Source: Sphingopyxis sp. TUF1
GTDB taxonomy: Bacteria > Pseudomonadota > Alphaproteobacteria > Sphingomonadales > Sphingomonadaceae
Length of the DNA stretch: 64,000 nt
Assembly (NCBI RefSeq): GCF_036687315.1
Contig: NZ_CP144683.1
Location: 2,612,001-2,676,000, forward strand
Direction: 5' to 3'
Positions 1-64,000 of the stretch are shown here, in pieces (the stretch's first letter is position 1; the number at the start of each line of letters is the position of its first letter). The position numbers were made by a program, and so were the translations under genes. The notes under the pieces were generated by a model, which was not told the DNA's origin, did not search any database, and worked only from the letters and a program-made list of their open reading frames with translations.

Positions 1-351
1 CTGCCAGCTGTCCACATCCTGCTTGACGGTGGCGGCAAAGGCCTCTGCGATCGCGGCGTTGTTGACCAATATATCGAGCGATCCAAGGCGCTGGGTCGCT
101 TCTTGCACGATCGCCTCGGCCGAGGCTTCGGCGCTGACGTCGCCGGCGACGGCGATCGCTCCATCGCCGATAAGCTCGGCCGCCGATTCAGCCCGGGATT
201 GGTCGAGATCGTTGATAGCAACGTGCGCGCCGCACCGGGCGAAGGCCTCTGCCATGGCAAAACCCAGCCCCCCGGCGCTGCCGGTGACCAGAACCGACCG
301 GCCCGTTAAATCGAGCTTGGGAAAGTCGCTGCCTTCGATGTGTGTTTCCAT
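1..351 (-). CDS. SDR family oxidoreductase (5' part; truncated by window edge)
   Basis: This is the N-terminal 117 residues of a short-chain dehydrogenase/reductase; the 3' end lies outside the window. The Rossmann cofactor motif TGSAGGLG (TGxxxGxG) is near residue 22 and the NNAA motif near residue 98, so it is a classical NAD(P)-binding SDR. The ATG at 351 follows a GGAGAGTGGAG ribosome binding site. It starts 12 bases after the PQQ alcohol dehydrogenase stop and is the third gene of a minus-strand operon read from the promoter near 3.69 kb (acyl-CoA dehydrogenase, PQQ dehydrogenase, SDR). A role in oxidising or reducing a hydroxyacyl or alcohol intermediate is inferred from context. The substrate cannot be told and the catalytic Tyr/Lys are not in view. 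Confidence 0.9.
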   Translation of the reverse strand, partial: METHIEGSDFPKLDLTGRSVLVTGSAGGLGFAMAEAFARCGAHVAINDLDQSRAESAAELIGDGAIAVAGDVSAEASAEAIVQEATQRLGSLDILVNNAAIAEAFAATVKQDVDSWQ

Positions 352-363
352 CTCCACTCTCCA

Positions 364-2421
364 CTATAAATCGCAGCCGCCTGGATTGGGCGACGCACGG
401 CAAGCCACATAGGCGCGGATCGTTTCGGCCTGATCGGGCGTGATACGACCGCCGAAACCGATCATTCCGGAATCGGTCAGCGCGCCTTCGATGACGATCT
501 TCTTCCAGAGGTTCGCATCTCCCAGCGCGTTCGACCGGCGCAGGTCAGGGACCACGCCCGCCGACATCGCCGCCATTCCATGGCAGGCGCCGCAGGTCGT
601 GGTGAACAGCGCCCGGCCTTCGGCGATGCGCTTGCGGCTCCAGACCAGCGGGACCGTCTTGAGGGGCGGGATCGTGGCGGTGACCGGCGGCAGTTTCGCT
701 TTGCCGTCGAGCGTGAAGGCCAGGACCCGGCCCGCGATTCGCGGTCGCGGGCCGTCGAACTCGGGAAAGGACAGGGGAAGTGCGCCGCCGTTGCCCGCGA
801 CGATCACGATATATTGGCGTCCGTCCACACGGTAGCTGATCGGGCCCGGCAGCAGCGGAACCTGTGCATCGAACTGCCACAGCGGCTTGCCATTGGCGGC
901 ATCGAACGCCTGAAAGCTCCCATCTGCAAGCCCCTGAAAGACAAGGCCGCCGTCGGTAGCGAGGACGCCGCCATTCCAAGCCCGCTTGTGCGGCACACGC
1001 CAGGCGGCCCGCTGCTTAACCGGATCCCACGCCACCAGCTCGCCCCGCATCATATTCATGAAGGCGGCGATGTCCTTCTTGCTTGTCGGCGGCTTGTAGT
1101 CGCCCGACGCCAGACCGAGGTTGAGCCGCCCCTCTTCGAATTTGAAACTGTCCGCCGACTTGTAGAAATAGGGAATTTGCTGGGCCGGAATGTAAACGAG
1201 CCCGGTTTTCGGACTGAAGGCCATGGGATGCCAATTGTGCGCGCCGGCGCCGCCCACGGTCGCCAGAAAGGGCTCGTCGCGGAACCGTGCGGCCGGGTTT
1301 TCGACGGGCCGTCCGCTGACGGGATCGATGCGGTCGGCCCAGTTCAGCGGAACGAATTTCTCGGCCGAGATCAGCGCGCCATTCGTTCGGTCGATGACGT
1401 AGAAAAAGCCGTTCTTCGGCGCGTGCAGAATGACCTTGCGGGTGCGCCCGCCGATCTTGAGATCGGTCAGCGTCATTTGCTGGGTCGCGGTGAAATCCCA
1501 GGTCTCGCCCGGTGTCTCCTGATAGTGCCACAGATATTTTCCGGTGTCGGGATCGAGCGCGACGATCGACGACAGGAACAAGTTGTCGCCCTTGTCCTCC
1601 GAGCGGAAGCGGCGGTTCCAGGGTGAGCCGTTTCCGACACCGATGTAGAGGCGGTTGAGTTCGCTGTCGTAAACGATCGAATCCCAAACCGTGCCGCCCC
1701 CGCCGGCGCGCCAATAGGCGTCGCCGGACCAGGTGGACCGCGCGAGCTTTTCGAGCACCGCGTCGGACGCGGCGTGGTCCTGCGCGCCGGGTTTGCCGGG
1801 CACGGTGTAGAAGCGCCATGCCAGCTTGCCGGTCCCGGCGTCATAGGCGGAAACATATCCGCGGACGCCGAACTCGGCCCCGCCGTTGCCGATGAAGACC
1901 TTGCCGCGCGCGACGCGCGGCGCACCGGTGATCGTATAGGCCTTGGTCTGATCGACCGTGACGATGCTCCAGAGCAGCTTGCCGCTTTTTGCGTCGAGCG
2001 CGACCAGCCTGCCGTCGAGCGTTGCCGAATAGATTTTGCCATTGTCATAGGCGGCGCCGCGGTTGACGACATCGCAGCAGCTGCGCGCACCATATTTGCC
2101 CGGCACTTGCGGATCATAGGACCAGAGCTCTTTGCCCGTCGCCGCATCGAGCGCGAGGACCTTGCTCCAAGCCGTGGTCACGTACATCACGCCGTCGACG
2201 ACCAAGGGCGTGGATTCCTGACCGCGATCGGTGTCGAGATCGTGCGACCAGGCCAGCTTCAGCCGGGACACCGTGTCGCGGTTGATGTCGGCCAGCGGCG
2301 AGAAACGCGTTTCCTGGCTGTCGCGGCCATGCTGACGCCAGTCGTCAGCGCTGCCCTCGCCGGCATCGCCGCTTCCGCAGGCCGCCAGCAGCAGGGCAGG
2401 CAGCATCGACAGGCGGCGCAT
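364..2421 (-). CDS. PQQ-dependent quinohemoprotein alcohol dehydrogenase, lipoprotein with C-terminal cytochrome c
   Basis: Periplasmic quinoprotein dehydrogenase that oxidises alcohols (possibly sugars or aldehydes) using PQQ and passes electrons to an attached haem. I use the ATG at 2421 (685 residues), one base after the upstream stop; an in-frame ATG at 2439 adds six residues. Numbering from 2439: a lipoprotein signal with lipobox LLAAC (Cys21), repeated beta-propeller W motifs, the vicinal Cys pair SCC (121-122) typical of PQQ alcohol dehydrogenases, catalytic Asp315 in WDFTATQ, and a C-terminal haem c site CGACH (616-620). Two residues after the catalytic Asp is Thr rather than Asp, which argues for the calcium rather than the lanthanide type (inference). 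It is the second gene of the minus-strand operon. No PQQ biosynthesis gene is in the window. Confidence 0.93.
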   Translation of the reverse strand: MRRLSMLPALLLAACGSGDAGEGSADDWRQHGRDSQETRFSPLADINRDTVSRLKLAWSHDLDTDRGQESTPLVVDGVMYVTTAWSKVLALDAATGKELWSYDPQVPGKYGARSCCDVVNRGAAYDNGKIYSATLDGRLVALDAKSGKLLWSIVTVDQTKAYTITGAPRVARGKVFIGNGGAEFGVRGYVSAYDAGTGKLAWRFYTVPGKPGAQDHAASDAVLEKLARSTWSGDAYWRAGGGGTVWDSIVYDSELNRLYIGVGNGSPWNRRFRSEDKGDNLFLSSIVALDPDTGKYLWHYQETPGETWDFTATQQMTLTDLKIGGRTRKVILHAPKNGFFYVIDRTNGALISAEKFVPLNWADRIDPVSGRPVENPAARFRDEPFLATVGGAGAHNWHPMAFSPKTGLVYIPAQQIPYFYKSADSFKFEEGRLNLGLASGDYKPPTSKKDIAAFMNMMRGELVAWDPVKQRAAWRVPHKRAWNGGVLATDGGLVFQGLADGSFQAFDAANGKPLWQFDAQVPLLPGPISYRVDGRQYIVIVAGNGGALPLSFPEFDGPRPRIAGRVLAFTLDGKAKLPPVTATIPPLKTVPLVWSRKRIAEGRALFTTTCGACHGMAAMSAGVVPDLRRSNALGDANLWKKIVIEGALTDSGMIGFGGRITPDQAETIRAYVACRASPNPGGCDL

Positions 2422-2422
2422 C

Positions 2423-3643
2423 TCAGGCGCTCGCCGCATTGAAGGGGATGTCCTTGTCGACGCGAATATCCGCCGGCAAGCCTAGGACACGTTCCGAAAT
2501 AATGTTGCGCAGGATCTCGTCGGTTCCGCCGGCGATCCGGTAGGCCGCGCCCCAATACCAGCCGCGTTCGATGTCTTGCCATTCATGTCCGAGGGTACCG
2601 CGATCGAACACCCCTTCGATACCCATCATGTCCATCGCGAGGTAGGCCGAGCGCTGCCCCTGATTGGCGATGATCGGTTTGAGGACTGCCTGCTCGGCAC
2701 CGGGGACCTCGCCCCGCGTCAACGCGGTCTGGCCGCGATAGGCAATGAGCCTGGCGCCAAAATTATTGAGCCAGCATTGGGCCAGCCTTTCCCGCACCCG
2801 CCCGTCCTTGATCGCGGGGGTCGCTCCGACGCGAGTCCGTTTCGCGATCTCCACCAACAGGCGGGAGTCGATGAACTCCAGATCGGTGCCTGCGGCGCCG
2901 CGCTCGAGACCCAGCGTCGTCATGGCCACCGCCCAGCCGGTTCCCGGGGCACCGACCCGGTACCCGTCGCCGATCCGGACGTCGTTCAGAAAGACCTCGT
3001 TGAAGTCGCTTTCGCCCGAAATCTGGCGGATCGGCCGCACCTCGACGCCGGGCGCCTTCATGTCGACGATGAACATGGTGAGGCCGGCATGCTTGGGGAC
3101 GGACGGATCGGTCCGGCATAATATCAGGCCGAAGTCCGAATAATGCGCGCCCGTCGTCCAGACCTTCTGGCCGTTCAACACCCAATCGTTGCCGTCGCGG
3201 ACGGCACTCGTTCGCACGGCGGCGAGGTCAGACCCGCAAGCTGGCTCGGAAAAGAGCTGGCACCAGATTTCATCGCCGCGCAGCGCCGCGGCGATGAAGC
3301 GCTCGCGCTGCTCGTCGGATCCGCGATGCATCACCGTGCCGACGCACAGGAAGATGCCGATGCCGAAGAAATGCAGCGAGTCCGAAGCGAATTTCGCTTC
3401 CTCCTGATTGTAGATGAGCTGCTCGATTTCGGTTCCGCCATAACCGCCGAAAGCGCGCGGCCAAGTCAGCGCGGAGAAGCGGTTCGCGGCCTTGGCGCGC
3501 TGGAACGTCCGCGCCCGGGCGAGACGCTGCGCCTCGCTCAGGTCAGCGACCGGCGAATCTTTCCGCAGCGGGAGCTGGCCCTCGAGCCAGCTGCGAACGG
3601 ACTGGCGGAATTCTGCCTCCTTCGGTTGATCCTCCAAGTTCAC
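2423..3643 (-). CDS. Acyl-CoA dehydrogenase
   Basis: FAD-dependent alpha,beta-dehydrogenation of an acyl-CoA thioester. The 406 residues match the usual family length. The family signature FSEPACGSDL lies in the middle domain, followed by the beta-domain motif GQKVWTTGAHYSDF and a C-terminal GGTDEILRNIISERVLGLP that closes the FAD site. It is the first gene of the minus-strand operon that also carries the PQQ dehydrogenase and the SDR; its stop is one base before the preferred PQQ dehydrogenase start. It is transcribed divergently from an acyl-CoA ligase across a 104-base gap that holds the shared TACCTACCGGTA element. The sequence style resembles the long-acyl or side-chain ACADs of steroid/terpenoid degraders more than short-chain enzymes, but substrate is inference only. 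Confidence 0.94.
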   Translation of the reverse strand: MNLEDQPKEAEFRQSVRSWLEGQLPLRKDSPVADLSEAQRLARARTFQRAKAANRFSALTWPRAFGGYGGTEIEQLIYNQEEAKFASDSLHFFGIGIFLCVGTVMHRGSDEQRERFIAAALRGDEIWCQLFSEPACGSDLAAVRTSAVRDGNDWVLNGQKVWTTGAHYSDFGLILCRTDPSVPKHAGLTMFIVDMKAPGVEVRPIRQISGESDFNEVFLNDVRIGDGYRVGAPGTGWAVAMTTLGLERGAAGTDLEFIDSRLLVEIAKRTRVGATPAIKDGRVRERLAQCWLNNFGARLIAYRGQTALTRGEVPGAEQAVLKPIIANQGQRSAYLAMDMMGIEGVFDRGTLGHEWQDIERGWYWGAAYRIAGGTDEILRNIISERVLGLPADIRVDKDIPFNAASA

Positions 3644-3670
3644 TCGTCGCTCCCTGCCCTATATTCCGTC

Positions 3671-3699
3671 TTGTCACGTTATACCTACCGGTATATAGG
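3671..3699 (+). promoter_or_regulatory. Divergent promoter with palindromic operator (site A)
   Basis: The element TACCTACCGGTA (3682-3693), with the perfect core TACCGGTA, lies exactly between a -35-like TTGTCA (3671-3676) and a -10-like TATAGG (3694-3699) with a 17-base spacer, reading toward the acyl-CoA ligase at 3748. The same element occurs in four other intergenic regions of this block. Placement inside the -35/-10 spacer suggests a repressor operator. It is also 38 bases upstream of the minus-strand acyl-CoA dehydrogenase start, so it may control both directions. Confidence 0.72.
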
Positions 3700-3747
3700 A
3701 TATGCAACGACGTCAAGGCTATGACGGATTGCGATTGCAGGTGAGAG

Positions 3748-5307
3748 ATGCTGATTTCAGGAATGTTGCGGAGAGCCGCTCATGGTTTTCCGGGCAAGCT
3801 GGCGCTGCGCGATAACGGCGCGAGCCTGACCTGGGGTGAGCTGGAAACGCGCGTGTCGCGGATCGCAGGCGGGCTCAATGGGCTCGGGCTAAAGCGCGGC
3901 GACCGTGTCGCGGTCCTCGACCAGAATGGCATGGCGTTTCACGATGCCTATCTCGCCTTGCCCTGGGCCGGGATGGTCATGGTGTGCATCAATATCCGCT
4001 GGTCGACGAGCGAAATTGCCGACGCGATCAACGACAGCGGGGCCCGGGCTCTGCTCGTCGGCCCCTCATTTCTCGACCTAGCCCCGGCGATCCAGGCGTC
4101 CTGCCCCGCGCTCGAATTGCTCATCGCGACCGAGGACGGGAAAGGCCATGCGAGCTGGGCCGCGCTCGCGCGCGAGCCCGGTCGCGTTCCCGCCGCGGAT
4201 GCCGGGCCAGACGCTCTGGCCTACATCCTGTTCACCGGCGGAACGACCGGGCGTTCGAAAGGCGTGCAGATATCGCACCTCGCCTTCTTTTCGGCCGCGC
4301 TGATGCGCCTTCATACCGGCGACTTTACGCATGACTCGGTCGTCGGCCTCAGCCTGCCGCTCTTTCACGTGTCGGGCGCTGCTTTTGTCGGCGCCAATCT
4401 CGCCGCCGCGTCGCAACTGGAGCTCTTGCCCTCGTTCGAGCCGGTGACGGCGATGGAATCGGTCGAACGGGCCGCGGTGACCCATGTCGGCTGGGTGCCG
4501 ACGATGTTGTCTATGGTGCTCAATCATCGCGACTTGGCGGCGCATGATCTGACCAGCCTGCGCCGCGTTTTCTACGGCGCGTCGCCCATGGCGCCATCGT
4601 TGCTGCGCCAGGCGATGGACAGCCTGCCATCTGCCCGCTTCGTGCAATATTATGGCATGACCGAGACTTGCGCGGGCGGCACCTGGCTCGGCGCACAGGA
4701 TCATGATCCGGGAGAGGTGGAACGGCTCGGTTCGATCGGCCGGACGGTTCCCGGCATGGAACTCGAAATTCGCCGGATGGACGAGACCCATGATGTTGCC
4801 GCCATCGATGAAGCGGGAGAGGTCTGGATGCGCGGACCGATGGTCACGAGCGGATATTGGCAGCGCCCCGATGCAACGCGCGAGGCGCTGACGGCCGATG
4901 GCTGGCTTCGCACGGGCGACGTGGGTCGGCGCGACGCGCATGGCTTCGTGTATCTGGTCGACCGGTTGAAGGACATGATCATTACCGGCGGCGAGAATGT
5001 CTATTCCACCGAGGTCGAGAATGTCATCTCGGCGATGCCCGCCGTGCTGGAATGCGCGGTCGTCGGCCTGCCCGACGAGCAGTGGGGCGAGGTGGTTTGC
5101 GCGCATATCCATCTTCGCGATGCGGCGGAGGTCTCCGAAAAGGCGATACAGGATCATTGCCGTCAATTTCTGGGCGGCTACAAGATCCCGAGGCGGATTT
5201 TCTTCTCCGAGGCGCCGTTGCCCAAAACGCCGGCCGGGAAGATATTGAAGACCGAACTCCGCCGGAACGGCGACGCGGCGGCCATCGCTTCGGCAGAAGC
5301 GCAATAG
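3748..5307 (+). CDS. Acyl-CoA synthetase (AMP-forming, ANL superfamily)
   Basis: ATP-dependent activation of a carboxylic acid to its CoA thioester through an acyl-adenylate. The 519-residue protein shows the P-loop FTGGTTGRSKG (about 162-172), the A5 motif YYGMTET, the A7 region with RTGDV, the hinge DRLKDMIITGGENVYSTEVE, and the C-terminal catalytic lysine motif PKTPAGKILK. It is the first gene of a plus-strand operon with two acyl-CoA dehydrogenases (next start only 2 bases after its stop) downstream of operator site A. The set suggests ligation followed by dehydrogenation of the same substrate. Its length and motifs fit medium- to long-chain or side-chain acid ligases; the exact acid is not predictable. 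Confidence 0.94.
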   Translation: MLISGMLRRAAHGFPGKLALRDNGASLTWGELETRVSRIAGGLNGLGLKRGDRVAVLDQNGMAFHDAYLALPWAGMVMVCINIRWSTSEIADAINDSGARALLVGPSFLDLAPAIQASCPALELLIATEDGKGHASWAALAREPGRVPAADAGPDALAYILFTGGTTGRSKGVQISHLAFFSAALMRLHTGDFTHDSVVGLSLPLFHVSGAAFVGANLAAASQLELLPSFEPVTAMESVERAAVTHVGWVPTMLSMVLNHRDLAAHDLTSLRRVFYGASPMAPSLLRQAMDSLPSARFVQYYGMTETCAGGTWLGAQDHDPGEVERLGSIGRTVPGMELEIRRMDETHDVAAIDEAGEVWMRGPMVTSGYWQRPDATREALTADGWLRTGDVGRRDAHGFVYLVDRLKDMIITGGENVYSTEVENVISAMPAVLECAVVGLPDEQWGEVVCAHIHLRDAAEVSEKAIQDHCRQFLGGYKIPRRIFFSEAPLPKTPAGKILKTELRRNGDAAAIASAEAQ

Positions 5308-5309
5308 CC

Positions 5310-6434
5310 ATGGAGATCGCATTCAACCCAGAGCAGATCCAGCTTTCGGACTCCCTGCGGCGGTTTCTGGACCGGAGCTATGGTCCCGATCACCGCCGTT
5401 CGATCAGCGCCGGCCAGGCAGGCTGGAGCGAAGGCATCTGGCGCGAATTTGCAGGACGGCTCGGAATATTGGCGATCCTCGATGATCGCGAGCGGGCGCT
5501 GCGCGAGCGATATGCGAGCCTGGCAGCCGTCATGCACCGCTTCGGACGGGCGCTGGTTGTCGAACCCTTTCTCGAGACAGTGGTGCTCGGAGGCGGCATC
5601 GCGCGGCGCTCGAAAACCGGCTTGATCGCGTCTCTCCCGGAGCGGATCTCGGCTGGCGACTGCCGGCTGGTCCTGGCGGATATCGACCCGCTTGCGGAGC
5701 GCCCAGGCGAAACAACCGCGGCGACCGCGCAGCGCGCAGCGGGCGGGTGGGTGCTGCGCGGACGCAAGGCGGCGGTCGCCTGGGGGCCCGCGGCAACGCA
5801 TCTGATCGTGTCGGCGGTGAGCGACGAAGGGCCTTCGCTGTTCCTTGTGCCGGCCGAGCATCCGCAGCTCGGCCGCCACGACTTCGAAACGGTCGATGCG
5901 CGGTGGGCGTCGGACGTCGTCTTGTCGGATCTAACGCTGCCGCATGATGCGCTGATCGGCTCGGCCGGCGGTGCGGCGGCACTGGCCGGGCCAGCGGTAC
6001 AGGATGCGATTTTCGCCATATGCGCCGAGGCTGCCGGCGTCCTCGAAGTGATGACAGAGACCACCATTCACCATCTTCGCCATCGGCGGCAGTTCGGCAG
6101 CGCGCTCGCCGACTTTCAGGTTCTTCGCCACCGCGTCGCCGAGATGCACATGCACCTGGAATCGCTCTGGTCGATGATCTGGTTCATGGTCCAGCATATG
6201 GACGGCGAGGGGGACGCGCGCTCTGCCGCCATGTCCGCCGGCAAGGTGGTCGCGGGCAAGGCTTGCCGGTTCATTGGTCAGAACGCGATCCAGCTGCATG
6301 GCGCGATCGGCCTGACCGAGGATTACAGCCTCGGCGCCTATTTCAAACGATCGACGGTGATCGAGCGGCAGTTCGGGACGACCGGGCAGCATCTTCGCCA
6401 CTTCCGCGATCATTCGATGTCGCAGTCGGTCTAG
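5310..6434 (+). CDS. Acyl-CoA dehydrogenase-like subunit (first of a tandem pair)
   Basis: A 374-residue member of the acyl-CoA dehydrogenase superfamily. I place the start at the ATG at 5310 (MEIAFNPEQ), two bases after the ligase stop; the open frame upstream overlaps the ligase gene and is not credible. The C-terminal FAD-domain motif QLHGAIGLTEDYSLGAYFKR is present, but the SEPxxGSD signature of canonical ACADs is not recognisable in the middle domain. It is followed after 15 bases by a second, similarly atypical ACAD. Such adjacent pairs in steroid degraders (for example FadE28-FadE29) form alpha2beta2 enzymes with only one complete active site per heterodimer; that this pair does so is inference. 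Confidence 0.88.
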   Translation: MEIAFNPEQIQLSDSLRRFLDRSYGPDHRRSISAGQAGWSEGIWREFAGRLGILAILDDRERALRERYASLAAVMHRFGRALVVEPFLETVVLGGGIARRSKTGLIASLPERISAGDCRLVLADIDPLAERPGETTAATAQRAAGGWVLRGRKAAVAWGPAATHLIVSAVSDEGPSLFLVPAEHPQLGRHDFETVDARWASDVVLSDLTLPHDALIGSAGGAAALAGPAVQDAIFAICAEAAGVLEVMTETTIHHLRHRRQFGSALADFQVLRHRVAEMHMHLESLWSMIWFMVQHMDGEGDARSAAMSAGKVVAGKACRFIGQNAIQLHGAIGLTEDYSLGAYFKRSTVIERQFGTTGQHLRHFRDHSMSQSV

Positions 6435-6449
6435 CTTGGGGAAAGAGCA

Positions 6450-7550
6450 ATGGAATTCGATTTTTCCGAAGAACAGGAACAGTTTCGCGACCAGTTGCGC
6501 CGCGCGCTTGCGCGTCCCGAACTGGGGAAGGACGCGGCGCGTTCGGTGCTGAACGGCGAGGCAGCCCATAGTGCGGCATCATGGCAGCTCCTGGCCGATA
6601 TCGGTGTACCCGCGATCATGATCGATGAAGAGCATGGCGGCCTCGGCCTCGGCCCCCTCGAACTTTGCGTCGCGGCGGAGGAAATCGGGCGCTCGCTGGC
6701 GCCCGTTCCGTTCCTGTCCTCGACCGTGATCCTCGCCGAGGCAATCCGCTGTTTCGGTTCGAAGGAACAGCGCCGCAAATGGCTCCCCGGCCTGGCGGAC
6801 GGAAGCGTGATCGGGAGCTGGGCCATGCATGAAGAGGGAGGCGGCGCGTTCGAATTCTCATGCACCACCAGGATTGCCGACGGGAAGCTCACCGGGCGCA
6901 AGCGACCGGTTCTCGACGCGGGGATTGCCAGTCTCCTGCTCGTCGGCGCCACCAATGCGGACGGCGAATTTGTCCTCGCCGTCGCCGAAGGGGACGATCC
7001 CGACCTGCACGTCGAGCCGGTGGGAACAGTCGATCCCTCACGACCGTGTGGCGCGCTGTCCTTCTCCGGCGCTGCCGCGGAAATCCTGCCGGGCGGGGGG
7101 CTTGCCGGGTGGCGCGACCTGCTGCGGCAGGCGGCGATCCTGTCGGCCTTCAGCCAGCTCGGCATGGCCGACAGCGCGCTTGCCATGGCGCGGGCCTATG
7201 TGCTCGAGCGCCATGCCTTCGGCCGGAAAATCGGTTCCTATCAAGCGATCAAGCACAAGCTGGCGGATATCTATGCGCGCAACGAGCTGGCGCGGGCGCA
7301 TTGCTATTATGGTGCCTGGGCACTCCACACGGGCGCGCGGGAATTGCGGCTTGCGGCCGCGGGTGCGCGCTGCTCCGCAACCGATGCTGCAACCTTCGCG
7401 GCGCAGGAGAATATGCAAGTCCATGGCGGGATCAGCTTCACCTGGGAGGCCGATTGCCACCTCTATTACCGGCGCGCGCGACAGGATGCGTTGCTGCTCG
7501 GGCCGGTCCAGGAGTGGCAGGATCTCCTCGTGGACGAACTCGCCACCTAG
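6450..7550 (+). CDS. Acyl-CoA dehydrogenase-like subunit (second of a tandem pair)
   Basis: A 366-residue acyl-CoA dehydrogenase superfamily protein, the third gene of the ligase/ACAD/ACAD operon, with start ATG at 6450 after GGGGAAAGAG. The C-terminal segment QVHGGISFTWEADCHLYYRR is the type in which the Glu of TWE is a candidate catalytic base (family knowledge). The middle domain lacks the standard SEPxxGSD signature. Together with the preceding gene it probably makes a heteromeric dehydrogenase. A GC-rich 12-base palindrome (7574-7585) follows in the gap to the convergent crotonase gene. Confidence 0.88.
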   Translation: MEFDFSEEQEQFRDQLRRALARPELGKDAARSVLNGEAAHSAASWQLLADIGVPAIMIDEEHGGLGLGPLELCVAAEEIGRSLAPVPFLSSTVILAEAIRCFGSKEQRRKWLPGLADGSVIGSWAMHEEGGGAFEFSCTTRIADGKLTGRKRPVLDAGIASLLLVGATNADGEFVLAVAEGDDPDLHVEPVGTVDPSRPCGALSFSGAAAEILPGGGLAGWRDLLRQAAILSAFSQLGMADSALAMARAYVLERHAFGRKIGSYQAIKHKLADIYARNELARAHCYYGAWALHTGARELRLAAAGARCSATDAATFAAQENMQVHGGISFTWEADCHLYYRRARQDALLLGPVQEWQDLLVDELAT

Positions 7551-7679
7551 GAGAACCGCTGCGCCTGCTCGCGGCGGCCGGCCGCGGGGGTGGTCCGAAG
7601 AATCCTGCACGTCGGACCGGGTCGCTGTCGCATCAATTCAGGCGGGAGGGGAGAGCCCGGTCCTGTGACCTTGACCGGA

Positions 7680-8546
7680 TTATTCGGCGGCTGCCCCCAT
7701 ATCGGCCCACCAAGGGAAATAGCCGGGGAGATTGGCGGATACCCGGTCGGGAAACTCCGCCGCCCGAACTTCGAGAAAGCTGTTCACGCCTTCGCGCGCG
7801 TCCTTCGAGGCGCCGCGGCTCTGCAGCAGCGCGCTTTCGACGCGGTGCGCTATGCGTGGATCGGGCTCTGCCATATTTTTCCACATCATCTGGCGGGTGA
7901 GCGCAACGGAGACAGGGGCCGATCGGGCCGCAATCGCCTCGGCGAGAGCAAAAGCGGCGGGTAGCAGATCTTCCTTCGCATGCACCGAGCGGACCAGCCC
8001 GTGCCGATGCGCTTCCTCCGCCAGAAATAATTCACCGCCAAGCGACCATTCCAGCGCGGTAGAGATGCCGACGAGCCGCGGCAGGAACCAGCTCGAGCAG
8101 CTTTCCGGGACGATGCCGCGCCGCGTGAAGACGAAGCCGAAGCGAGCAGTCTCGCTGGCCAGCCTGAAATCCATCGGCAGGCAAAGCGATGCGCCAAGAC
8201 CCACCGCCGGCCCGTTGATCGCGGCGATCACGGGTTTCAGGCTGTCGTAGACTCGAAGCGCGATTTCGCCGCCCGCATCGGGAACCACATCGCCCGGCGC
8301 ACACACGTCGGCGACGTCGAAAATGTCATCATTCTCCAGATCGGCGCCGGCACAGAAGGCCGATCCGGCGCCGGTCACGATCACCGCCCGGACTGCATCG
8401 TCGCTATCGGTGACGTCGAATGCGCGCAGCAGCTCGTCCTTCATCGCCGGCACATAGGCGTTCAGCCGATGCGGCCGGTTGAGGGTTATCGTTGCGACTG
8501 CCCCGACGACGTCCAATTCTATCGTGTCGAACTTCACTGCATTCAT
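7680..8546 (-). CDS. Enoyl-CoA hydratase/isomerase (crotonase) family protein
   Basis: A 288-residue crotonase-fold protein expected to act on an enoyl- or related acyl-CoA. The CoA-binding/oxyanion-hole motif GSAFCAGADLEN is around residue 65, and the second oxyanion segment INGPAVGLGASL lies about 110-120. The glutamate in IVPESCSS occupies the usual catalytic region. It stands alone on the minus strand, convergent with the ACAD pair and divergent from the monooxygenase-domain/SDR/enolase operon. The divergent gap carries operator-like site B. Confidence 0.92.
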   Translation of the reverse strand: MNAVKFDTIELDVVGAVATITLNRPHRLNAYVPAMKDELLRAFDVTDSDDAVRAVIVTGAGSAFCAGADLENDDIFDVADVCAPGDVVPDAGGEIALRVYDSLKPVIAAINGPAVGLGASLCLPMDFRLASETARFGFVFTRRGIVPESCSSWFLPRLVGISTALEWSLGGELFLAEEAHRHGLVRSVHAKEDLLPAAFALAEAIAARSAPVSVALTRQMMWKNMAEPDPRIAHRVESALLQSRGASKDAREGVNSFLEVRAAEFPDRVSANLPGYFPWWADMGAAAE

Positions 8547-8564
8547 CCCGATAGAGCCTTGCTA

Positions 8565-8584
8565 TTTACCTTATGGTAGGTAAA
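8565..8584. promoter_or_regulatory. Inverted-repeat operator-like element (site B)
   Basis: TTTACC (8565-8570) and GGTAAA (8579-8584) form a perfect 6-base inverted repeat around an 8-base centre. On the minus strand it reads TACCTACCATAAGGTA, sharing the first eight bases of the TACCTACCGGTA element seen at the other promoters. It lies between the divergent crotonase (start 8546) and the ABM-domain gene (start 8666). No convincing -35/-10 pair is visible here, so this is the weakest of the sites. Confidence 0.55.
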
Positions 8585-8665
8585 AGAACTGAGTCGGCCG
8601 CGCAAGCCATTTGTCGGCGGAAACCGGGGCGACCGACGGCGGCCAGCTGTTTTTGGAGAGACGAG

Positions 8666-8956
8666 ATGATTGCAATCATTGCCGCTGTGCGCGTGAAAAC
8701 GGATCGACTCGCGGACTTCGAGCGCGACTTTCTCCAGTTCGCCGCCGACGTCAGGGCGAATGAGAACGGCAATCTCCTGTTTCAGCTGTGCGGCGACCCG
8801 AAGCGCCCGGGCGCGTATAAGATAATGGAGCTCTACGACAGCGAGGATGCCCTGAAAGCGCATAGCGCGAGCGCGCACGCCGCCCGCTGGTCGCCGGTCA
8901 TTGCCGCGCTGCTCGACGGCGCCCCTGAAATCCAGAAGTTGAATGTGATCGGATGA
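8666..8956 (+). CDS. Antibiotic biosynthesis monooxygenase (ABM/YgiN-like) domain protein
   Basis: A 96-residue ABM-fold protein of the type found in quinol monooxygenases (YgiN) and many small dimeric alpha/beta proteins in catabolic clusters. I start at the ATG at 8666 (MIAIIAAVRV), preceded by an excellent GGAGAGACGAG site; the open frame extends upstream but that part covers the operator region. Visible features are the beta-strand start MIAIIAAVRV, the segment NGNLLFQL, and the region YDSEDALKAHSASAHA, whose His-rich part is typical of the fold. It is the first gene of a plus-strand run with an SDR, an enolase-superfamily enzyme and an oxidoreductase. Function beyond the fold is unknown; it could be a cofactor-free oxygenase, an isomerase or a ligand-binding protein. 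Confidence 0.85.
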   Translation: MIAIIAAVRVKTDRLADFERDFLQFAADVRANENGNLLFQLCGDPKRPGAYKIMELYDSEDALKAHSASAHAARWSPVIAALLDGAPEIQKLNVIG

Positions 8957-8999
8957 CTGCAGGCGCTTGATCGCGCTGCATCGATCCCGGAGGTTCGAA

Positions 9000-9797
9000 A
9001 TGTCTTACACTATCCCGCAGCTGCTTGAAGGCAGGAAAGCCGTTGTCACGGGTGCCGCGCACGGGATCGGCCTCGCCATTGCCAACGGGTTCGCGATGGC
9101 CGGGGCGACAGTGCTCATTGCCGATATCGACGAGCCGGCGGCCGAAGCGGCGGCGAGGTCGATCGTTGCGGCAGGCGGCTCCGCGATCGCCGCATTGTTC
9201 GACGCCGCGGCGGATGCTTCCTCGGCGTCGCTCGCCGCGACCGCCGAAGCCCGGATGGGCGGGTGCGATATTCTGGTGAACAATGCCGGGATTTATCGCG
9301 GCGGTTCGGTCGATTCCGTGACCATCGACGATTTTCAGTCGCTGCTCGACGTCAATCTCACCGGATACCTGCGAACGACGCAGGTCTTGTTGCCGTTGCT
9401 CCGCGCCGCAGGCGGCGAGGCGCGGATCGTGAACATGGCCTCGATCATGGGCGTGAGGGCAGGGGCCGACTCCATCGCCTATTCGGTGGCTAAGGCCGGC
9501 ATCGTCAATCTGACCCGAGCGCTCGCCAGCGATCTCGGGCCGGAAGACATCCTCGTCAACGCCATTGGCCCGGGGTTCATCGATACGCGGATGGCGGTTC
9601 TACCCGATGAGGCGGGGCATGAACATGAGACCGACTGGTTTCAGGACATCTATATCAAATATGGCCGCATACCGCTGCGTCGGCCTGGCGTGCCGGACGA
9701 TGTCGTCGGGCCTGCCCTGTTCCTCGCATCCAGCCAGTGCCGCTACGTGACCGGGCAGATGCTGCTCGTCGACGGCGGCCTGTCTTCCACATTCTGA
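9000..9797 (+). CDS. SDR family oxidoreductase
   Basis: NAD(P)-dependent classical short-chain dehydrogenase of 265 residues. The start is the ATG at 9000 with a strong GGAGG site; an in-frame ATG at 8967 is not preceded by one. Motifs: TGAAHGIG cofactor loop (about 17-24), NNAG (about 95), the Ser-x-Tyr-x3-Lys active site in SIAYSVAKAG (about 160), and the PG motif near GPGFIDTR. It sits between the ABM protein and a sugar-acid-dehydratase-like enzyme in one operon. It may act on a hydroxyacyl-CoA or, given that neighbour, on a 2-keto-3-deoxy sugar acid. Confidence 0.93.
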   Translation: MSYTIPQLLEGRKAVVTGAAHGIGLAIANGFAMAGATVLIADIDEPAAEAAARSIVAAGGSAIAALFDAAADASSASLAATAEARMGGCDILVNNAGIYRGGSVDSVTIDDFQSLLDVNLTGYLRTTQVLLPLLRAAGGEARIVNMASIMGVRAGADSIAYSVAKAGIVNLTRALASDLGPEDILVNAIGPGFIDTRMAVLPDEAGHEHETDWFQDIYIKYGRIPLRRPGVPDDVVGPALFLASSQCRYVTGQMLLVDGGLSSTF

Positions 9798-9828
9798 CGG
9801 CAATGCCGGACCTGACAGGGAGCGGAAG

Positions 9829-11013
9829 ATGACCAGCATCTCTACTGTTGCGAAAATTCGACACATCGCGGTCGTGCCGCTGCATGGCGAAAGCCCGAAG
9901 AACGGATGGGCCAGCGAGATCAAGCCCACCGACTCGATCCATGCCCTGATCTCCGTGCACACCGACATCGGTGTGATCGGCCTCGGGAGTGTCTTCACCG
10001 ACGGCCGCCTGGTGCAAGCCGCCGTCGACGTATTAAAGCCCTTGTGGGAGGGCGAAAATGCGATGGAGCCCGAACGCGTTTCGGAAAAGCTGCACCAGAA
10101 CAGCTTCTGGACCGGCCGGGGCGGCACGCTCACGCATGCGATCAGCGGCATCGACATCGCGATGTGGGATATATTGGGCAAGGTTACCGGCCAACCGGTC
10201 GGCCGCCTCCTCGGCGGTTATTACCGCACGAAGGTTCAGCCCTATTGCTCGCTCTTGATCGAGAGCCCCGAACAGATCGCCGAGCGCATCCGGGAATTTC
10301 GCGGCAAGGGGTTCCGGGCGTTCAAGATTGGCTGGGGCCCGATCGGCCGCGCCAACGATCCGGGTCTCGACGAGGCGATCGTCGGCGCGGCGCGCGAGGC
10401 CGCCGGGCCGGAGTCGAGGCTCCTGGTCGACGCGGGGGCGAGCGACGCCTTTTGGCCTCACGGACTGAAATGGGCGCTGCGAACCGCCGAAATGCTCGCC
10501 GGCCATGACGTCGAATGGTTGGAGGAGCCGTTGCCGCCCGATGCGCTGGAGGATTTTATCGTCCTCCGGCGGCAAAGCCCGGTGCCCATCGCGGGAGGCG
10601 AGGTTCTGACGCGCAGACAAAGCTTCCTGCCCTGGATCGAGCGCGGCGCCCTAGATGTCGTGCAACCCGATGTCACAAAGGTCGGCGGGATCAGCGAGCA
10701 GCGCCGGATCGCCTGGGCGGCGTGGGATCGTGGGATCAAATATGTCGGGCATGGCTGGAACACGGCGTTGGGCCTTGCCGCAGATATGCAGCTGGCCGCG
10801 GCGAACCCTTCCACCGACCTTGTCGAGTTCATCGGCGGCAGTGCCTATATCGACGGCATATTGGCGGAGCCCTTCATTCTCGACGCGGACGGGTTGCTGA
10901 CCATTCCGCAAACGCCCGGGCTTTCGGTCACATTGGACCCGGACAAACTCAGGCGCCTCTCGACCGACCCGGGTGCCCTTTTCGGGATGCCGGCAGCCAC
11001 AGGTGATTCATGA
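9829..11013 (+). CDS. Mandelate racemase/muconate lactonizing (enolase superfamily) enzyme, likely acid-sugar dehydratase type
   Basis: A 394-residue enolase-superfamily enzyme. These abstract a proton alpha to a carboxylate using Mg2+; the MR-like branch includes galactonate, rhamnonate and fuconate dehydratases. I see the N-terminal capping domain, the barrel-strand motif FKIGWG with its Lys, three candidate metal ligands (Asp in LLVDAGAS, Glu in WLEEPL, Glu in IAGGEVL), the Asp of VQPDVTKVGG, and a C-terminal His in GHGWNT that fits the general base of the MR subgroup. Its stop overlaps the start of the next gene (ATGA), so the two are probably translationally coupled. The substrate is unknown; an aldonate is my best guess. 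Confidence 0.9.
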   Translation: MTSISTVAKIRHIAVVPLHGESPKNGWASEIKPTDSIHALISVHTDIGVIGLGSVFTDGRLVQAAVDVLKPLWEGENAMEPERVSEKLHQNSFWTGRGGTLTHAISGIDIAMWDILGKVTGQPVGRLLGGYYRTKVQPYCSLLIESPEQIAERIREFRGKGFRAFKIGWGPIGRANDPGLDEAIVGAAREAAGPESRLLVDAGASDAFWPHGLKWALRTAEMLAGHDVEWLEEPLPPDALEDFIVLRRQSPVPIAGGEVLTRRQSFLPWIERGALDVVQPDVTKVGGISEQRRIAWAAWDRGIKYVGHGWNTALGLAADMQLAAANPSTDLVEFIGGSAYIDGILAEPFILDADGLLTIPQTPGLSVTLDPDKLRRLSTDPGALFGMPAATGDS

Positions 11014-14000
11014 TCGACGAACGACCCTTGCAAGCCATTTCGCTGGACGATAAATATTCACCCGACGCGCCAAGTTTTCAGATATCGGGCGTGCAGGCCC
11101 TCGTGCGCCTGCTGATCGAGCAGGCGCGCCGCGACCGGTCGGCGGGTCTCCGGACCGCTGGTTATGTCAGCGGATACCGCGGTTCGCCGCTGGGTACCGT
11201 CGACAGCGAAATGCGCTCGGCAAGCCGCTATCTCGACGAGGCCAACGTCCGGTTCGAATTCGGCGTGAACGAGGATCTGGCGGCAACGGCGATTATCGGA
11301 ACGCAGCAGATCGACGTCCTGGGGGACAAGACGGTCGATGGCGTTTTCTCGCTCTGGTACGGCAAGGGGCCGGGTGTCGACCGGTCGGGCGATGCGTTCA
11401 GGCACGGAAACCGATATGGCACGTCGGAACATGGCGGCGTCTTGCTTGCCTTTGGCGACGATCATCCGGGAAAATCCTCGACGGTCGCCAACCAGAGCGA
11501 GCATGCGCTCGCGGCGATCCAGATTCCGATCCTCTACCCCGCGACCATTGCGGAGATCGTCCAGTTCGGGCTGCACGGATGGGCGCTCTCCCGATATTCG
11601 GGCCTCTGGACCGCGCTCAAGATCATCAATGAGACCGCCGACGCGTCGGCCATCATCAAGCGCGACGACCTCGCCATTGCCGATATGGGGCCGACCGAAG
11701 AGCTCTCCCTTCCCGAAGGCGGCATCCATTACACCGGCCGCTTTTCGCCGCAGCGGGACGAAGAAATCGTCACGCGCTACCGGCTGCCGCGGGTCCATGA
11801 ATTCGCCCGCGCCAACGGCCTGAACCGCATCGTGATTAACCCGGCAAAACCACGGCTGTGCATCGTGGCCGCGGGGAAATCCTATCTCGATGTCCGGCAA
11901 GCGCTCAAGATCCTCGGCGTCGAGGAGGAAGCAGTCGAGTTGCTGGGCATTCGGCTCTTGAAAGTCGGCATGATTTGGCCGCTTGAACCCCGGATCATGA
12001 TCGAGGCGGCCGCGGGTTGCGAGGAAATCCTTGTCATCGAAGAAAAGCGGTCGATCCTCGAGGAGCAGATCGCCCAGATCTTGTACAACGCCGGCCAGCG
12101 TCCGCGGCTGGTTGGAAAACAAGACGAGAAGGGTTCGCCGTTGCTGCATTCCGATGCGCAGGTGGAGCCGGGCGACGTCGCGCGCGTCATTGCGCAGCGC
12201 CTTGCCGCGTTGGGCGAGGCGGCATTCGAAGCGAGGGCACTGGATATGCAGGCTGCCGCGCAAACCGAGCCGGTGCTGCATCCGGGCACCTCCAGCCGCG
12301 TCCCTTATTTCTGTTCGGGCTGTCCTCACAACAGCTCGACCAAGGTGCCCGAAGGCAGCATCGCCCTCTCAGGGATCGGCTGCCATTCGATGGCCATGTG
12401 GATGAAACGCGAAACCGATCTCGCCCCTGTCCAGATGGGCGCCGAAGGCGCGAACTGGATCGGGGCCTCGCCCTTCGTGCGCCGCAAGCATGTGTTCCAG
12501 AACCTTGGCGACGGCACCTATTCGCACTCGGGCCTGCTCGCCATTCGCGCCGCGGCGGTCAGCAAGACCCCCATCACATACAAAATATTGTTCAACGACG
12601 CAGTTGCCATGACGGGCGGCCAGTCGGTCGAAGGCGAATTGTCGATCGGACAGGTGGCGCGGCAGGTGCTGAGCGAAGGCGTCTTGCGGTGCGTCGTGGT
12701 CAGCGACAACCCCGAAGCGGCCATGCAGCAGCTGACGGGGTTGCCCGTATCGGTCCATCATCGTTCGAAGCTCGACGAAGTTCAGGACGAGCTGCGCGCG
12801 ATCGACGGCACGACCGTGCTCATCTTCGAGCAGGTTTGTGCGGCCGAGAAAAGGCGGCGGCGCAAGCGCAATCTGATGCCCGATCCCGACCGGCGCATCT
12901 TCATCAACGAAGCGGTTTGCGAGGGCTGCGGCGACTGTTCGAAGAAATCCAACTGCGTCAGCGTGCTGCCCAAGGAGACCGCGCTTGGCCGCAAGCGCGA
13001 AATCGACCAGTCAAGCTGCAACAAGGATTTTAGCTGCGTCGAGGGTTTCTGCCCGTCCTTCGTCAGTATTTCGGGAGGGGCCCTGCGCAAGCGCGACTGG
13101 CCCAGCCTGACCCAGAGCCTCTCGGGCGAAATGCCGGAGCCGGAACGGCTGGCTCGTCAGCAGGACTATTCGATCCTGATCACCGGGATCGGTGGCACCG
13201 GCGTCATTACCATCGCGGCAATTCTCGCGATGGCAGCGAATATCGAGGGCCGCGGTGCGACCACCTATAATATGACGGGGTTGGCGCAAAAAGGCGGATC
13301 CGTGTACAGTCACGTCCGTTTCAGTGCCGCCGCGCGCGAGGAGGCGCCGGTCAAGATCGGGCGGCACGATGCCGACCTCATCATCGGCTGCGATCTTGTC
13401 GTCACGGGCGGAAAGGATGCCCTGGCAACGATCGCGCCGGCGCGGACCTATGTCGTCCTCAATAGCCATCTCGTTCCTACGGCAGGCTTCCAGGCCGAGA
13501 GGGATTTCGATTTCGGCGCCGACGCGCTCATGCGCAATATCGCCGCCGCCGCCGGCGAAGAGCGCATTTTTGCGTTCGACGCGCATGCGCTCGCCACGAT
13601 GCTGTTCAGCGACAGCATCGCCGCCAATATGCTCATGGTCGGCGCTGCCTATCAGCGCGGCCGGCTCCCCGTCGGGGCCGATGCGATCGAGAATGCGATC
13701 CGGCTGAACCGGGTTTCGGTCGACCTCAATATCGCGGCGTTCCGGATCGGCCGGGCGGCGGTCGCGCGCCCGGCGGACCTTGCCGAGAAGCTGCAAATTA
13801 TCAGCCCGCCGAAAGCGCCCATTCCAGAGGGTTTCGACGACATCCTCGCGCATCGGCAGGGCCTGCTGCGCGCGTATCAGAACCAGGCCTATGCGGATCG
13901 CTACGCCGCGATCGTCAACCGGCTGCGCGAGCGGGAGCAGGCGGTCGTGCCCGGACGAAGCGAACTGTCGGTTGCGGCAGCGAAGAATCTCTACAAGCTC

Positions 14001-14456
14001 ATGGCCTATAAGGATGAGTATGAAGTCGCGCGGCTGTATCGCTCGCCAGAGTTCAAGCGGTCGGTCGAGCAGATATTTGCCGGCAACTACAAGATGAGCT
14101 TTCATCTTGCCCCGCCCATTGCCGCCTTTGGCAAAGAAGGGGAGGCGCCGCGCAAGCGGCAGTTCGGGCCGTGGATCTACTCGCTGTTCGGGCTGCTCGC
14201 CAAATTAAAGTTCCTGCGCGGAACCGGCTTCGATCCGTTCGGCTATAGCGCCGAAAGACGCCAGGAGCGGCTTTGGATCGAACGTTATGGCGAGGATCTC
14301 GGCCTGATCGGACGCAAGCTCAGCGCCAGAAATTATATGGCGGCAATCGCCCTCGCAAAGGTGCCTGAACAGATCCGCGGCTACGGCCCGGTGAAGCTTC
14401 GCGCCCTTCGAGCTGCCGAAATCGAGCGCGAGACGCTCCTGCCCGGGTTGGGGTGA
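11010..14456 (+). CDS. Indolepyruvate ferredoxin oxidoreductase family protein (fused 2-oxoacid:ferredoxin oxidoreductase)
   Basis: Fused thiamine-diphosphate 2-oxoacid:ferredoxin oxidoreductase of 1148 residues, the normal size for the single-chain proteobacterial form. It decarboxylates an aryl- or branched 2-oxoacid to the acyl-CoA and reduces ferredoxin. Order: N-terminal pyrimidine/PFOR-like domain with GYRGSPLG; ThDP domain with CSGCPHNSSTKVPEG; two cysteine clusters CEGCGDC (about 636) and CNKDFSCVEGFC (about 669) for iron-sulfur centres; a gamma domain with GIGGTGVITIAAIL (about 727) and NMTGLAQKGG; then a C-terminal extension. It is coupled to the enolase-superfamily gene by an ATGA overlap. 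No ferredoxin gene is visible nearby. In this context it may convert a 2-oxoacid released from the substrate into an acyl-CoA for beta-oxidation. Confidence 0.95.
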   Translation: MIDERPLQAISLDDKYSPDAPSFQISGVQALVRLLIEQARRDRSAGLRTAGYVSGYRGSPLGTVDSEMRSASRYLDEANVRFEFGVNEDLAATAIIGTQQIDVLGDKTVDGVFSLWYGKGPGVDRSGDAFRHGNRYGTSEHGGVLLAFGDDHPGKSSTVANQSEHALAAIQIPILYPATIAEIVQFGLHGWALSRYSGLWTALKIINETADASAIIKRDDLAIADMGPTEELSLPEGGIHYTGRFSPQRDEEIVTRYRLPRVHEFARANGLNRIVINPAKPRLCIVAAGKSYLDVRQALKILGVEEEAVELLGIRLLKVGMIWPLEPRIMIEAAAGCEEILVIEEKRSILEEQIAQILYNAGQRPRLVGKQDEKGSPLLHSDAQVEPGDVARVIAQRLAALGEAAFEARALDMQAAAQTEPVLHPGTSSRVPYFCSGCPHNSSTKVPEGSIALSGIGCHSMAMWMKRETDLAPVQMGAEGANWIGASPFVRRKHVFQNLGDGTYSHSGLLAIRAAAVSKTPITYKILFNDAVAMTGGQSVEGELSIGQVARQVLSEGVLRCVVVSDNPEAAMQQLTGLPVSVHHRSKLDEVQDELRAIDGTTVLIFEQVCAAEKRRRRKRNLMPDPDRRIFINEAVCEGCGDCSKKSNCVSVLPKETALGRKREIDQSSCNKDFSCVEGFCPSFVSISGGALRKRDWPSLTQSLSGEMPEPERLARQQDYSILITGIGGTGVITIAAILAMAANIEGRGATTYNMTGLAQKGGSVYSHVRFSAAAREEAPVKIGRHDADLIIGCDLVVTGGKDALATIAPARTYVVLNSHLVPTAGFQAERDFDFGADALMRNIAAAAGEERIFAFDAHALATMLFSDSIAANMLMVGAAYQRGRLPVGADAIENAIRLNRVSVDLNIAAFRIGRAAVARPADLAEKLQIISPPKAPIPEGFDDILAHRQGLLRAYQNQAYADRYAAIVNRLREREQAVVPGRSELSVAAAKNLYKLMAYKDEYEVARLYRSPEFKRSVEQIFAGNYKMSFHLAPPIAAFGKEGEAPRKRQFGPWIYSLFGLLAKLKFLRGTGFDPFGYSAERRQERLWIERYGEDLGLIGRKLSARNYMAAIALAKVPEQIRGYGPVKLRALRAAEIERETLLPGLG

Positions 14457-14469
14457 TCCGGGGAGCGCA

Positions 14470-14500
14470 GGACCGACGCGGCTGGGGGCCGCGTCCGTCC
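14470..14500. terminator. Hairpin between convergent genes
   Basis: GGACCGACGCGGC (14470-14482) pairs with GCCGCGTCCGTCC (14488-14500): a 13-base stem with one mismatch and a TGGGG loop. It sits in the 115-base gap between the convergent oxidoreductase and acyl-CoA dehydrogenase genes. There is no U-tract, so the role as a bidirectional terminator is inferred from stem strength and position. Confidence 0.6.
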
Positions 14501-14571
14501 GATCCGGCCGTCACCGGAGGCAGGCAGGTCCGCTTCCTGGAGGGCGCAACCAGGCCCTCAAGCGCCGGCGC

Positions 14572-15729
14572 CTAGAGCGTCCGGGCAATGACAAGCTTCA
14601 TGATCTCGCTGGTTCCCGCGTAGATCCGTGACGCGCGCGCGTCCTTCCAGAGGCGTGCGATGGGATATTCGCTCATATATCCATAGCCGCCGTAGAGCTG
14701 CAGGCACTCGTCGATAACGACCCCCTGCATTTCGGAAGTCCAATATTTGGCGATGGCGGCTTGATCATTACTGAGCCTGCCTTCCGCATGCGCTTCGATC
14801 AGTTGGTCGATGAATAGCCGGCCGACCATGACCTTGCTCTTGCATTCGGCCAGTTTGAACTGCGTATTCTGAAACTCGAAGATGGGCTTGCCAAAGGCTT
14901 GCCGCTGCTTGGTGTAGTCGATCGTCAGCGCGAGCGCGCGCTCGGCATTGACCACCGATGCCACTGCGACCGCGAGGCGCTCCCACGGCAGTTGCTGCAT
15001 CAGCTGGGCGAGGCCATGACCGGGCGTCCCGCCCAGCAAGTTCGCCTGGGGCACGAGGACGGCGTCGAAAAACAGTTCGGATGTGTCCTGGCCATGCTGG
15101 CCGATCTTGTCGAGATTACGGCCGCGCTCGAAACCTTCGGCATCCTCGGTTTCGACCGCGAACAGCGAAACAGCGTCCTTTCCGCCATCGATCTCGCACT
15201 TGGCGACGACGAGGATCAACTCCGCATTCTGGCCGTTGGTTATGAACGTCTTTTGCCCCGACAGGCGAAATCCCCCGTCGACCCGCACGGCGCGCGTGCG
15301 AATGCCTTGCAGATCGGATCCCGCATGCGGCTCGGTCATCGCGATGGCCCCGATCAGTTCGCCCGTGGCGAGCCGGGGTAGCCACCGCATCCTTTGCTCC
15401 TCGGTGCCATATCGCAAGATATAGTGAGCGACGATGAGCGAGCTGACCATCACCCCGGCGGCGAAATCGCCGACGTCATTGCCATATAATTCTTCGATCA
15501 CGGCAATTTCGTGAAGATCGTTTCCGCCGCCGCCGCCATAGCATTCGGGAACCGACGCGCAGAGCAGGCCGGCGCGGCCCGCTTCCTGCCATGTCGCGCG
15601 GTCGACCTTGCCCGCTTCGGTCCAGCCATCCGCGCGCGGGGCGAATTCCTTGCGGACGAGCTTGCCGATTTGGTCGCGCATCATCTGAAGCTCGTCGTCG
15701 ACCCATGGGGAACGATACATGCCGCTCAC
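14572..15729 (-). CDS. Acyl-CoA dehydrogenase
   Basis: Canonical FAD-dependent acyl-CoA dehydrogenase of 385 residues. It has the signature AMTEPHAGSDLQGI, the motif SGQKTFITNGQNAELILV, the FAD/tetramer motif RQAFGKPIFEFQNTQFKLAE, and the C-terminal QLYGGYGYMSEYPIARLWKD with the usual EIMKLVIAR ending. It is the last gene of a three-gene minus-strand operon after two crotonases; its ATG overlaps the upstream stop (ATGA). The operon probably carries out one or more beta-oxidation rounds, with promoter and operator site C upstream of 17396. Confidence 0.95.
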   Translation of the reverse strand: MSGMYRSPWVDDELQMMRDQIGKLVRKEFAPRADGWTEAGKVDRATWQEAGRAGLLCASVPECYGGGGGNDLHEIAVIEELYGNDVGDFAAGVMVSSLIVAHYILRYGTEEQRMRWLPRLATGELIGAIAMTEPHAGSDLQGIRTRAVRVDGGFRLSGQKTFITNGQNAELILVVAKCEIDGGKDAVSLFAVETEDAEGFERGRNLDKIGQHGQDTSELFFDAVLVPQANLLGGTPGHGLAQLMQQLPWERLAVAVASVVNAERALALTIDYTKQRQAFGKPIFEFQNTQFKLAECKSKVMVGRLFIDQLIEAHAEGRLSNDQAAIAKYWTSEMQGVVIDECLQLYGGYGYMSEYPIARLWKDARASRIYAGTSEIMKLVIARTL

Positions 15730-16562
15730 GTCCTGCTCTTGAAATAGATCGGGTCGACGATCGCGCCGTGAACTTGCATGTTATGGCTATGCCCGAGCTG
15801 GTGAAGCGCAAAGGACACGTCCATGGCGTTGCGACGACCCTGGTGATCCTGCGCGACGTTCACCGATTCCTTGGCCAGCTTGAGCGCGAAGCCCGGAGCG
15901 GCCGCGATCTTGCGGGCAAGCGCCATGGTGAATTCCGAAAGTTCGCCCCGCGGGACGACATGGTTCACTCCGCCAAGGCGCCGTGCGTCCTCGGCGCTGA
16001 GGAAGTCGGCCGTGAAAAGCATCTCCTTTGCTTTTCGTACGCCGACTTCCCAGGGATGATTGAAGAATTCCGCGCCGGTCATTCCCATGAGCAGCGTGTT
16101 ATCCTGAAACTGGGCATCGTCCGCGGCGATGACGATGTCGCATGGCCAGACCAGCATGAGGCCACCCGATATGACCTTGCCCTGCACCTCGGCGATGGTC
16201 ACCTTCGGAATGTTCCGCCAGCGCTCCGAGAAACCGAGGTAGATCTCCTTCTCGATCCCCATGCGCGATTCCGCACCAGGCTTACCATAGCCGCCCCAGC
16301 TTCCCGTGCTCGAGCGGTTCTCGAGGCGGTGAAGCTGGTCCTCGAACTGTTCGGCGAGATCGTGTCCCGAGGAGAAATGCGGGCCGTTTGCCGCCAGGAT
16401 GATCACCTTGATGCTGTCATCGCGGGCGCCGATGTCGAACGCCTCGTTCAACTCGCACAGCATTTGCGTGTTTTGCGCGTTCCGGCTTTTGGGCCGATCG
16501 AGGATGATGCGCATGATCCCGGGTTCGGGCATCTCTGTCGCAATCGTTTCGAAATCAGTCAT
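15726..16562 (-). CDS. Enoyl-CoA hydratase/isomerase family protein (paralogue of the gene at 30433)
   Basis: A 278-residue crotonase-family protein. The oxyanion-hole segment is AANGPHFSSGHDLAEQ, and the middle carries VQGKVISGGLMLVWPCD followed by an unusual FFNHPWEVGVRKAKEM stretch in place of the standard hydratase active-site loop. The same motifs occur in the protein starting at 30433, so the two are paralogues of one subfamily (many long identical blocks by eye). The canonical hydratase glutamate pair is not evident, so isomerase, hydrolase or ring-opening chemistry is possible. It lies between another crotonase and an ACAD with tight spacing (stop overlaps the ACAD start). Confidence 0.9.
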   Translation of the reverse strand: MTDFETIATEMPEPGIMRIILDRPKSRNAQNTQMLCELNEAFDIGARDDSIKVIILAANGPHFSSGHDLAEQFEDQLHRLENRSSTGSWGGYGKPGAESRMGIEKEIYLGFSERWRNIPKVTIAEVQGKVISGGLMLVWPCDIVIAADDAQFQDNTLLMGMTGAEFFNHPWEVGVRKAKEMLFTADFLSAEDARRLGGVNHVVPRGELSEFTMALARKIAAAPGFALKLAKESVNVAQDHQGRRNAMDVSFALHQLGHSHNMQVHGAIVDPIYFKSRT

Positions 16563-16592
16563 TGCAGTTCCAGTCTGTGGTTTGATTGCGGT

Positions 16593-17396
16593 TCATGCCC
16601 CCTGGAACGCTGCCGGACGGCGTTCGAGAAAAGCGGTGATGCCTTCGACGAAATCCTCCGTCTTGCTGGCGTCGCGCTGCGCTTCGCGTTCACGGCGCAG
16701 CTGGGTTTCCCAGCCGGAGTCGAGACTGTCCCAAACCAGGCGGCGGATCAGTCCTTGTGAGGCGGGTCCGCTCGCGAGGCGCTGGCACAGGTCCATCGCT
16801 TCGATCATCAGGAGGTCGGGGGCGACGCACTGGTTCACGAGGCCCCATTGTTCCGCCTTCGCCGCTGGCAGGCGGTCACCCAGCAGGAACAATTCCATGG
16901 CCCGAACGCGCGTGATGTCCCTCGGAATCATGTAGCTGGCGCCGCCATCAGGGACCAGTCCAATATGACGGAAGGCCTCGATGAAGACCGCGTCCGTCGA
17001 GGCAATGACGAGGTCGCCGATCAATGCCAGCGAACAGCCGACACCCGCGGCCGCACCGTTCACGGCGGTGACAAAGGGGATCGGCAAGTTCCTGATCTCG
17101 GTCATCAGCGGATTGAAAAGGCTTTCGAGGTCGCTGCCCACATCGGGCCGGCCGTCCGCGTCCAGCGGTCCGAGCGGGTTGCCCTTGATCATCTTCGCGC
17201 CCGAGCAGAAGCCGCGACCGGCACCGGTGAGAAGGCATACACGCGCTTTGATCGCCCCGAGCCTGATCTGGCGGATCGCGGCCAGAAGTTCGCGCGCGAT
17301 TTTCGGGCTTGCCGCATTCATGCAGTCGGGATCGTTCAGCGTCAGCACGACGATGTCGCCCACCTGCTCGATCGTCACAAGTTTATCGCTTGCCAT
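16593..17396 (-). CDS. Enoyl-CoA hydratase/isomerase (PaaG-like crotonase)
   Basis: A 267-residue crotonase, first gene of the minus-strand operon. Motifs: TGAGRGFCSGAKM oxyanion-hole loop, VNGAAAGVGCSLAL, and the segment FIEAFRHIGLVPDGGASYMI, typical of PaaG-type hydratase/isomerases (Asp rather than Glu in the PDGG loop). It is 30 bases upstream of the next crotonase. The operator site C lies about 25 bases upstream of its start codon, close enough to affect its own promoter. Confidence 0.92.
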   Translation of the reverse strand: MASDKLVTIEQVGDIVVLTLNDPDCMNAASPKIARELLAAIRQIRLGAIKARVCLLTGAGRGFCSGAKMIKGNPLGPLDADGRPDVGSDLESLFNPLMTEIRNLPIPFVTAVNGAAAGVGCSLALIGDLVIASTDAVFIEAFRHIGLVPDGGASYMIPRDITRVRAMELFLLGDRLPAAKAEQWGLVNQCVAPDLLMIEAMDLCQRLASGPASQGLIRRLVWDSLDSGWETQLRREREAQRDASKTEDFVEGITAFLERRPAAFQGA

Positions 17397-17420
17397 TCCG
17401 CTTGTCCTTCCCTTATATTC

Positions 17421-17442
17421 TACCTACCGGTATGACTATACT
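17421..17442. promoter_or_regulatory. Palindromic operator (site C) in divergent promoter region
   Basis: An exact copy of TACCTACCGGTA (17421-17432), followed at once by a -10-like TATACT (17437-17442) reading toward the PrpD operon. A -35 box in that direction is poor. The element lies between the divergent crotonase operon (start 17396) and the MmgE/PrpD operon (start 17663), and is identical over 12 bases to sites A and E1. Confidence 0.65.
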
Positions 17443-17662
17443 ATATCGGAGGTGGCGGGTCTGATCAAGCCGTTGCCGACAGACCGACCGGCCATTGTTT
17501 AGCTCTGTCCGGACGGTAGTTCTTGTGGGTTTCGGCGTCATCTTCTCCGATGCGGGGAATGACACAATATGCCGAAGGGTAGGTATAGGAAGGACGGGAC
17601 GGAAGCTTGCGTCCCGTCGAACGAGCGCCGACGGCAAGGCGCCGGCGCAAGGGGAGAGCGTT

Positions 17663-19051
17663 TTGATCGGTGAGACGACATCTGACGGGGCGGGGAGCGA
17701 TACGACGGCGTTTCTGAGCCGCTATGTCGCGAACTTTTCGTTCGACACGCTGGACGAGGCCGCGCTCAGGATCGCCAAGCATTGCCTGCTGGACTGGTTC
17801 GGCGTGACGCTTGCCGCGCGGCATGAGCCGATTGCCGCACTTCTCGTCGCGGACGCCGACGACGCGGGCGGCCGGGAGCAGGCGACGCTCGTCGGCCAGG
17901 GGCGCCGCGTCTCGCTGCGGTACGCCGCCCTGATCAACGGCGCGGCGGCGCATGTCCTCGATTATGATGATGTCAGTTTCGACATGCAGGGGCACCCGAG
18001 CGCTCCGGTCGCGCCGGTCGCCGTGGCGCTGGCCGAATATCTGCGGCTACCCGGCCGCGCCTTGATCGAATGTTTCGCCGCCGGCTTCGAGGCCGCCTGC
18101 CGCGTCGGCGTGCTGATGGGAAGCAGCCATTACCGGCACGGCTGGCACACCACCGCGACCTTCGGCGTCTTCGGGGCCGCGGCTGCGGCTGCGCGATGCC
18201 TCGGTCTTGACGAAGCGCGCACGGCCCAAGCCTTCGGCATCGCCGGCTGTCATGCCGCGGGTCTCAAATCGGCATTCGGGACGATGGCCAAGTCGCTGCA
18301 GGTGGGGCATGCTGCGGCGGACGGTCTGTGGGCGGCCCGGCTGGCGGAGCGCGGCGTGACCGCCCCCACGGATATCTTCGACGTAGCGCAGGGTTTCGCC
18401 GCGACCCAATCCATCAGCATCGATCGCGACGCCGCCCGAGCCGAGCCGCCGGGAGGGTTCTACCTGCGCCGCAACATGTTCAAATATCATTCCGCCTGTT
18501 ATCTCACCCATTCCTCGATCGAGGCGGTGCGCGAATTGCACCGCAAATATCCGATCGATCCGGCTCAGATCGCCGCGGTCGAGATCGTGGTCGATCAGGA
18601 TCATCTGAGCGTCTGCAACATCGAGGCACCCGTGACGGGGCTCGAAATGAAGTTTTCGCTTCGCGCTATGGTCGCGCTCGCGCTGCTCAAGCGCGATACC
18701 GCCGGGGAAGCCAGTTTCACGGCCCAATCGGCGCGCGATCCCATGCTTGTCGCGATGCGCGACAAGATCCGTGTGACGGCCCGGCCGAGCTGGGGCAGCT
18801 CGGAAAGCGATGTCATCCTTTGCATGGCCGACGGACGCATGTTGAGCGGCCGCTATGATGTCGGCGTCCCCGCGATCGATCTCGCGCACCAGGAGACGCG
18901 CCTGCTCGCCAAATTTCACTCGCTGGCGAGCCCCGTCATCGGAGAGGGGGGAGCCGCCGAGCTCGCCGGCCTCTGCCTGGATCTCGAACATGTCGTCGAC
19001 GTCAGCGAACTTGCGAGACTCGCCGCCGCCAGGGAGGTTGCGCATGTCTGA
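17663..19051 (+). CDS. MmgE/PrpD family protein
   Basis: Member of the MmgE/PrpD family (2-methylcitrate dehydratase, cis-aconitate decarboxylase and relatives). The open frame begins at 17495, but the family's N-terminal sequence starts near residue 60 of that frame. I choose the TTG at 17663, which has a GGGGAG site seven bases upstream, giving 462 residues, close to the family norm of about 450. Recognisable segments: FLSRYVANFSFD, the Asp/His-containing LDYDDVSFDMQGHPSAPV, GMTGCHAAGLKSAFGTMAKS-like region (here IAGCHAAGLKSAFGTMAKS) and FKYHSACYLTHSSIEA. It is the first gene of a tightly packed operon with MaoC, ACAD, MaoC, CoA-transferase and CitE-like genes. A dehydratase, hydratase or decarboxylase acting on a branched di/tricarboxylate is inferred. 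Confidence 0.88.
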   Translation: MIGETTSDGAGSDTTAFLSRYVANFSFDTLDEAALRIAKHCLLDWFGVTLAARHEPIAALLVADADDAGGREQATLVGQGRRVSLRYAALINGAAAHVLDYDDVSFDMQGHPSAPVAPVAVALAEYLRLPGRALIECFAAGFEAACRVGVLMGSSHYRHGWHTTATFGVFGAAAAAARCLGLDEARTAQAFGIAGCHAAGLKSAFGTMAKSLQVGHAAADGLWAARLAERGVTAPTDIFDVAQGFAATQSISIDRDAARAEPPGGFYLRRNMFKYHSACYLTHSSIEAVRELHRKYPIDPAQIAAVEIVVDQDHLSVCNIEAPVTGLEMKFSLRAMVALALLKRDTAGEASFTAQSARDPMLVAMRDKIRVTARPSWGSSESDVILCMADGRMLSGRYDVGVPAIDLAHQETRLLAKFHSLASPVIGEGGAAELAGLCLDLEHVVDVSELARLAAAREVAHV

Positions 19052-19541
19052 CGATTTTCGTGAACGTGCCCTGTTGTGGCCGAAAGGAAACTTTTGGGAG
19101 GATTTTGACGAGGGGCGTATGTTCGAGCACCGGCTCGGGCGGACAGTCTCCGACAGCGACAACACGCTCTTCACGGTTCTGACTCTCCATTATAACCCGC
19201 TCTACCTCGACGCGGCCGCCTGCGCCGCGGCCGGCCATGGCGGCCGGATCGTCAATCCGCTGCTGGTCTTCAACATCGTCTTCGGCCTCTCGGTCGAAGC
19301 CCTGAGCGAAGGGGGCGGACCCTTTCTGGGCGTCGACGAGCTCTCCTATCACGCGCCGGTCTACGTCGGGGAGACCCTCTATGCCCGCAGCACTGTCCTC
19401 GGTCGCCGCCTTTCGGCGTCGAACAAGGATTACGCGATCGCCACCTGGCGCACCGAGGGGCGCAATCAGGACGGCGCGCCGGTCATTGCCTTTACGCGGA
19501 CGAACCTCGTTCGCCGCCGCCCCGAGCAGGATGAACTATGA
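19044..19541 (+). CDS. MaoC-like hot-dog dehydratase
   Basis: A 165-residue MaoC-family (R-specific enoyl-CoA hydratase type) protein. The start is the ATG at 19044, eight bases inside the PrpD gene, with GGGAGG upstream. In the segment LHYNPLYLDAAACAA the normal hydratase motif NPxHxD appears as NPLYLD, so the usual His is missing. A second MaoC gene lies two genes downstream, so the pair may act as a heteromer. Its stop overlaps the ACAD start (ATGA). In P. aeruginosa the itaconyl-CoA hydratase of a similar gene set is also a MaoC protein (established knowledge); the equivalence here is inference. Confidence 0.88.
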   Translation: MSDDFRERALLWPKGNFWEDFDEGRMFEHRLGRTVSDSDNTLFTVLTLHYNPLYLDAAACAAAGHGGRIVNPLLVFNIVFGLSVEALSEGGGPFLGVDELSYHAPVYVGETLYARSTVLGRRLSASNKDYAIATWRTEGRNQDGAPVIAFTRTNLVRRRPEQDEL

Positions 19542-20713
19542 CCAGCCCAACCACCTATCTCACCGAAGAGCGCCTGATGATTCAGGAACTCGCGCGCCAG
19601 TTCGCCATGAACGAAGTGCTGCCGCTCGCCAATCGCCTCGACCCCGAGCAGGGCGACATTCCCCAGTCGCTTCGTGACCAGATGGCCGACCTCGGCTTCT
19701 TCGGCATCCTCATTCCGGAGGAATATGGCGGGCTGGGTCTTGGCTGCTTCGAATATTGCCTCGTGACCGAGGAATTGTCGCGCGCGTGGATGAGCGTCGG
19801 CTCGCTGATCGCGCGCGGCAACGGCCTGCTCGGCGCCGAGCTCATGGCTGAGGAAAAGCGGCGCGACCTGCTTCCGCGAATTGCCAAGGGCGAGCTGCTG
19901 GGTTCCTTTGCCATGTCGGAGCCCGATGCCGGGTCGGACGCGGCGAACATCAGTTGCCGGGCGCGCCGCGACGGAGGCGAATGGGTTATCAACGGCAATA
20001 AATATTGGTGCACCTTCGCCGACGGCGCCGACTATATTTGCGTCGTCGCGCGCACGGAGGTCGACGTCGATTCCCAGCGCCGACACAAGGGGCTCAGCGT
20101 CTTCATGATCCCCAAGCCGCGCGGCGAATTGCCGTCCGGCGTCAAGGGGAGCCCCATCCCGAAGATCGGCTATTTCGGATGGAAGACCTGGGAGCTGGCG
20201 TTCGACGAATGCCGGGTACCGGCAGAGGCCATGATCGGCGAGGAGGGCAAGGCCTTCTATCTCTTCTCCAACATGTTGGAGAAGGCCCGCGCGCACACCG
20301 CGGCGCGCGCTATCGGCGTCGCCCGCGCCGCTTTGGAAGATGCGATGGCCTACGCCCGGCAGCGGGTGCAGTTCGGCCGCCCGATCGCCGAGTTCCAGGC
20401 CATTCGCTTCAAGATCGCGACGATGGCGACCGAGATCGAGGCCGCGCGGCAGCTGCTTTATCATGTGTGCGACAAGATCGACACGGGCGTCCGCTGCGAC
20501 ACCGAGGCATCGATGGTTAAATATTATGCATCCGAAATCGCGGAGCGCGTGACGAGCGAAGGCATGCAGATTCTCGGTGGCGCAGGCTATACCAAGCTTC
20601 ATGCGATGGAGCGGCACTGGCGCGACGCGCGGCTTACTAAGATTTTCGAAGGAACGTCGGAGATCCAGCAGCGCATCATTTCCGATAATCTGCTCGGGAA
20701 AATCCCGTCATGA
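19538..20713 (+). CDS. Acyl-CoA dehydrogenase
   Basis: Canonical 391-residue acyl-CoA dehydrogenase. Visible motifs: FAMSEPDAGSDAANISC, the substrate/FAD segment NGNKYWCTFADGADYI, RVQFGRPIAEFQAIRFKIA, and the C-terminal LGGAGYTKLHAMERHWRDA with the terminal IQQRIISDNLLG. It starts in an ATGA overlap with the first MaoC gene and its own stop overlaps the second. Its place among C5-dicarboxylate-type genes makes a methylsuccinyl-CoA-like or glutaryl-CoA-like substrate plausible (inference). Confidence 0.95.
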   Translation: MTSPTTYLTEERLMIQELARQFAMNEVLPLANRLDPEQGDIPQSLRDQMADLGFFGILIPEEYGGLGLGCFEYCLVTEELSRAWMSVGSLIARGNGLLGAELMAEEKRRDLLPRIAKGELLGSFAMSEPDAGSDAANISCRARRDGGEWVINGNKYWCTFADGADYICVVARTEVDVDSQRRHKGLSVFMIPKPRGELPSGVKGSPIPKIGYFGWKTWELAFDECRVPAEAMIGEEGKAFYLFSNMLEKARAHTAARAIGVARAALEDAMAYARQRVQFGRPIAEFQAIRFKIATMATEIEAARQLLYHVCDKIDTGVRCDTEASMVKYYASEIAERVTSEGMQILGGAGYTKLHAMERHWRDARLTKIFEGTSEIQQRIISDNLLGKIPS

Positions 20714-21186
20714 GCACCCGGGTGCCATCGGACAGCTGGTTCGACGATTTTCGGGTCGGCGACATCTTCAAACATGCGCGCGGAAAAACCGTTACCGAGA
20801 TGGACAATGTCCTGATCACCAATCTCGTCATCAACACTGCCGAAGGCCATTATAACGAGCACAAGCAAAGCCAGATGCCGGTCGCGGAGCATTTGCGCCA
20901 CCGGGTCGTGTTCGGCGGCATCACGGTCGCGATGATCGTCGGTCTTGCTGCCCAGGACACGACCGCGCGTGCGATCGCCGAACTCGGGATGGACAAGATC
21001 AGGCTGCGCCAGCCGGTTCTGCACGGCGATACGCTCTATGCCTATTCCGAAGTCCTGGAAAAGACCGAGCGGGACGACAGTTCGGGCGAGGTCCGCTTCC
21101 GCCATTGGGGCGTGAACCAGCATGATGCCGTCGTGTTCGAGGGCGAACGCACCCTCCTTCTGTCGCGGCAGCCGGCAGCGCGATGA
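20710..21186 (+). CDS. MaoC-like hot-dog dehydratase (second of the operon)
   Basis: A 158-residue MaoC-family protein with the FxDFRVGDIFKHARGKTVTEMDN opening in abbreviated form (WFDDFRVGDIF, then GKTVTEMDN), then INTAEGHYNEHK in place of the standard NPxHxD hydratase motif, and the C-terminal hot-dog strands LRQPVLHGDTLYAYSEVLEK. It starts four bases inside the ACAD gene and ends four bases inside the CoA-transferase gene. With the first MaoC gene it may form a two-subunit hydratase for a branched enoyl-CoA. Confidence 0.88.
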   Translation: MSTRVPSDSWFDDFRVGDIFKHARGKTVTEMDNVLITNLVINTAEGHYNEHKQSQMPVAEHLRHRVVFGGITVAMIVGLAAQDTTARAIAELGMDKIRLRQPVLHGDTLYAYSEVLEKTERDDSSGEVRFRHWGVNQHDAVVFEGERTLLLSRQPAAR

Positions 21187-22418
21187 TCGCGCCCGCCGAA
21201 AATCCCGGCGCGCTGAGCGGGGTCAAGGTTCTCGACCTGACGTTGATGCTGGCCGGTCCCTTCTGCACGATGTTGCTGGCAGACCAGGGCGCCGATGTCA
21301 TCAAGATCGAGCCGCCGGGCGGCGACCAGACCCGTTTGAGCGGCCCCTTTGCGCGCGGCGATACGCTCCGGTCCTACGGCGGCTATTTTGCCAGCATCAA
21401 CCGCAACAAGCGCAGCATTGTCCTCGATCTCAAGACAGGGGCGGGCCGCGAGATATTCCTGCGCCTCGTGCGCGACGCCGATGTGCTGATCGAAAATTTC
21501 CGGACCGGCGTGATGGACAGGCTCGGTGTTGGCTATGACCGGCTGAGGGAAATCAATCCCAAACTTGTCTATGGCTGTCTCCGAGGCTTCGGCGATCCGC
21601 GGTCGGGCGAAAGCCCGTACAACAAATGGCCCGCCTATGATGTGGTGGCGCAGGCCATGGGCGGCATCATGGGGGTGACCGGACCCGACGCCGCCACGCC
21701 GATGAAGGTCGGACCAGGGATCGGCGACACGATTCCGGCGATGCTTCTGTCGAACGGCGTCCTAGGGGCGTTGCTGCACGCCGAGCGGACCGGGGAGGGG
21801 CAGTTCGTCGATATCGCGATGTACGACGCGATGGTCGCGGTGTGCGAGCGAATTATCTACCAGCACAGCTATGACGGAACGGTGCCTGTGCCCGAGGGAA
21901 ATGGTCACCCGTTTCTCTGTCCCTTCGGCCTATTTCCGGCAAAGGACGGCTGGGTCGCGATTGCCTGTCCGACGGAGCAGTTCTGGGCCATCTTGGTCGA
22001 GGCGATGGGCGCGCCGCATATCGCCGCCGATGAACGCTACGCCAGCAATGCGGCCCGGGCCGGGCTGAACGACGAGGTCGTCGCGCTGATTTCGGACTGG
22101 ACGCGCGCCCGGACCAAACAGCAACTCGCCGACGCCATTGGCGGCAAGGTTCCCTTTGGTCCGGTCAATAATGTTGCCGAGATTTTTGCGGATCCGCACA
22201 TCGCCGCACGCGGGATGCTCGCCGAAGTCGAACACCCCGGATCGGATCAGCCTGTGGTCATCGCGAACACCCCGCTGCGGTTTTCGGTCACGCAGGGCGG
22301 GGTTCGCATGCGCGCGCCGACGCTCGGCGAGCATCGCGACGATATTCTGGAGGAACTGGGAATGGGCGGCAGCGAGATCATCGCGGCGCGCGACGCCGGC
22401 GCCTTTGGCGAGCCCTGA
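21183..22418 (+). CDS. CoA-transferase family III (CaiB/BaiF)
   Basis: A 411-residue family III CoA-transferase that moves CoA from a donor (often succinyl-CoA) to a carboxylic acid. The N-terminal GVKVLDLTLMLAGPFCTMLL and the following DVIKIEPPGGDQTR are diagnostic. The Asp in VGPGIGDTIPAMLL is the expected catalytic residue that forms the acyl anhydride. It starts in an ATGA overlap with the MaoC gene. In the operon it would activate the dicarboxylate that the ACAD, MaoC and CitE-like proteins then process. Confidence 0.94.
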   Translation: MIAPAENPGALSGVKVLDLTLMLAGPFCTMLLADQGADVIKIEPPGGDQTRLSGPFARGDTLRSYGGYFASINRNKRSIVLDLKTGAGREIFLRLVRDADVLIENFRTGVMDRLGVGYDRLREINPKLVYGCLRGFGDPRSGESPYNKWPAYDVVAQAMGGIMGVTGPDAATPMKVGPGIGDTIPAMLLSNGVLGALLHAERTGEGQFVDIAMYDAMVAVCERIIYQHSYDGTVPVPEGNGHPFLCPFGLFPAKDGWVAIACPTEQFWAILVEAMGAPHIAADERYASNAARAGLNDEVVALISDWTRARTKQQLADAIGGKVPFGPVNNVAEIFADPHIAARGMLAEVEHPGSDQPVVIANTPLRFSVTQGGVRMRAPTLGEHRDDILEELGMGGSEIIAARDAGAFGEP

Positions 22419-22439
22419 AGACAAGCAAGGAACAAAGAG

Positions 22440-23351
22440 ATGACGAACAAACCCGAACGCCTCCGCCGCGTCCAGCTCGCGGTGCCGGGGAACAGCGAGA
22501 AATTTATCGCCAAGGCGGCGGCCAGCGATGCCGACCATGTCTTTCTCGATCTCGAAGATGCGGTCGCCCCGAGCGCCAAGGTGGCCGCCCGCAGCACGGT
22601 CGCGGCGGGGTTGAACGAACTTGACTGGGGGACAAAGACCCGGTGCGTGCGGATCAACGACCTCCAGACGCCCTATGCCTATGAAGATATCATCACGCTC
22701 ATGGAACTGGCCGGCGAGCGTCTCGACACGATCATGATTCCGAAGGTGAAGACGGCTGCCGATGTGCAATGGGTCGATATATTGCTGACGCAGATCGAGG
22801 CGAAGCTGGGCCTCGATCGCCGGGTCGGCCTCGAGGTGCTGATCGAAGAGGTCGAGGGCATGATGAATGTCAACCAGATCGCGGCGTCGACGCCGCGGCT
22901 CGAATGCCTGATCCTCGGCGGCGGCGATTATTCGGCGTCGCAGGGCATCGACACCAGCGTGGCGTTTCAGACGCGCGATTATCCCGGCGACATCTGGCAC
23001 CATGCGCGCTTTCGTCTGACCATCGCGGCGCGGGCCAACAAGCTGGACGCGGTCGACGGGCCCTATGCCAACCTCGCCGATTTCGATGGATATCGCGACG
23101 AATGCTGGCGGGCGGCCTGTCTCGGCATGACCGGGAAGTGGGCGGTGCATCCGTCGCAGATTGCGCATGCGAAGGAGATTTTCAGCCCGACGGCGGACGA
23201 GGTGGCTTATGCCCGCCGGCTCATCGCGGCCTATGAAGACGCCCAGCGGCGCGGCGAGGGAGCGGTCGAGTTCGAGGGCGTCATGATCGACGTCGGCTCG
23301 GTCCGGATCCTCAACCTGGTGCTGGACAAGGCGCGGCGGATGGGCCTGTAA
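22440..23351 (+). CDS. HpcH/HpaI (CitE-like) acyl-CoA lyase
   Basis: A 303-residue CitE/malyl-CoA lyase-type protein that cleaves a 3-hydroxyacyl-CoA (malyl-, methylmalyl- or citramalyl-CoA) by a retro-Claisen reaction. It shows the opening LRRVQLAVPGN, FLDLEDAVAP, the Mg2+ ligand Glu in LEVLIEEVEGM, and the second ligand Asp in LGGGDYSAS. Its start is 21 bases after the CoA-transferase stop, with AAGGAACAAAGAG upstream. It is the expected last step of the operon, releasing acetyl-CoA plus a 2-oxoacid or a related pair. Confidence 0.92.
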   Translation: MTNKPERLRRVQLAVPGNSEKFIAKAAASDADHVFLDLEDAVAPSAKVAARSTVAAGLNELDWGTKTRCVRINDLQTPYAYEDIITLMELAGERLDTIMIPKVKTAADVQWVDILLTQIEAKLGLDRRVGLEVLIEEVEGMMNVNQIAASTPRLECLILGGGDYSASQGIDTSVAFQTRDYPGDIWHHARFRLTIAARANKLDAVDGPYANLADFDGYRDECWRAACLGMTGKWAVHPSQIAHAKEIFSPTADEVAYARRLIAAYEDAQRRGEGAVEFEGVMIDVGSVRILNLVLDKARRMGL

Positions 23352-23412
23352 CGCGGCCGCGCCGCAAGACTGCCGCACCCGTTCCGGGCGCGCTACGAGA
23401 TGGAAAGAAGAG

Positions 23413-24204
23413 ATGATGACAGACGCGACGCTTGCCGATTTCGGCCGGAAGTTGAGAGAAGCCTATGCCGGAGGCGCGATCGAGCCGTCGCAGCCCGGAA
23501 GCGGGCCCGCCGATGTTGGGCAGGCCTATGCGGTGCAATTCGCCAATGCGCTGTGGTGGCAGGCAGAAGGGCGCAGGATCGCCGGCCGCAAAAATGCCCT
23601 GACGGTCGAGGCGGGACAGCGGGCGTTCGGCACCGACCAGCCCTGCTTCGGTTCGCTCTTCGACGATCGGCAGCTGGCCAGCGGCAGCACGCTCGATCCG
23701 GCCTGCACCATCGCGCCGAGAGTCGAAGGCGAGGTTGCGCTCGTGCTGGCCCGGGACGTCGACGCACCGCTTTTGACGCTCGAGGATGCGGCAGAAGCCG
23801 TGGCGCGTGTTCATGCGGCGATCGAGATCGTCGATTCGCGCATCCGGAATTGGCAGCCTTCCTTGCTCGATCTTATCGCCGATAACAGCTGTGCCTCGCA
23901 TTTCATCCTGTCGGAAGAATCGGCGCCGGTCGAGGGAACCGACCTCCTTGACTGCGCAATGATCCTGCGGATCAATGGTGCGGTCGCCTCGTCGGGCACC
24001 GGAGCAGCAGCGCTCGGGCATCCGCTGCGTTCGCTGATGTGGTTGTCGGCCGAATGTGCGCGGCGGGGCGAATCTTTGCGCACCGGTGAGGTGATCCTGA
24101 CCGGGACGCTGGGTCCCGCGATACCGATCACGGCGGGGGACAAGGTCGACGTCACGATCGAAGGGATCGGCGCCTGCGATTTCCGTTTCGCGCAATCGGC
24201 CTAG
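23413..24204 (+). CDS. 2-keto-4-pentenoate hydratase/FAH-superfamily protein
   Basis: A 263-residue protein of the MhpD/fumarylacetoacetase superfamily, which hydrates 2-hydroxy-2,4-dienoates or acts on related keto acids with Mg2+. The acidic metal motif VEGEVALVL and the later RNWQPSLLDLIADN segment fit the family. The usual GRKIGLTS loop reads GRKNALTVEAGQ, so the residues after the Lys differ from characterised hydratases. Two in-frame ATGs (23413, 23416) are possible. It is 61 bases after the CitE-like gene and is the last gene of the operon before a terminator-like structure. It could process a keto acid from ring or sugar-acid cleavage. Confidence 0.88.
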   Translation: MMTDATLADFGRKLREAYAGGAIEPSQPGSGPADVGQAYAVQFANALWWQAEGRRIAGRKNALTVEAGQRAFGTDQPCFGSLFDDRQLASGSTLDPACTIAPRVEGEVALVLARDVDAPLLTLEDAAEAVARVHAAIEIVDSRIRNWQPSLLDLIADNSCASHFILSEESAPVEGTDLLDCAMILRINGAVASSGTGAAALGHPLRSLMWLSAECARRGESLRTGEVILTGTLGPAIPITAGDKVDVTIEGIGACDFRFAQSA

Positions 24205-24207
24205 ATC

Positions 24208-24234
24208 GCCCCGAGGGGCAAAAAGAGGGCGCCC
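24208..24234. terminator. Terminator-like inverted repeats between convergent genes
   Basis: GCCCCGAGGGGC (24208-24219) followed by five A residues, then the palindrome GGGCGCCC (24227-24234). The GGGGC of the first unit can also pair with GCCCC of the second. It lies between the stop codons of the convergent hydratase and cupin genes, so termination is the likely role. Confidence 0.5.
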
Positions 24235-24270
24235 CTTCTGCGAGGCGGCCGCAGCCGCTCGCGGGCAGGA

Positions 24271-24780
24271 TCATCGTTTCACAGCGATCAGGAACAGCTC
24301 GAGGGCGGTGTCTTCCGACGGATTGGCAATCCCGTGCGGAACCCCGTTGGGGGTGAAGACGTGGTCGCCCGGGACAACGCGGAAGCGTTCGTCAGCCACT
24401 TCCATCATCCCCTCTCCGGCAAGGATGAAGTAGAATTCGTCAAAGGATCCGGCCTTCTTGTCTCCGAGGCGGTGCGTGTGGACGCCCTCGCTCGCCTGCG
24501 GCGGAATGGAATAATGCAGCAGGATGTTCGGCTCCGTGCTGCCTTCGAAATGGAAATATTTGATCGTCACCGTCCCGACTCCGCCATTGGTATTGGGAAG
24601 GGGAATCGCGCCGTCCGAGACACGCTCGATCAAATGGGTGGGGCCGGAGTTTTTCAGCGCGGCGGCATGCGCGCGCTGAAAAATTGCGGGGACCGCCGCG
24701 CCCGCGGCGGCGGTCGTGACTAAAGCCCGGCGGGACATGATTCGACCCAGGAGATTCAGTGCTTTGCTTTCATCTTCCAT
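24271..24780 (-). CDS. Secreted cupin-domain protein with Tat-like leader
   Basis: A single-domain cupin of 169 residues from the ATG at 24780; a longer frame starts at 24822. The N-terminus has a twin-arginine-like segment MSRRALVTTAAAGAAVP and an Ala-rich cleavage region AHAA, which suggests export. Cupin metal ligands are visible in GVHTHRLGD (two His), the Glu in SFDEFYFI, and the His of GVPHG. No enzymatic activity can be assigned; it may bind a small ligand or act as a dioxygenase or isomerase. It is transcribed divergently from the TonB receptor across the region with operator site D, so it probably belongs to the same regulon. Confidence 0.84.
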   Translation of the reverse strand: MEDESKALNLLGRIMSRRALVTTAAAGAAVPAIFQRAHAAALKNSGPTHLIERVSDGAIPLPNTNGGVGTVTIKYFHFEGSTEPNILLHYSIPPQASEGVHTHRLGDKKAGSFDEFYFILAGEGMMEVADERFRVVPGDHVFTPNGVPHGIANPSEDTALELFLIAVKR

Positions 24781-24859
24781 GTGCCTGACCTTCGATTGAG
24801 CGGCCAATTCCACACGAACCATTCCGCCAAATCAGGTCCGCACGCCGCCGCCGGGATTG

Positions 24860-24888
24860 TTGACATCCTATTTACCGGTCGGTATAAC
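24860..24888 (+). promoter_or_regulatory. Sigma-70 promoter with operator in the spacer (site D)
   Basis: Consensus TTGACA (24860-24865), a 17-base spacer, and TATAAC (24883-24888) read toward the TonB receptor at 24969. The spacer contains TACCGGTCGGTA (24873-24884), which on the minus strand is TACCGACCGGTA, one base away from the TACCTACCGGTA element of sites A, C and E1. The geometry is that of a promoter blocked by a bound dimeric repressor. Confidence 0.75.
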
Positions 24889-24968
24889 AACTTTCGAGCA
24901 GTCGGACAAGAACGCTGCCATTTGGACCAACGGATATTGTGGTTCGGGACCATGGAGGGGAGTTTCAG

Positions 24969-27248
24969 ATGATGATTTCACGACGCCAGAAGGGCCGGTT
25001 CGCGGCCTTGTCGGCGACCGCATTGTGCCTTTCGATGCTCCCGGCGGCGCCGGCCTTTGCCCAGGACAGCAAGCCCGCGGCGGCCGAAGCCGACGATGGC
25101 ACGATCATTGTCACCGCGCTGCGCCGCAATACCGCCTTGGTGGAAGCACCGGCCTCGATTACTGCCATCGACGCCGACTCCCTGCGCGATCAACAGATCA
25201 CGGACCTGTCGAGCCTTGGCCAGAAGGTGCCCGGCCTCACGTTCAGCGAACAGATCGGCGTGTCGCAGGCATCGATACGCGGGATCGCGCTCACGTCAAC
25301 GTCGGGCGGTCTCGAAACGCCGGTGGCGATGTTCTACGATGGCGTGTATCTCCCCGCTGCCGCTCCGCTCAAAGTCCTGTTCATGGATGTGGGCAGCGTC
25401 GAAGTCCTGCGCGGGCCGCAGGGGACGCTGTACGGACGCAACGCGACCGGTGGCGCGCTGAACTTCAGGTCGGCCAAGGTCGAAGACGAACTGACCGGAA
25501 CGGTCGACGCGTCATACGCCAACTATGACACCTATCAGCTGCGGGGATCCGTGAGCGGACCACTGCTCGACAGCGTCGTGGGCTTCCGCATCTCCGGCCT
25601 CGCCGGCGGGCGCGGGAAGGGATGGGCGAAGGACCTTGGGACCGGCGAGCGCCTCGGCGAATATCGCGAGAAGGGCGTCCGCGGCGCGCTCGCTATCAAC
25701 CCGACCGCTGGGGTCGAACTCGACCTTTCGGGCGTCTACTACAAGCGCAATCAGAATGTGACCGAGATTTCGGCACCCCGCCTGCCGGTCGGGCAGCGTG
25801 CGATCGACGAGAATCAAGCCGTTTTCGGCCCCGATGATATCTACTCGACGACCGTGTTGTCGCTCGACCCGCGTCGGGTGCGCTACAATTCCGCTGGACG
25901 GTCGATCCAAGAAAGTCGCGGCGTTGTCCTCGGCGCGAAGGTCGACGTCGCAGAAGGTCACGCACTCAGTTCAAAGACGTCCTATTTTCGCGTCGAGAAT
26001 GATCTTCGGGGTACTGACTGCGATGCGACGCAGATCGAGACCTGCACAGGCGATAGCATCGACGACTCGAAGGTGTTCCAGCAGGAATTCAACCTGACCG
26101 GCGATGTCGGCAAGCTCGGCTATGTTCTGGGGGCTTATTACGGGCGCGAGCGGCAATATTGGCAGCGCGACTATGTGTTCTCGAATAGTCAGCAAGGCGC
26201 CGTCGTCGTCAGCGGTTCGCCCTTTCCCAACGGAACGACGACGATCAACCACCGCGACCAGCTCACCAAATCCTATGCGGTCTATGGCGATCTCACCTAT
26301 AATGCGACCGAAGCGTTGCAATTGTTCGGCGGTGCCCGCTGGGCCAAGGACAAGCGCGATGCGGACTTCGAATTCGCGTTCGTGCTGCCCGGAAATCCCC
26401 CGGCCGTCATTGGGGTCTGCGAAGGATTTTCGTCGCCGACCGGAAGCGGCTCCGACAAATGGAGCAAGACGACCTTCAAGGCGGGCGCGAAATATGAACT
26501 CGGCCGCGGCAATGTCTATGGTCAGTTCCAGCAGGGTTTCAAGGCGGGCGGCTTCAATCCCGCGTCATGCGGCCAATCCTTCGAGCAGGAAACGGTCAAC
26601 GCCTACGAGATCGGCTACAAGGTCAATTCGCTGATCGACGGTGTCGATCTTCGTCTCTCGGCCTTCCACTATGACTATAGCCAGATGCAGGTCTACGTCA
26701 TTCTTCCGTCCGTTTTCCCCCTGCCGGTGATCACCAACGCCGATTCTGCCGTGGTCGACGGCCTCGAAGCCGAGGTCAACTGGCGCGTGAGCCCTCGCTT
26801 CAAGCTCGACCTCAATATGGGGTGGATTCCGCGGGCCAAATATAATGCCGAATTTCTGAACACAGATCCGTTCACCGATGCGGTCGTCGATCTCAACGGC
26901 AACCGGTTGCCGATGTCGGCAAAGCTGACGCTTGGGGCCGGTGCGGAAATAAATTTTCCGGTGGGCAACGCGGACGAACTCACGGTCCGCGGCGAAATCT
27001 ATTACAACAGCGGGGTGCATTTCACGGCATTCAACACGGCCGATACCGCGGAGAACGGTTATATGCTCGGCAACCTGTTTGCGACCTATAAGCCCAATCA
27101 CGGCAATTGGTCGGTGCGCGCATTCGTGCGCAACATTACCGACGAAAAATATTTCGTCGGTTCGACGGACTCCAATATCCTCTTCAATACCCTTGGCTCT
27201 TCATCGGAGCCACGGTCATATGGTGTTGGCGTCAACATGACATTTTGA
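24969..27248 (+). CDS. TonB-dependent outer-membrane receptor
   Basis: A 759-residue outer-membrane transporter that takes up a large or scarce ligand using TonB energy. I start at the ATG at 24969, after a GGAGGGGAG site; an upstream in-frame ATG at 24939 and another at 24972 exist. There is a signal peptide ending in PAFAQD, a TonB-box-like IIVTALRR, the plug domain (ITAIDADSLRDQQ, then the conserved VLRGPQGTLYGRNATGGALN), and the beta-barrel ending in a C-terminal Phe (GVNMTF). It is the first gene of an operon with a GH30 glycosidase, an acyl-CoA ligase, a crotonase and a carboxylesterase, so the ligand is probably the substrate those enzymes process. Confidence 0.96.
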   Translation: MMISRRQKGRFAALSATALCLSMLPAAPAFAQDSKPAAAEADDGTIIVTALRRNTALVEAPASITAIDADSLRDQQITDLSSLGQKVPGLTFSEQIGVSQASIRGIALTSTSGGLETPVAMFYDGVYLPAAAPLKVLFMDVGSVEVLRGPQGTLYGRNATGGALNFRSAKVEDELTGTVDASYANYDTYQLRGSVSGPLLDSVVGFRISGLAGGRGKGWAKDLGTGERLGEYREKGVRGALAINPTAGVELDLSGVYYKRNQNVTEISAPRLPVGQRAIDENQAVFGPDDIYSTTVLSLDPRRVRYNSAGRSIQESRGVVLGAKVDVAEGHALSSKTSYFRVENDLRGTDCDATQIETCTGDSIDDSKVFQQEFNLTGDVGKLGYVLGAYYGRERQYWQRDYVFSNSQQGAVVVSGSPFPNGTTTINHRDQLTKSYAVYGDLTYNATEALQLFGGARWAKDKRDADFEFAFVLPGNPPAVIGVCEGFSSPTGSGSDKWSKTTFKAGAKYELGRGNVYGQFQQGFKAGGFNPASCGQSFEQETVNAYEIGYKVNSLIDGVDLRLSAFHYDYSQMQVYVILPSVFPLPVITNADSAVVDGLEAEVNWRVSPRFKLDLNMGWIPRAKYNAEFLNTDPFTDAVVDLNGNRLPMSAKLTLGAGAEINFPVGNADELTVRGEIYYNSGVHFTAFNTADTAENGYMLGNLFATYKPNHGNWSVRAFVRNITDEKYFVGSTDSNILFNTLGSSSEPRSYGVGVNMTF

Positions 27249-27322
27249 CGGCTGCAAGGGGTTGCTCGGCAGAATAGTTCGCACCCGCGATCCCAAAGTG
27301 ACAATGAAATAGGAAGCTCGGA

Positions 27323-28864
27323 ATGATCAATAACACCAAGTCACGAATTGTCGCCTTTACGCGGTGGCGGGGCGCGGTCGGGGGTCTCGCCCTGCTCGCG
27401 GCCGGTGTAATCGGTTCGCCCGTCTGGGCCGAGCCGACGGCGGAAGTGATCGTCAGTTCGTCCGAAGGCGACCGTCTTTCAAGGAAGGCCGACCTCCCGT
27501 TCGTGGCTGACACGGCTGGCGACGCGCCGGTCTTCACCGTCGATGATTCCAAGCCGCTGCAGAAAATTCTCGGCTTTGGTGCCAGCTTCCAGGAAGCGGG
27601 CATGATCCTGCTGTCGGATCTCAAGCCGGCCGAGCAGGAGGCCGTGCTTCAATCGGTGTTCGATCCCGAGAAAGGCGCCGGGTTCTCGGCCATGGTCACC
27701 TATATGGGTTCGACCGATCTTATGTCGGCCGGGCCCTATTACACCTATGCCGACAAGGAGGGCGATGTCGCGCTTGACAGTTTTACGATCGAGCGCGACC
27801 TCAAGCCCTTCGGTCTCGCCACCTATATCAAGCGCGCGCAGAAATATGGCCGCTTCGCCTTGCACTCGCGGCTCGACTATCCGCCGAACTGGATGATGCT
27901 CGATCAACGGTTCGAGAAGGGCATGATTCTCGATCCGCATTATTACGAACCGCTGTCGCGCTATTATCTGAAATATATCCAGGCCTATCGGGAGCAGGGG
28001 ATCGATATCACCCATCTCAGCCTGTTCAACGAACCGGGGTTCTACACCAAGATCAGCTATTCTGAGATCGGTGACATCATCCGCAACCATGTCGGCCCAC
28101 TGTTCAGGAAAGAAGGCATCACGACGAAGCTGCAGATTGCCGATGCTCCTTTTCGCTACTGGGCACACAAGGTGTACCCTGTGCTTCTCGATAACCCGGA
28201 GACCCGCCAATATATCTCGGGCATGACCTATCATTCCTACGACTATCTTTGGGGCCCGGAAGCCAAGCTGGACGGACTGCGCAAGATCGCCGACTTGCAC
28301 GCCCGCTATCCCGACATCGAAATCTGGATGACCGAGCATTGCTATCACCGCGATTCGATCATGGCGGCCAAGCTGGGAGACATGGAAATACCGCGCCTCG
28401 ATTTCGAAGACGGAGATTTCTGGGGTCACGAAATCGCGAACGAACTCGAAGCCGGTGCGTCGGCATGGAGCTATTTCAACCTGATCCTCGACGAGGAAGG
28501 CGGCCCGGAGTTCGTGTCACCGGTGCATCAGTATAAGGATAATAATGTCCAGCAACCGGTCATCGTGATCAACCGGAAAGAAAAAAAGGCTCATTATACG
28601 GGTCTGTATTATTATCTCTCGCACTTCGCCAAATATGTGCGGCCCGGCTCGGTGCGGCTAACCACCACGGGTAGCGCGCAGGGGCTGCGCGTCCTGTCGT
28701 TCAAGCGGCCCGACGGCAAGATCGTCGTCCAGGTGATGAACAGCCGCGCCGAAAAGGCGAAGGTCAACGTCGCCTGGGGCGGGGAACTTCTTCCTGTCGA
28801 AGCACCGGCCATTTCGATCAGCACGATTATCTGGCCGGCCGACGGCGCTTCGACAGGATCCTGA
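27323..28864 (+). CDS. Glycoside hydrolase family 30 protein, secreted
   Basis: A 513-residue GH30-type (glucosylceramidase-like) glycosidase. An N-terminal signal peptide (GGLALLAAGVIG then VWAE) predicts export. The start of the barrel has KILGFGASFQEAG, typical of GH30. The acid/base candidate is Glu237 in LFNEPG and the nucleophile candidate is Glu338 in WMTEHCY, in the expected order and spacing of a retaining clan GH-A enzyme. The C-terminal region is the beta-sandwich linked to the barrel in GH30 (YYYLSHFAKYVRPGS). It lies 74 bases after the TonB receptor and one base before an acyl-CoA ligase, so it probably removes a sugar from an amphiphilic substrate before activation. GH30 covers glucosyl, xylosyl, fucosyl and glucuronyl specificities; which one applies is not visible. 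Confidence 0.9.
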   Translation: MINNTKSRIVAFTRWRGAVGGLALLAAGVIGSPVWAEPTAEVIVSSSEGDRLSRKADLPFVADTAGDAPVFTVDDSKPLQKILGFGASFQEAGMILLSDLKPAEQEAVLQSVFDPEKGAGFSAMVTYMGSTDLMSAGPYYTYADKEGDVALDSFTIERDLKPFGLATYIKRAQKYGRFALHSRLDYPPNWMMLDQRFEKGMILDPHYYEPLSRYYLKYIQAYREQGIDITHLSLFNEPGFYTKISYSEIGDIIRNHVGPLFRKEGITTKLQIADAPFRYWAHKVYPVLLDNPETRQYISGMTYHSYDYLWGPEAKLDGLRKIADLHARYPDIEIWMTEHCYHRDSIMAAKLGDMEIPRLDFEDGDFWGHEIANELEAGASAWSYFNLILDEEGGPEFVSPVHQYKDNNVQQPVIVINRKEKKAHYTGLYYYLSHFAKYVRPGSVRLTTTGSAQGLRVLSFKRPDGKIVVQVMNSRAEKAKVNVAWGGELLPVEAPAISISTIIWPADGASTGS

Positions 28865-28865
28865 G

Positions 28866-30392
28866 ATGGCAGTGCTGCCGGCCGGTGACTTGCTTCGCTA
28901 CCATGCCGAGCGAAAGCCGGAGAATAGTATTGCAGCGTCGTTCGCCGATGGTGACGTTACCTGGTGGGAGCTCGAACGGCGCGCCAACCGCCGCGCGCGC
29001 TTCCTGGCGGATCGCGGCGTGGGGGAAGGCGATTGGGTCACCATGGTGCTGCCCAATGATATCCGCTTCTTCGAATATAGTTTTGCCCTGTGGAAGCTCG
29101 GCGCGACGCCCAATGTCATCTCCCCGCGCCTGGCGGCGCAGGAGCGCGCGGACATCATCGCGCTCGCCGACCCGCGTCTGGTTGTGACCGTCGAGCAGGG
29201 CGAGGGAGACTCCCGAACCCTTAGCTATCTGGAATCGGCGGACGATTATGACGATCGTCCGCTGCCCGCCAAGGTCAGCAAATATTGGAAAATCCTGGGC
29301 AGCGGCGGATCGACGGGGCGCCCCAAGTTGATCGTCGATCATCGCAAAGCGGAATATGATCCCCAGCAGACGATGCTCAGCATGCCGGCCGACGGCGTCG
29401 TAATGGCTCCCGGGCCGCTCTATCATAACGCCCCTTTCGGCAGCATGCACGGCGGGTTGTTCGTCGGCGCCCATATCGTGGGAATGCCGCGTTTCGATCC
29501 CGAGGAAATGTTGCGGCTCATCGCCGCTCACGGCGTGCAGTGGATCAGCATCGTCCCCACGATGATGCACCGGATCTGGGGGCTCTCGCCCGAGGTGCGG
29601 GCGCAATATGACCTCAGCAGCCTGCAAGCCGTGTGGCATTCGGCGGCCGCGATCGCGCCTTGGCTGAAGCAGGCTTGGATCGACTGGCTGGGCGCCGAGC
29701 GCATCTTCGAGATGTATGGCGGCACCGAAGGTCTGGGCGCCACGATGATCACCGGCAGCGAATGGCTCGCCAAGCCGGGCTCGGTGGGGCGCGCGCATTA
29801 TGGTGGCCTGCAGATCCTTCGTGCGGATGGAACCGTGGCCGCCCCGGGCGAGATCGGCGAGATTTATTTCTCGTCGCCGGCGCCGGGCGAGCGGACCTAT
29901 CATTATGTCGGTGCCGAGCCTCAGCGCAGCGAGAACGGGTTGGACTCGCTTGGCGACCTCGGATGGGTCGATGACGACGGCTATCTTTTCATCGCCGATC
30001 GCCGAGCCGACCTGATCGTTCGCGGCGGCGTGAACGTCTACCCGCTCGAGATAGAGAATGTGCTCGATGCGCATCCCGACATCGTCTGCGCCATCGCGGT
30101 CGGTCTGCCCGATGACGAGTTCGGCAGCCGCGTTCATGCCATCGTCGAAACGCGCGCAGGCGCAAAGGTCGAGGCGATCGCGCTAGTGGAGTTCGCGAAG
30201 GATAGGCTCGCGAGCTACAAGGTCCCGGAATCGATCGAACTGACGAGCACGCCGCTGCGCGATGATTCCGGAAAGGCGCGCCGCATGGCGCTCCGCCAGG
30301 AACGCATCGACATGCTGGGCAAGGGTGAAGCCTTCTCCTCGTGGGAGCGGCGTCCCCTGACCGGGGCGGTGCCGGCCCTGACGCATCCATAG
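28866..30392 (+). CDS. Acyl-CoA synthetase (AMP-forming; bile-acid/aromatic CoA ligase-like)
   Basis: A 508-residue ANL-superfamily ligase that starts one base after the GH30 stop. The adenylation P-loop is ILGSGGSTGRPKLI, then GPLYHNAPF, the A5 motif MYGGTEGLG, the A8 hinge DRRADLIVRGGVNVYPLEIE, and a C-terminal segment DDSGKARRM in place of the usual PxTxxGKxxR, which still has the Lys. The N-terminal domain and the GSGGSTG loop resemble ligases for bulky acids (bile-acid-CoA ligases and relatives). Position after a glycosidase suggests it activates the aglycone acid. Confidence 0.93.
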   Translation: MAVLPAGDLLRYHAERKPENSIAASFADGDVTWWELERRANRRARFLADRGVGEGDWVTMVLPNDIRFFEYSFALWKLGATPNVISPRLAAQERADIIALADPRLVVTVEQGEGDSRTLSYLESADDYDDRPLPAKVSKYWKILGSGGSTGRPKLIVDHRKAEYDPQQTMLSMPADGVVMAPGPLYHNAPFGSMHGGLFVGAHIVGMPRFDPEEMLRLIAAHGVQWISIVPTMMHRIWGLSPEVRAQYDLSSLQAVWHSAAAIAPWLKQAWIDWLGAERIFEMYGGTEGLGATMITGSEWLAKPGSVGRAHYGGLQILRADGTVAAPGEIGEIYFSSPAPGERTYHYVGAEPQRSENGLDSLGDLGWVDDDGYLFIADRRADLIVRGGVNVYPLEIENVLDAHPDIVCAIAVGLPDDEFGSRVHAIVETRAGAKVEAIALVEFAKDRLASYKVPESIELTSTPLRDDSGKARRMALRQERIDMLGKGEAFSSWERRPLTGAVPALTHP

Positions 30393-30432
30393 ACCAAATA
30401 TCGTCAACCTTCGGACAGAAAACAGGTGCATG

Positions 30433-31341
30433 ATGTCAACGGATCAGCAGTGGAAAAACATTCTTCTCGAACATCCCGCCGATCACGTCGCGCGGATCAT
30501 CCTCAACCGTCCCGACACGCGCAATGCGCAGGACGCGACGCTGCTGTACGAGTTGAACGAGGCGTTCGACCGCGTCGCGCAGGATGATGATGTGAAGGTG
30601 GTCATCCTCGCGGCCAATGGTCCGCATTTTTCGTCGGGCCACGATCTGCGTCAGCGGCCCGAAGCGCAGCTCAAGGTCCTCGCCGAGCGAGACACGGTCG
30701 GGACCTGGTGCGGTTTCGGATGCGCGGGCGCGGAATCGCGCATGGCGATCGAAAAGGAGCTCTATATCGGCTTTTCCGAACGGTGGCGGAATATGCCCAA
30801 GCCGACGATCGCAGAAGTCCAGGGCAAGGTAGTAGCCGGCGGCCTTATGTTGATGTGGCCGTGCGACATCATCGTCGCCGAAACCGGCGCGCGCTTCCAG
30901 GACAATACGCTGAAGATGGGCGTGAACGGCGTCGAGTTCTTCAATCATCCGTGGGAGTTCGGCATTCGCAAGGCGAAGGAAATGCTCTTCACCGGCGATT
31001 GGGTCACCGCCGAGGAAGCGAAGGGCTATGGCATGGTCAATCATGTCGTCCCTCCCGAAGAGCTGGCCGAGTTCACGCTCGCGATGGCGAAAAAGATCGC
31101 CGAGAAGCCGCTGTTCGCGCTGAAGCTCGCGAAAGAGTCGGTGAACGCGGCCCAGGATCATCAAGGCCGGGTCAATGCGATGCAGGTGTCCTTTGCCTAT
31201 CATCAGCTATGCCACAGCCATAATATGAACCTTTTCGACATGCCTGCGGATCCGGGCTTTCTGTTAACCAATGCGGTGGATATTCCGCTCGACGCGCTGC
31301 CCGAGAAAGCGCGCAAGGCGCTCGAAGCGAGGATGGGCTGA
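30433..31341 (+). CDS. Enoyl-CoA hydratase/isomerase family protein (paralogue of the gene at 15726)
   Basis: A crotonase of 302 residues from the second of two adjacent ATGs (30430 and 30433). It shares long identical blocks with the protein at 15726-16562: AANGPHFSSGHDL, AESRMxIEKE, GFSERWRN, FFNHPWE, KAKEMLFT, and KLAKESVNxAQDHQGR. It has a longer C-terminal tail ending PLDALPEKARKALEARMG. Like the paralogue it has an atypical active-site loop. It follows the ligase by 37 bases and precedes the carboxylesterase by 24, inside the TonB receptor operon. Confidence 0.92.
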   Translation: MSTDQQWKNILLEHPADHVARIILNRPDTRNAQDATLLYELNEAFDRVAQDDDVKVVILAANGPHFSSGHDLRQRPEAQLKVLAERDTVGTWCGFGCAGAESRMAIEKELYIGFSERWRNMPKPTIAEVQGKVVAGGLMLMWPCDIIVAETGARFQDNTLKMGVNGVEFFNHPWEFGIRKAKEMLFTGDWVTAEEAKGYGMVNHVVPPEELAEFTLAMAKKIAEKPLFALKLAKESVNAAQDHQGRVNAMQVSFAYHQLCHSHNMNLFDMPADPGFLLTNAVDIPLDALPEKARKALEARMG

Positions 31342-31365
31342 ACTCGTGTCGGCGCGAGCAACAGC

Positions 31366-33057
31366 ATGAACCCGTGGGACGCAAAATTCCTTGCGGCAGA
31401 CGCGCTCGCGGCCGACGATAGGCCGCATCTTCTCCAGACGCCGCAAGGGGCCTTGCTCGGGATCACGCGGCGACACGGTGACCGCCGGATCGGCGTGTTC
31501 AAGGCGATCCCCTATGCCGCGCCGCCAACCGGCGCGGCGCGGTGGCGGCCGCCGGCGCCCGCGGCGCCTTGGCCGGGCGTGCGTGCAGCGCTCCACTATC
31601 CTCCAGACTGCATCCAGCCGCCGGCGATGATGCCGGCCGACGCCTTATGGTATCAAGGCCCGTTGCTGCCAGAGAGCGAGGACTGTCTCTATCTCAATGT
31701 CTGGACGCCGGCTGACGAAGAAACCGCCGGGGACACGGGGCGCCGGCCCGTCATCGTCTGGATCCACGGCGGTTCCTTCGTCAGCGGTTCGGGATCGCAT
31801 CATCTCTACGACGGGTGCGCGCTGGCGGCGAAAGATGTGGTCGTGGTTACGATCAATTACCGGCTCGGGATATTGGGGCTCTTCGCGCATCCCGAACTCA
31901 CCGCGGAATCGCCGCATGGATCCTCGGGCAATTATGCCGTCGCCGACATCATCCAGGCCTTGCGGTGGGTCCGCGAGAATATCGCGAGCTTCGGCGGCGA
32001 TCCCGACTGCGTCACTCTGGCAGGCGAGTCCTCGGGAGCATTCCTCGTCAGCCTGGTCATGGGCTCACCGCTTTCGAAAGGGCTGATCCACCGTGCGATC
32101 GGTCAGAGCGGCGGCATGTTCTACCGCACTCGCCGCCTGCGCGGCGCGCCCGGTGGCCGCCCCGGCGCCGAGGAATTGGGGGCAGCTTTTGCGTCGGCGG
32201 TCGGTGCCAGGTCTCTGGCGGACCTGCGCGCCATTCCCGCCCGCGATCTCGTCAACAAGGCCTTCGAACATATCGCGCACCTCGACGGCGCCGGCTTCTT
32301 GATGGCTGTCGACGGGTGGATCCTGCCCGACTTCAACCCCGATATATTCGACCGGGGAGAGCAGGCGGACATACCGGTCCTCGCCGGATTCAATACCGAC
32401 GAATGCAACAGCATGGCAAATTTTGGTCAGGTTCCGCTCATCGCGCCCGATGCCGCGGCATACCGCGCGCAGCTGGCGACAACCTATGGCGAGCTCGCCG
32501 ACACGGTGGCGGCCGTCTATCCCGACAGCGACCCGCTGCGCTCGACGTTAAAGGCGTTTGACTATGCTCTGTTCGGTTATGCAGCGGAGCAATGGTGCCA
32601 CTCGATGCGTCACGTCTCGTCGCACGCCTATCTTTATCATTTTGGCCACCGCGCGCCCGGTGCGGAGACCAGGCTTCCGGCGCCGCCCGATCGCGAGGCG
32701 GACCTGGGCGCATTCCACTCTGCCGAGATCGGCTACGCTTTCGGCCACATCGACGACGGGGCCTGTTACGCGCCGAATATTCCTTTCGGACCGATCGGCG
32801 AAAAGGAGCGGGCGATGTCGGAGCTGATGTCGGACTTCTGGACGTCTTTTGCGCGCGACGGCGTTCCCAGTTCGCCGCGCGGTCCCGAATGGAAATCCTA
32901 TAGCGACGCGGGCCGCGACTATATGCAGTTCGGCGACGGACGTGCCACCGCCAGCACGCATTTGATGCCGGGCGCGCGCGAACTCCAGCAGTCCATCGCG
33001 AACGCAGCCTGGGAGCGGGAGATCGGCTGGACCGGCGGCAATCCCGACCTCGTCTAG
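31366..33057 (+). CDS. Carboxylesterase (type B, alpha/beta hydrolase)
   Basis: A 563-residue carboxylesterase of the type B family, which hydrolyses esters of medium to large acids. Diagnostic motifs: SEDCLYLNVWTP, the oxyanion-hole HGGSF, the nucleophile elbow LAGESSGAF (GxSxG), the acid residue region NTDECNSM, and a His-containing C-terminal segment LGAFHSAEIGYAFGH. There is no signal peptide, so it should be cytoplasmic. It is the last gene of the TonB receptor operon. A second, only partly visible, esterase of the same family lies at the right edge of the window. Confidence 0.93.
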   Translation: MNPWDAKFLAADALAADDRPHLLQTPQGALLGITRRHGDRRIGVFKAIPYAAPPTGAARWRPPAPAAPWPGVRAALHYPPDCIQPPAMMPADALWYQGPLLPESEDCLYLNVWTPADEETAGDTGRRPVIVWIHGGSFVSGSGSHHLYDGCALAAKDVVVVTINYRLGILGLFAHPELTAESPHGSSGNYAVADIIQALRWVRENIASFGGDPDCVTLAGESSGAFLVSLVMGSPLSKGLIHRAIGQSGGMFYRTRRLRGAPGGRPGAEELGAAFASAVGARSLADLRAIPARDLVNKAFEHIAHLDGAGFLMAVDGWILPDFNPDIFDRGEQADIPVLAGFNTDECNSMANFGQVPLIAPDAAAYRAQLATTYGELADTVAAVYPDSDPLRSTLKAFDYALFGYAAEQWCHSMRHVSSHAYLYHFGHRAPGAETRLPAPPDREADLGAFHSAEIGYAFGHIDDGACYAPNIPFGPIGEKERAMSELMSDFWTSFARDGVPSSPRGPEWKSYSDAGRDYMQFGDGRATASTHLMPGARELQQSIANAAWEREIGWTGGNPDLV

Positions 33058-33096
33058 CCAGCGTTCTGCGAGCCGCAGGGATTTATGCGGCCTATA

Positions 33097-33137
33097 TTGA
33101 CTACCTACCGGTAGGATGTATAAATCTACCGGTAGAT
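33097..33137 (+). promoter_or_regulatory. Promoter with two palindromic operators (site E1 and E2)
   Basis: TTGACT (33097-33102), a 16-base spacer, and TATAAA (33119-33124) form a promoter toward the SDR at 33156. The spacer holds TACCTACCGGTA (33102-33113), within the perfect 12-base palindrome CCTACCGGTAGG. A second perfect 14-base palindrome ATCTACCGGTAGAT (33124-33137) overlaps the last base of the -10 and the expected start of transcription. It is the only one of the sites with two operators. Confidence 0.75.
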
Positions 33138-33155
33138 CTTCGAAAAGGAAATTTT

Positions 33156-33962
33156 GTGGGAAGTCTGGACAACAAAATCGCTCTGGTGGTCGGTGCCGGC
33201 TCGCTGGGCGACGGGATCAGCAACGGGAACGCTTGTGCGCTCTCGTTCGCGCGCGCCGGCGCGGCCGTCGTCTGCGCCGATCGCTTTCTCGACCGTGCCG
33301 AGGCGACCGCGAAGCTGATCACCGACGAGGGTGGCCGCGCTGTCGCCGTGCAGGCCGACGCCACCGTCGAAGCGGATGTCCAGGCTGCCGTTGACCGGGC
33401 CGTTTCCGAATATGGCCGCCTCGATATCATTCAGAATAATGTCGGCGTCGGCGGAAGCTGGGGGCTGCCCGACGAGATCGCATTCGACGACTGGAATCGC
33501 GAGATCGCGCAGAATTTAACGAGCGCCTATCTGGGAATTCGCTGCGCCGCGCCGGTGATGCGGGCGCAGGGCGGAGGCGTCATTCTCAACGTGTCGTCGC
33601 TGTTCGCGGTTCGCTTTGTCCGCCGTCCCAATACCGGCTACACCGCCGGCAAGGCGGCCGTCGAGGCCATGACCCGCGTGTGTGCCATGGCGTATGGCCG
33701 CGATAATATCCGCGTGAACTGCCTGCGCATCGGCTTCGTCGAGACGGCATCGCTCCATCATGGTCTGGCGTCCCGGACAGCCGACGCCGAGGAGAAGGAA
33801 AAGGCTCTCAACAGCACGCGCCGCAAGGTTCCGCTGAACGGCCAGCATGGCGAACCCTTCGATACCGGCGGGGCGGCGGTGTTTCTTGCCTCGGACGCGG
33901 CGAAGCATATCACGGGGGCGATCCTCAACATCGACGGCGGCCTCGAAGTCGCGGCGATCTAG
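33156..33962 (+). CDS. SDR family oxidoreductase
   Basis: A 268-residue short-chain dehydrogenase with a GTG start at 33156 preceded by AAAAGGAA. The cofactor loop is non-standard, VGAGSLGDGISNG rather than TGxxxGIG; NNVGVGG corresponds to the NNAG motif; active-site Ser is in LNVSSLFAV and the Tyr/Lys pair is in GYTAGKAAVE. It is the first gene of an operon with an SMP-30 lactonase, an ACAD and an MDR oxidoreductase, directly downstream of the double operator. It could be a sugar or alcohol dehydrogenase feeding the neighbouring lactonase (inference). Confidence 0.92.
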   Translation: MGSLDNKIALVVGAGSLGDGISNGNACALSFARAGAAVVCADRFLDRAEATAKLITDEGGRAVAVQADATVEADVQAAVDRAVSEYGRLDIIQNNVGVGGSWGLPDEIAFDDWNREIAQNLTSAYLGIRCAAPVMRAQGGGVILNVSSLFAVRFVRRPNTGYTAGKAAVEAMTRVCAMAYGRDNIRVNCLRIGFVETASLHHGLASRTADAEEKEKALNSTRRKVPLNGQHGEPFDTGGAAVFLASDAAKHITGAILNIDGGLEVAAI

Positions 33963-33984
33963 TGAAGCTTTGAGAGGGGCGATC

Positions 33985-34860
33985 GTGGAACTGACAGCAC
34001 AATGCGTATGGGAAGCCCGAACCGAACTCGGCGAGGGTGCGATCTGGGTCGGGGCCGAGCGCGCCCTCTATTATGTTGACGGCCTCGGCGGCAGGATCCT
34101 GCGTTATGACGAGCGGGAAGGCGGCCGCACCGTCTTCCAGTACGACGGCACGATCGGTTTCATTGCGCGGCGGGCCGAAGGTGGTCTGATCGCGGGTATC
34201 GACAATCGTCTTTGCGCCGTGGATATCGCGACGGGCGAGGTGAAGGAAATTGCCTTCCCCGAACCCGATCTTCCGGAAAGCCGCTTCAATGACGCAAAGG
34301 TCGACATGCGCGGCCGCTTGTGGGCCGGGACGCTCGACCGGGAGTGCAGGGCCGATGTCGGCGCGCTTTATCGCCTCGACCCCGACCACAGCCTCCACAA
34401 GATGGACAGCGGCTATTTTTGTACCAATGGCCCGGCTTTCTCGCCCGACGGCAAGATCCTCTACCATACCGATTCCCTCAAGCGGACGATCTATCAGTTC
34501 GACCTCGATACCGTCTCGGGCGCCCTTGGCGAGCGGCGGGTGTTCGTCGTGCTACGCGACGATCAGGGCATGCCCGACGGAATGACGGTCGATGCGTCCG
34601 GGCGGGTGTGGGTCGCCCAGTTTGGCGGGGCCGGCGTGACCGCCTACAATCCCGATGGGTCGGTCTATGCCACCGTGTCGGTTCCGTCCCCCAATGTCAC
34701 GACTTGCGCCTTCGGCGGCGATGATGGTTCGACGCTGTTTATCGCGACGTCGCTCGTCTCGATGACCGAGGAACAGAAAGCGCACTATCCGCTCGCGGGC
34801 GGCCTGTTCGCCGTGGCGGGACTTGCCGGAGGGCTACCTGCCTTCGATTTCCAGGGCTGA
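33985..34860 (+). CDS. SMP-30/gluconolactonase/LRE family protein
   Basis: A 291-residue SMP-30-type six-bladed propeller lactonase that hydrolyses sugar lactones or similar esters with a divalent metal. The start is the GTG at 33985 with GAGAGGGGC upstream; an open frame extends into the SDR gene but is not used. Metal ligand candidates are the Glu in LGEGAIWV, the Asn in SRFNDAKVD, and the Asp in MPDGMTVDA. It is 22 bases after the SDR. The pair SDR then lactonase is the usual arrangement of oxidative sugar pathways, although aromatic or terpenoid lactones are also possible. Confidence 0.9.
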   Translation: MELTAQCVWEARTELGEGAIWVGAERALYYVDGLGGRILRYDEREGGRTVFQYDGTIGFIARRAEGGLIAGIDNRLCAVDIATGEVKEIAFPEPDLPESRFNDAKVDMRGRLWAGTLDRECRADVGALYRLDPDHSLHKMDSGYFCTNGPAFSPDGKILYHTDSLKRTIYQFDLDTVSGALGERRVFVVLRDDQGMPDGMTVDASGRVWVAQFGGAGVTAYNPDGSVYATVSVPSPNVTTCAFGGDDGSTLFIATSLVSMTEEQKAHYPLAGGLFAVAGLAGGLPAFDFQG

Positions 34861-34875
34861 GCGGCGGCCACTCGC

Positions 34876-36054
34876 ATGTCCGACCTTCTATCCGCCGACC
34901 TCGTGCAGTTCAGGGACGATGTGCGCGCCTTTTTTCGCGATGAGTTCCCGTCCTCGCTGATTGCGAAAGCGCAGCAAGGGCAAAGCCTGACCAAGGCCGA
35001 TTATGTGCAGCTCGAGCAGGCTCTTGCCCGGCGCGGCTGGCTGGCCGCAAACTGGCCTAAGGCCCATGGCGGTACTGGCTGGTCGGCGATCGAGCGGTTT
35101 ATATTCGAGGAAGAAATGGAGCGGGCCGGGGCGCCGGAGCTCCTGCCGATGGGACTTCTCTACGTCGCGCCGGTGATATTTACCTTCGGCAGCGAAGCGC
35201 AGAAGGCTCGCTGGCTTCCCGACATCCTCAGCTCCCGGACCTTTTGGGCGCAGGGCTATTCGGAACCGGAAGCTGGGTCGGACTTGACCGCCCTGTCGAC
35301 GCGGGCGGTGCGGGACGGCGACGCCTATTTCGTCACCGGGACTAAGATCTGGACGAGCCATGCGTCGCATGCCGACTGGATATTCTGCCTTGTGCGAACG
35401 TCAGATGAGGGCAGGAAATCTCACGGGATAAGCTTTCTGTGCATCGACCTGGCGACGGCGGGCATCGAGGTGCGGCCGATATCGTCGATTGACGGGGGCA
35501 GCCATCTGCACAGCGTCCATTTCGACAATGTGCGAGTGCCGGCAGAGAATCTGATCGGAGAGGAAGGCCAGGGCTGGACCTATGCCAAATATCTGCTCCA
35601 GCATGAGCGAACATCCTATGCGCATGTTGCCGGGAAGCAGCAGAAGCTTCAGCGGTTGAAACATTGGCTGGCCGAAGGAGCCGGCGGCAACGATCCGGTG
35701 TTGACGCACCGCGTCGCCGAACTGGAGATCGACCTTCTCGCGCTCGAATATATGGCGCTGCGCGCGCTGTTACCGCTCGAGAGCGGGGCTGCGCCCGGCC
35801 TGCAAAGCTCGGTGATCAAGGTGCGCGCGACCGAATTGGCGCAGGATATAAGCGAGCTCTATCTCGACGCGGCGGGGGCGTTCGGCATCCCTTTCATTAC
35901 CGACCGCAACGCCGCGGACTGGGCCGCGCCCTTTGCCGGCTATCCGCCGTTCGCGCTTCGGGCGGCGAGCGACTATTTCTTCGATCGGGCGCAGACGATT
36001 TATGGCGGCAGCACCGAGATACAAAAGACCATCATCGCCAAGTTTTTATTCTAG
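34876..36054 (+). CDS. Acyl-CoA dehydrogenase
   Basis: A 392-residue acyl-CoA dehydrogenase with GYSEPEAGSDLTALSTRAV, the motif TGTKIWTSHASHADWI, and the C-terminal YGGSTEIQKTIIAKFLF that closes the FAD site. It begins 15 bases after the lactonase. The pattern resembles pimeloyl-CoA or branched side-chain ACADs (large-subunit type), but there is no adjacent small subunit here. It is followed after 9 bases by the MDR oxidoreductase. Confidence 0.94.
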   Translation: MSDLLSADLVQFRDDVRAFFRDEFPSSLIAKAQQGQSLTKADYVQLEQALARRGWLAANWPKAHGGTGWSAIERFIFEEEMERAGAPELLPMGLLYVAPVIFTFGSEAQKARWLPDILSSRTFWAQGYSEPEAGSDLTALSTRAVRDGDAYFVTGTKIWTSHASHADWIFCLVRTSDEGRKSHGISFLCIDLATAGIEVRPISSIDGGSHLHSVHFDNVRVPAENLIGEEGQGWTYAKYLLQHERTSYAHVAGKQQKLQRLKHWLAEGAGGNDPVLTHRVAELEIDLLALEYMALRALLPLESGAAPGLQSSVIKVRATELAQDISELYLDAAGAFGIPFITDRNAADWAAPFAGYPPFALRAASDYFFDRAQTIYGGSTEIQKTIIAKFLF

Positions 36055-36063
36055 GAGCCATGT

Positions 36064-37068
36064 ATGAGCCGTATGAGCAAGCGCTGGGTTGTCGCGGGAC
36101 GGCCGATCGGCCGTCCGCTGCAGGAAAGCGACTTCCGTTTCGAGGAGGCGCCGCTTCCGGCGCTCGCCGAGGGACAGGTCGTGGTTCGCGTCTGCTATCT
36201 GGGCTTCGAACCCGCCATCAAGGGCTGGATGGAAAGCAAGGGCAAACGCGCCATTTCCGAGATCGGCGAACCGATATTTTCCTTCGGCGTCGGCGAAGTC
36301 GTGGAATCCAACTCGCCGCGGCTCCAGCCCGGCGACTTCGTGGTCGGACCGATGCGCTGGCAGGATTATCTGATCGCTCCAGGGCACACGCTCGAGAAGA
36401 TCGACCGGGACGAATGGTTGACCGCGCACCTTGGGGTCGCGGGAATTTCCGGCTTCACCGCCTATTTCGGTCTCGAGAAGATCGGCCGTCCCTTTCCCGG
36501 CGATCTTGCTGTCGTCACCAGCGCAGCAGGCGCCGTGGGCGCTGCCGCCTGCCAGATATTGAAGCTGGCTGGCTGTCGGGTCATCGGCGTCGCCGGCGGA
36601 CCTGAAAAATGTGGCTGGCTGGTGGGCGAGCTCGGGATCGATGCGGCGATCGACTATAAGACGGAGGATGTCGGGGAGGCGCTTGACCGTCTTGCGCCGG
36701 AGGGTGTCGATCTGATGTTCGACAATGTCGGCGGCGACCAGCTCAATCAGGTCCTTGGCAGGCTGGCCTATGGTGGCCGCGTCGTTTTATGCGGAGGAAT
36801 TTCCCGCTATGAAAGCGCTTCGCCGACCGGGCCCGCCAATTATTTCAGTCTGGTTCCTCAACATGGAACCATGTCGGGCTTCATCGCGGGGACCTATGCG
36901 GCGGAATTCCCGGTCGCTCGTGCCCGCCTGTTGCGTTGGTTGCGCGAAGGCAGAATACACTCGAAAATCGATGTCACCGTAGGTTTGGAAAACGGTCCCG
37001 AAGCGTTGATGCGCATTTTCGTCGGCGCCAATTTCGGCAAGCAGGCACTCGAAGTTGCGAAGCCGTAG
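36064..37068 (+). CDS. Zinc-independent MDR NADP-dependent oxidoreductase (CurA/leukotriene-B4-dehydrogenase type)
   Basis: A 334-residue medium-chain reductase of the NADPH-dependent alkenal/enone reductase type (reduces or forms an alpha,beta-double bond). No zinc ligand cluster is visible. The NADP-binding motif is VVTSAAGAVGAAACQILK, and DLMFDNVGGDQLNQVL and CGGISRYE follow in the expected order. The start could be the ATG at 36064 or the in-frame one at 36073. It is the last gene of the left block. A copy of its last third lies at 40598-41000 on the far side of the island. Confidence 0.93.
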   Translation: MSRMSKRWVVAGRPIGRPLQESDFRFEEAPLPALAEGQVVVRVCYLGFEPAIKGWMESKGKRAISEIGEPIFSFGVGEVVESNSPRLQPGDFVVGPMRWQDYLIAPGHTLEKIDRDEWLTAHLGVAGISGFTAYFGLEKIGRPFPGDLAVVTSAAGAVGAAACQILKLAGCRVIGVAGGPEKCGWLVGELGIDAAIDYKTEDVGEALDRLAPEGVDLMFDNVGGDQLNQVLGRLAYGGRVVLCGGISRYESASPTGPANYFSLVPQHGTMSGFIAGTYAAEFPVARARLLRWLREGRIHSKIDVTVGLENGPEALMRIFVGANFGKQALEVAKP

Positions 37069-37142
37069 GTCAGATCTGGACGCGCGTCGCGGTTAGTCGG
37101 CACCAGAAAATACCGTCGTCCACATGTCGGGGCAACATCTGG
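36666..37142 (+). repeat. Direct repeat, left copy (3' end of MDR gene plus downstream bases)
   Basis: The segment from GGATGTCGG at 36666 to about 37142 is matched by 40598 to about 41045. The coding part differs by about seven amino acids in 132. Past the stop codon the match is weaker but still visible (CGGCACCA followed by AAAATACCGTC, then GCAACATC). It flanks the GT2/beta-barrel island on the left. Confidence 0.8.
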
Positions 37143-37547
37143 TGGCCAGCACCCTGCTCAATGATCCCGGCAAATAGCCGTATGATGCGATTGAGCGGGC
37201 ACAAAGGGCAAGCGCTTTTGGCAGCGCCGGAACTCCCGTCCACGAGTCCGAGCGGTGTGGTGGTTATTGAAGACCTTGGATGGCGGCAATTGCGCGGCCG
37301 ACGCTAGACATGAAAATCGGATAGAGCTGTTCCGCTGAAAGCTTTTATCTCCGAATTGGCATTGACACGAACAGTGATGCGGATGCCTCCACCGAAATGG
37401 AGCGGCCTGCTCTGGCCAAATGAGATGGGAGAATTTGCAGGTGGAATTTTCTGCCTTAGATTGGCCTTACCTGGACCGAACATCGCTTGCGCAAAAGCAG
37501 ACCCGGCCTATTTTTTGTAAATCGAACAAGCGTTAGATCGGCATAAA

Positions 37548-37568
37548 TGTGGGGGTGAGTGTGGGGGT
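37548..37568. repeat. Tandem TGTGGGGGT repeats
   Basis: Two copies of TGTGGGGGT, 37548-37556 and 37560-37568, spaced 12 bases start to start. G-rich repeats of this kind are sometimes seen next to attachment sites of tyrosine-recombinase islands, but no integrase or tRNA gene is visible here. Confidence 0.4.
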
Positions 37569-37958
37569 AGGAATTGTCATTCAAGATAAAAATAGTTTTA
37601 TTTCAACACATAACATATAAGTTCGATACAAGCCCTGCCACCACCCTCTGGGCGGCGATCGGCCACTGGCGGTCGGGAGTATTGTCCGAAGCGCCCTGCT
37701 GGAGGGCAGTGATTGGCTATCGTTGATCATGACGCCAGAGGGTTTCCGTGCCACATAGCGCTGACTGCATTGCATCCGGCGTTCGTGTGAGTAATTCGAA
37801 TTACGGTACACAGCCATATGTCACTTTATGTGGCGAATATAATCAAGTCATTCCGTTCACGGCGCTTTCATGACGTGCATTCCATGCGCGGCCCTTTTGG
37901 GCGAGCCAAGTGCGTTGATGTAGAGACACTAAGGTGTTGGAAATAACTTTTGGATAAA

Positions 37959-37983
37959 CACGGCACCGCCCGGGGGCGCCGTG
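37959..37983. promoter_or_regulatory. Hairpin just upstream of the glycosyltransferase start
   Basis: CACGGC (37959-37964) and GCCGTG (37978-37983) can pair around a GC-rich loop that ends 12 bases before the ATG at 37996. It could affect ribosome access or act as a processing or attenuation element. It has no T-tract and no known riboswitch signature. Confidence 0.35.
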
Positions 37984-37995
37984 GATGAATAAGTT

Positions 37996-39357
37996 ATGAT
38001 CGACACGCCTGCTAAGGAAGAACAATGGCGCCGCCTATATCTGGGCGTGCGCGGCAAGTTCCTTCTCGCTCTGACGATCGCGATAGCCTGGACGGCGCTT
38101 AGTGTGTGGTTATCGCAGCGTTGGCTGGTTGACCTTGCCCAAGTCACCAATTGGCCGTTCGCCCTGATTGCGATCATCTTCATTGCCTATGTTCCGGGCT
38201 TTATGAATGCCTTTCTGATCGCAACCCTGTCGCTCGATCGCCGGCCGACGGCGCATGTGTCACCAAAGCGGGAGATGCCGGGCGTGACCGTTCTTGTCGC
38301 AGCCTACAATGAAGCGGCGGGTATCCGCGATACGCTGACGAGCCTCTCACGACAGGATTATCAGGGACCGTTCGAGGTCTTCATTCTCAATGACGGATCA
38401 TCCGATGACACCGCGAAGATCGTTCGCGAGTATCTGGCGTCACTCACGCTACCGGCCACAGCAAAATTCACCTTGCATGATTTTCAGGTAAACCGCGGAA
38501 AATCGGCCGTTCTGAACGACGGTCTGAAAGCTGCTTCACATGATCTGGTTGTGACGATTGACGGCGACTGCTGGGTTCGGACCAATGCCCTGACGCAGAT
38601 TGTCAGCCGCTATCTGTCGGATCCCGACAATACGGTGGCCGTCGCCGGCGCCGTAATGGTTCGCAACTCGCGAGCGAACTTGCTGACCCGAGCGCAGGAG
38701 TGGGACTATTTTCACGGCATCGCGTCGGTCAAGCGTATGCAGGGCATGTACCACGGAACCCTCGTCGCGCAGGGCGCCTTCTCGCTGTACCGGCGCGACG
38801 CCCTCGAAGAAGTTGGCGGCTGGCCCGAGTGCGTCGGCGAGGACATCGTCGTCTCCTGGGCTCTGCTCGAACGCGACTACCGCATCGGTTATGCCGACAG
38901 CGCGCTGGCCTTTACCAATGTGCCCGAGCGCATCCGGCAGTTCGCGCTGCAGCGTAAACGCTGGTCGCGCGGCCTTATGGAGGCTTTCAAGGCGCATTGG
39001 CGGCTGCTCTTCAAACGCCGCATGGCGACGCTGTTCATCTGGTGGAACGTCGCCTTCCTGCCGTTGGATCTCGTCTACAGTTTTATCTTCATTCCCGGCA
39101 TCGTGCTCGCCTGTTTCGGCTATTTCTATATTGCCGGGCCGTTGACACTGGCGGTGTTGCCCTTGGCGGCGCTCTGGAACGTCGTGATCTTTCGCATCCA
39201 GCGCGACGTGTATCGCAACGAGAACCTGATCGTGCGGCGAAACCCGATGGGATTCCTGTTCTATGCGCTGGTCTATAGCCTGCTGATGCAGCCGGTTTGT
39301 GTGTGGGGTTATATCGCCGAGATCATCGGCATGAAGAAAAATTGGGATACGAAATGA
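37996..39357 (+). CDS. Processive family 2 glycosyltransferase (PgaC/cellulose-synthase-like), inner membrane
   Basis: A 453-residue membrane GT2 that should polymerise a beta-linked polysaccharide from a nucleotide sugar at the inner membrane. Two hydrophobic segments at the N-terminus (about 20-75), a cytosolic catalytic domain with VLVAAYNEA, LNDGSSDDT, the DxD motif DGD (189-191), GEDIVVSW (about 281) and QRKRW (319-323), and then three or so hydrophobic segments at the C-terminus. These are the D,D,D,QxxRW residues of processive synthases. There is no PilZ or MshEN domain. The ribosome site is weak. The next gene starts inside its stop codon (ATGA), so they are coupled. The product could be poly-N-acetylglucosamine, cellulose-like or another glycan. 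Confidence 0.9.
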   Translation: MIDTPAKEEQWRRLYLGVRGKFLLALTIAIAWTALSVWLSQRWLVDLAQVTNWPFALIAIIFIAYVPGFMNAFLIATLSLDRRPTAHVSPKREMPGVTVLVAAYNEAAGIRDTLTSLSRQDYQGPFEVFILNDGSSDDTAKIVREYLASLTLPATAKFTLHDFQVNRGKSAVLNDGLKAASHDLVVTIDGDCWVRTNALTQIVSRYLSDPDNTVAVAGAVMVRNSRANLLTRAQEWDYFHGIASVKRMQGMYHGTLVAQGAFSLYRRDALEEVGGWPECVGEDIVVSWALLERDYRIGYADSALAFTNVPERIRQFALQRKRWSRGLMEAFKAHWRLLFKRRMATLFIWWNVAFLPLDLVYSFIFIPGIVLACFGYFYIAGPLTLAVLPLAALWNVVIFRIQRDVYRNENLIVRRNPMGFLFYALVYSLLMQPVCVWGYIAEIIGMKKNWDTK

Positions 39358-40277
39358 AGTACACCGCCATCACGCTCTTTGCCGCGCTCGGCAGTCTGTC
39401 GGCAGCTCCGGCCGTTGCACAAGATGACGAAGCCGCGTCGTCGCCGCGAAGCGCCGTCGGCGTTGACATCTTCGCGTCGACCGATGCCGACCACACGGAT
39501 GTCATTCGCGCGGGCATCAATCTTGATCCCGTTTACAAGGGTCCCGATGACTATCTTGGCGTACGGGTCGAGAAGGCTTGGTATCGTCCCCTGGGTCTTG
39601 AGACAGCCGAAAGAGAACGGGTGTTTCTGCGATATGCCAACGGCTCTGCCGACTGGAAATGGAACGCGCAGATCGGCACCGACGGCGATACCATAATCGG
39701 TTCCGCGGCGATCCACGACGAGGCAAAGTACCGCAAGGAGGTCTTCATCGAGCGCGATATCGTCGAAACACCGCGCGGCGTGAGGGACGGTATCTATTAT
39801 ACCTTTTTGGGCGCGGCCCTCGATCTTCCCATCGACGATCGAAACAGCTTTACTGTGATGGCGGGAGCACAGGAATTTACGGGCAAGAATGTCCGCCTCC
39901 ATGCCCGAGCGAATTATGTCCATGTTCTCAAGTCCGAATGGGGCCTGAGTGCGCAGCTTCGGACGCGTTATTTCCACAGCACCCAGCCGCGCGAATATGA
40001 CTATTATTCACCGCGCTGGTACGTGCAGGCGCTGCCTGTTCTTCAGCTTCGCCGATATAGTGGCGGCTGGCGCTATATGGTGGCAGGCGGGGTTGGGGCA
40101 CAGCGGGATGCCGTCAGCGACTGGCGGGCTTCCTATTATGCCGCTGCCGAAGTCACTAGCCCGGCAGTCGGCAGTAACTGGCATTTCAAGGCTGCGGCGC
40201 TCTATAATAACATTCCGCAGAACACCGGCGCTTATGACTATGGACAGCTGACCGTCGGGATCACGAGAACTTTTTAG
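39354..40277 (+). CDS. Outer-membrane beta-barrel protein (BcsS/NfrA-barrel-like), likely glycan export partner
   Basis: A 307-residue protein starting at the ATG at 39354, which overlaps the glycosyltransferase stop. It has a signal peptide (LSAAPAVAQDD) and then alternating beta-strands ending in Phe (GQLTVGITRTF), as in outer-membrane barrels. Segments such as YYSPRWYVQALP and WRYMVAGGVGAQRD resemble the C-terminal barrels of PgaA/NfrA-like or BcsS-like proteins, but it lacks the TPR domain of PgaA. I infer that it is the outer-membrane pore or receptor for the glycan made by the coupled glycosyltransferase. Family assignment is uncertain. Confidence 0.75.
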   Translation: MKYTAITLFAALGSLSAAPAVAQDDEAASSPRSAVGVDIFASTDADHTDVIRAGINLDPVYKGPDDYLGVRVEKAWYRPLGLETAERERVFLRYANGSADWKWNAQIGTDGDTIIGSAAIHDEAKYRKEVFIERDIVETPRGVRDGIYYTFLGAALDLPIDDRNSFTVMAGAQEFTGKNVRLHARANYVHVLKSEWGLSAQLRTRYFHSTQPREYDYYSPRWYVQALPVLQLRRYSGGWRYMVAGGVGAQRDAVSDWRASYYAAAEVTSPAVGSNWHFKAAALYNNIPQNTGAYDYGQLTVGITRTF

Positions 40278-40597
40278 TCATGACAGACTGTGTGGTGGCG
40301 ACTCTTGCGCTGCCTGCCGCTTGAGCGGCTGCTGAAGCAAGCCATCGTAAGCGGCCGGAGATCCGCAATTCGAAGGAAACGTGATTGCGGCTTAGACGCA
40401 AGAAAGGTCCGCTTCTTTTGGTTTCGTCCCCAAACGCTTCCGGTCCGCAAACGGGCATTTGCGCGGCATAATGTCGGGCCTGCTGCCGGTTTGATGGAGG
40501 TGCGTGTGGTACGTTCGACAAAAATGGCGCGCCCGAAATAGGTGGACGTATAGTGATTTGTTTTCGATCCTCGTGCGATATGGCGGGCTACCCTCGT
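40278..40597. other. 320-base non-coding stretch at the right end of the island
   Basis: No convincing gene, promoter or terminator is seen. Short frames on both strands lack ribosome sites and family motifs. It separates the beta-barrel gene from the truncated MDR copy. Confidence 0.6.
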
Positions 40598-41000
40598 GGA
40601 TGTCGGCGAGGCACTAGACCGTCTTGCTCCGGCGGGTGTAGACCTGATGTTCGACAATGTCGGCGGCGAGCAGCTCAATCAGGTCCTTGGTAGGCTCGCC
40701 TATGGCGGCCGCGTGGTTTTATGCGGAGGAATCTCCCGCTATGAAAGCGCTTCGCCGACCGGGCCCGCGAATTATTTCAGCCTGATTCCGCAACATGGCA
40801 CCATGTCGGGCTTCATCGCGGGGACCTACGCGGCGGAGTTCCCGATCGCCCGAGCCCGCCTGTTGCGTTGGTTGCGCGAGGGCAAAATAAGCTCGAAAAT
40901 CGATGTCACTGTGGGCTTGGAAAATGGGCCCGAGGCGTTGATGCGCATTTTCGTCGGCGCCAATTTCGGCAAGCAGGTACTCGAAGTCGCTAAGCCTTAA
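40598..41000 (+). pseudogene. Truncated copy of the MDR oxidoreductase (C-terminal third)
   Basis: An in-frame segment equivalent to the last about 132 residues of the gene at 36064-37068, beginning at VGEALDRLAP and ending at the normal C-terminus LEVAKP. About seven substitutions separate the two, including KISS for RIHS. The N-terminal substrate domain and most of the cofactor-binding fold are absent and there is no good start or promoter, so it should not make an active enzyme. The frame is intact and substitutions look conservative, so the duplication may be recent or the loss may have followed an insertion into a former second copy. Confidence 0.85.
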
Positions 41001-41045
41001 ACGGCACCAAAAATACCGTCTTGCCGATATCGCGCAACATCCGGA
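40598..41045 (+). repeat. Direct repeat, right copy
   Basis: Counterpart of 36666-37142. The match starts abruptly at GGATGTCGG and runs through the MDR stop into about 45 bases of downstream sequence, with an approximately 30-base deletion just after the stop relative to the left copy. It forms the right boundary of the island. Confidence 0.78.
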
Positions 41046-41130
41046 TGAGGATCGTTCGAGTAACCACATCCGCGCCAGAACGTCGGCGACCGGCGGTTGC
41101 CGACCGCCGAGCAATCGCATTGGTTTCCAG

Positions 41131-42210
41131 TCAGGGTCGGTTTGCCGATGCTCCGTTCAAGCGGCCGGGATTGTGCGTGTCGAGCACCATCGGGCTGATG
41201 TCGAGTTTTTGGTCCAGTCGAGGAAAGACGCGCCGAGCGTTATTTTCGAAAATATCCTGTTTCTGATGCGGGGTCAGCGACGAATTTTCGATATAGCGGC
41301 GCGTGTCATCGAAATAGCGTCCGGTCTGGCTGTCGACGCCACGAACCGCGCCGATCATTTCCGATCCGAACAGGATGTTGGCCGTGTCCACAACCTCGCC
41401 CAGCAGGTTGATCCCGGGCTGGTGATAGACGCAGGTGTCGAAGAAGATATTTTTCATGAGGTGCGACGACAGGCTCGGCTTTCCGAGCATGTCGGCCAGA
41501 CCTCGGTACCGTCCCCAATGATAGGGAACGGCGCCGCCGCCGTGCGGGATGATAAGCCGCAACGAAGGGAAGTCGGCAAACAGATCGCCCTCGAGAAGCT
41601 GCATGAAGGCGATCGTGTCGGCGGCGATATAATAGGCGCCCGTTGCATGCATTGCCGGATTGCAGCTGCCCGACACATGCACCATCGCCGGGACGTCGAG
41701 CTCGCACAGTTTCTCGTAGAGCGGATACCAGAAACGGTCGGTGAGCGGCGGATGGTCGAACGCGCCGCCGCCCGGATCCGGATTGAGATTGCAGCCGACG
41801 AAGCCGAGTTCGGTGACGCAGCGTTCTAATTCGGAAATTGCTTCGCCCAGCCCGGCGCCCGGCGCCTGCGGCAGCATGCACACTCCCGTAAAGCGGTGCG
41901 GGAAAAGGTCGCAAACCCGCGCAATCAGTTCGTTGCTGCGCGCGGCCCAGTCTCTGCTTGTTCCGATGTCGCCGAGATGCGGCGCCATCGTCGAAGCGCG
42001 CGGGCTGAACAGCGTCATATCGATACCGCGTTCTTCGATCAGGCGGAGCTGGTTTCGCTCGATCGAATTGCGGATCTCGTCATCCGAAATCGTCGGATAA
42101 GGTGGCGCAGCGCTTCCTTCGGCCGCGGCGGCAAGCTGTGCGCGGCGCCAGATGTCATGGGCGTCGGGGGCGGTCGTGTAATGACCGTGGCAGTCGATGA
42201 TCAGCGTCAT
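41131..42210 (-). CDS. ligJ: 4-oxalomesaconate hydratase-like amidohydrolase (LigJ type)
   Basis: A 359-residue amidohydrolase-superfamily protein. The N-terminal IIDCHGHYTTAP is characteristic of LigJ, which hydrates 4-oxalomesaconate to 4-carboxy-4-hydroxy-2-oxoadipate in the protocatechuate/gallate 4,5-cleavage pathway. Other metal-site candidates are the His in VPAMVHVSGS and the His in LIIPHGGGAVPYHWGR. It is convergent with the truncated MDR copy and overlaps the upstream dehydrogenase gene (ATGA). Neighbouring ligK and ligU homologues support the role. A related decarboxylase function is possible but less likely given the context. Confidence 0.85.
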   Translation of the reverse strand: MTLIIDCHGHYTTAPDAHDIWRRAQLAAAAEGSAAPPYPTISDDEIRNSIERNQLRLIEERGIDMTLFSPRASTMAPHLGDIGTSRDWAARSNELIARVCDLFPHRFTGVCMLPQAPGAGLGEAISELERCVTELGFVGCNLNPDPGGGAFDHPPLTDRFWYPLYEKLCELDVPAMVHVSGSCNPAMHATGAYYIAADTIAFMQLLEGDLFADFPSLRLIIPHGGGAVPYHWGRYRGLADMLGKPSLSSHLMKNIFFDTCVYHQPGINLLGEVVDTANILFGSEMIGAVRGVDSQTGRYFDDTRRYIENSSLTPHQKQDIFENNARRVFPRLDQKLDISPMVLDTHNPGRLNGASANRP

Positions 42211-43058
42211 GACAGAGCCTGTCTGACCTCGGACGTCAAAAAGCGGTCCTGTAGTTCGCTCGACAGGATTCCCGGTTTCTGAAGACTGCGATGGACCGCC
42301 GCAGCCGCCCGCACCATTTCGGTGGGAAGGCCGAGCGAGCCGAGCATCAGCGCGACCTCGTCGAGTTCGGCGGCGCGGCGTTCGCCATGAACGACGACCC
42401 TCTCCAGATTATAGCCGATTCGCGCGACCCACTCGGATCCGAGCGCGGTCAGCACCTCCTCGACGACATTGATGCGATCCGCGGCAAGCAGGCATTGGAC
42501 CGTCAACGCTTCGATGCCCTTGATCACGATCGAGCGAAGCATCTTGATCGCCGAGGCGTCGCCGACTTGCGCGCCGACCGTGCGGACCTGTTGAAAGCCG
42601 AGCTGAGACAGAATTTCGCGCCCGCGCTCGGCCTCGGGGCCGGCCGCGAGCAGGGGAGTCGAAAGCCTGCTTCCGCGCACCGGCGCCATGACGGCGACGT
42701 CGATATAGTGGCTGCCCACCGCATCGATCGCCTCGGCTGCCTCGCGCTTGGTGGCGGGTGCGACCGAGTTGAAGTCCAGATAATATCGTCCCGCGCCGAT
42801 CACCTCACTCGCCGCCTGCGCCGCGCGGACCGCTTGATCGGCCGTCACGACGCTTATCACGACATCGGTGTCTTTCAGCAATTCGGAAAGACCGCGAGCC
42901 GCGGCTACCCCGTCGCTCCGGCATCGCGCCTGCACGTCGGCGGCCTGTGCCGGATCGTCGAACTTGATATCGAATGCTTGTGCAGAGCCTGCCCAGCCCG
43001 CGGCACCCGCGAAAGCGGCGCCGGCCTCTCCATATCCGATGAATGCTGTTTTCAACAT
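42207..43058 (-). CDS. NAD(P)-dependent dehydrogenase, 6-phosphogluconate/3-HIBDH superfamily with DUF1932
   Basis: A 283-residue protein with a Rossmann motif IGYGEAGAAFAGAAG at the N-terminus, a DTDVVISVVTADQA segment, and the C-terminal DUF1932-type helical domain (KMLRSIVIKGIEALTVQCL). Family members are beta-hydroxyacid dehydrogenases; the catalytic Lys is probably the one in IKMLRSIVIKG. It lies between LysR and ligJ, stop overlapping the ligJ start. Its substrate in a protocatechuate/gallate pathway is unclear; it may handle a hydroxy-acid side product, or oxidise the ring-cleavage semialdehyde in place of a LigC-type enzyme. Confidence 0.85.
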   Translation of the reverse strand: MLKTAFIGYGEAGAAFAGAAGWAGSAQAFDIKFDDPAQAADVQARCRSDGVAAARGLSELLKDTDVVISVVTADQAVRAAQAASEVIGAGRYYLDFNSVAPATKREAAEAIDAVGSHYIDVAVMAPVRGSRLSTPLLAAGPEAERGREILSQLGFQQVRTVGAQVGDASAIKMLRSIVIKGIEALTVQCLLAADRINVVEEVLTALGSEWVARIGYNLERVVVHGERRAAELDEVALMLGSLGLPTEMVRAAAAVHRSLQKPGILSSELQDRFLTSEVRQALS

Positions 43059-43122
43059 CCGCCCGGATTAGCGCAGGGACCGATGGCCTTGCGAATTCAA
43101 TGACGACGGCAGCTATAGGATA

Positions 43123-44274
43123 TTACGAATCGATCGTCTCGACCTGCTGCTCCAGAAGGTCGATGAAGGCGCGCTGGAGCTTGGTCGGATTCCACTCGGC
43201 ACGGCAGGTCATGCCGATCGATCGGCGAATGCTCAGGCGGGCATCTATATGGGCAAGACGGCCGGCGTCGAGCTCCAGATTCACCTGGTTGCGCGACAAA
43301 AGCGTCAGGAAATTACCGTCCATCAGCAATTGCCGGATGATGATGACCGAGCCGCATTCGATTGGAACCGTCGGGATCGGCTGTCCGGCGTCGATGAACC
43401 ATTGCTCCCAGCTTGTCCGCAAGGGGGCATGGGTTCCAGGCATGACCCAAGGATAGCGCGCGAGGTCCTCGATCGACGCTGAACGCCCGGTGAGCGGATG
43501 GTCGGCGCTTGCGATGACGATCGGCTCATCGACGAACAGCGGCTTTTCGATGAGGTCGGGGCCGGCCGAACCGCCTCGCAGCGCGCCGATGATGAGGCTG
43601 AGTTCGCCGTCGCGCAGCGGGCCGATGAGTTCGGTATGCGACCCCTCCATCACTACGAAGCGGACGTGGGGATGGATTTCGTGATATTTTGCCATGACGC
43701 GCGGCAGGACCAGCGCCCGCGCCAGCGGCATGGCGCCGAGCGCGATATGCCCCGTTTCCTGTCCGCCGAGCGTCGCGATTTCGTCGAGGCCCGCATCCAG
43801 TTCGGCGCGCGCCAGCGAAAAGCGCCGCGCGACTTCGCGCCCCTTCGACGTCAGACCAAGGCCGCGACCCCGGCGTTCGACGAGCGCAAAGCCATAAGCG
43901 AGCGACAGATCCGAAACCGACCGGTGAAGCGAGGCCTGGCTGACGCCGCTGGCGGCGGCTGCGGCAGTGTAGCTTCCGGTCCGCGCAAGATAATTAAAAG
44001 CGCGCATTTGCGTGCTAGTCACGCGCCGGTTGTTGACCAGCTTCAGCGCCGTTTCGATTCGATCGGACAGGATGATGGCGGACGCGCGGGGTTCCATCCC
44101 GTTGGCGCGGCGATCGAAGAGCGGCGTGCCGATCGCGGCTTCGAGCCGGGCGATCCCTTGCGTGATGGCGGGCTGCGTGAGGTGGATATCGAGCGCCGCT
44201 GCGCTGATGCTGCCGAGGCGGACGATCGAATGGAGCGCGCGGAGGTGGCGCAGGTTAAGCTGCAAGGAATCCAT
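43123..44274 (-). CDS. LysR-family transcriptional regulator with two N-terminal HTH domains
   Basis: A 383-residue LysR-type regulator, about 80 residues longer than usual. The first winged HTH (about residues 5-64) reads HLRALHSIVRLGSISAAALD then LTQPAITQGIARLE. A second HTH of the same type (about 86-145) reads RAFNYLARTGSYTAAAAA then VSQASLHRSVSDL. After it comes a normal LysR effector-binding domain (HIALGAMPLARALVLPRVM). It is divergent from ligK and ligU across 101 bases, and adjacent to ligJ, so it probably activates the ring-cleavage lower-pathway genes. The co-inducer is unknown. Confidence 0.9.
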   Translation of the reverse strand: MDSLQLNLRHLRALHSIVRLGSISAAALDIHLTQPAITQGIARLEAAIGTPLFDRRANGMEPRASAIILSDRIETALKLVNNRRVTSTQMRAFNYLARTGSYTAAAAASGVSQASLHRSVSDLSLAYGFALVERRGRGLGLTSKGREVARRFSLARAELDAGLDEIATLGGQETGHIALGAMPLARALVLPRVMAKYHEIHPHVRFVVMEGSHTELIGPLRDGELSLIIGALRGGSAGPDLIEKPLFVDEPIVIASADHPLTGRSASIEDLARYPWVMPGTHAPLRTSWEQWFIDAGQPIPTVPIECGSVIIIRQLLMDGNFLTLLSRNQVNLELDAGRLAHIDARLSIRRSIGMTCRAEWNPTKLQRAFIDLLEQQVETIDS

Positions 44275-44375
44275 GCTTCTCCCGATTCGTAAAATATTAT
44301 ATCTCGGGCCTACTTCTCACTTGCGCGTTCCGGCGACAAGCCCTTCCCTGTAGTGGTTGAGGGAGAGCAAAAGCT
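44275..44375. promoter_or_regulatory. Divergent LysR/ligK regulatory region
   Basis: The 101-base gap between the divergent LysR gene and ligK contains an AT-rich stretch (TAAAATATTATAT) where the LysR protein and polymerase would bind by analogy with other LysR-regulated systems. I cannot name a specific T-N11-A box with confidence. A GAGGGAGAGC ribosome site precedes ligK. Confidence 0.45.
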
Positions 44376-45050
44376 ATGGCCGGAATAGTCGTTCGCGACA
44401 TAGGGCGTGTCGATGGCAACGTCGTTGCCGCTTTGGGGAGGGCTGGCGTCTCCACCGTTCATGAAGCGCAGGGGCGCACAGGATTGCTCGAACCTTATAT
44501 GCGGCCGTTGTTTCGGGGTGCCCGCATCGCCGGGTCGGCAGTCACCGTTTCAGTGCCCCCCGGCGACAATTGGATGCTGCATGTCGCGATCGAGCAGATG
44601 GCAGCCGGCGACATCCTCGTCGTCGCGCCGACCAGCCCCTGCAGCGATGGCTATTTCGGCGAGCTGCTTGCCGTTTCGGCCCGCGCCCGTGGCTGCGTGG
44701 GTTTGGTGATCGAGGCCGGAGTGCGCGACGTGCGCGAGCTCACCGACATGGGCTTTCCCGTGTGGTCGCGTGCCGTATCGGCGCAGGGCACGGTCAAGGC
44801 GACCCTTGGTTCGGTCAATGTCCCGCTGGTTTGTGCGGGGGCATCGATCGCGGCGGGCGACATTGTCGTGGCTGACGATGATGGGGTCTGCATCGTCGCG
44901 GCCGGACAAGCCGCAGAGGTTGCCGCGGCAGCGGCGAAGCGCATCGAACGCGAAGAGGAAAAGCGCGCGCGTCTCGCCGCCGGCGAGCTCGGACTTGATA
45001 TCTATGCCATGCGGGATGAACTTGCGGCGCGCGGTCTGCGCTATGTTTGA
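44376..45050 (+). CDS. ligK: 4-carboxy-4-hydroxy-2-oxoadipate (HMG/CHA) aldolase (LigK type)
   Basis: A 224-residue RraA-like aldolase of the HMG/CHA family, which cleaves 4-carboxy-4-hydroxy-2-oxoadipate to pyruvate and oxaloacetate with a divalent metal. Motifs: [31 protein letters not shown], the conserved [15 protein letters not shown] with the Glu, and [20 protein letters not shown] with the Arg-Asp pair for metal and pyruvate. The size fits. It overlaps the downstream ligU homologue by eight bases, and with ligJ forms the end of the 4,5-cleavage pathway. Confidence 0.92.
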
Positions 45051-46086
45051 CGCCGCGCGATGCATGTGGATGCGCGGAGGCACGTCAAAGGGGGGCTTTT
45101 TCCTGGCATCGGACCTGCCGTCCGATACCGCTTCGCGCAATGCATGGCTGGCGCGCGCGATGGGGTCGCCGGATTCCGCGCAGGCGGACGGCATGGGCGG
45201 CGGGCATCCGCTCACCTCCAAAGTGGCGATCATCTCGACGAGCGCACGATCCGATGCCGACCTCGATTATTATTTTTTGCAAGTTGTACCGGAGACCGGG
45301 CAGGTCGCCGACGATCAGAATTGCGGCAACATGCTGGCGGGGGTTCTGCCCTTCGCGATCGAGCGAGGGTTGCTCGATGCGGCCGATGGGATCACCGAGG
45401 CGCGGGTGCTGCAGGTCAATACGGGGACGGTCGCGGCGCTTCGTGTCGCGACCCCCGGCGGCCGGTTGCAATACGGTGCGGCGATGGATCCAAAGAGCGG
45501 GATCGAGGTCGAGATCGAGTTTCGCGGCATCGCGGGCAGCAAATGCGGAGAGCTTTTGCCTACAGGCAAGCCCGTCGAGGCGATCGCCGGGATCGACTGC
45601 ACGCTGATCGACAACGGGATGCCCTGCATCATCGTCGCGGCCGCCGCGTTCGGCGTGACCGGTTACGAAGATCCCGCCGACCTCGAAGCGAATGCCGGAT
45701 TACGAAAGCGGATCGAAAATATCCGGCTTGAGGCGGGACCGCGGATGGGGCTTGGCGATGTCACCGAAAAGCCGGTCCCCAAGATAATGCTTGTGGCGCC
45801 GGCGCGCGAGGGGGGAGCGCTTTGCGTGCGCAGTTTCATTCCCCACCGCGCGCACCGGTCGGTTGGCGTGCTCGCGGCGGTGACCGTGGCGACAGCCGCG
45901 ATTCTTCCCGACAGCGTGGCAACTCGGCTCGCCCGGGGCGGCGGCGGCCCGCGGCGGCGATTGGGGATCGAACATCCCTCGGGCACGATGGATTGCATTC
46001 TCAGCCTCGATGCGGACGGGAACGTGGCAAGCGCAGGGCTGGTCCGATCGGCGCGCAAGCTGATGGACGGCATAGTGTTCGGCTGA
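45043..46086 (+). CDS. ligU: 4-oxalomesaconate tautomerase (PrpF-family, LigU/GalD type)
   Basis: A 347-residue PrpF-fold protein (two-domain diaminopimelate-epimerase fold). I start at the ATG at 45043 ([20 protein letters not shown]) inside the end of ligK; an upstream open frame overlaps ligK in another frame and is not credible. The [11 protein letters not shown] motif and [12 protein letters not shown], with the Cys, are family features. In LigU/GalD the protein shifts the double bond of 4-oxalomesaconate between tautomers. Context next to ligK, with ligJ nearby, supports that role. Confidence 0.9.
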
Positions 46087-46123
46087 CGGCCAACAAGGAT
46101 AATCATTCGAAGAGGAAAAGGGA

Positions 46124-47122
46124 ATGAGAGCATTATTGTCGACTGAAACCGGAGGGGCCGAGACGCTTCGGATCGGCGAGCTTTCGGCGCCGATCGCGGC
46201 GCCCGGCCAGATACTCGTTGATGTTCACGCGTGCGCGATCAACTATCCGGACACCTTGCTGATCGTCGATCAATATCAGATGCGGCCCCAGCGACCTTTT
46301 GCCCCGGGCGGAGAAGTGGCGGGCGTGGTCAGTGCGGTTGGCGCCGAGGTCGAAGGCTTCAGCATCGGCGATCGCGTCTTCGGGGCCCCCGGGGTGGGCG
46401 GCCTGGCGGAGCAGGTCACGATCGATGCGGCGAACAGCTATCATCTGCCGGCCGACAAGGATTTCGTTTCGGGTTCGGCGTTGTTGCTGACCTATGGCAC
46501 CAGCATCCATGCGCTGGTCGATCGCGGCCGGCTGAAAGCCGGCGAGACGTTGCTCATTCTGGGGGCAGCGGGCGGGGTCGGCCTGGCGGCGGTCGAAATC
46601 GGCAAGGCGCTGGGCGCGCGCGTGATCGGTGCCGTCTCAAGTTGGGAAAAGGCCGATCTGGTCCGCGCGGCCGGGGCCGACGATGTCATCATCTATCCGC
46701 ACCAGCCACTCGACAGGGAGGCGTCAAAGGCGCTCGCGGACCAATTCAAGGCCGCGGTCGGCGCCGCCGGCGCCGACGTCGTCTATGATGCGGTCGGCGG
46801 CGATTATTGCGAGCCCGCGCTCCGATCGATTGCTTGGGAGGGGCGCTATCTGGTCGTCGGCTTTCCTGCCGGCATCCCGCGCCTGCCACTGAACCTCACG
46901 CTGCTCAAGAGCTGCGACGTCTGCGGCGTCTTCTGGGGAGCCTTTGCCGGACGGAGCCCGCAGCGGAACCGGACCAACATCGAACAGCTGCTCGCATGGT
47001 GGCGCGATGGCAAGATCGCGCCGCGCGTCACCGCCACTTTTCCGCTCGACCGTGGCGGAGAGGCGATCCAGGCGCTCGCGGACCGGAAGGCCACCGGCAA
47101 GCTTGTCGTTAAATTAAAATGA
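46124..47122 (+). CDS. Zinc-independent NADPH:quinone oxidoreductase-like MDR protein
   Basis: A 332-residue quinone oxidoreductase-type MDR. Motifs: NYPDTLLIVDQYQMRPQRPF, the cofactor loop LILGAAGGVGLAAVEIGKAL, and DVVYDAVGGDYCEPAL. It is of the NADPH:quinone oxidoreductase/enoyl reductase type that often works with acyl-CoA or quinone intermediates. It starts 37 bases after ligU and may belong to the same transcript. It is distinct from the enone-reductase type MDR at 36064. Confidence 0.92.
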   Translation: MRALLSTETGGAETLRIGELSAPIAAPGQILVDVHACAINYPDTLLIVDQYQMRPQRPFAPGGEVAGVVSAVGAEVEGFSIGDRVFGAPGVGGLAEQVTIDAANSYHLPADKDFVSGSALLLTYGTSIHALVDRGRLKAGETLLILGAAGGVGLAAVEIGKALGARVIGAVSSWEKADLVRAAGADDVIIYPHQPLDREASKALADQFKAAVGAAGADVVYDAVGGDYCEPALRSIAWEGRYLVVGFPAGIPRLPLNLTLLKSCDVCGVFWGAFAGRSPQRNRTNIEQLLAWWRDGKIAPRVTATFPLDRGGEAIQALADRKATGKLVVKLK

Positions 47123-47300
47123 TGGCGCAATGCCGTCTGGGACGCGGATTAGCCGAGCAAAATCACCGCAATGATCGCCTGTGAACCCTCATTGAATTTC
47201 AATAATCTTATATCGGTGCCTTAAACGGAATGGTGGCCGATATTGACTTCATGGCAGAATTTAAGGGAAATTTGCTTCCAAGGAAAAAGGGAGAGACGAG

Positions 47301-48626
47301 ATGTCGATTGAGGAAGATTCGATTAATTTGACACGTGTCGGACCGGGGACGGTCATGGGCGAGTTCATGCGTCAATATTGGATTCCTTGCGCCATGTCGT
47401 CCGAGCTCGAGGCCGATGGCGACCCCATGCGTCTGCCGCTCATGGGCGAAAAGCTCCTCGCCTTCCGCGACAGCAACGGCAAGGTCGGCATCATGGACCA
47501 CCGCTGTCCGCACCGCTGCGCCTCGCTTTTTCTGGGCCGGAATGAGGAAGGCGGACTTCGCTGCGTCTACCACGGCTGGAAGTTCGACGCCGAGGGCAAG
47601 TGCATCGACATGCCGAGCGTTCCCGATGGCGAGAATGTACGACAGAAGATCCATTCGAAGGCGTATAAGGTCCATGAGCGCAACGGACTGATCTGGGTCT
47701 ATATGGGCAAGGATCAGGACAATCCGCCGCCGCTTCCCGATATCGAGGTAACGCTGCTTCCCGAAGAGGAACTCAGCATCCACTTCGTCTATCGCGACTG
47801 CAACTGGCTGCAGGCGCTCGAGGGCGACATCGACACCGCGCATTTCGGCTTCCTGCACGCGGGAACGGTGAACGCGGAAGATTTGCCGGAGGATCATATC
47901 TATTATCCCACGGTCATTGATCGCGCGCCCAAATATGAGGTCAACGACACGCCGTGGGGCACGAGCTATGGCGCCTATCGCAAGCTGCCGAACGGCGAGA
48001 TGTACTGGCGCACGGCGAACTTCATGTTTCCCTTCTGGACCCAGAATCCGGCCGGCATCTTCGAAAAAGCCGTGCACGCACGCGCCTGGGTGCCGATCGA
48101 CGATGAACGCATGATGTTCATCAACGTCTATTGGAAGGAGGCGCTCAAGCGTGAAGCGCGGCCGAAGAAGAATGGCGAATTCCTCGACGAGGGCTATCGC
48201 CTCACCAATAATTATATTCCGAACACGACCGACTGGTACGGCCGCTGGCGCCTGCGCGAAGTGGAATCGAACGACTGGATGATCGATCGCGACGCGCAGC
48301 GGTCGGGGGTGAACTATACGGGCATGGAGAATATCCATCTTCAGGATCACGCCATCACGGAATCGATGGGAGCAATCACCGATCACGCCTTCGAACATCT
48401 GACGCAGGCCGACCTTATGATCGCGCGAACCCGCCGGCGCATCCTGCGTGCGGCGCTTGCCTATCGGGACAATAGAACGCCGCCTCCGGGGACCGAAGAT
48501 CCCGAGGTGTTCCTCCAGTCGCGCGGGGGCTTTTTCACCGCCGACGTCGAGAAGTCCTGGCAGGACGCCTATGAGGAAAACATGAAAACGGTCCTGCGGC
48601 CGGCAGCCAAGGCGCTCGCCGACTGA
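47301..48626 (+). CDS. Rieske non-haem iron oxygenase, large subunit (phthalate 4,5-dioxygenase-like)
   Basis: A 441-residue aromatic-ring or O-demethylating oxygenase. The Rieske [2Fe-2S] ligands are Cys69 and His71 in CPHR and Cys88 and His91 in CVYHGW. The mononuclear iron site is in EGDIDTAHFGFLH (Asp178, His181, His186). The phthalate-dioxygenase-like architecture is alpha-only, needing a separate FMN/ferredoxin reductase, which is found 10 kb downstream (58305). It has a strong ribosome site (AAAGGGAGAGACGAG). The substrate is unknown: phthalate-type, methoxylated aromatic or alicyclic. A hairpin follows the gene. Confidence 0.93.
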   Translation: MSIEEDSINLTRVGPGTVMGEFMRQYWIPCAMSSELEADGDPMRLPLMGEKLLAFRDSNGKVGIMDHRCPHRCASLFLGRNEEGGLRCVYHGWKFDAEGKCIDMPSVPDGENVRQKIHSKAYKVHERNGLIWVYMGKDQDNPPPLPDIEVTLLPEEELSIHFVYRDCNWLQALEGDIDTAHFGFLHAGTVNAEDLPEDHIYYPTVIDRAPKYEVNDTPWGTSYGAYRKLPNGEMYWRTANFMFPFWTQNPAGIFEKAVHARAWVPIDDERMMFINVYWKEALKREARPKKNGEFLDEGYRLTNNYIPNTTDWYGRWRLREVESNDWMIDRDAQRSGVNYTGMENIHLQDHAITESMGAITDHAFEHLTQADLMIARTRRRILRAALAYRDNRTPPPGTEDPEVFLQSRGGFFTADVEKSWQDAYEENMKTVLRPAAKALAD

Positions 48627-48634
48627 CGACGATA

Positions 48635-48658
48635 CCGGCGCCGCTTCGTCGGCGCCGG
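48635..48658 (+). terminator. Strong hairpin after the Rieske oxygenase gene
   Basis: CCGGCGCCG (48635-48643) and CGGCGCCGG (48650-48658) form a perfect 9-base stem with a 6-base CTTCGT loop, eight bases after the stop codon. There is no T-tract. It separates the oxygenase gene from the TonB receptor gene and may end or attenuate transcription. Confidence 0.6.
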
Positions 48659-48764
48659 ACATTTCCGGAAAAGCTTTGGCTCGGCAGGCTTTGCTTGCGC
48701 GAACGGGACGGTTTTGTCCGACTGAACGACACAATGGCAAGATAGCCATCATGGGGAGAGTGAC

Positions 48765-51653
48765 ATGTTGAACAGGAAGATGCCGGGCCGAACCCTCAGG
48801 TTCGCCGTGTCGACGATGACCTTGGCTTGGGCGGTGTTCGCCACCGGCGCGAATGCCCAGGAGGCTGTCGACCCGCCGCCGCCCGTATCCATCGAAGACG
48901 ACGGTGCGGCGGTTGCCGACACCGATATCATCGTCACCGGATCGCGGACGATCACCGATGGCGCGAACGCGCCGACCCCGGTGACGGTTGTGTCGAGCGA
49001 GCAGCTTACGACGGCCACGCCGGGCAATCTCGCCGAAGCCGTCGGGCAGCTTCCCGCCTTTCGCGGCTCCACCAAGGCTTCGAGCGCCGGATCGGCGGGT
49101 ACGACTCTCGGCGCCGCCGCCAACTTGCTGTCGCTACGTGCTCTGTCGCCATTTCGTACCCTGATCCTTCTCGACGGCCGCCGCATCGTGCCGACGCAAA
49201 TGACGGGGGCCGTCGATGCCAACATGATCCCGCAGGGGCTGTTGAAGCGTGTCGACGTCGTAACCGGCGGCGCATCGGCGGCCTACGGGTCCGACGCGGT
49301 GGCCGGCGCGGTCAATTTCGTCCTCGATACACGCTATACCGGGCTGAAGCTCAATCTGCAGGGCGGTCTGTCGTCACGCGGGGACGCGGGGAATATGAAA
49401 GCCAGCGTAACGGCGGGCACGAGTTTTGCTGATGGCCGCGGCCATGTGCTCTTCTCGGCCGACTATTTCGACCAGAACGGAATTAACCTCGACTATAATG
49501 GCCGCAAATGGGCCGAAGCTGGGTGGGGCGTGATCGGATCGAGCCTGACTTCGCCCGAACTTATCGTTGCCCCCAATGTGCGCGACGCAACGTCGACCGC
49601 GGGGGGCGTGATAACCGCGTGTCAGCCGGCTGGCGTGACCTGTCCGATAGCCCGGACGCAATTTCTTCCGGACGGTTCGCTTGTGCCCTATACGCAAGGG
49701 GTCAATGTTTCGTCTTCGACGATGAGCGGAGGCGATGGCTCGATCCGGCGCGCCAATCTGATCGCGGGCTATCGCCTCAAGAGTTTCTTCGGACGGGTGA
49801 GCTACGACGTCGCCGACGGCCACACGGTGTTTGTGGAGGGCGGATACAACCATCTCAGGGCTCATTATTTCGGGTTTAACTCGGGGCAGTTTCTGGGATC
49901 GCCCGAAACCATCTTCGCCGACAATCCCTATCTGTCACAGTCGCTGCGCGACACGATGGCGGCGAATGGCATCCAGTCGTTTTCGATGAACCGCAGCAAC
50001 TTCGACTTCGGCGATATGGAATTCACCAACAATACACGAACCCGCCGCTTCGTCGCCGGTATCGACGGTGATTTGGGCGGCGGCTGGAAATATTCGCTCT
50101 ACGGATCCTACGGTCGTTCGACCTTCGATCTGCTGACGTCGAACAATCCGCACATCGAGAACCTCTATAATGCGATCGATGCCGTCTTCGATCCGGCGAC
50201 CGACCGTATCGTATGCCGGTCGACGCTGCTCGGCCTGCCGATCGGTCAGGGGTGCGTCCCGATCAACACCTTCGGCGATGGGGCCCCGTCGGCGGAAGCC
50301 CTCAATTATGTGCTGCGGACCACATACCTCAACTATGACATCGACCAGCTGGTCGTTGCGGGTACGGTCCGCGGTTCGCTCTTCACGCTGCCGGCGGGTG
50401 ATGTGAATATCGCGATGGGGCTCGAATATCGCCGCGAAACCGCTGAACAGACAAGCGGTCCGGACAATGATGTCATCCGCACCGGCGCCGGGATCAGGGG
50501 CTATCCCGCTGCCCAGCGCAACCAGCCTGGCGCCTATTTCTCGAGCCCGGCGGCCGGCTACAGCGGCGACTTCAGCGTTCGCGAAGGCTTCGTCGAGATT
50601 GCGGCGCCGATCCTGCGGGATACGCCGTTCTTCCAGTCGCTCGATATCAATGGCGCGATCCGCTACGCCGACTACAGCTCGGTCGGGGGTGTCGTCACGT
50701 GGAAAGCTGGCGCGATCTGGGCGCCCGTGGAGGACATCAAGTTTCGTGTTACCCGGTCGCGCGACATCCGCGCGCCGAGCATCCAGGAGCGCTTCCAACC
50801 GCAGACGCCGGTCATCGGCCAGCCCGTGAATGACCCCCTGAACGGCGGCGCGCGCGTGACCGTGACTCAGGTCAATCAGGGCAACCTCGCGCTTTCGGAA
50901 GAGAAGGCGGACTCGCTCACGCTTGGTGTCGTCTTCCGTCCGCGCTTCCTGCCGGGCCTGACCGCCTCGATCGACTATTTCAACATCAAGGTGAAGGACG
51001 TTATCGCCGCACCGACGCGCGAAGCGGTGCTCGCCGCCTGCGGAACCAGTTGTCCGCAGGTCATACGCAATCCCGACGGCTCGCTGAATTCGATCATCAC
51101 GCTCCAGTCCAACCTTGCGCGTCTCCGGACGAAGGGCGAGGATTATGAGCTTGGCTATACGACCGACATGTCGGGCATCGGGCTGAACGGGCGTCTCAAT
51201 CTGAGGCTCCTTGCAACCCATACGAGGACGCTCAACATCGTGCAGAACGGTGCCGTGCTCGAGCGCGTCGGCGATCTCAACGTCGTCACGTCGCAGAGCA
51301 TTCCCGGCGTCGCCAAATGGAGCGGCCAGTTCAGCGCTGAATATCGCAGCGGACGGTTCAAGCTCTTCATCCAGGAGCGCTATATCGGTCCGGGGCATCT
51401 CGACCGCAGCCAACGTTACGTCGTGACGCAGGACACCTCGATCCCGGCGCGTTTCTATACCGATGTGACCGTCGGATATACGCCGCCGACATTGGGTGGG
51501 CGGATGGAATTCTATTTCACCGTGAACAATCTGTTCGACAAGGATCCGCCGATTGCGCCGAACGGGGCGACGATTCAGCCGCGGGCCTCAAACGGCATGC
51601 TCTACGACTTCATCGGACGTGCATACACGGGCGGCGTGAAGTTCACCTTCTGA
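48765..51653 (+). CDS. TonB-dependent outer-membrane receptor (large)
   Basis: A 962-residue TonB-dependent receptor, longer than the one at 24969. Signal peptide ending in ANAQEA, a TonB-box-like DIIVTGSR, plug domain with TPVTVVSSEQL and DVVTGGASAAYGSDAVAGAV, and a beta-barrel ending in Phe (GGVKFTF). The plug shows the GGASAxYG form typical of sphingomonad receptors for complex organic ligands. It is preceded by a GGGGAGAG site. The following genes are beta-oxidation enzymes on the same strand, so the ligand probably feeds them. A long inverted repeat lies between it and the FadJ-like gene. Confidence 0.95.
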   Translation: MLNRKMPGRTLRFAVSTMTLAWAVFATGANAQEAVDPPPPVSIEDDGAAVADTDIIVTGSRTITDGANAPTPVTVVSSEQLTTATPGNLAEAVGQLPAFRGSTKASSAGSAGTTLGAAANLLSLRALSPFRTLILLDGRRIVPTQMTGAVDANMIPQGLLKRVDVVTGGASAAYGSDAVAGAVNFVLDTRYTGLKLNLQGGLSSRGDAGNMKASVTAGTSFADGRGHVLFSADYFDQNGINLDYNGRKWAEAGWGVIGSSLTSPELIVAPNVRDATSTAGGVITACQPAGVTCPIARTQFLPDGSLVPYTQGVNVSSSTMSGGDGSIRRANLIAGYRLKSFFGRVSYDVADGHTVFVEGGYNHLRAHYFGFNSGQFLGSPETIFADNPYLSQSLRDTMAANGIQSFSMNRSNFDFGDMEFTNNTRTRRFVAGIDGDLGGGWKYSLYGSYGRSTFDLLTSNNPHIENLYNAIDAVFDPATDRIVCRSTLLGLPIGQGCVPINTFGDGAPSAEALNYVLRTTYLNYDIDQLVVAGTVRGSLFTLPAGDVNIAMGLEYRRETAEQTSGPDNDVIRTGAGIRGYPAAQRNQPGAYFSSPAAGYSGDFSVREGFVEIAAPILRDTPFFQSLDINGAIRYADYSSVGGVVTWKAGAIWAPVEDIKFRVTRSRDIRAPSIQERFQPQTPVIGQPVNDPLNGGARVTVTQVNQGNLALSEEKADSLTLGVVFRPRFLPGLTASIDYFNIKVKDVIAAPTREAVLAACGTSCPQVIRNPDGSLNSIITLQSNLARLRTKGEDYELGYTTDMSGIGLNGRLNLRLLATHTRTLNIVQNGAVLERVGDLNVVTSQSIPGVAKWSGQFSAEYRSGRFKLFIQERYIGPGHLDRSQRYVVTQDTSIPARFYTDVTVGYTPPTLGGRMEFYFTVNNLFDKDPPIAPNGATIQPRASNGMLYDFIGRAYTGGVKFTF

Positions 51654-51663
51654 CGCCCGCCCT

Positions 51664-51716
51664 GGCGTGGTCCACCGGCACTCCTCTCGTGTCTCTCCCC
51701 GTCGCGGGACCACGCC
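51664..51716 (+). terminator. Long inverted repeat between TonB receptor and FadJ-like gene
   Basis: GGCGTGGTCC (51664-51673) and GGACCACGCC (51707-51716) are perfect 10-base arms with a 33-base loop, placed between the TonB receptor stop and the next gene's start. It may be a terminator or a stability/attenuation structure that lowers expression of downstream genes. No T-tract is present. Confidence 0.5.
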
Positions 51717-51745
51717 CGAATTTCAAAGAAAAAGGATAGCTTGCA

Positions 51746-53776
51746 ATGACTTCTCCCGTTCGCACCGAGCGCAATGACGACGTTCTGGTGATAATCTCCG
51801 ACAACCCGCCGGTGAACGCACTCGGCGCGGCGGTGCGCCAGGGTCTCTCCGCAGGGCTCGACGAAGCTTTGGCCGAGGACGCGATCAAGGCCGTCGTTAT
51901 CCGCTGCGACGGGCGGACCTTCTTCGCCGGCGCCGATATCACGGAGTTCGGGAAAGCTCCGCAGCAACCTAGCCTGCTTGACGTCATCGAACGCATCGAG
52001 GCGTTCGAAAAGCCGGTCGTGGCCGCCATTCACGGCACGGCACTCGGCGGCGGCTGCGAGATTGCGCTGGGTTGCCATTACCGGGTTGCGGCCCGTTCGG
52101 CGAAAGTCGGGACGCCCGAGGTTAAGCTGGGACTGTTGCCAGGGGGCGGCGGCACCCAGCGCCTGCCGCGTATCGCCGGAGTGGCTCTGGCGCTTGAAAT
52201 GACCGCCAAGGGCGATCCCATTTCGGCATTACGCGCGCAGGAAGCCGGGTTGGTCGACAAAGTCGTCGATGATGCCTCGCTGGCCGACGAGGCGGTAGCC
52301 TTCGCGCGGCAGATCGCCGATGTGCGCCCGTTGCCCCGGGCAAGCGAGCGCAGCGCCGCGCCCGACCCTGAGGCCGTGGAGGCTTTTGTTCGCGCCAACG
52401 GCCGGCGTTTCAAAGGCTTTGATGCGCCTGCCGCCAATATCGCCTGCGTCGTCAAGGCGACCGAGACAAGCTTTGCCGACGGCCTGGCGTTTGAGCGCGC
52501 CGAATTTGTGAAGCTGCTGAACGGCACCCAGTCGGCGGCGCAGCGGCATATGTTTTTCGCCGAACGACAGGCGGCGAAGATCGACGACCTGCCTGCCGAC
52601 ACGCCGCTGCGCAAGGTCGAACGCGTCGGAATTCTTGGCGCCGGAACGATGGGCGGCGGGATCGCGATGAATTTTCTGACGCGCGGCATTCCGGTGACGA
52701 TCGTTGACACAAGCCAGGAAGCACTCGACCGCGGCATCGGGGTTATCCGGGGGAACTATGATCGCTCCGTGAAAAGCGGACGGTTCACGGCCGATCAAGT
52801 CGATGCGATCATGGCTCGGCTCACGCCGTCCCTCACAATGGAAGATTTCGCGCAGAGTGATCTGGTGATCGAGGCGGTCTATGAAAATCTCGATCTGAAG
52901 AAGCAGATTTTTGCCGATCTTGGCAAGATTGCCAAGAAGGGGGCTATCCTTGCGACCAATACCAGCTTCCTCGACGTCGATGCGATCGCCGAGGCCAGCG
53001 GGCGGCCTGCGGACGTAGTTGGCATGCACTTCTTTTCGCCCGCGAACGTCATGCGCCTGCTCGAAGTCGTGCGCGGCGCGAAGACGGCGCCCGACGTGCT
53101 GGCGACGGTGATGGCGCTCGGCAAGACAATCGGGAAGGTGCCCGTCGTCTCGCGCGTGTGCTTCGGATTTATCGGCAATCGCATCATGGCGCAGCGCAGC
53201 GCGCCCTGCACCGAAATGTTGCTCGACGGCGCATCGCCCGAGCAAATCGACAAGGTGTTCACCGAGGATATGGGGCTCGCCATGGGCCCCTATCAGATGA
53301 GCGACATGGCGGGCGTCGATGTGGGCTGGCATCGCGATCCGGACCGCATCGAGACGATCCGCGATGCGCTGTGCGCCGAGGGGCGGCTTGGCCAAAAGGC
53401 CAAGGCCGGATTCTACGACTATGACGATCAGCGCAATCGCACGCCCAGCGCGAAGACTGCGGAGATCATTGACGCCTTCCGCGCCAAGGCGGGGCGGGCC
53501 AAGCGCGAGGTCAGCGACGAGGAAATCCTCGAGCGCGCCATTTATCCGATGATCAACGAAGGCGCGAAAATCCTTGCCGAGGGCGTCGCACAGCGCTCGT
53601 CGGACATCGATGTCGTCTGGGTCACCGGCTATGGCTGGCCGATCTACACGGGCGGGCCGATGTTCTGGGCGAACACGCACGGTTTGGACCGCATCGTCGC
53701 CGGGCTAGAGCGGCACGGTGTGGAGGTAGCGCCGCTGCTGCGCGAAAAGGCGCAATCGGGCGGCATCTTCGCTTGA
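51746..53776 (+). CDS. fadJ: Multifunctional enoyl-CoA hydratase/3-hydroxyacyl-CoA dehydrogenase (FadJ-like)
   Basis: A 676-residue fusion of crotonase and 3-hydroxyacyl-CoA dehydrogenase. The crotonase part has [27 protein letters not shown] and the catalytic Glu in [20 protein letters not shown]. The dehydrogenase part begins with [18 protein letters not shown] (about 293), has the active-site His in [13 protein letters not shown], and then the paired C-terminal domains. It is a full-length, apparently intact beta-oxidation protein. It begins 92 bases after the TonB receptor and is followed by an acyl-CoA ligase. Confidence 0.93.
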
Positions 53777-53846
53777 GGTTGTAGCGGTCGGGTCCCGTGT
53801 TACGTTTCGTCGCGCGGGATCGCACTGCTTACCGGAGTGGCATCGA

Positions 53847-55469
53847 ATGACAGTTTGGACTTTCCCCGACATCTGGGAATCGGTGTGCGCCGCCATCCCC
53901 GACGCACCCGCCGTCATTCAGGGCGAGCGGGTCGTCAGCTATGGCGATTTTGACCGCGCGGCCGATGCGCTGGCGCGCCACCTCGTCGGGGCGGGGCTGT
54001 CGCACCAGTCGAAGGTCGCAGCCTACAGTTTCAACAGCGCCGAATATCTGCTGACCTATTTCGCAGCATTCAAGGCGGGTCTGGTCCCGTTCAATGTCAA
54101 TTATCGCTATGGCCGCGACGAGATCGCCGGGCTGCTCGACAATGGCGATGCCGAGGCGGTGGTCTTCGAAACCGGCTTTACGGACCTGCTGGCCGACGTT
54201 CGGGACAGCCTGCCGTCGGTGAAGACCTGGGTCGCGATCCCGCGCAACAGCGATCCCGTCCCGTCATGGGCGGTCAGTCTCGACGATCTGGTGGCGCAAG
54301 ACAGCGGCGAGCGGCCGTATCGCGCACCGTGGGGCCGCCGCGGGACCGACATCATGCTGCTGTTCACCGGCGGCACCACGGGAGTGCCCAAGGGCGTGAT
54401 GTGGCAACAGGCCGACGTCATCGGCCGCTTCGGCTATGGTGCGAACGCTCTGGCTGGCTTGCCACCGATGCAGTCGCCCGCGGATGCGGGGCCGCGCGCC
54501 GCGCAGGCGGCGAAGCGGCCGAGGTCGCTGATCGCGTGCCCCTTGATGCACGGAACGGGCCTGATCTCGTCGCTCGCCGTCCTTGGCGCCGGCGGGACGC
54601 TGGTGCTGTTGCCGCCGGGCAGCTTCGATGCGTCCCGGTTGTGGGACGCGGCGGCGCAGCATAAGGTACACCGGATCGCCATCGTCGGACAGGCTTTCGC
54701 GCAGCCGATGCTCGATGCGCTCGAGGCGGAGCCATCGCGCTGGGCGCTGGGCGCGCTGGAATCGATCGGGTCGTCGGGCACGATCTGGAGCCGGGAGAAC
54801 AAGCAGGGGCTGCTGCGCCATCTGCCGAATATTGCGCTTACCGACAGTTTTTCTTCCTCCGAGGCCTTTGGCATGGCGCAGTCGACGACCACCCGCGATG
54901 CCGAGGTGAGCACGGCGAGCTTCGCGCTGACGCCCGATTGCGCGGTGTTCACCGAGGATGGACGCCGCGTCGAGCCAGGCTCCGACGAAACCGGGCGGAT
55001 TGCGATCGGCGGCTTTATCCCGCTCGGCTATTACAAGGATCCCAAGAAGTCGGCCGAAACCTTCCCGACGATCGAGGGGCGGCGCTGGTCGATGCCCGGC
55101 GATTGGGCGCGCGTCGCTGCCGACGGGTCGATCCTGCTGTTGGGGCGCGGATCGCAATGCATCAACACCGGCGGCGAAAAGGTCTTTCCCGAAGAAGTGG
55201 AAGAGGCGCTCAAGCTGTTTGACGGCGTTGCCGATGCTGCGGTCACCAGCGTTCCCGACCCGCGGTTCGGCGAACGCATCGTCGCGCTGGTCGCGCGGCG
55301 GCCGGATGCCGATCCGGGTGAGGATGCCATGCGCGACCATGTTCGCGGCAAACTGGCCGCCTACAAGGCGCCGCGACATTTCAAGCTTATCGACGCGATC
55401 CCCCGCATGGCGAACGGGAAGATCGATTACGCGCAGGTCAAAGACATCGCCATGACTTCATTTGCATAG
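53847..55469 (+). CDS. Acyl-CoA synthetase (AMP-forming)
   Basis: A 540-residue ANL ligase. Motifs: LLFTGGTTGVPKGVMW P-loop (about 170), the YRYG segment in FNVNYRYGRDEIAGL, SFSSSEAFG as the A5-type region, the hinge ends in GRGSQCINTGGEKVFPEEVE, and the C-terminal RMANGKIDY with the catalytic Lys. Tight coupling to a thiolase-fold gene follows (start 13 bases after its stop). The pattern fits long or bulky acids. With the FadJ-like protein, ACAD and thiolase-fold gene it would form a beta-oxidation-type module. Confidence 0.93.
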   Translation: MTVWTFPDIWESVCAAIPDAPAVIQGERVVSYGDFDRAADALARHLVGAGLSHQSKVAAYSFNSAEYLLTYFAAFKAGLVPFNVNYRYGRDEIAGLLDNGDAEAVVFETGFTDLLADVRDSLPSVKTWVAIPRNSDPVPSWAVSLDDLVAQDSGERPYRAPWGRRGTDIMLLFTGGTTGVPKGVMWQQADVIGRFGYGANALAGLPPMQSPADAGPRAAQAAKRPRSLIACPLMHGTGLISSLAVLGAGGTLVLLPPGSFDASRLWDAAAQHKVHRIAIVGQAFAQPMLDALEAEPSRWALGALESIGSSGTIWSRENKQGLLRHLPNIALTDSFSSSEAFGMAQSTTTRDAEVSTASFALTPDCAVFTEDGRRVEPGSDETGRIAIGGFIPLGYYKDPKKSAETFPTIEGRRWSMPGDWARVAADGSILLLGRGSQCINTGGEKVFPEEVEEALKLFDGVADAAVTSVPDPRFGERIVALVARRPDADPGEDAMRDHVRGKLAAYKAPRHFKLIDAIPRMANGKIDYAQVKDIAMTSFA

Positions 55470-55482
55470 GGACAAGCATCAC

Positions 55483-56637
55483 GTGACGATCCGAAACAAG
55501 GCCTATATCGCGGGCGCATGGGAGCATCCGCTCCGCATCATTCCCGACCTCTCCACTCCCGAATTGCATGCAACCTGCGCTGCGGGGGCGCTTGCCGATG
55601 CCGGACTGTCACACAGCGATGTTGACGGGTATTTTTGTGCGGGTGATGCACCGGGCAACGGCGCCACCAACATGGTCGATTATCTGGGGCTGAGGGTCAA
55701 ACATCTCGATTCCACCGAAACCGGCGGCTCCTCGTACATTATCCATGTTGCCCATGCGGCCGCCGCGATCGCCGCAGGGAAATGTTCCGTCGCGCTGATC
55801 ACCCTGGCAGGACGGCCGAAGTCGGAGCGGTTCAACGCATTTCGTGGCGGCGGTCCCGACGAACAGTTCGAATGGTGGACCGGGTACAGCACGTCGAATG
55901 CCTATGGCATGTGCGCCGCGCGCCACATGCACGAATATGGCACGACGTCGCAGCAGCTCGCCTGGATCAAGGTCGCTGCATCCCATCATGCTCAGCATAA
56001 TCCGAACGCCATGCTTCGCGATGTCGTGACGGTGGAGGATGTCGTCAATTCGCCGATGATCGCCGATCCGCTGCACCGGCTCGACTGCTGCGTCGTGTCC
56101 GATGGCGGGGGCGCGCTCGTCGTCGTGTCGCCGGAGATCGCCAAGTCGCTGTCGCGCCCGCTAGTCGCCGTGCGCGGTGCGGGCGAAGCGGTGCAGGGGC
56201 ATGGCGGCGGCCGCGGGCTCGATCTGACCGTCACCGCGACGTCGCAGTCCGCGCCGCGTGCCTTTGCCGAGGCCGGGGTGGCGCCGGCCGACATCAAATA
56301 TGCGTCGATCTATGACAGCTTCACCATCACCGTGCTGTTGCAGCTCGAGGACATGGGTTTTTGCGCCAAGGGCGAGGGCGGCCGGTTCGTTGCCGACGGC
56401 AATCTGATCGCTGGCACGGGACGATTGCCGTTCAACACCGACGGCGGCGGCCTGTGCAACAACCACCCAACCAATCGCGGCGGCATCACCAAGGTAATCG
56501 AAGCCGTGCGGCAATTGCGCGGCGAGGCGAATGCCGCGGTGCAGGTGCCCGACTGTGATCTCGCCGCCGTCAACGGCATCGGCGGCATTCTGGGCCTGCG
56601 GCACGCCGCGGCCACCCTTGTTCTGGAGCGTCAATGA
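55483..56637 (+). CDS. Thiolase-fold protein (SCP2/Ltp2-like), apparently without the nucleophilic cysteine
   Basis: A 384-residue thiolase superfamily protein; I choose the GTG at 55483 over a TTG at 55462. The segment that carries the nucleophilic Cys in true thiolases reads ETGGSSYIIHVAHAA, with no Cys. The C-terminal GGLCNNHPTNRGG has the usual His, and NGIGGILG replaces the CxGGG-type ending. It is followed directly by a DUF35 Zn-ribbon/OB-fold protein. That pair is the arrangement of steroid side-chain retro-aldolases (Ltp2 with ChsH2), so a carbon-carbon lyase acting on a beta-hydroxyacyl-CoA is more likely than a Claisen thiolase (inference). Confidence 0.88.
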   Translation: MTIRNKAYIAGAWEHPLRIIPDLSTPELHATCAAGALADAGLSHSDVDGYFCAGDAPGNGATNMVDYLGLRVKHLDSTETGGSSYIIHVAHAAAAIAAGKCSVALITLAGRPKSERFNAFRGGGPDEQFEWWTGYSTSNAYGMCAARHMHEYGTTSQQLAWIKVAASHHAQHNPNAMLRDVVTVEDVVNSPMIADPLHRLDCCVVSDGGGALVVVSPEIAKSLSRPLVAVRGAGEAVQGHGGGRGLDLTVTATSQSAPRAFAEAGVAPADIKYASIYDSFTITVLLQLEDMGFCAKGEGGRFVADGNLIAGTGRLPFNTDGGGLCNNHPTNRGGITKVIEAVRQLRGEANAAVQVPDCDLAAVNGIGGILGLRHAAATLVLERQ

Positions 56638-57041
56638 TGACCGCTGTTTCCTCCCGCCCGCTGCCCGCGCCGCAGCCCAATGTCGAAACCCAGCCCTTTT
56701 GGGACGCCGCTGCCGAAGGCCGGCTGACGATCAAGCGCTGCAGATCGTGCAACGAACCGCATTATCCGCCGCGCGGCCGCTGCCCCTTCTGCTTTTCGGA
56801 CGCCACCGCCTGGGAAGACAGCAAGGGTAAGGGGACGATCTATAGCTTCTCGACCATGCGGCGCGGTCCCAACACGCCCTATGTCCTTGCCTATGTAACG
56901 CTGGACGAAGGTCCTGCGGTCATGACGAACATCGTCGACTGCGATCCCGACACGCTGGCCATCGGCGATCGTGTCGAAGTGGTTTTTACGCCCACCGAAG
57001 GCGGCCCCCCGGTGCCGTTCTTCAAACCGGCCGCGCGCTGA
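56637..57041 (+). CDS. DUF35 Zn-ribbon/OB-fold protein (partner of the thiolase-fold protein)
   Basis: A DUF35 protein of 134 residues from the second of two adjacent ATGs (56634 and 56637). The N-terminal rubredoxin-like zinc ribbon is RCRSCNEPHYPPRGRCPFC (two CxxC pairs), followed by the OB-fold with GKGTIYSFS and ending GPPVPFFKP. DUF35 proteins act as acyl-CoA-binding or stabilising subunits of thiolase-like enzymes (established for ChsH2). Its start overlaps the thiolase-fold stop, so a stoichiometric complex is likely. Confidence 0.93.
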   Translation: MTAVSSRPLPAPQPNVETQPFWDAAAEGRLTIKRCRSCNEPHYPPRGRCPFCFSDATAWEDSKGKGTIYSFSTMRRGPNTPYVLAYVTLDEGPAVMTNIVDCDPDTLAIGDRVEVVFTPTEGGPPVPFFKPAAR

Positions 57042-57073
57042 TCCGGCGCCCCAAGATATGAACGGAGAATAAG

Positions 57074-58312
57074 ATGGAATTCGCACTGAGTGAGCGGCAG
57101 ACGCATTGGCAGAACCGCGTCCGCGCGCATATCGAGGCGCATGTTCGGCCGCGCGATCCCGATTATCACGCGCAGCAAGCCGCAGGCGAACGGTGGAAGG
57201 TCCTGCCTGTCGTCGAGGAGGAAAAGGCGCGGGCAAAGGCCGCCGGCATCTGGAACCTGTTCATGCCGCCGCATTCGGGCGCAGAGCCCGTCGATAGCAG
57301 TTTCAAATTCGAAGGGCCGCAGCTTACCAATCTGGAATATGCGCTTTGCGCCGAGGAGATGGGGCGCATCGAATGGGCATCGGAAGTGTTCAACTGCAGC
57401 GCGCCCGATACCGGCAACATGGAAGTCCTGCAGCGGTATGGCACACGGGACCACAAGGAAGAATGGCTGCGGCCGTTGATGGAAGGCCGGATCCGGTCGG
57501 CGTTCCTAATGACCGAGCCCGCCGTTGCCTCCTCCGACGCGACGAACATTGAAACGCGCATCCGCCGCGATGGCGATCATTATGTCATCTCCGGCCGGAA
57601 ATGGTGGTCCTCGGGCGCCGGCGATCCGCGATGCAAGGTTGCGATCGTCATGGGCAAGAGCGACCCCGACGCTCCCCGCCACGCGCAGCAATCGATGATC
57701 CTCGTTCCCATGGACGCGCCGGGAGTCGAGATCGTCCGCATGCTGCCGGTTTTCGGCTATGACGACGCCCCGCACGGCCATGCGGAAATCCGGCTCAACG
57801 ACGTGCGGGTTCCGGCGGAGAATCTGCTGCTGGGCGAAGGTCGGGGTTTCGAAATCGCACAGGGCCGGCTGGGGCCGGGCCGTATCCACCATTGTATGCG
57901 TACGCTGGGCGTCGCCGAAGAGGCGCTGACCAAGATGGCCCGCCGCCTGAAGCAGCGCGTCGCCTTCGGCAAGACATTGTCGCAGCAGTCGGTGTGGGAA
58001 CAGCGCCTGGGCGAAGCCCGCACGGCGATCGAAATGACACGGCTCCTTTGCCTGAAAGCCGCCGACATGATGGACCAGGCGGGCAACAAATCTGCGCAGG
58101 CCGAGATCGCGATGATCAAGGTTGCGGGGCCGCGCATCGCGCTGTCGATCATCGATGATGCGATCCAGGCGCATGGCGGCGCCGGCATCTGTGAGGATTT
58201 CGGCCTTGCGCGCGCCTATGCGCAAATTCGCACCCTGCGCCTTGCCGATGGGCCTGACGAAGTTCACAACCGGGCGATTGCCCGGCTGGAACTTGGAAAG
58301 GTCGATGCTTGA
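57074..58312 (+). CDS. Acyl-CoA dehydrogenase (ACAD11-like)
   Basis: A 412-residue acyl-CoA dehydrogenase. The signature is [19 protein letters not shown], with the motif [34 protein letters not shown], and the C-terminal [20 protein letters not shown]. The pattern of AVASSDATN plus [12 protein letters not shown] is that of the ACAD10/11-like branch, which includes enzymes for 4-hydroxyacyl and longer substrates. It ends inside the start of the downstream reductase gene (eight-base overlap). Confidence 0.93.
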
Positions 58313-59333
58313 GATATGGGACCCCGAGGCTGGGTCAGAGAATGACGTGTGGGTCGGCGACATGATGGCTGGCGAGAAGGATGGCGTCATGACGCTACGC
58401 CTGACCGCTATTCATTATGGCGCACACGAAATGAATATCTATGAACTGCGCCATCCGGAAGGGAAGCCGTTGGCGCCGTTCACGGCGGGATCGCACGTCG
58501 ACGTCCACCTTTTGGACGCCATGGTCCGGCAATATTCGCTGATGAACGACCCTGCCGAGCAGCATCGCTACCTGCTCGGCATCAAGCTTGATCGGCAAGG
58601 GCGGGGCGGGTCGGCGCATATCCACGGCAAGCTTCGCGTCGGCGACCTGATCCGGATCGGGGCGCCGCGAAACAATTTCGCTCTGGAAGAAGGCGGCGCG
58701 CCGGTCATCCTCATCGGCGGCGGGATCGGCATCACGCCGATGATCGCGATGGCGCATCGCGCCCGCACGATCGGCCTCGACCTGCAATTTCATCAGGTCG
58801 TCCGGACGCGCGAAGACCTGCTCAATCTGGATCAATGGCTGGCAGGCGCCGGAGCCATCGCCGACATCCACATTGATGCCGAGCAAGGCGGACGGCTGTT
58901 CGACCTGCGCGCGGTATTCCAGCGGGCACCATCCGGCGCTCATGTCTATTGCTGCGGCCCCGCGCCCATGCTCGACGCGTTCACCAGGGCGGCCGAAGAT
59001 TTCGGTTGGCCGGCCAACCAGGTGCATATCGAGCATTTCTCGGCGGCGCCGATCGCGCCGTCCGACAAGGCGTTCGACCTGTTGCTCGCCAAATCCGGCA
59101 GAAGCTTCTGCGTCCAGAAGGGCGAAACAATCGTCGAGGTTCTTCGCGAAGCGGGAATCGACGTCGAGGTATCGTGCGAGCAGGGAATTTGCGGCGCCTG
59201 CGAGACGCGGATCGTTTCGGGCATCGCCGATCACAAGGACATGATCCTGTCCGATGCGGAAAAGGCGGCCGGGCAAACGATGATGATCTGCTGTTCGGGT
59301 GCGCTCAGCGATACGCTGATACTCGATCTTTAG
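58305..59333 (+). CDS. Phthalate-dioxygenase-reductase-type oxygenase reductase
   Basis: A 342-residue iron-sulfur flavoprotein that passes electrons from NAD(P)H to an oxygenase. I start at the ATG at 58305 inside the ACAD stop; the upstream open frame overlaps the ACAD gene. Domains: flavin domain with [13 protein letters not shown]-binding domain with [15 protein letters not shown], and a C-terminal plant-type ferredoxin with [14 protein letters not shown] plus a downstream Cys (MMICCSG). This is the phthalate dioxygenase reductase layout. Its most probable partner is the Rieske oxygenase at 47301, although it is separated from it by seven genes. Confidence 0.93.
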
Positions 59334-59346
59334 AAGGGATGAACCG

Positions 59347-59736
59347 ATGAGCCGCCGCGCCATATATATCGACGGATTTGCGCACGGCGCGCAGCCGATT
59401 CCGGCGGCGAGCCGTAAAGGTCCGCTCGTCGTGACCGGCGGCGTTCACGGGATCGATCGCGCAACCGGGGCGCTTGCCGAGGGGCTGGACGCCCAGGTTG
59501 CGGCGATGTTCGACAATCTGTCGGCAATTCTCGTGGCCGCCGGCGGGTCGATGGACGATCTGGTCAAGCTTACGGTCAAGGTCCGGTCGAATGACGCGCG
59601 TGAGGTTGTCAACCGGACATGGGTCGCCTGTTTCCCCGATCCGGCGGTGCGGCCCGCACGCCATACGCTTTTGGTCGACACGCTGCCCGGCGCGATGCTG
59701 GTGCAGTGCGAGGGCATCGCATTCGTCGAGGGCTGA
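59347..59736 (+). CDS. RidA/YjgF-family protein
   Basis: A 129-residue Rid-family protein. Features: VVTGGVHGIDRATG, DNLSAILVAAGGSMDDLVKLTVKV in abbreviated form, and the Arg-containing segment VRPARHTLLVDTLP, where the conserved Arg contacts carboxylate substrates in RidA-type enamine/imine deaminases. The last conserved Glu is in VQCEGIA. It begins 13 bases after the reductase gene with AGAAGGGATG upstream. Many catabolic Rid proteins have specialised hydrolase or tautomerase roles; none can be named here. Confidence 0.92.
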   Translation: MSRRAIYIDGFAHGAQPIPAASRKGPLVVTGGVHGIDRATGALAEGLDAQVAAMFDNLSAILVAAGGSMDDLVKLTVKVRSNDAREVVNRTWVACFPDPAVRPARHTLLVDTLPGAMLVQCEGIAFVEG

Positions 59737-59740
59737 CGCC

Positions 59741-60544
59741 TCAGGTGCCGGGTATCACCAGAATCGGGCCGTCGGGGGTAGTGCCCGACAGCCGCACCAG
59801 CTTGAGCGCGGCGGCCGCGCCGGACAGGGCGGGGTCGTGTCGTTGCTCGACCTCGGGCGTGCGGTCGAAGATCGCTCGTCTTGCGACCGGTTCCTCGATG
59901 ATCGATCCCTTTGCCTCGGCAGTCAGCGTGGTTCGCGAGGCGCTGTCGCGATAGAGGAACGAGATGGGCTGGCCCGCGCGAATGGCCTCGGCCAGCCCGC
60001 CGGTCGGATTACGCAGCCACAGGATCAATGTGTCGCCCCCGCGCGTCTGGACGGTGCCCCGCAGCGAGAGCGACACGCGGCCATCGTCGAGCGCATAGCC
60101 AACGGTCATGGGCTTTTGGTCGATAAGCGCGTGGTCGATGCAGCGCCGGACGTAGGCGGGCATTTCGGGCACGGCCTCTGGCGGCTTCGGGAACGCGAAG
60201 CTCTCGGCAATCGTGGTGATTTTCGCCTCGCCGTCGAAGTCGATGGTGAGGCGATAGTTTTCGGGCACGGCGCCCTTGCCGGGAAAGCGACCGCGGATCA
60301 CGATCTGATTCGCCGTGTCGCCTTCACCCATCTCCCACAGGCCGCCGCCGAGCGCGGGTGTCAGCGCCCATTGGCCGACGAGCCGTTCGAACACCGCCTC
60401 GCGGCCGTTCGCCTCCCCCCGATTCCAGCGAAAGATGGGCTGTTCGCCAAGATATGAGGCGGCGGCCCGGGCCGCGCTATATTCGCCCGTACGGATGGCT
60501 GCGAGGACCGCCTCGGCCCCGGCGTACATGGTCAGGTTAGCCAT
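59741..60544 (-). CDS. NTF2/SnoaL-like plus PNPOx-like split-barrel fusion protein
   Basis: A 267-residue protein that appears to join two domains. The first (about 1-115) looks like a SnoaL/NTF2-like cone fold (NGREAVFERLVGQW and the strand NQIVIRGRF). The second (about 127-267) looks like a pyridoxamine-5'-phosphate-oxidase-type FMN/F420-binding split barrel (YVRRCIDHALIDQKPMTVGY then TLILWLRNPTGGLAEAIRAG). It overlaps the upstream MFS transporter gene by an ATGA. A flavin-dependent reductase acting on an imported compound is possible; no activity is proven. Confidence 0.78.
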   Translation of the reverse strand: MANLTMYAGAEAVLAAIRTGEYSAARAAASYLGEQPIFRWNRGEANGREAVFERLVGQWALTPALGGGLWEMGEGDTANQIVIRGRFPGKGAVPENYRLTIDFDGEAKITTIAESFAFPKPPEAVPEMPAYVRRCIDHALIDQKPMTVGYALDDGRVSLSLRGTVQTRGGDTLILWLRNPTGGLAEAIRAGQPISFLYRDSASRTTLTAEAKGSIIEEPVARRAIFDRTPEVEQRHDPALSGAAAALKLVRLSGTTPDGPILVIPGT

Positions 60545-61845
60545 CAGTTCTTCATCTCCCGGTTAAGATGCAGGCTGGATCGCCAGAACAAAAAGGCGGG
60601 GATCGGGGCGAGAGCCACCGCGATATACAGGACCCAGCGGACCGACTCGACGCCAGCGATTGGACGAAGCGCATCGGACAGCATGCCAAAGAAAAGCGGG
60701 CCAAGTCCGAGGCCGATAAGATTCATGACGAACAGGAAAATGGCGGTCGCGACACCGCGCGATTGCGGTCGGACCAGGCCCTGTACGCATGTGAAGGTGG
60801 GCCCGTAAGCGAGGCCGCTCGAAATTGTGGCGAGCGTGAGCAGGACGGCCGCAAGGCGCCAGTCGCCCGTATAATAGGCGCCGAGCGACAGCGGCATGGC
60901 GAGCAAGCCGCCCAGCGCCGGGCCGGTCAGGATATGGCGCGGGTTCCGCGTTCCATAGTGGGTCGCCAGCCATCCTCCGAGCCAGGCTCCGAACGCTGCG
61001 CCGATGCCGACGACCAAGCCCAGGACTGGGCCCGCGACGCCTGGCGTCAGACCGTGCGAGCGCATGAAGAAAATCGCCTGCCAGACATTCTTGCCGTAGC
61101 TGAGGAACGACCCCAGCGCCATCGCGGCGACAAGAAAGAGGAAAGCGCGCGACGCCAGAATCTCGTTCAGCACGTCTCTCATCGACGGTTGCGGCGTCGT
61201 AACGGGCGGAAGCAGGCCAAACTTCCGGGGGTCGCGGATAGCAATATAGGAAATGAGGCCGATAACTATACCGGGCAGGCCCAGTGATATGAGGGTCGCG
61301 CGCCACCCGAACAGTTCCGCAAGCCCGCCGCCCAGCCCCAGACCGAGTAGGGTGCCGATCGGCAGACCGAGTCCGTAAAGGGCAAGGGCAGAGGCCCGCT
61401 GCTCCTTGGGGTAGAGGTCGCTGATGAGAGAATGGGCAGCAGGCGTGCAGCCCGCCTCGCCGACACCGACGCCGATGCGGGCCATCAGAAGCTGGCCGTA
61501 GCTTTGCGCCATGCCGCACAGCGCGGTCATCCCGGACCAGAACGCAAGGCACACCGCGATCAGGCTTGACCGGTTCGTGGTCGGCCGATCGGCGTAACGC
61601 GCGATCGGGATGCCAAGGACGGTATAAAAAAGTGCGAAAGCAAGGCCGGTGAGCAGGCCGATTTCGGTGTCCGACAATCCAAGGTCGTGCTTGATCGGCT
61701 CGGCAAGAATATTGAGGACCTGCCGGTCGAGAAAATTCAAAGTCGAGATAATCATCAGCAGCCATAATGTGCCGCTTCTATATATCGAACTGCGGGGGTT
61801 TCCGCTGCCGACGGCTTGCTCGACCGGTGTTGCCTGCGACGTCAT
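60544..61845 (-). CDS. MFS transporter (spinster-like)
   Basis: A 433-residue, 12-helix major facilitator protein of the sphingomonad 'spinster-like' type. Motifs: NFLDRQVLNILAEPIK near helix 1, the A-motif-like IPIARYADRPTTNRS, GVGVGEAGCTPAA in helix 4, and AxFLFVMNLIGLGLGP in helix 11. It should import or export a small organic acid or aromatic. It is divergent from the LigB-type gene across a 171-base region and is followed by the NTF2/PNPOx fusion gene (overlapping ATGA). A GGGAGAGACAAG site precedes the start. Confidence 0.93.
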   Translation of the reverse strand: MTSQATPVEQAVGSGNPRSSIYRSGTLWLLMIISTLNFLDRQVLNILAEPIKHDLGLSDTEIGLLTGLAFALFYTVLGIPIARYADRPTTNRSSLIAVCLAFWSGMTALCGMAQSYGQLLMARIGVGVGEAGCTPAAHSLISDLYPKEQRASALALYGLGLPIGTLLGLGLGGGLAELFGWRATLISLGLPGIVIGLISYIAIRDPRKFGLLPPVTTPQPSMRDVLNEILASRAFLFLVAAMALGSFLSYGKNVWQAIFFMRSHGLTPGVAGPVLGLVVGIGAAFGAWLGGWLATHYGTRNPRHILTGPALGGLLAMPLSLGAYYTGDWRLAAVLLTLATISSGLAYGPTFTCVQGLVRPQSRGVATAIFLFVMNLIGLGLGPLFFGMLSDALRPIAGVESVRWVLYIAVALAPIPAFLFWRSSLHLNREMKN

Positions 61846-62016
61846 GGTCTTGTCTCTCCCTTGGAGAACGACCTAACATTCCCCCTTGGCGGCGCACTAT
61901 AACTTGTGGACCCGTGATATAAGTAATTGCTGTCTCTTGGTTGACGTGCCGCAAAGCCCACCGCAATAGGTCGGCCAACAATATCGAAAGCCCTAGTCGG
62001 AACAAAGGGAGAGGTC

Positions 62017-63018
62017 ATGGCCAAGATCGTATATGCCGCAGGAACAGCGCATTCGCCCATGCTGACCCTCGATCCCAAACATTGGGTTGAACGGGCGAAG
62101 GCCGATTACGCCAGCACGGCGCTCAATCTCTCCGACGGACGCATGCTCGATTATCCGCAGCTCCTCGAGCTGTCGGGCGGAAAATATCAAAGCGAGATCG
62201 AAATCGATCGGCTGACCGAAAAGGCAGATGCGTGTTCCGCGGCGCTCGACCGGCTGGCCGCGGACCTGGAGGCTGCGGCGGTGGACGTCGTGGTCATCGT
62301 CGGCGACGACCAGGATGAATTGTTCGGGATGGAGAATCTGCCGGCCATCGCCATATTCCATGGCGAGGAACTGGTGATGCATTCCTCCCCCGAAGACGGG
62401 CTACCCGAATGGCGCGTGACCGCGCGAAAAGGGTATGCGATGGACGACTATCATATCTTCCCCGGTAAGCAGGACCTTGCACTGGCGATGATCCGGGGGC
62501 TTCTGGATCGTGATGTCGACATCGGGAGCTCGGCGCGCGTCAGCGACCCGGCGCGCGCCGGCTTCGGCCACGCCTATGGCTTCGTGATCCGGCGGCTCTT
62601 TGGCGATCGGCAGATTCCCGTGGTGCCGATCCTGCTCAATACCTATTTCCCGCCAAATGTCCTCAGCGCCGCGCGCTGCTTCGATATCGGTCGTCATGTC
62701 CGTGCGTCGATCGAGGCGTGGGAGCCCGATTTGCGGGTTGCTATCATCGCATCGGGAGGGCTTAGCCACTTCGTCGTCGACGAGGACCTCGACCAGCGCG
62801 TGCTGAAAGCGATCCAGGTCGGCGATGCCGAAGCGCTTCGGTCGATTCCGCGGGAAGCCTTGCTGTCGGGGTCGTCGGAGATACTGAACTGGATCCTGGC
62901 CATCGGGGCGCTCGCGGGGCGTCCGTCGAGCTGGACAGAATATGTTCCACTCTATCGCACCCCGGCGGGCACCGGCGTCGGCGCGGCCTTTGCCTCTTGG
63001 CGGCTTGAAGAGGCGTGA
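62017..63018 (+). CDS. LigB-type extradiol ring-cleavage dioxygenase (class III)
   Basis: A 333-residue class III extradiol dioxygenase subunit-B-type protein that should open a catechol-like ring with non-haem Fe(II). His12 in GTAHSPML matches the first metal ligand of LigB, His251 in GGLSHF matches the catalytic His, and Glu288 in SGSSEILNW matches the third ligand. The position of the second metal His (in NDH of characterised enzymes) reads GDDQDELF, so that ligand appears to be Gln99. It starts with AAAGGGAGAG upstream, divergent from the MFS transporter. It overlaps the following esterase gene (GTGA). It may supply ring-cleavage products to the ligJ/K/U genes, but no LigA partner is seen. 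Confidence 0.85.
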   Translation: MAKIVYAAGTAHSPMLTLDPKHWVERAKADYASTALNLSDGRMLDYPQLLELSGGKYQSEIEIDRLTEKADACSAALDRLAADLEAAAVDVVVIVGDDQDELFGMENLPAIAIFHGEELVMHSSPEDGLPEWRVTARKGYAMDDYHIFPGKQDLALAMIRGLLDRDVDIGSSARVSDPARAGFGHAYGFVIRRLFGDRQIPVVPILLNTYFPPNVLSAARCFDIGRHVRASIEAWEPDLRVAIIASGGLSHFVVDEDLDQRVLKAIQVGDAEALRSIPREALLSGSSEILNWILAIGALAGRPSSWTEYVPLYRTPAGTGVGAAFASWRLEEA

Positions 63019-64000
63019 CCGGCGCGGACTACATCGTAAAAGCCCCTGCGGGGGATTTGCGCGGCGTGCGGGTCCCGGGGGCGATCGAGTTTCGCGCCGT
63101 TCCCTATGCCGCGCCGCCTACAGGCGAAAACCGCTGGAGACCGCCGACAAGTGCACCGCGGTGGTCCGGGATCCGCGATGCGACCAGCTTCGGTCCCGAC
63201 GCCATGCAACGCGCTTCGCCCCTGCAGGCGCATTCGCGGGCGGCCGGTTCGGCGGAAGATTGCCTGTATCTCAACGTCGCGGTTCCCGAAGGCGGCGGCG
63301 AACATCTTCCCGTGATGGTTTGGTTTCACGGCGGGTCGTTCATGTTCGGAAGCGCATCCGATCGCCGGACCGATCCGGCGGTCTTCGCGCGTGATGGCGT
63401 CATCTGCATATCGGTCGGATTTCGCCTCGGGATTTTCGGGTTTCTCGCCCACCCCGATCTCGCTTCTGAATCGGAACATGGAAGCGCGGGAAATTACTCA
63501 CTGCTCGACCAGATCGCCGCGCTGCGCTGGATAAGGGACAATATCGCCGCATTCGGGGGCAATCCCGACCGCATCACAATATTCGGTGTTTCGTCGGGTG
63601 GCGCAGCGGCCGCTCTTCTCCTTGTTTCTCCGCTCGCCAAGGGGCTGTTCAACCAGGCGATCCTTCAAAGCGCAGGCGCTTTCCGGCCATTAGCGGGGCT
63701 CGATCAGGCCGTCCTTGCGGGCGTTCGGCTCGGCGGGATTGCTGATTTGCGCGGTCGGTCTTCCGAGGAGATTCTGGCGCTGGAAACGAAGCTTGTCCCG
63801 GCCCAGCGCAGCCTGACCGCGGCGCGCATCCTGAGGCCGATCCGTGATGGCTGGATCATCCCGGCCGATGAGCATGTCGCTTTTTCCAACGGGCAGGTAG
63901 CGTCGGTGCCGACAATCGTCGGGAGCAACGCCGACGAGGGCAGTCGGCTCGTCGCCGACTGGAAGATCGACGATCGAAGGGATTGGGCCGCCATTATCGA
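63015..64000 (+). CDS. Carboxylesterase (type B), 5' part; truncated by window edge
   Basis: The first 328 residues of a type B carboxylesterase, running off the window. The start is a GTG at 63015 that overlaps the LigB-type stop (GTGA). Recognisable: EFRAVPYAAPPTGENRWRPP, AEDCLYLNVAVPEGG, the oxyanion-hole HGGSFMFG, the nucleophile elbow IFGVSSGGAA (GxSxG), and the acid region GSNADEGSR. No stop codon occurs before the edge. It resembles the esterase at 31366 but is clearly a separate gene. Together with the ring-cleavage gene it suggests hydrolysis of an aromatic ester before ring opening. Confidence 0.92.
   Translation, partial: MTGADYIVKAPAGDLRGVRVPGAIEFRAVPYAAPPTGENRWRPPTSAPRWSGIRDATSFGPDAMQRASPLQAHSRAAGSAEDCLYLNVAVPEGGGEHLPVMVWFHGGSFMFGSASDRRTDPAVFARDGVICISVGFRLGIFGFLAHPDLASESEHGSAGNYSLLDQIAALRWIRDNIAAFGGNPDRITIFGVSSGGAAAALLLVSPLAKGLFNQAILQSAGAFRPLAGLDQAVLAGVRLGGIADLRGRSSEEILALETKLVPAQRSLTAARILRPIRDGWIIPADEHVAFSNGQVASVPTIVGSNADEGSRLVADWKIDDRRDWAAII

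Follow-up and report, generated by a model that had tools for sequence, protein, structure and literature searches.

Predicted operator sites and a candidate TetR-family repressor of a 51-kb catabolic island in Sphingopyxis sp. TUF1

The closest described systems are TetR-family repressors. EdcR of Caenibius tardaugens represses the estradiol cluster and is derepressed by pathway compounds, its palindrome overlapping the -10 boxes of several promoters (PMC8700777). MbdR of Azoarcus sp. CIB represses a catabolic cluster and is induced by the first CoA thioester (PMC4424350). The c-di-AMP-linked TetR protein DarR of Mycobacterium and Rhodococcus has the operator ATACTN4AGTAT, a TAC-N6-GTA, with TXC and GXA half-sites, and its overlapping palindromes are bound by two dimers (PMC10636190). 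PfmR (TTHB023; PDB 3VPR) of Thermus thermophilus is a TetR repressor of fatty-acid genes, and KstR2 and AibR are TetR repressors that bind CoA thioesters.

Here we analyze a motif repeated in a 64,000-nucleotide stretch of the Sphingopyxis sp. TUF1 genome, hereafter the window; negative positions lie to its left. Judged from sequence data, the motif very likely serves as operator for a TetR-family repressor that carries a PF17932 domain and is encoded by gene 20 of the same island. No account of this regulon or of a comparable island was found in the open-licence literature, where papers containing the operator letters or PF17932 were, judged by title, unrelated.

The catabolic island and its predicted operator sites

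The island spans 51 kb, extends leftward beyond the window, and comprises seven gaps and 41 genes in what we infer to be 13 transcription units (Table 1). Its genes cover uptake, deglycosylation (three GH30 and one GH39-like glycosidase genes), CoA activation, and beta-oxidation-like steps, and the unit at 33156..37068 holds the last genes of the predicted regulon. For GH30 gene 26, a search of 295 other relatives found nothing at 1e-60, and of 26 plasmid records the 20 that were listed showed 24-30% identity, which left no orthologous islands for footprinting.

Table 1. Predicted units, operator sites and candidate regulator gene, in window coordinates
Feature	Position	Strand	Description
TetR gene 20 (216 aa)	-11196 to -10546		G000:C1:2600804-2601454; about 10.5 kb left of window edge
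Leftward unit, in-window part	364..3643	-	predicted genes 28-29 (genes 23-27 continue to -6490); order PQQ dehydrogenase, acyl-CoA dehydrogenase, SDR (by eye), two GH30, MFS, GH39-like
Operator TACCTACCGGTATATA	3682..3697	+	divergent gap 3644-3747; 12-mer between -35 TTGTCA (3671) and -10 TATAGG, 17 bp, of rightward unit 3748-7550; also faces 7-gene leftward unit ending at -6490
3-gene unit	3748..7550	+	CoA ligase, two acyl-CoA dehydrogenase look-alikes (latter two by eye)
Enoyl-CoA hydratase	7680..8546	-	
Operator TACCTACCATAAGGTA	8567..8582	-	divergent gap 8547-8665
4-gene unit	8666..14456	+	ABM-domain protein, SDR, sugar-acid dehydratase-like MR/MLE enolase, POR/DUF6537 ferredoxin oxidoreductase
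3-gene unit	14572..17396	-	two enoyl-CoA hydratases, acyl-CoA dehydrogenase
Operator TACCTACCGGTA	17421..17432	+	divergent gap 17397-17662
7-gene unit	17663..24204	+	MmgE/PrpD, two MaoC-type hydratases, acyl-CoA dehydrogenase, CoA-transferase III, HpcH/CitE lyase, FAA-hydrolase-family hydratase
Cupin protein	24271..24780	-	
Operator TACCGACCGGTA	24873..24884	-	divergent gap 24781-24968
5-gene unit	24969..33057	+	TonB receptor, GH30, CoA ligase, enoyl-CoA hydratase, carboxylesterase
Operator TACCTACCGGTA	33102..33113	+	between -35 TTGACT and -10 TATAAA (16 bp), operon 33156-37068
Perfect 14-bp palindrome ATCTACCGGTAGAT	33124..33137	+	at end of -10 TATAAA of operon 33156-37068
4-gene unit	33156..37068	+	SDR, SMP-30/gluconolactonase, acyl-CoA dehydrogenase, MDR-type reductase

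All sites reported in the initial annotation are in the sequence: TACCTACCGGTA, exact at 3682, 17421 and 33102; its minus-strand variant TACCGACCGGTA at 24873-24884; an inverted repeat, TTTACC...GGTAAA, at 8565-8584; and the palindrome ATCTACCGGTAGAT at 33124-33137. The five regions are promoter gaps as stated, four divergent and one at an operon start. The 8565 repeat, described as related, conforms to this motif once the register is shifted (TACC-N4-GGTA at 8567-8578, inside TACCTACCATAAGGTA), and the predicted promoter there is weak (5.6). The palindrome at 33124 shares the operator's inner TACC/GGTA but lacks TAC-N6-GTA. The promoter of the rightward TonB-receptor operon (-35 TTGACA, -10 TATAAC, 17 bp apart) has the 24873 operator in its spacer, in contact with the -10. 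The top-scoring reading of the -35 at 3671 takes TAGGAT as its -10 (19 bp). In the 17397-17662 gap, the best predicted leftward promoter has its -10 at 17440-17445; the 17421 operator follows just downstream, at a distance of 7 bases (3 counting the 16-mer), and the only promoter it overlaps is a weaker rightward one.

The motif set, placed by the annotation in the left 37 kb, does occupy the five gaps there but reaches further left, into a gap at -12.2 kb, a second at -8.0 kb and possibly a third at -18.9 kb; sites on this side are those at -12139, -8044 and -7917. A site is present at all island promoter gaps, i.e. before every predicted unit. The right block, said to be free of the motif, has none in its gaps, its sole match at ≤4 mismatches (63884) lying within a gene. 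A LysR gene in the window (43123-44274) belongs to this right block.

A genome-wide scan, proposed earlier as a check that would refute the reading if the motif proved common and unrelated to this block, did not show this: it found the exact TACCTACCGGTA three times in the 3.47-Mb genome, each time in the island block, and three further copies at one mismatch (24873; 8 kb left of the window, within the island; and 1003999). Within the window, TACCTACCGGTA with ≤2 mismatches gave 8 matches vs a mean of 0.64 and a maximum of 4 in 100 shuffles, none of which had 8. The inverted repeat TACC-N4-GGTA occurs at 12 places genome-wide, six of them in island promoter gaps, and a motif-independent scan ranked it top in island gaps (6/13) and found it in 0/31 outside gaps. 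The 16-mer TACCTACCGGTAGGTA with ≤3 mismatches has nine genomic places, seven between -18873 and 33117 (binomial 1e-11); since its backwards control has five, close to the raw total, the signal is the clustering and not the count. TAC-N6-GTA occurs seven times in the 13 island gaps vs once in the 31 outside gaps, and TAC-N5-GTA is absent from the 13 island gaps. With ≤1 mismatch the 16-mer is absent from the TUF1 genome and found at one place in one genome among 396 of the order, so the perfect palindrome is not a common site.

Among genomic places outside the island, 2089345 is within an ORF and 1120755 (TACCGACCAGTTGGTA) precedes its own, different TetR gene. TACC-N4-GGTA has six places outside the island; with neighboring genes judged by eye, one falls in an ORF, one precedes its own TetR gene and four more are seemingly intergenic. 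The sole apparent pathway link is a CoA-transferase-III-like neighbor at 3367686 (by eye). As five of the six appear intergenic, this form may also serve other regulators, or the regulon may extend beyond the island. The 1003999 match, without the GTA half, lies between transposase-like and wax-ester-synthase-like ORFs (names by eye) and is either chance or a further target.

Gene 20 and its relatives

The genome has 26 TetR-domain matches and, in agreement with the initial annotation, none is in the window. Gene 20 lies inside the island and shares a unit with an enoyl-CoA hydratase gene. Its product matches TetR_N (PF00440, 42.1 bits vs a cut-off of 24) and, over residues 101-211, the ligand domain PF17932 (TetR_C_24, 71.0 bits vs 26.4); these are its only domain matches, PF16859 being absent, and the predicted fold is an all-helical TetR of the PfmR/DarR/KstR2 group. 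The promoter gap of its unit carries the site TACCTACCAGTCAGTC at -12139, and no site occurs in the 124 bp immediately upstream of the gene itself. The annotation had called for a TetR gene with the site at its own promoter; the site at the unit of gene 20 is a weak copy, the weakest of the set, whose GTA half is missing. The proposal of a TetR-like repressor is supported, at the level of sequence, by site spacing, promoter placement and co-conservation with a TetR family, but "acts in trans" is misleading because the best candidate lies inside the island, in a unit that starts at the weak copy.

Among the best 80 of 418 loci with gene-20 homologs, TAC-N6-GTA stands upstream at 76, other spacers at 7 at most, and 51 upstream stretches have ACT-N4-AGT instead of ACC-N4-GGT. 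In Halieaceae, the surroundings of one homolog contain this operator at seven places, among them both exact copies of that genome, and the L101 homolog matches PF17932 with 72.6 bits. The homologs listed at 1e-20 are one 97% copy (P0001) and two others of 39% identity. Sphingopyxis BIN8, whose homolog is 35% identical, shows no clustering of the motif around the regulator (1/10 places). TAC-N6-GTA, which appears to be the operator of the gene-20 family, is not exclusive to it: among 25 other TetR genes, 4 are likewise preceded by this spacing.

Alternative explanations

The sites might be read by another TetR protein encoded nearby, either gene 16 (MphR(A)-like, -15237 to -14665; 2.3e-34 against the MphR(A) structure 3frq) or gene 12 (about -22056). 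Both lie at the island's left end, gene 16 adjoins island units, and gene 5, a 74% paralog of gene 12, carries a single TAC-N6-GTA (TACTATTATGTA) some 330 bp upstream of its HTH. This is improbable given that the regions upstream of genes 12 and 16 contain no 16-mer match at ≤5 mismatches and no TAC-N6-GTA, and that PF17932 was not detected in gene 16 (gene 12 was scanned with the TetR_N model only). Gene 16 moreover keeps its neighbor gene 15 (radical SAM) in the same-genus genome G023 (identities of 72% and 79%), where the surrounding 37 kb contain no island gene and no TAC-N6-GTA, and L067 has no 16-mer match at ≤4 mismatches. Similarly improbable is a regulator from a different family, such as LacI or GntR, with its gene elsewhere: an inverted repeat with a central CG would suit a LacI-type protein, and the island has its GH30 and GH39-like genes, but operator and gene-20 family co-occur in a gammaproteobacterium and the family's own promoters carry the same half-site and spacing.

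That the repeat serves an activator or belongs to a special kind of promoter, consistent with its presence at all island promoter gaps, is very improbable; the sites at 33102, 24873 and 3682 lie between or over ordinary -35/-10 hexamers (16-17 bp), a blocking position, and relatives such as PfmR, MbdR and EdcR are described as repressors. Chance and base composition could account for loose-threshold totals near the backwards control (9 vs 5), but not for 6/12 and 7/9 genomic places in <2% of the genome, with 0/31 outside gaps and sites in two left-hand gaps beyond the earlier reader's view; at those numbers chance is refuted.

Proposed regulation and comparison with described systems

From the positions and genomic enrichment of the sites, the family and predicted fold of gene 20, and the co-conserved spacer and operator, we infer that gene 20 very likely encodes a local repressor of the island, one probably responsive to a CoA thioester. 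Its dimer would recognize TAC-N6-GTA, here TACC-N4-GGTA and mostly TACC(T/G)ACCGGTA. Given that every site overlaps or adjoins the predicted core promoter, the repressor once bound would be expected to keep RNA polymerase from the 13 transcription units until released by a pathway-made inducer, most likely a CoA thioester as suggested by the fold group and gene neighborhood. In TACCTACCGGTA(GGTA), two TAC-N6-GTA dyads overlap at an offset of 4 bp. Tentatively, and by analogy with DarR, a pair of repressor dimers might therefore occupy each operator jointly, forming a single local switch for a 41-gene glycoconjugate-catabolism island, and the TAC-N6-GTA code would then be common to hundreds of uncharacterized relatives in catabolic clusters. 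An anonymous island would become a single testable regulon for which a candidate regulator gene can be named, the operator defined and the class of inducer predicted; the rule would make targets and self-regulation predictable for many uncharacterized members of a large TetR group, and the inducer would hint at the island's substrate.

Gene 20 is 16-18% identical to KstR2 and AibR, whose operators differ from that of the island. Its identity to PfmR is 22% (structural alignment), and the 24873 16-mer agrees with the published PfmR consensus at 11 of 13 specified positions (hand count); the optimum in a later selection study is somewhat different (CTGACCGATCGGTCAG). PfmR targets are scattered genes, whereas the candidate targets of gene 20 form one island. 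MbdR also has sites at several promoters (PMC4424350), but its operator is ATAC-N10-GTAT, and its sequence match to gene 20 is weaker (3.3e-4). EdcR is, as proposed for gene 20, encoded by a sphingomonad TetR gene inside the cluster it controls (PMC8700777); it differs in its ligand domain (PF16859 vs PF17932) and operator (TnnCnnTACnAnTnGTAnnGnnA, TAC-N5-GTA vs TAC-N6-GTA), and its effectors are free estrogens. DarR differs in ligand and genes, and its recognition-helix Gly45 aligns by eye with a Pro in gene 20, but it shares both the fold group and the TAC-N6-GTA spacing.

Extent and gene content of the island

Genes were called simply over 124 kb around the window and grouped into units of same-strand genes with inner gaps of no more than 124 bp. 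The catabolic block so delimited, here termed the island, holds 41 genes (17-57) in 13 same-strand units, with a repeated site in all six divergent gaps and in the single operon-start gap, and in none of the six within-unit gaps that measure 60 bp or more. One additional site, at -18873, has three mismatches and precedes a gene outside the 41-gene set; it is doubtful as a member. The repeated 12-mer is present in the sequence as the initial annotation gave it, and that observation now extends to the whole 41-gene island.

Pfam matches in the island point to uptake (two TonB receptors and two MFS), to the removal and oxidation of sugars (three GH30, one GH39-like, a PQQ dehydrogenase, SDRs, an SMP-30 lactonase-like gene and a sugar-acid-dehydratase-like enolase) and to CoA activation (two AMP-binding ligases and one CoA transferase), along with beta-oxidation-like enzymes. 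We infer that the substrate is a glycoside or glycolipid whose aglycone is fatty, terpenoid or steroid-like. The three GH30 paralogs are 45-50% identical. The island appears to be either rare or a recent acquisition, with GH30 paralogs that, as found for gene 26, lack a match at 1e-60 among the 295 other relatives searched.

A second block, again catabolic, lies in the window. It has a LysR gene of its own, genes for an amidohydrolase, PrpF, a LigXa/Rieske oxygenase, a CoA ligase and a TonB receptor of 962 aa, and beta-oxidation genes; none of its gaps has a match to the 16-mer at up to five mismatches.

Coordinates of the island, its sites and related features
Feature	Coordinates	Frame
Island, genes 17-57	about -14.4 kb to 37.1 kb	window
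Sites, by gap	-12139; -8044 with -7917; 3682; 8567; 17421; 24873; 33102 with 33124	window
TACC-N4-GGTA in island promoter gaps, zero-mismatch genome scan	-7917, 3682, 8567, 17421, 24873, 33102	window
Gene 20, candidate TetR regulator	2600804-2601454	G000:C1 (TUF1 genome)
GH30 paralogs	2608393-2611486 and 2639386-2640852	G000:C1
Second catabolic block	41131-58312	window
LysR gene of second block	43123-44274	window
Radical-SAM and MphR(A)-like TetR pair	3589-5335 (window -16411 to -14665)	L001
TetR genes 5 and 12	2579409-2579924 and 2589944-2590567	G000:C1
TACCGATCGGTA	3367686-3367697	G000:C1
TACCTACCGGCA	1003999-1004010	G000:C1
Sphingopyxis sp. BIN8 cluster	5015-13013	L074

Distribution of the motif and its position at promoters

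The genome was searched as a single contig of 3,470,982 bases. The exact 12-mer has three copies, each in a gap named by the initial annotation, and one mismatch adds three places, two of them within the island. The palindrome TACCTACCGGTAGGTA, at up to three mismatches, occurs nine times, seven of these between window coordinates -18873 and 33117. TACC-N4-GGTA without mismatch is found at 12 places, six in island promoter gaps, versus 49 for the pattern read backwards; the inverted repeat is therefore rare in the genome, with half of its copies in the island. Five of the six outside copies seemingly lie between genes. When all 4-base inverted repeats with spacers of 0-12 were scanned, independently of the motif, in the island's 13 non-convergent gaps of 60 bp or more, TACC-N4-GGTA ranked first (6/13 gaps; maximum of 3 in 40 shuffles), and it was absent from the 31 gaps scanned outside the island. 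Far from the island, TACCGATCGGTA, a perfect palindrome of this form beside a CoA-transferase-III-like gene (by eye), is possibly one more target, and TACCTACCGGCA, which precedes a wax-ester-synthase-like ORF (by eye) by about 140 bases, possibly a weak one.

Of the eight gaps scored, six have a site overlapped by their best sigma-70-like promoter, against 2.9 when sites are placed at random in the same gaps (P 0.018). TTGACA-17-TATAAC spans site 24873 and TTGACT-16-TATAAA spans site 33102; the overlap at -7917 is one base, the sites at 17421 and -8044 each lie just beyond the -10 of a strong promoter that reads leftward, and -18873 is overlapped by a weaker promoter only. Judged from the sequence, these positions at predicted promoters are where a repressor would sit.

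The candidate regulator and its family

The initial annotation had placed the regulator in trans for want of one in the window. None of the 26 TetR-domain matches from the genome scan is indeed in the window, but gene 20 sits inside the block. It follows an enoyl-CoA hydratase gene, and the weak site -12139 is in the promoter gap of that gene. Gene 20 encodes a TetR_N domain and a PF17932 ligand domain. Other TetR genes left of the island were considered as readers. Gene 16, MphR(A)-like by sequence match, is an unlikely reader: the gene (72% identical) and its radical-SAM neighbour (79%) are kept as a pair in G023, a second genome of the genus, where the 37 kb taken around them show neither island genes nor TAC-N6-GTA. 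Genes 5 and 12 are 74% identical paralogs about 10 kb apart; gene 12, with neither motif form upstream, is also unlikely, and the single TAC-N6-GTA of gene 5 is far upstream. Most likely the 41 genes are under a locally encoded TetR repressor, which would probably respond to a CoA thioester.

TAC-Nk-GTA was counted at every spacer upstream of the regulator gene in gene-20 homologs. Among 29 correctly oriented loci from relatives, k=6 occurs in 25 and any other spacer in at most one. Among the best 80 of 418 loci from a family-alignment search, a set partly overlapping the 29, k=6 occurs in 76 (next spacer 7), all but L078, L084, L087 and L094, and TAC-N6-GTA tops the ranking of the 64 x 17 three-base inverted repeats; it precedes 4 of the 25 other TetR genes of the TUF1 genome. 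ACT-N4-AGT is found in 51 of the same 80 upstream stretches, and the island's TACC-N4-GGTA form is therefore a variant within the class. In L086, L093, L099, L082, L110, L113 and L127, two TAC-N6-GTA sites lie 18 bp apart (19 in others), which suggests paired dimers in these family members. The TAC-N6-GTA operator rule proposed for the gene-20 family is the most general gain of the analysis.

One of these 80 loci, L101 from a Halieaceae MAG, carries the present operator itself; its regulator is 32% identical to gene 20. Exact copies of TACCGACCGGTA stand in the gap that separates the regulator from a divergent MFS gene and ahead of an SMP-30 gene. Five more places have one mismatch: two precede a thiolase, an unnamed ORF and a TonB receptor have one each in front of them, and the fifth is at the 5' end of what our own ORF call gives as an SDR gene. 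The whole genome, of 4.5 Mb, has 31 matches to TACCKACCGGTA at no more than one mismatch. Seven of them, both exact copies included, fall inside the 15-kb regulator stretch (binomial 1e-11), a concentration found in L101 alone among the 80. Counterparts of island genes there are a CoA ligase (45%), SMP-30 (38%), enoyl-CoA hydratase (37%), SDR (31%) and TonB receptor (27%). In Sphingopyxis sp. BIN8 the motif is not gathered at the regulator (1 of 10 places); there a gene-20 homolog lies near a 45% homolog of gene 37 (POR/DUF6537) and a 38% homolog of the window's CoA ligase, another catabolic cluster of the island's type.

The closest solved relatives of gene 20 by sequence are 3DCF, PfmR (3VPR) and 3CCY, then DarR entries, and a structure model of P0001, its 97% copy, aligns best, in a tie, with PfmR, RHA5900, DarR, 3HIM and KstR2, with AibR slightly lower. 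The island sites resemble in letters and spacing both TACCGACCGNTNGGTN, the PfmR site (from Agari et al., quoted by PMC7022988), and the DarR operator, given as ATACTN4AGTAT in PMC10636190.
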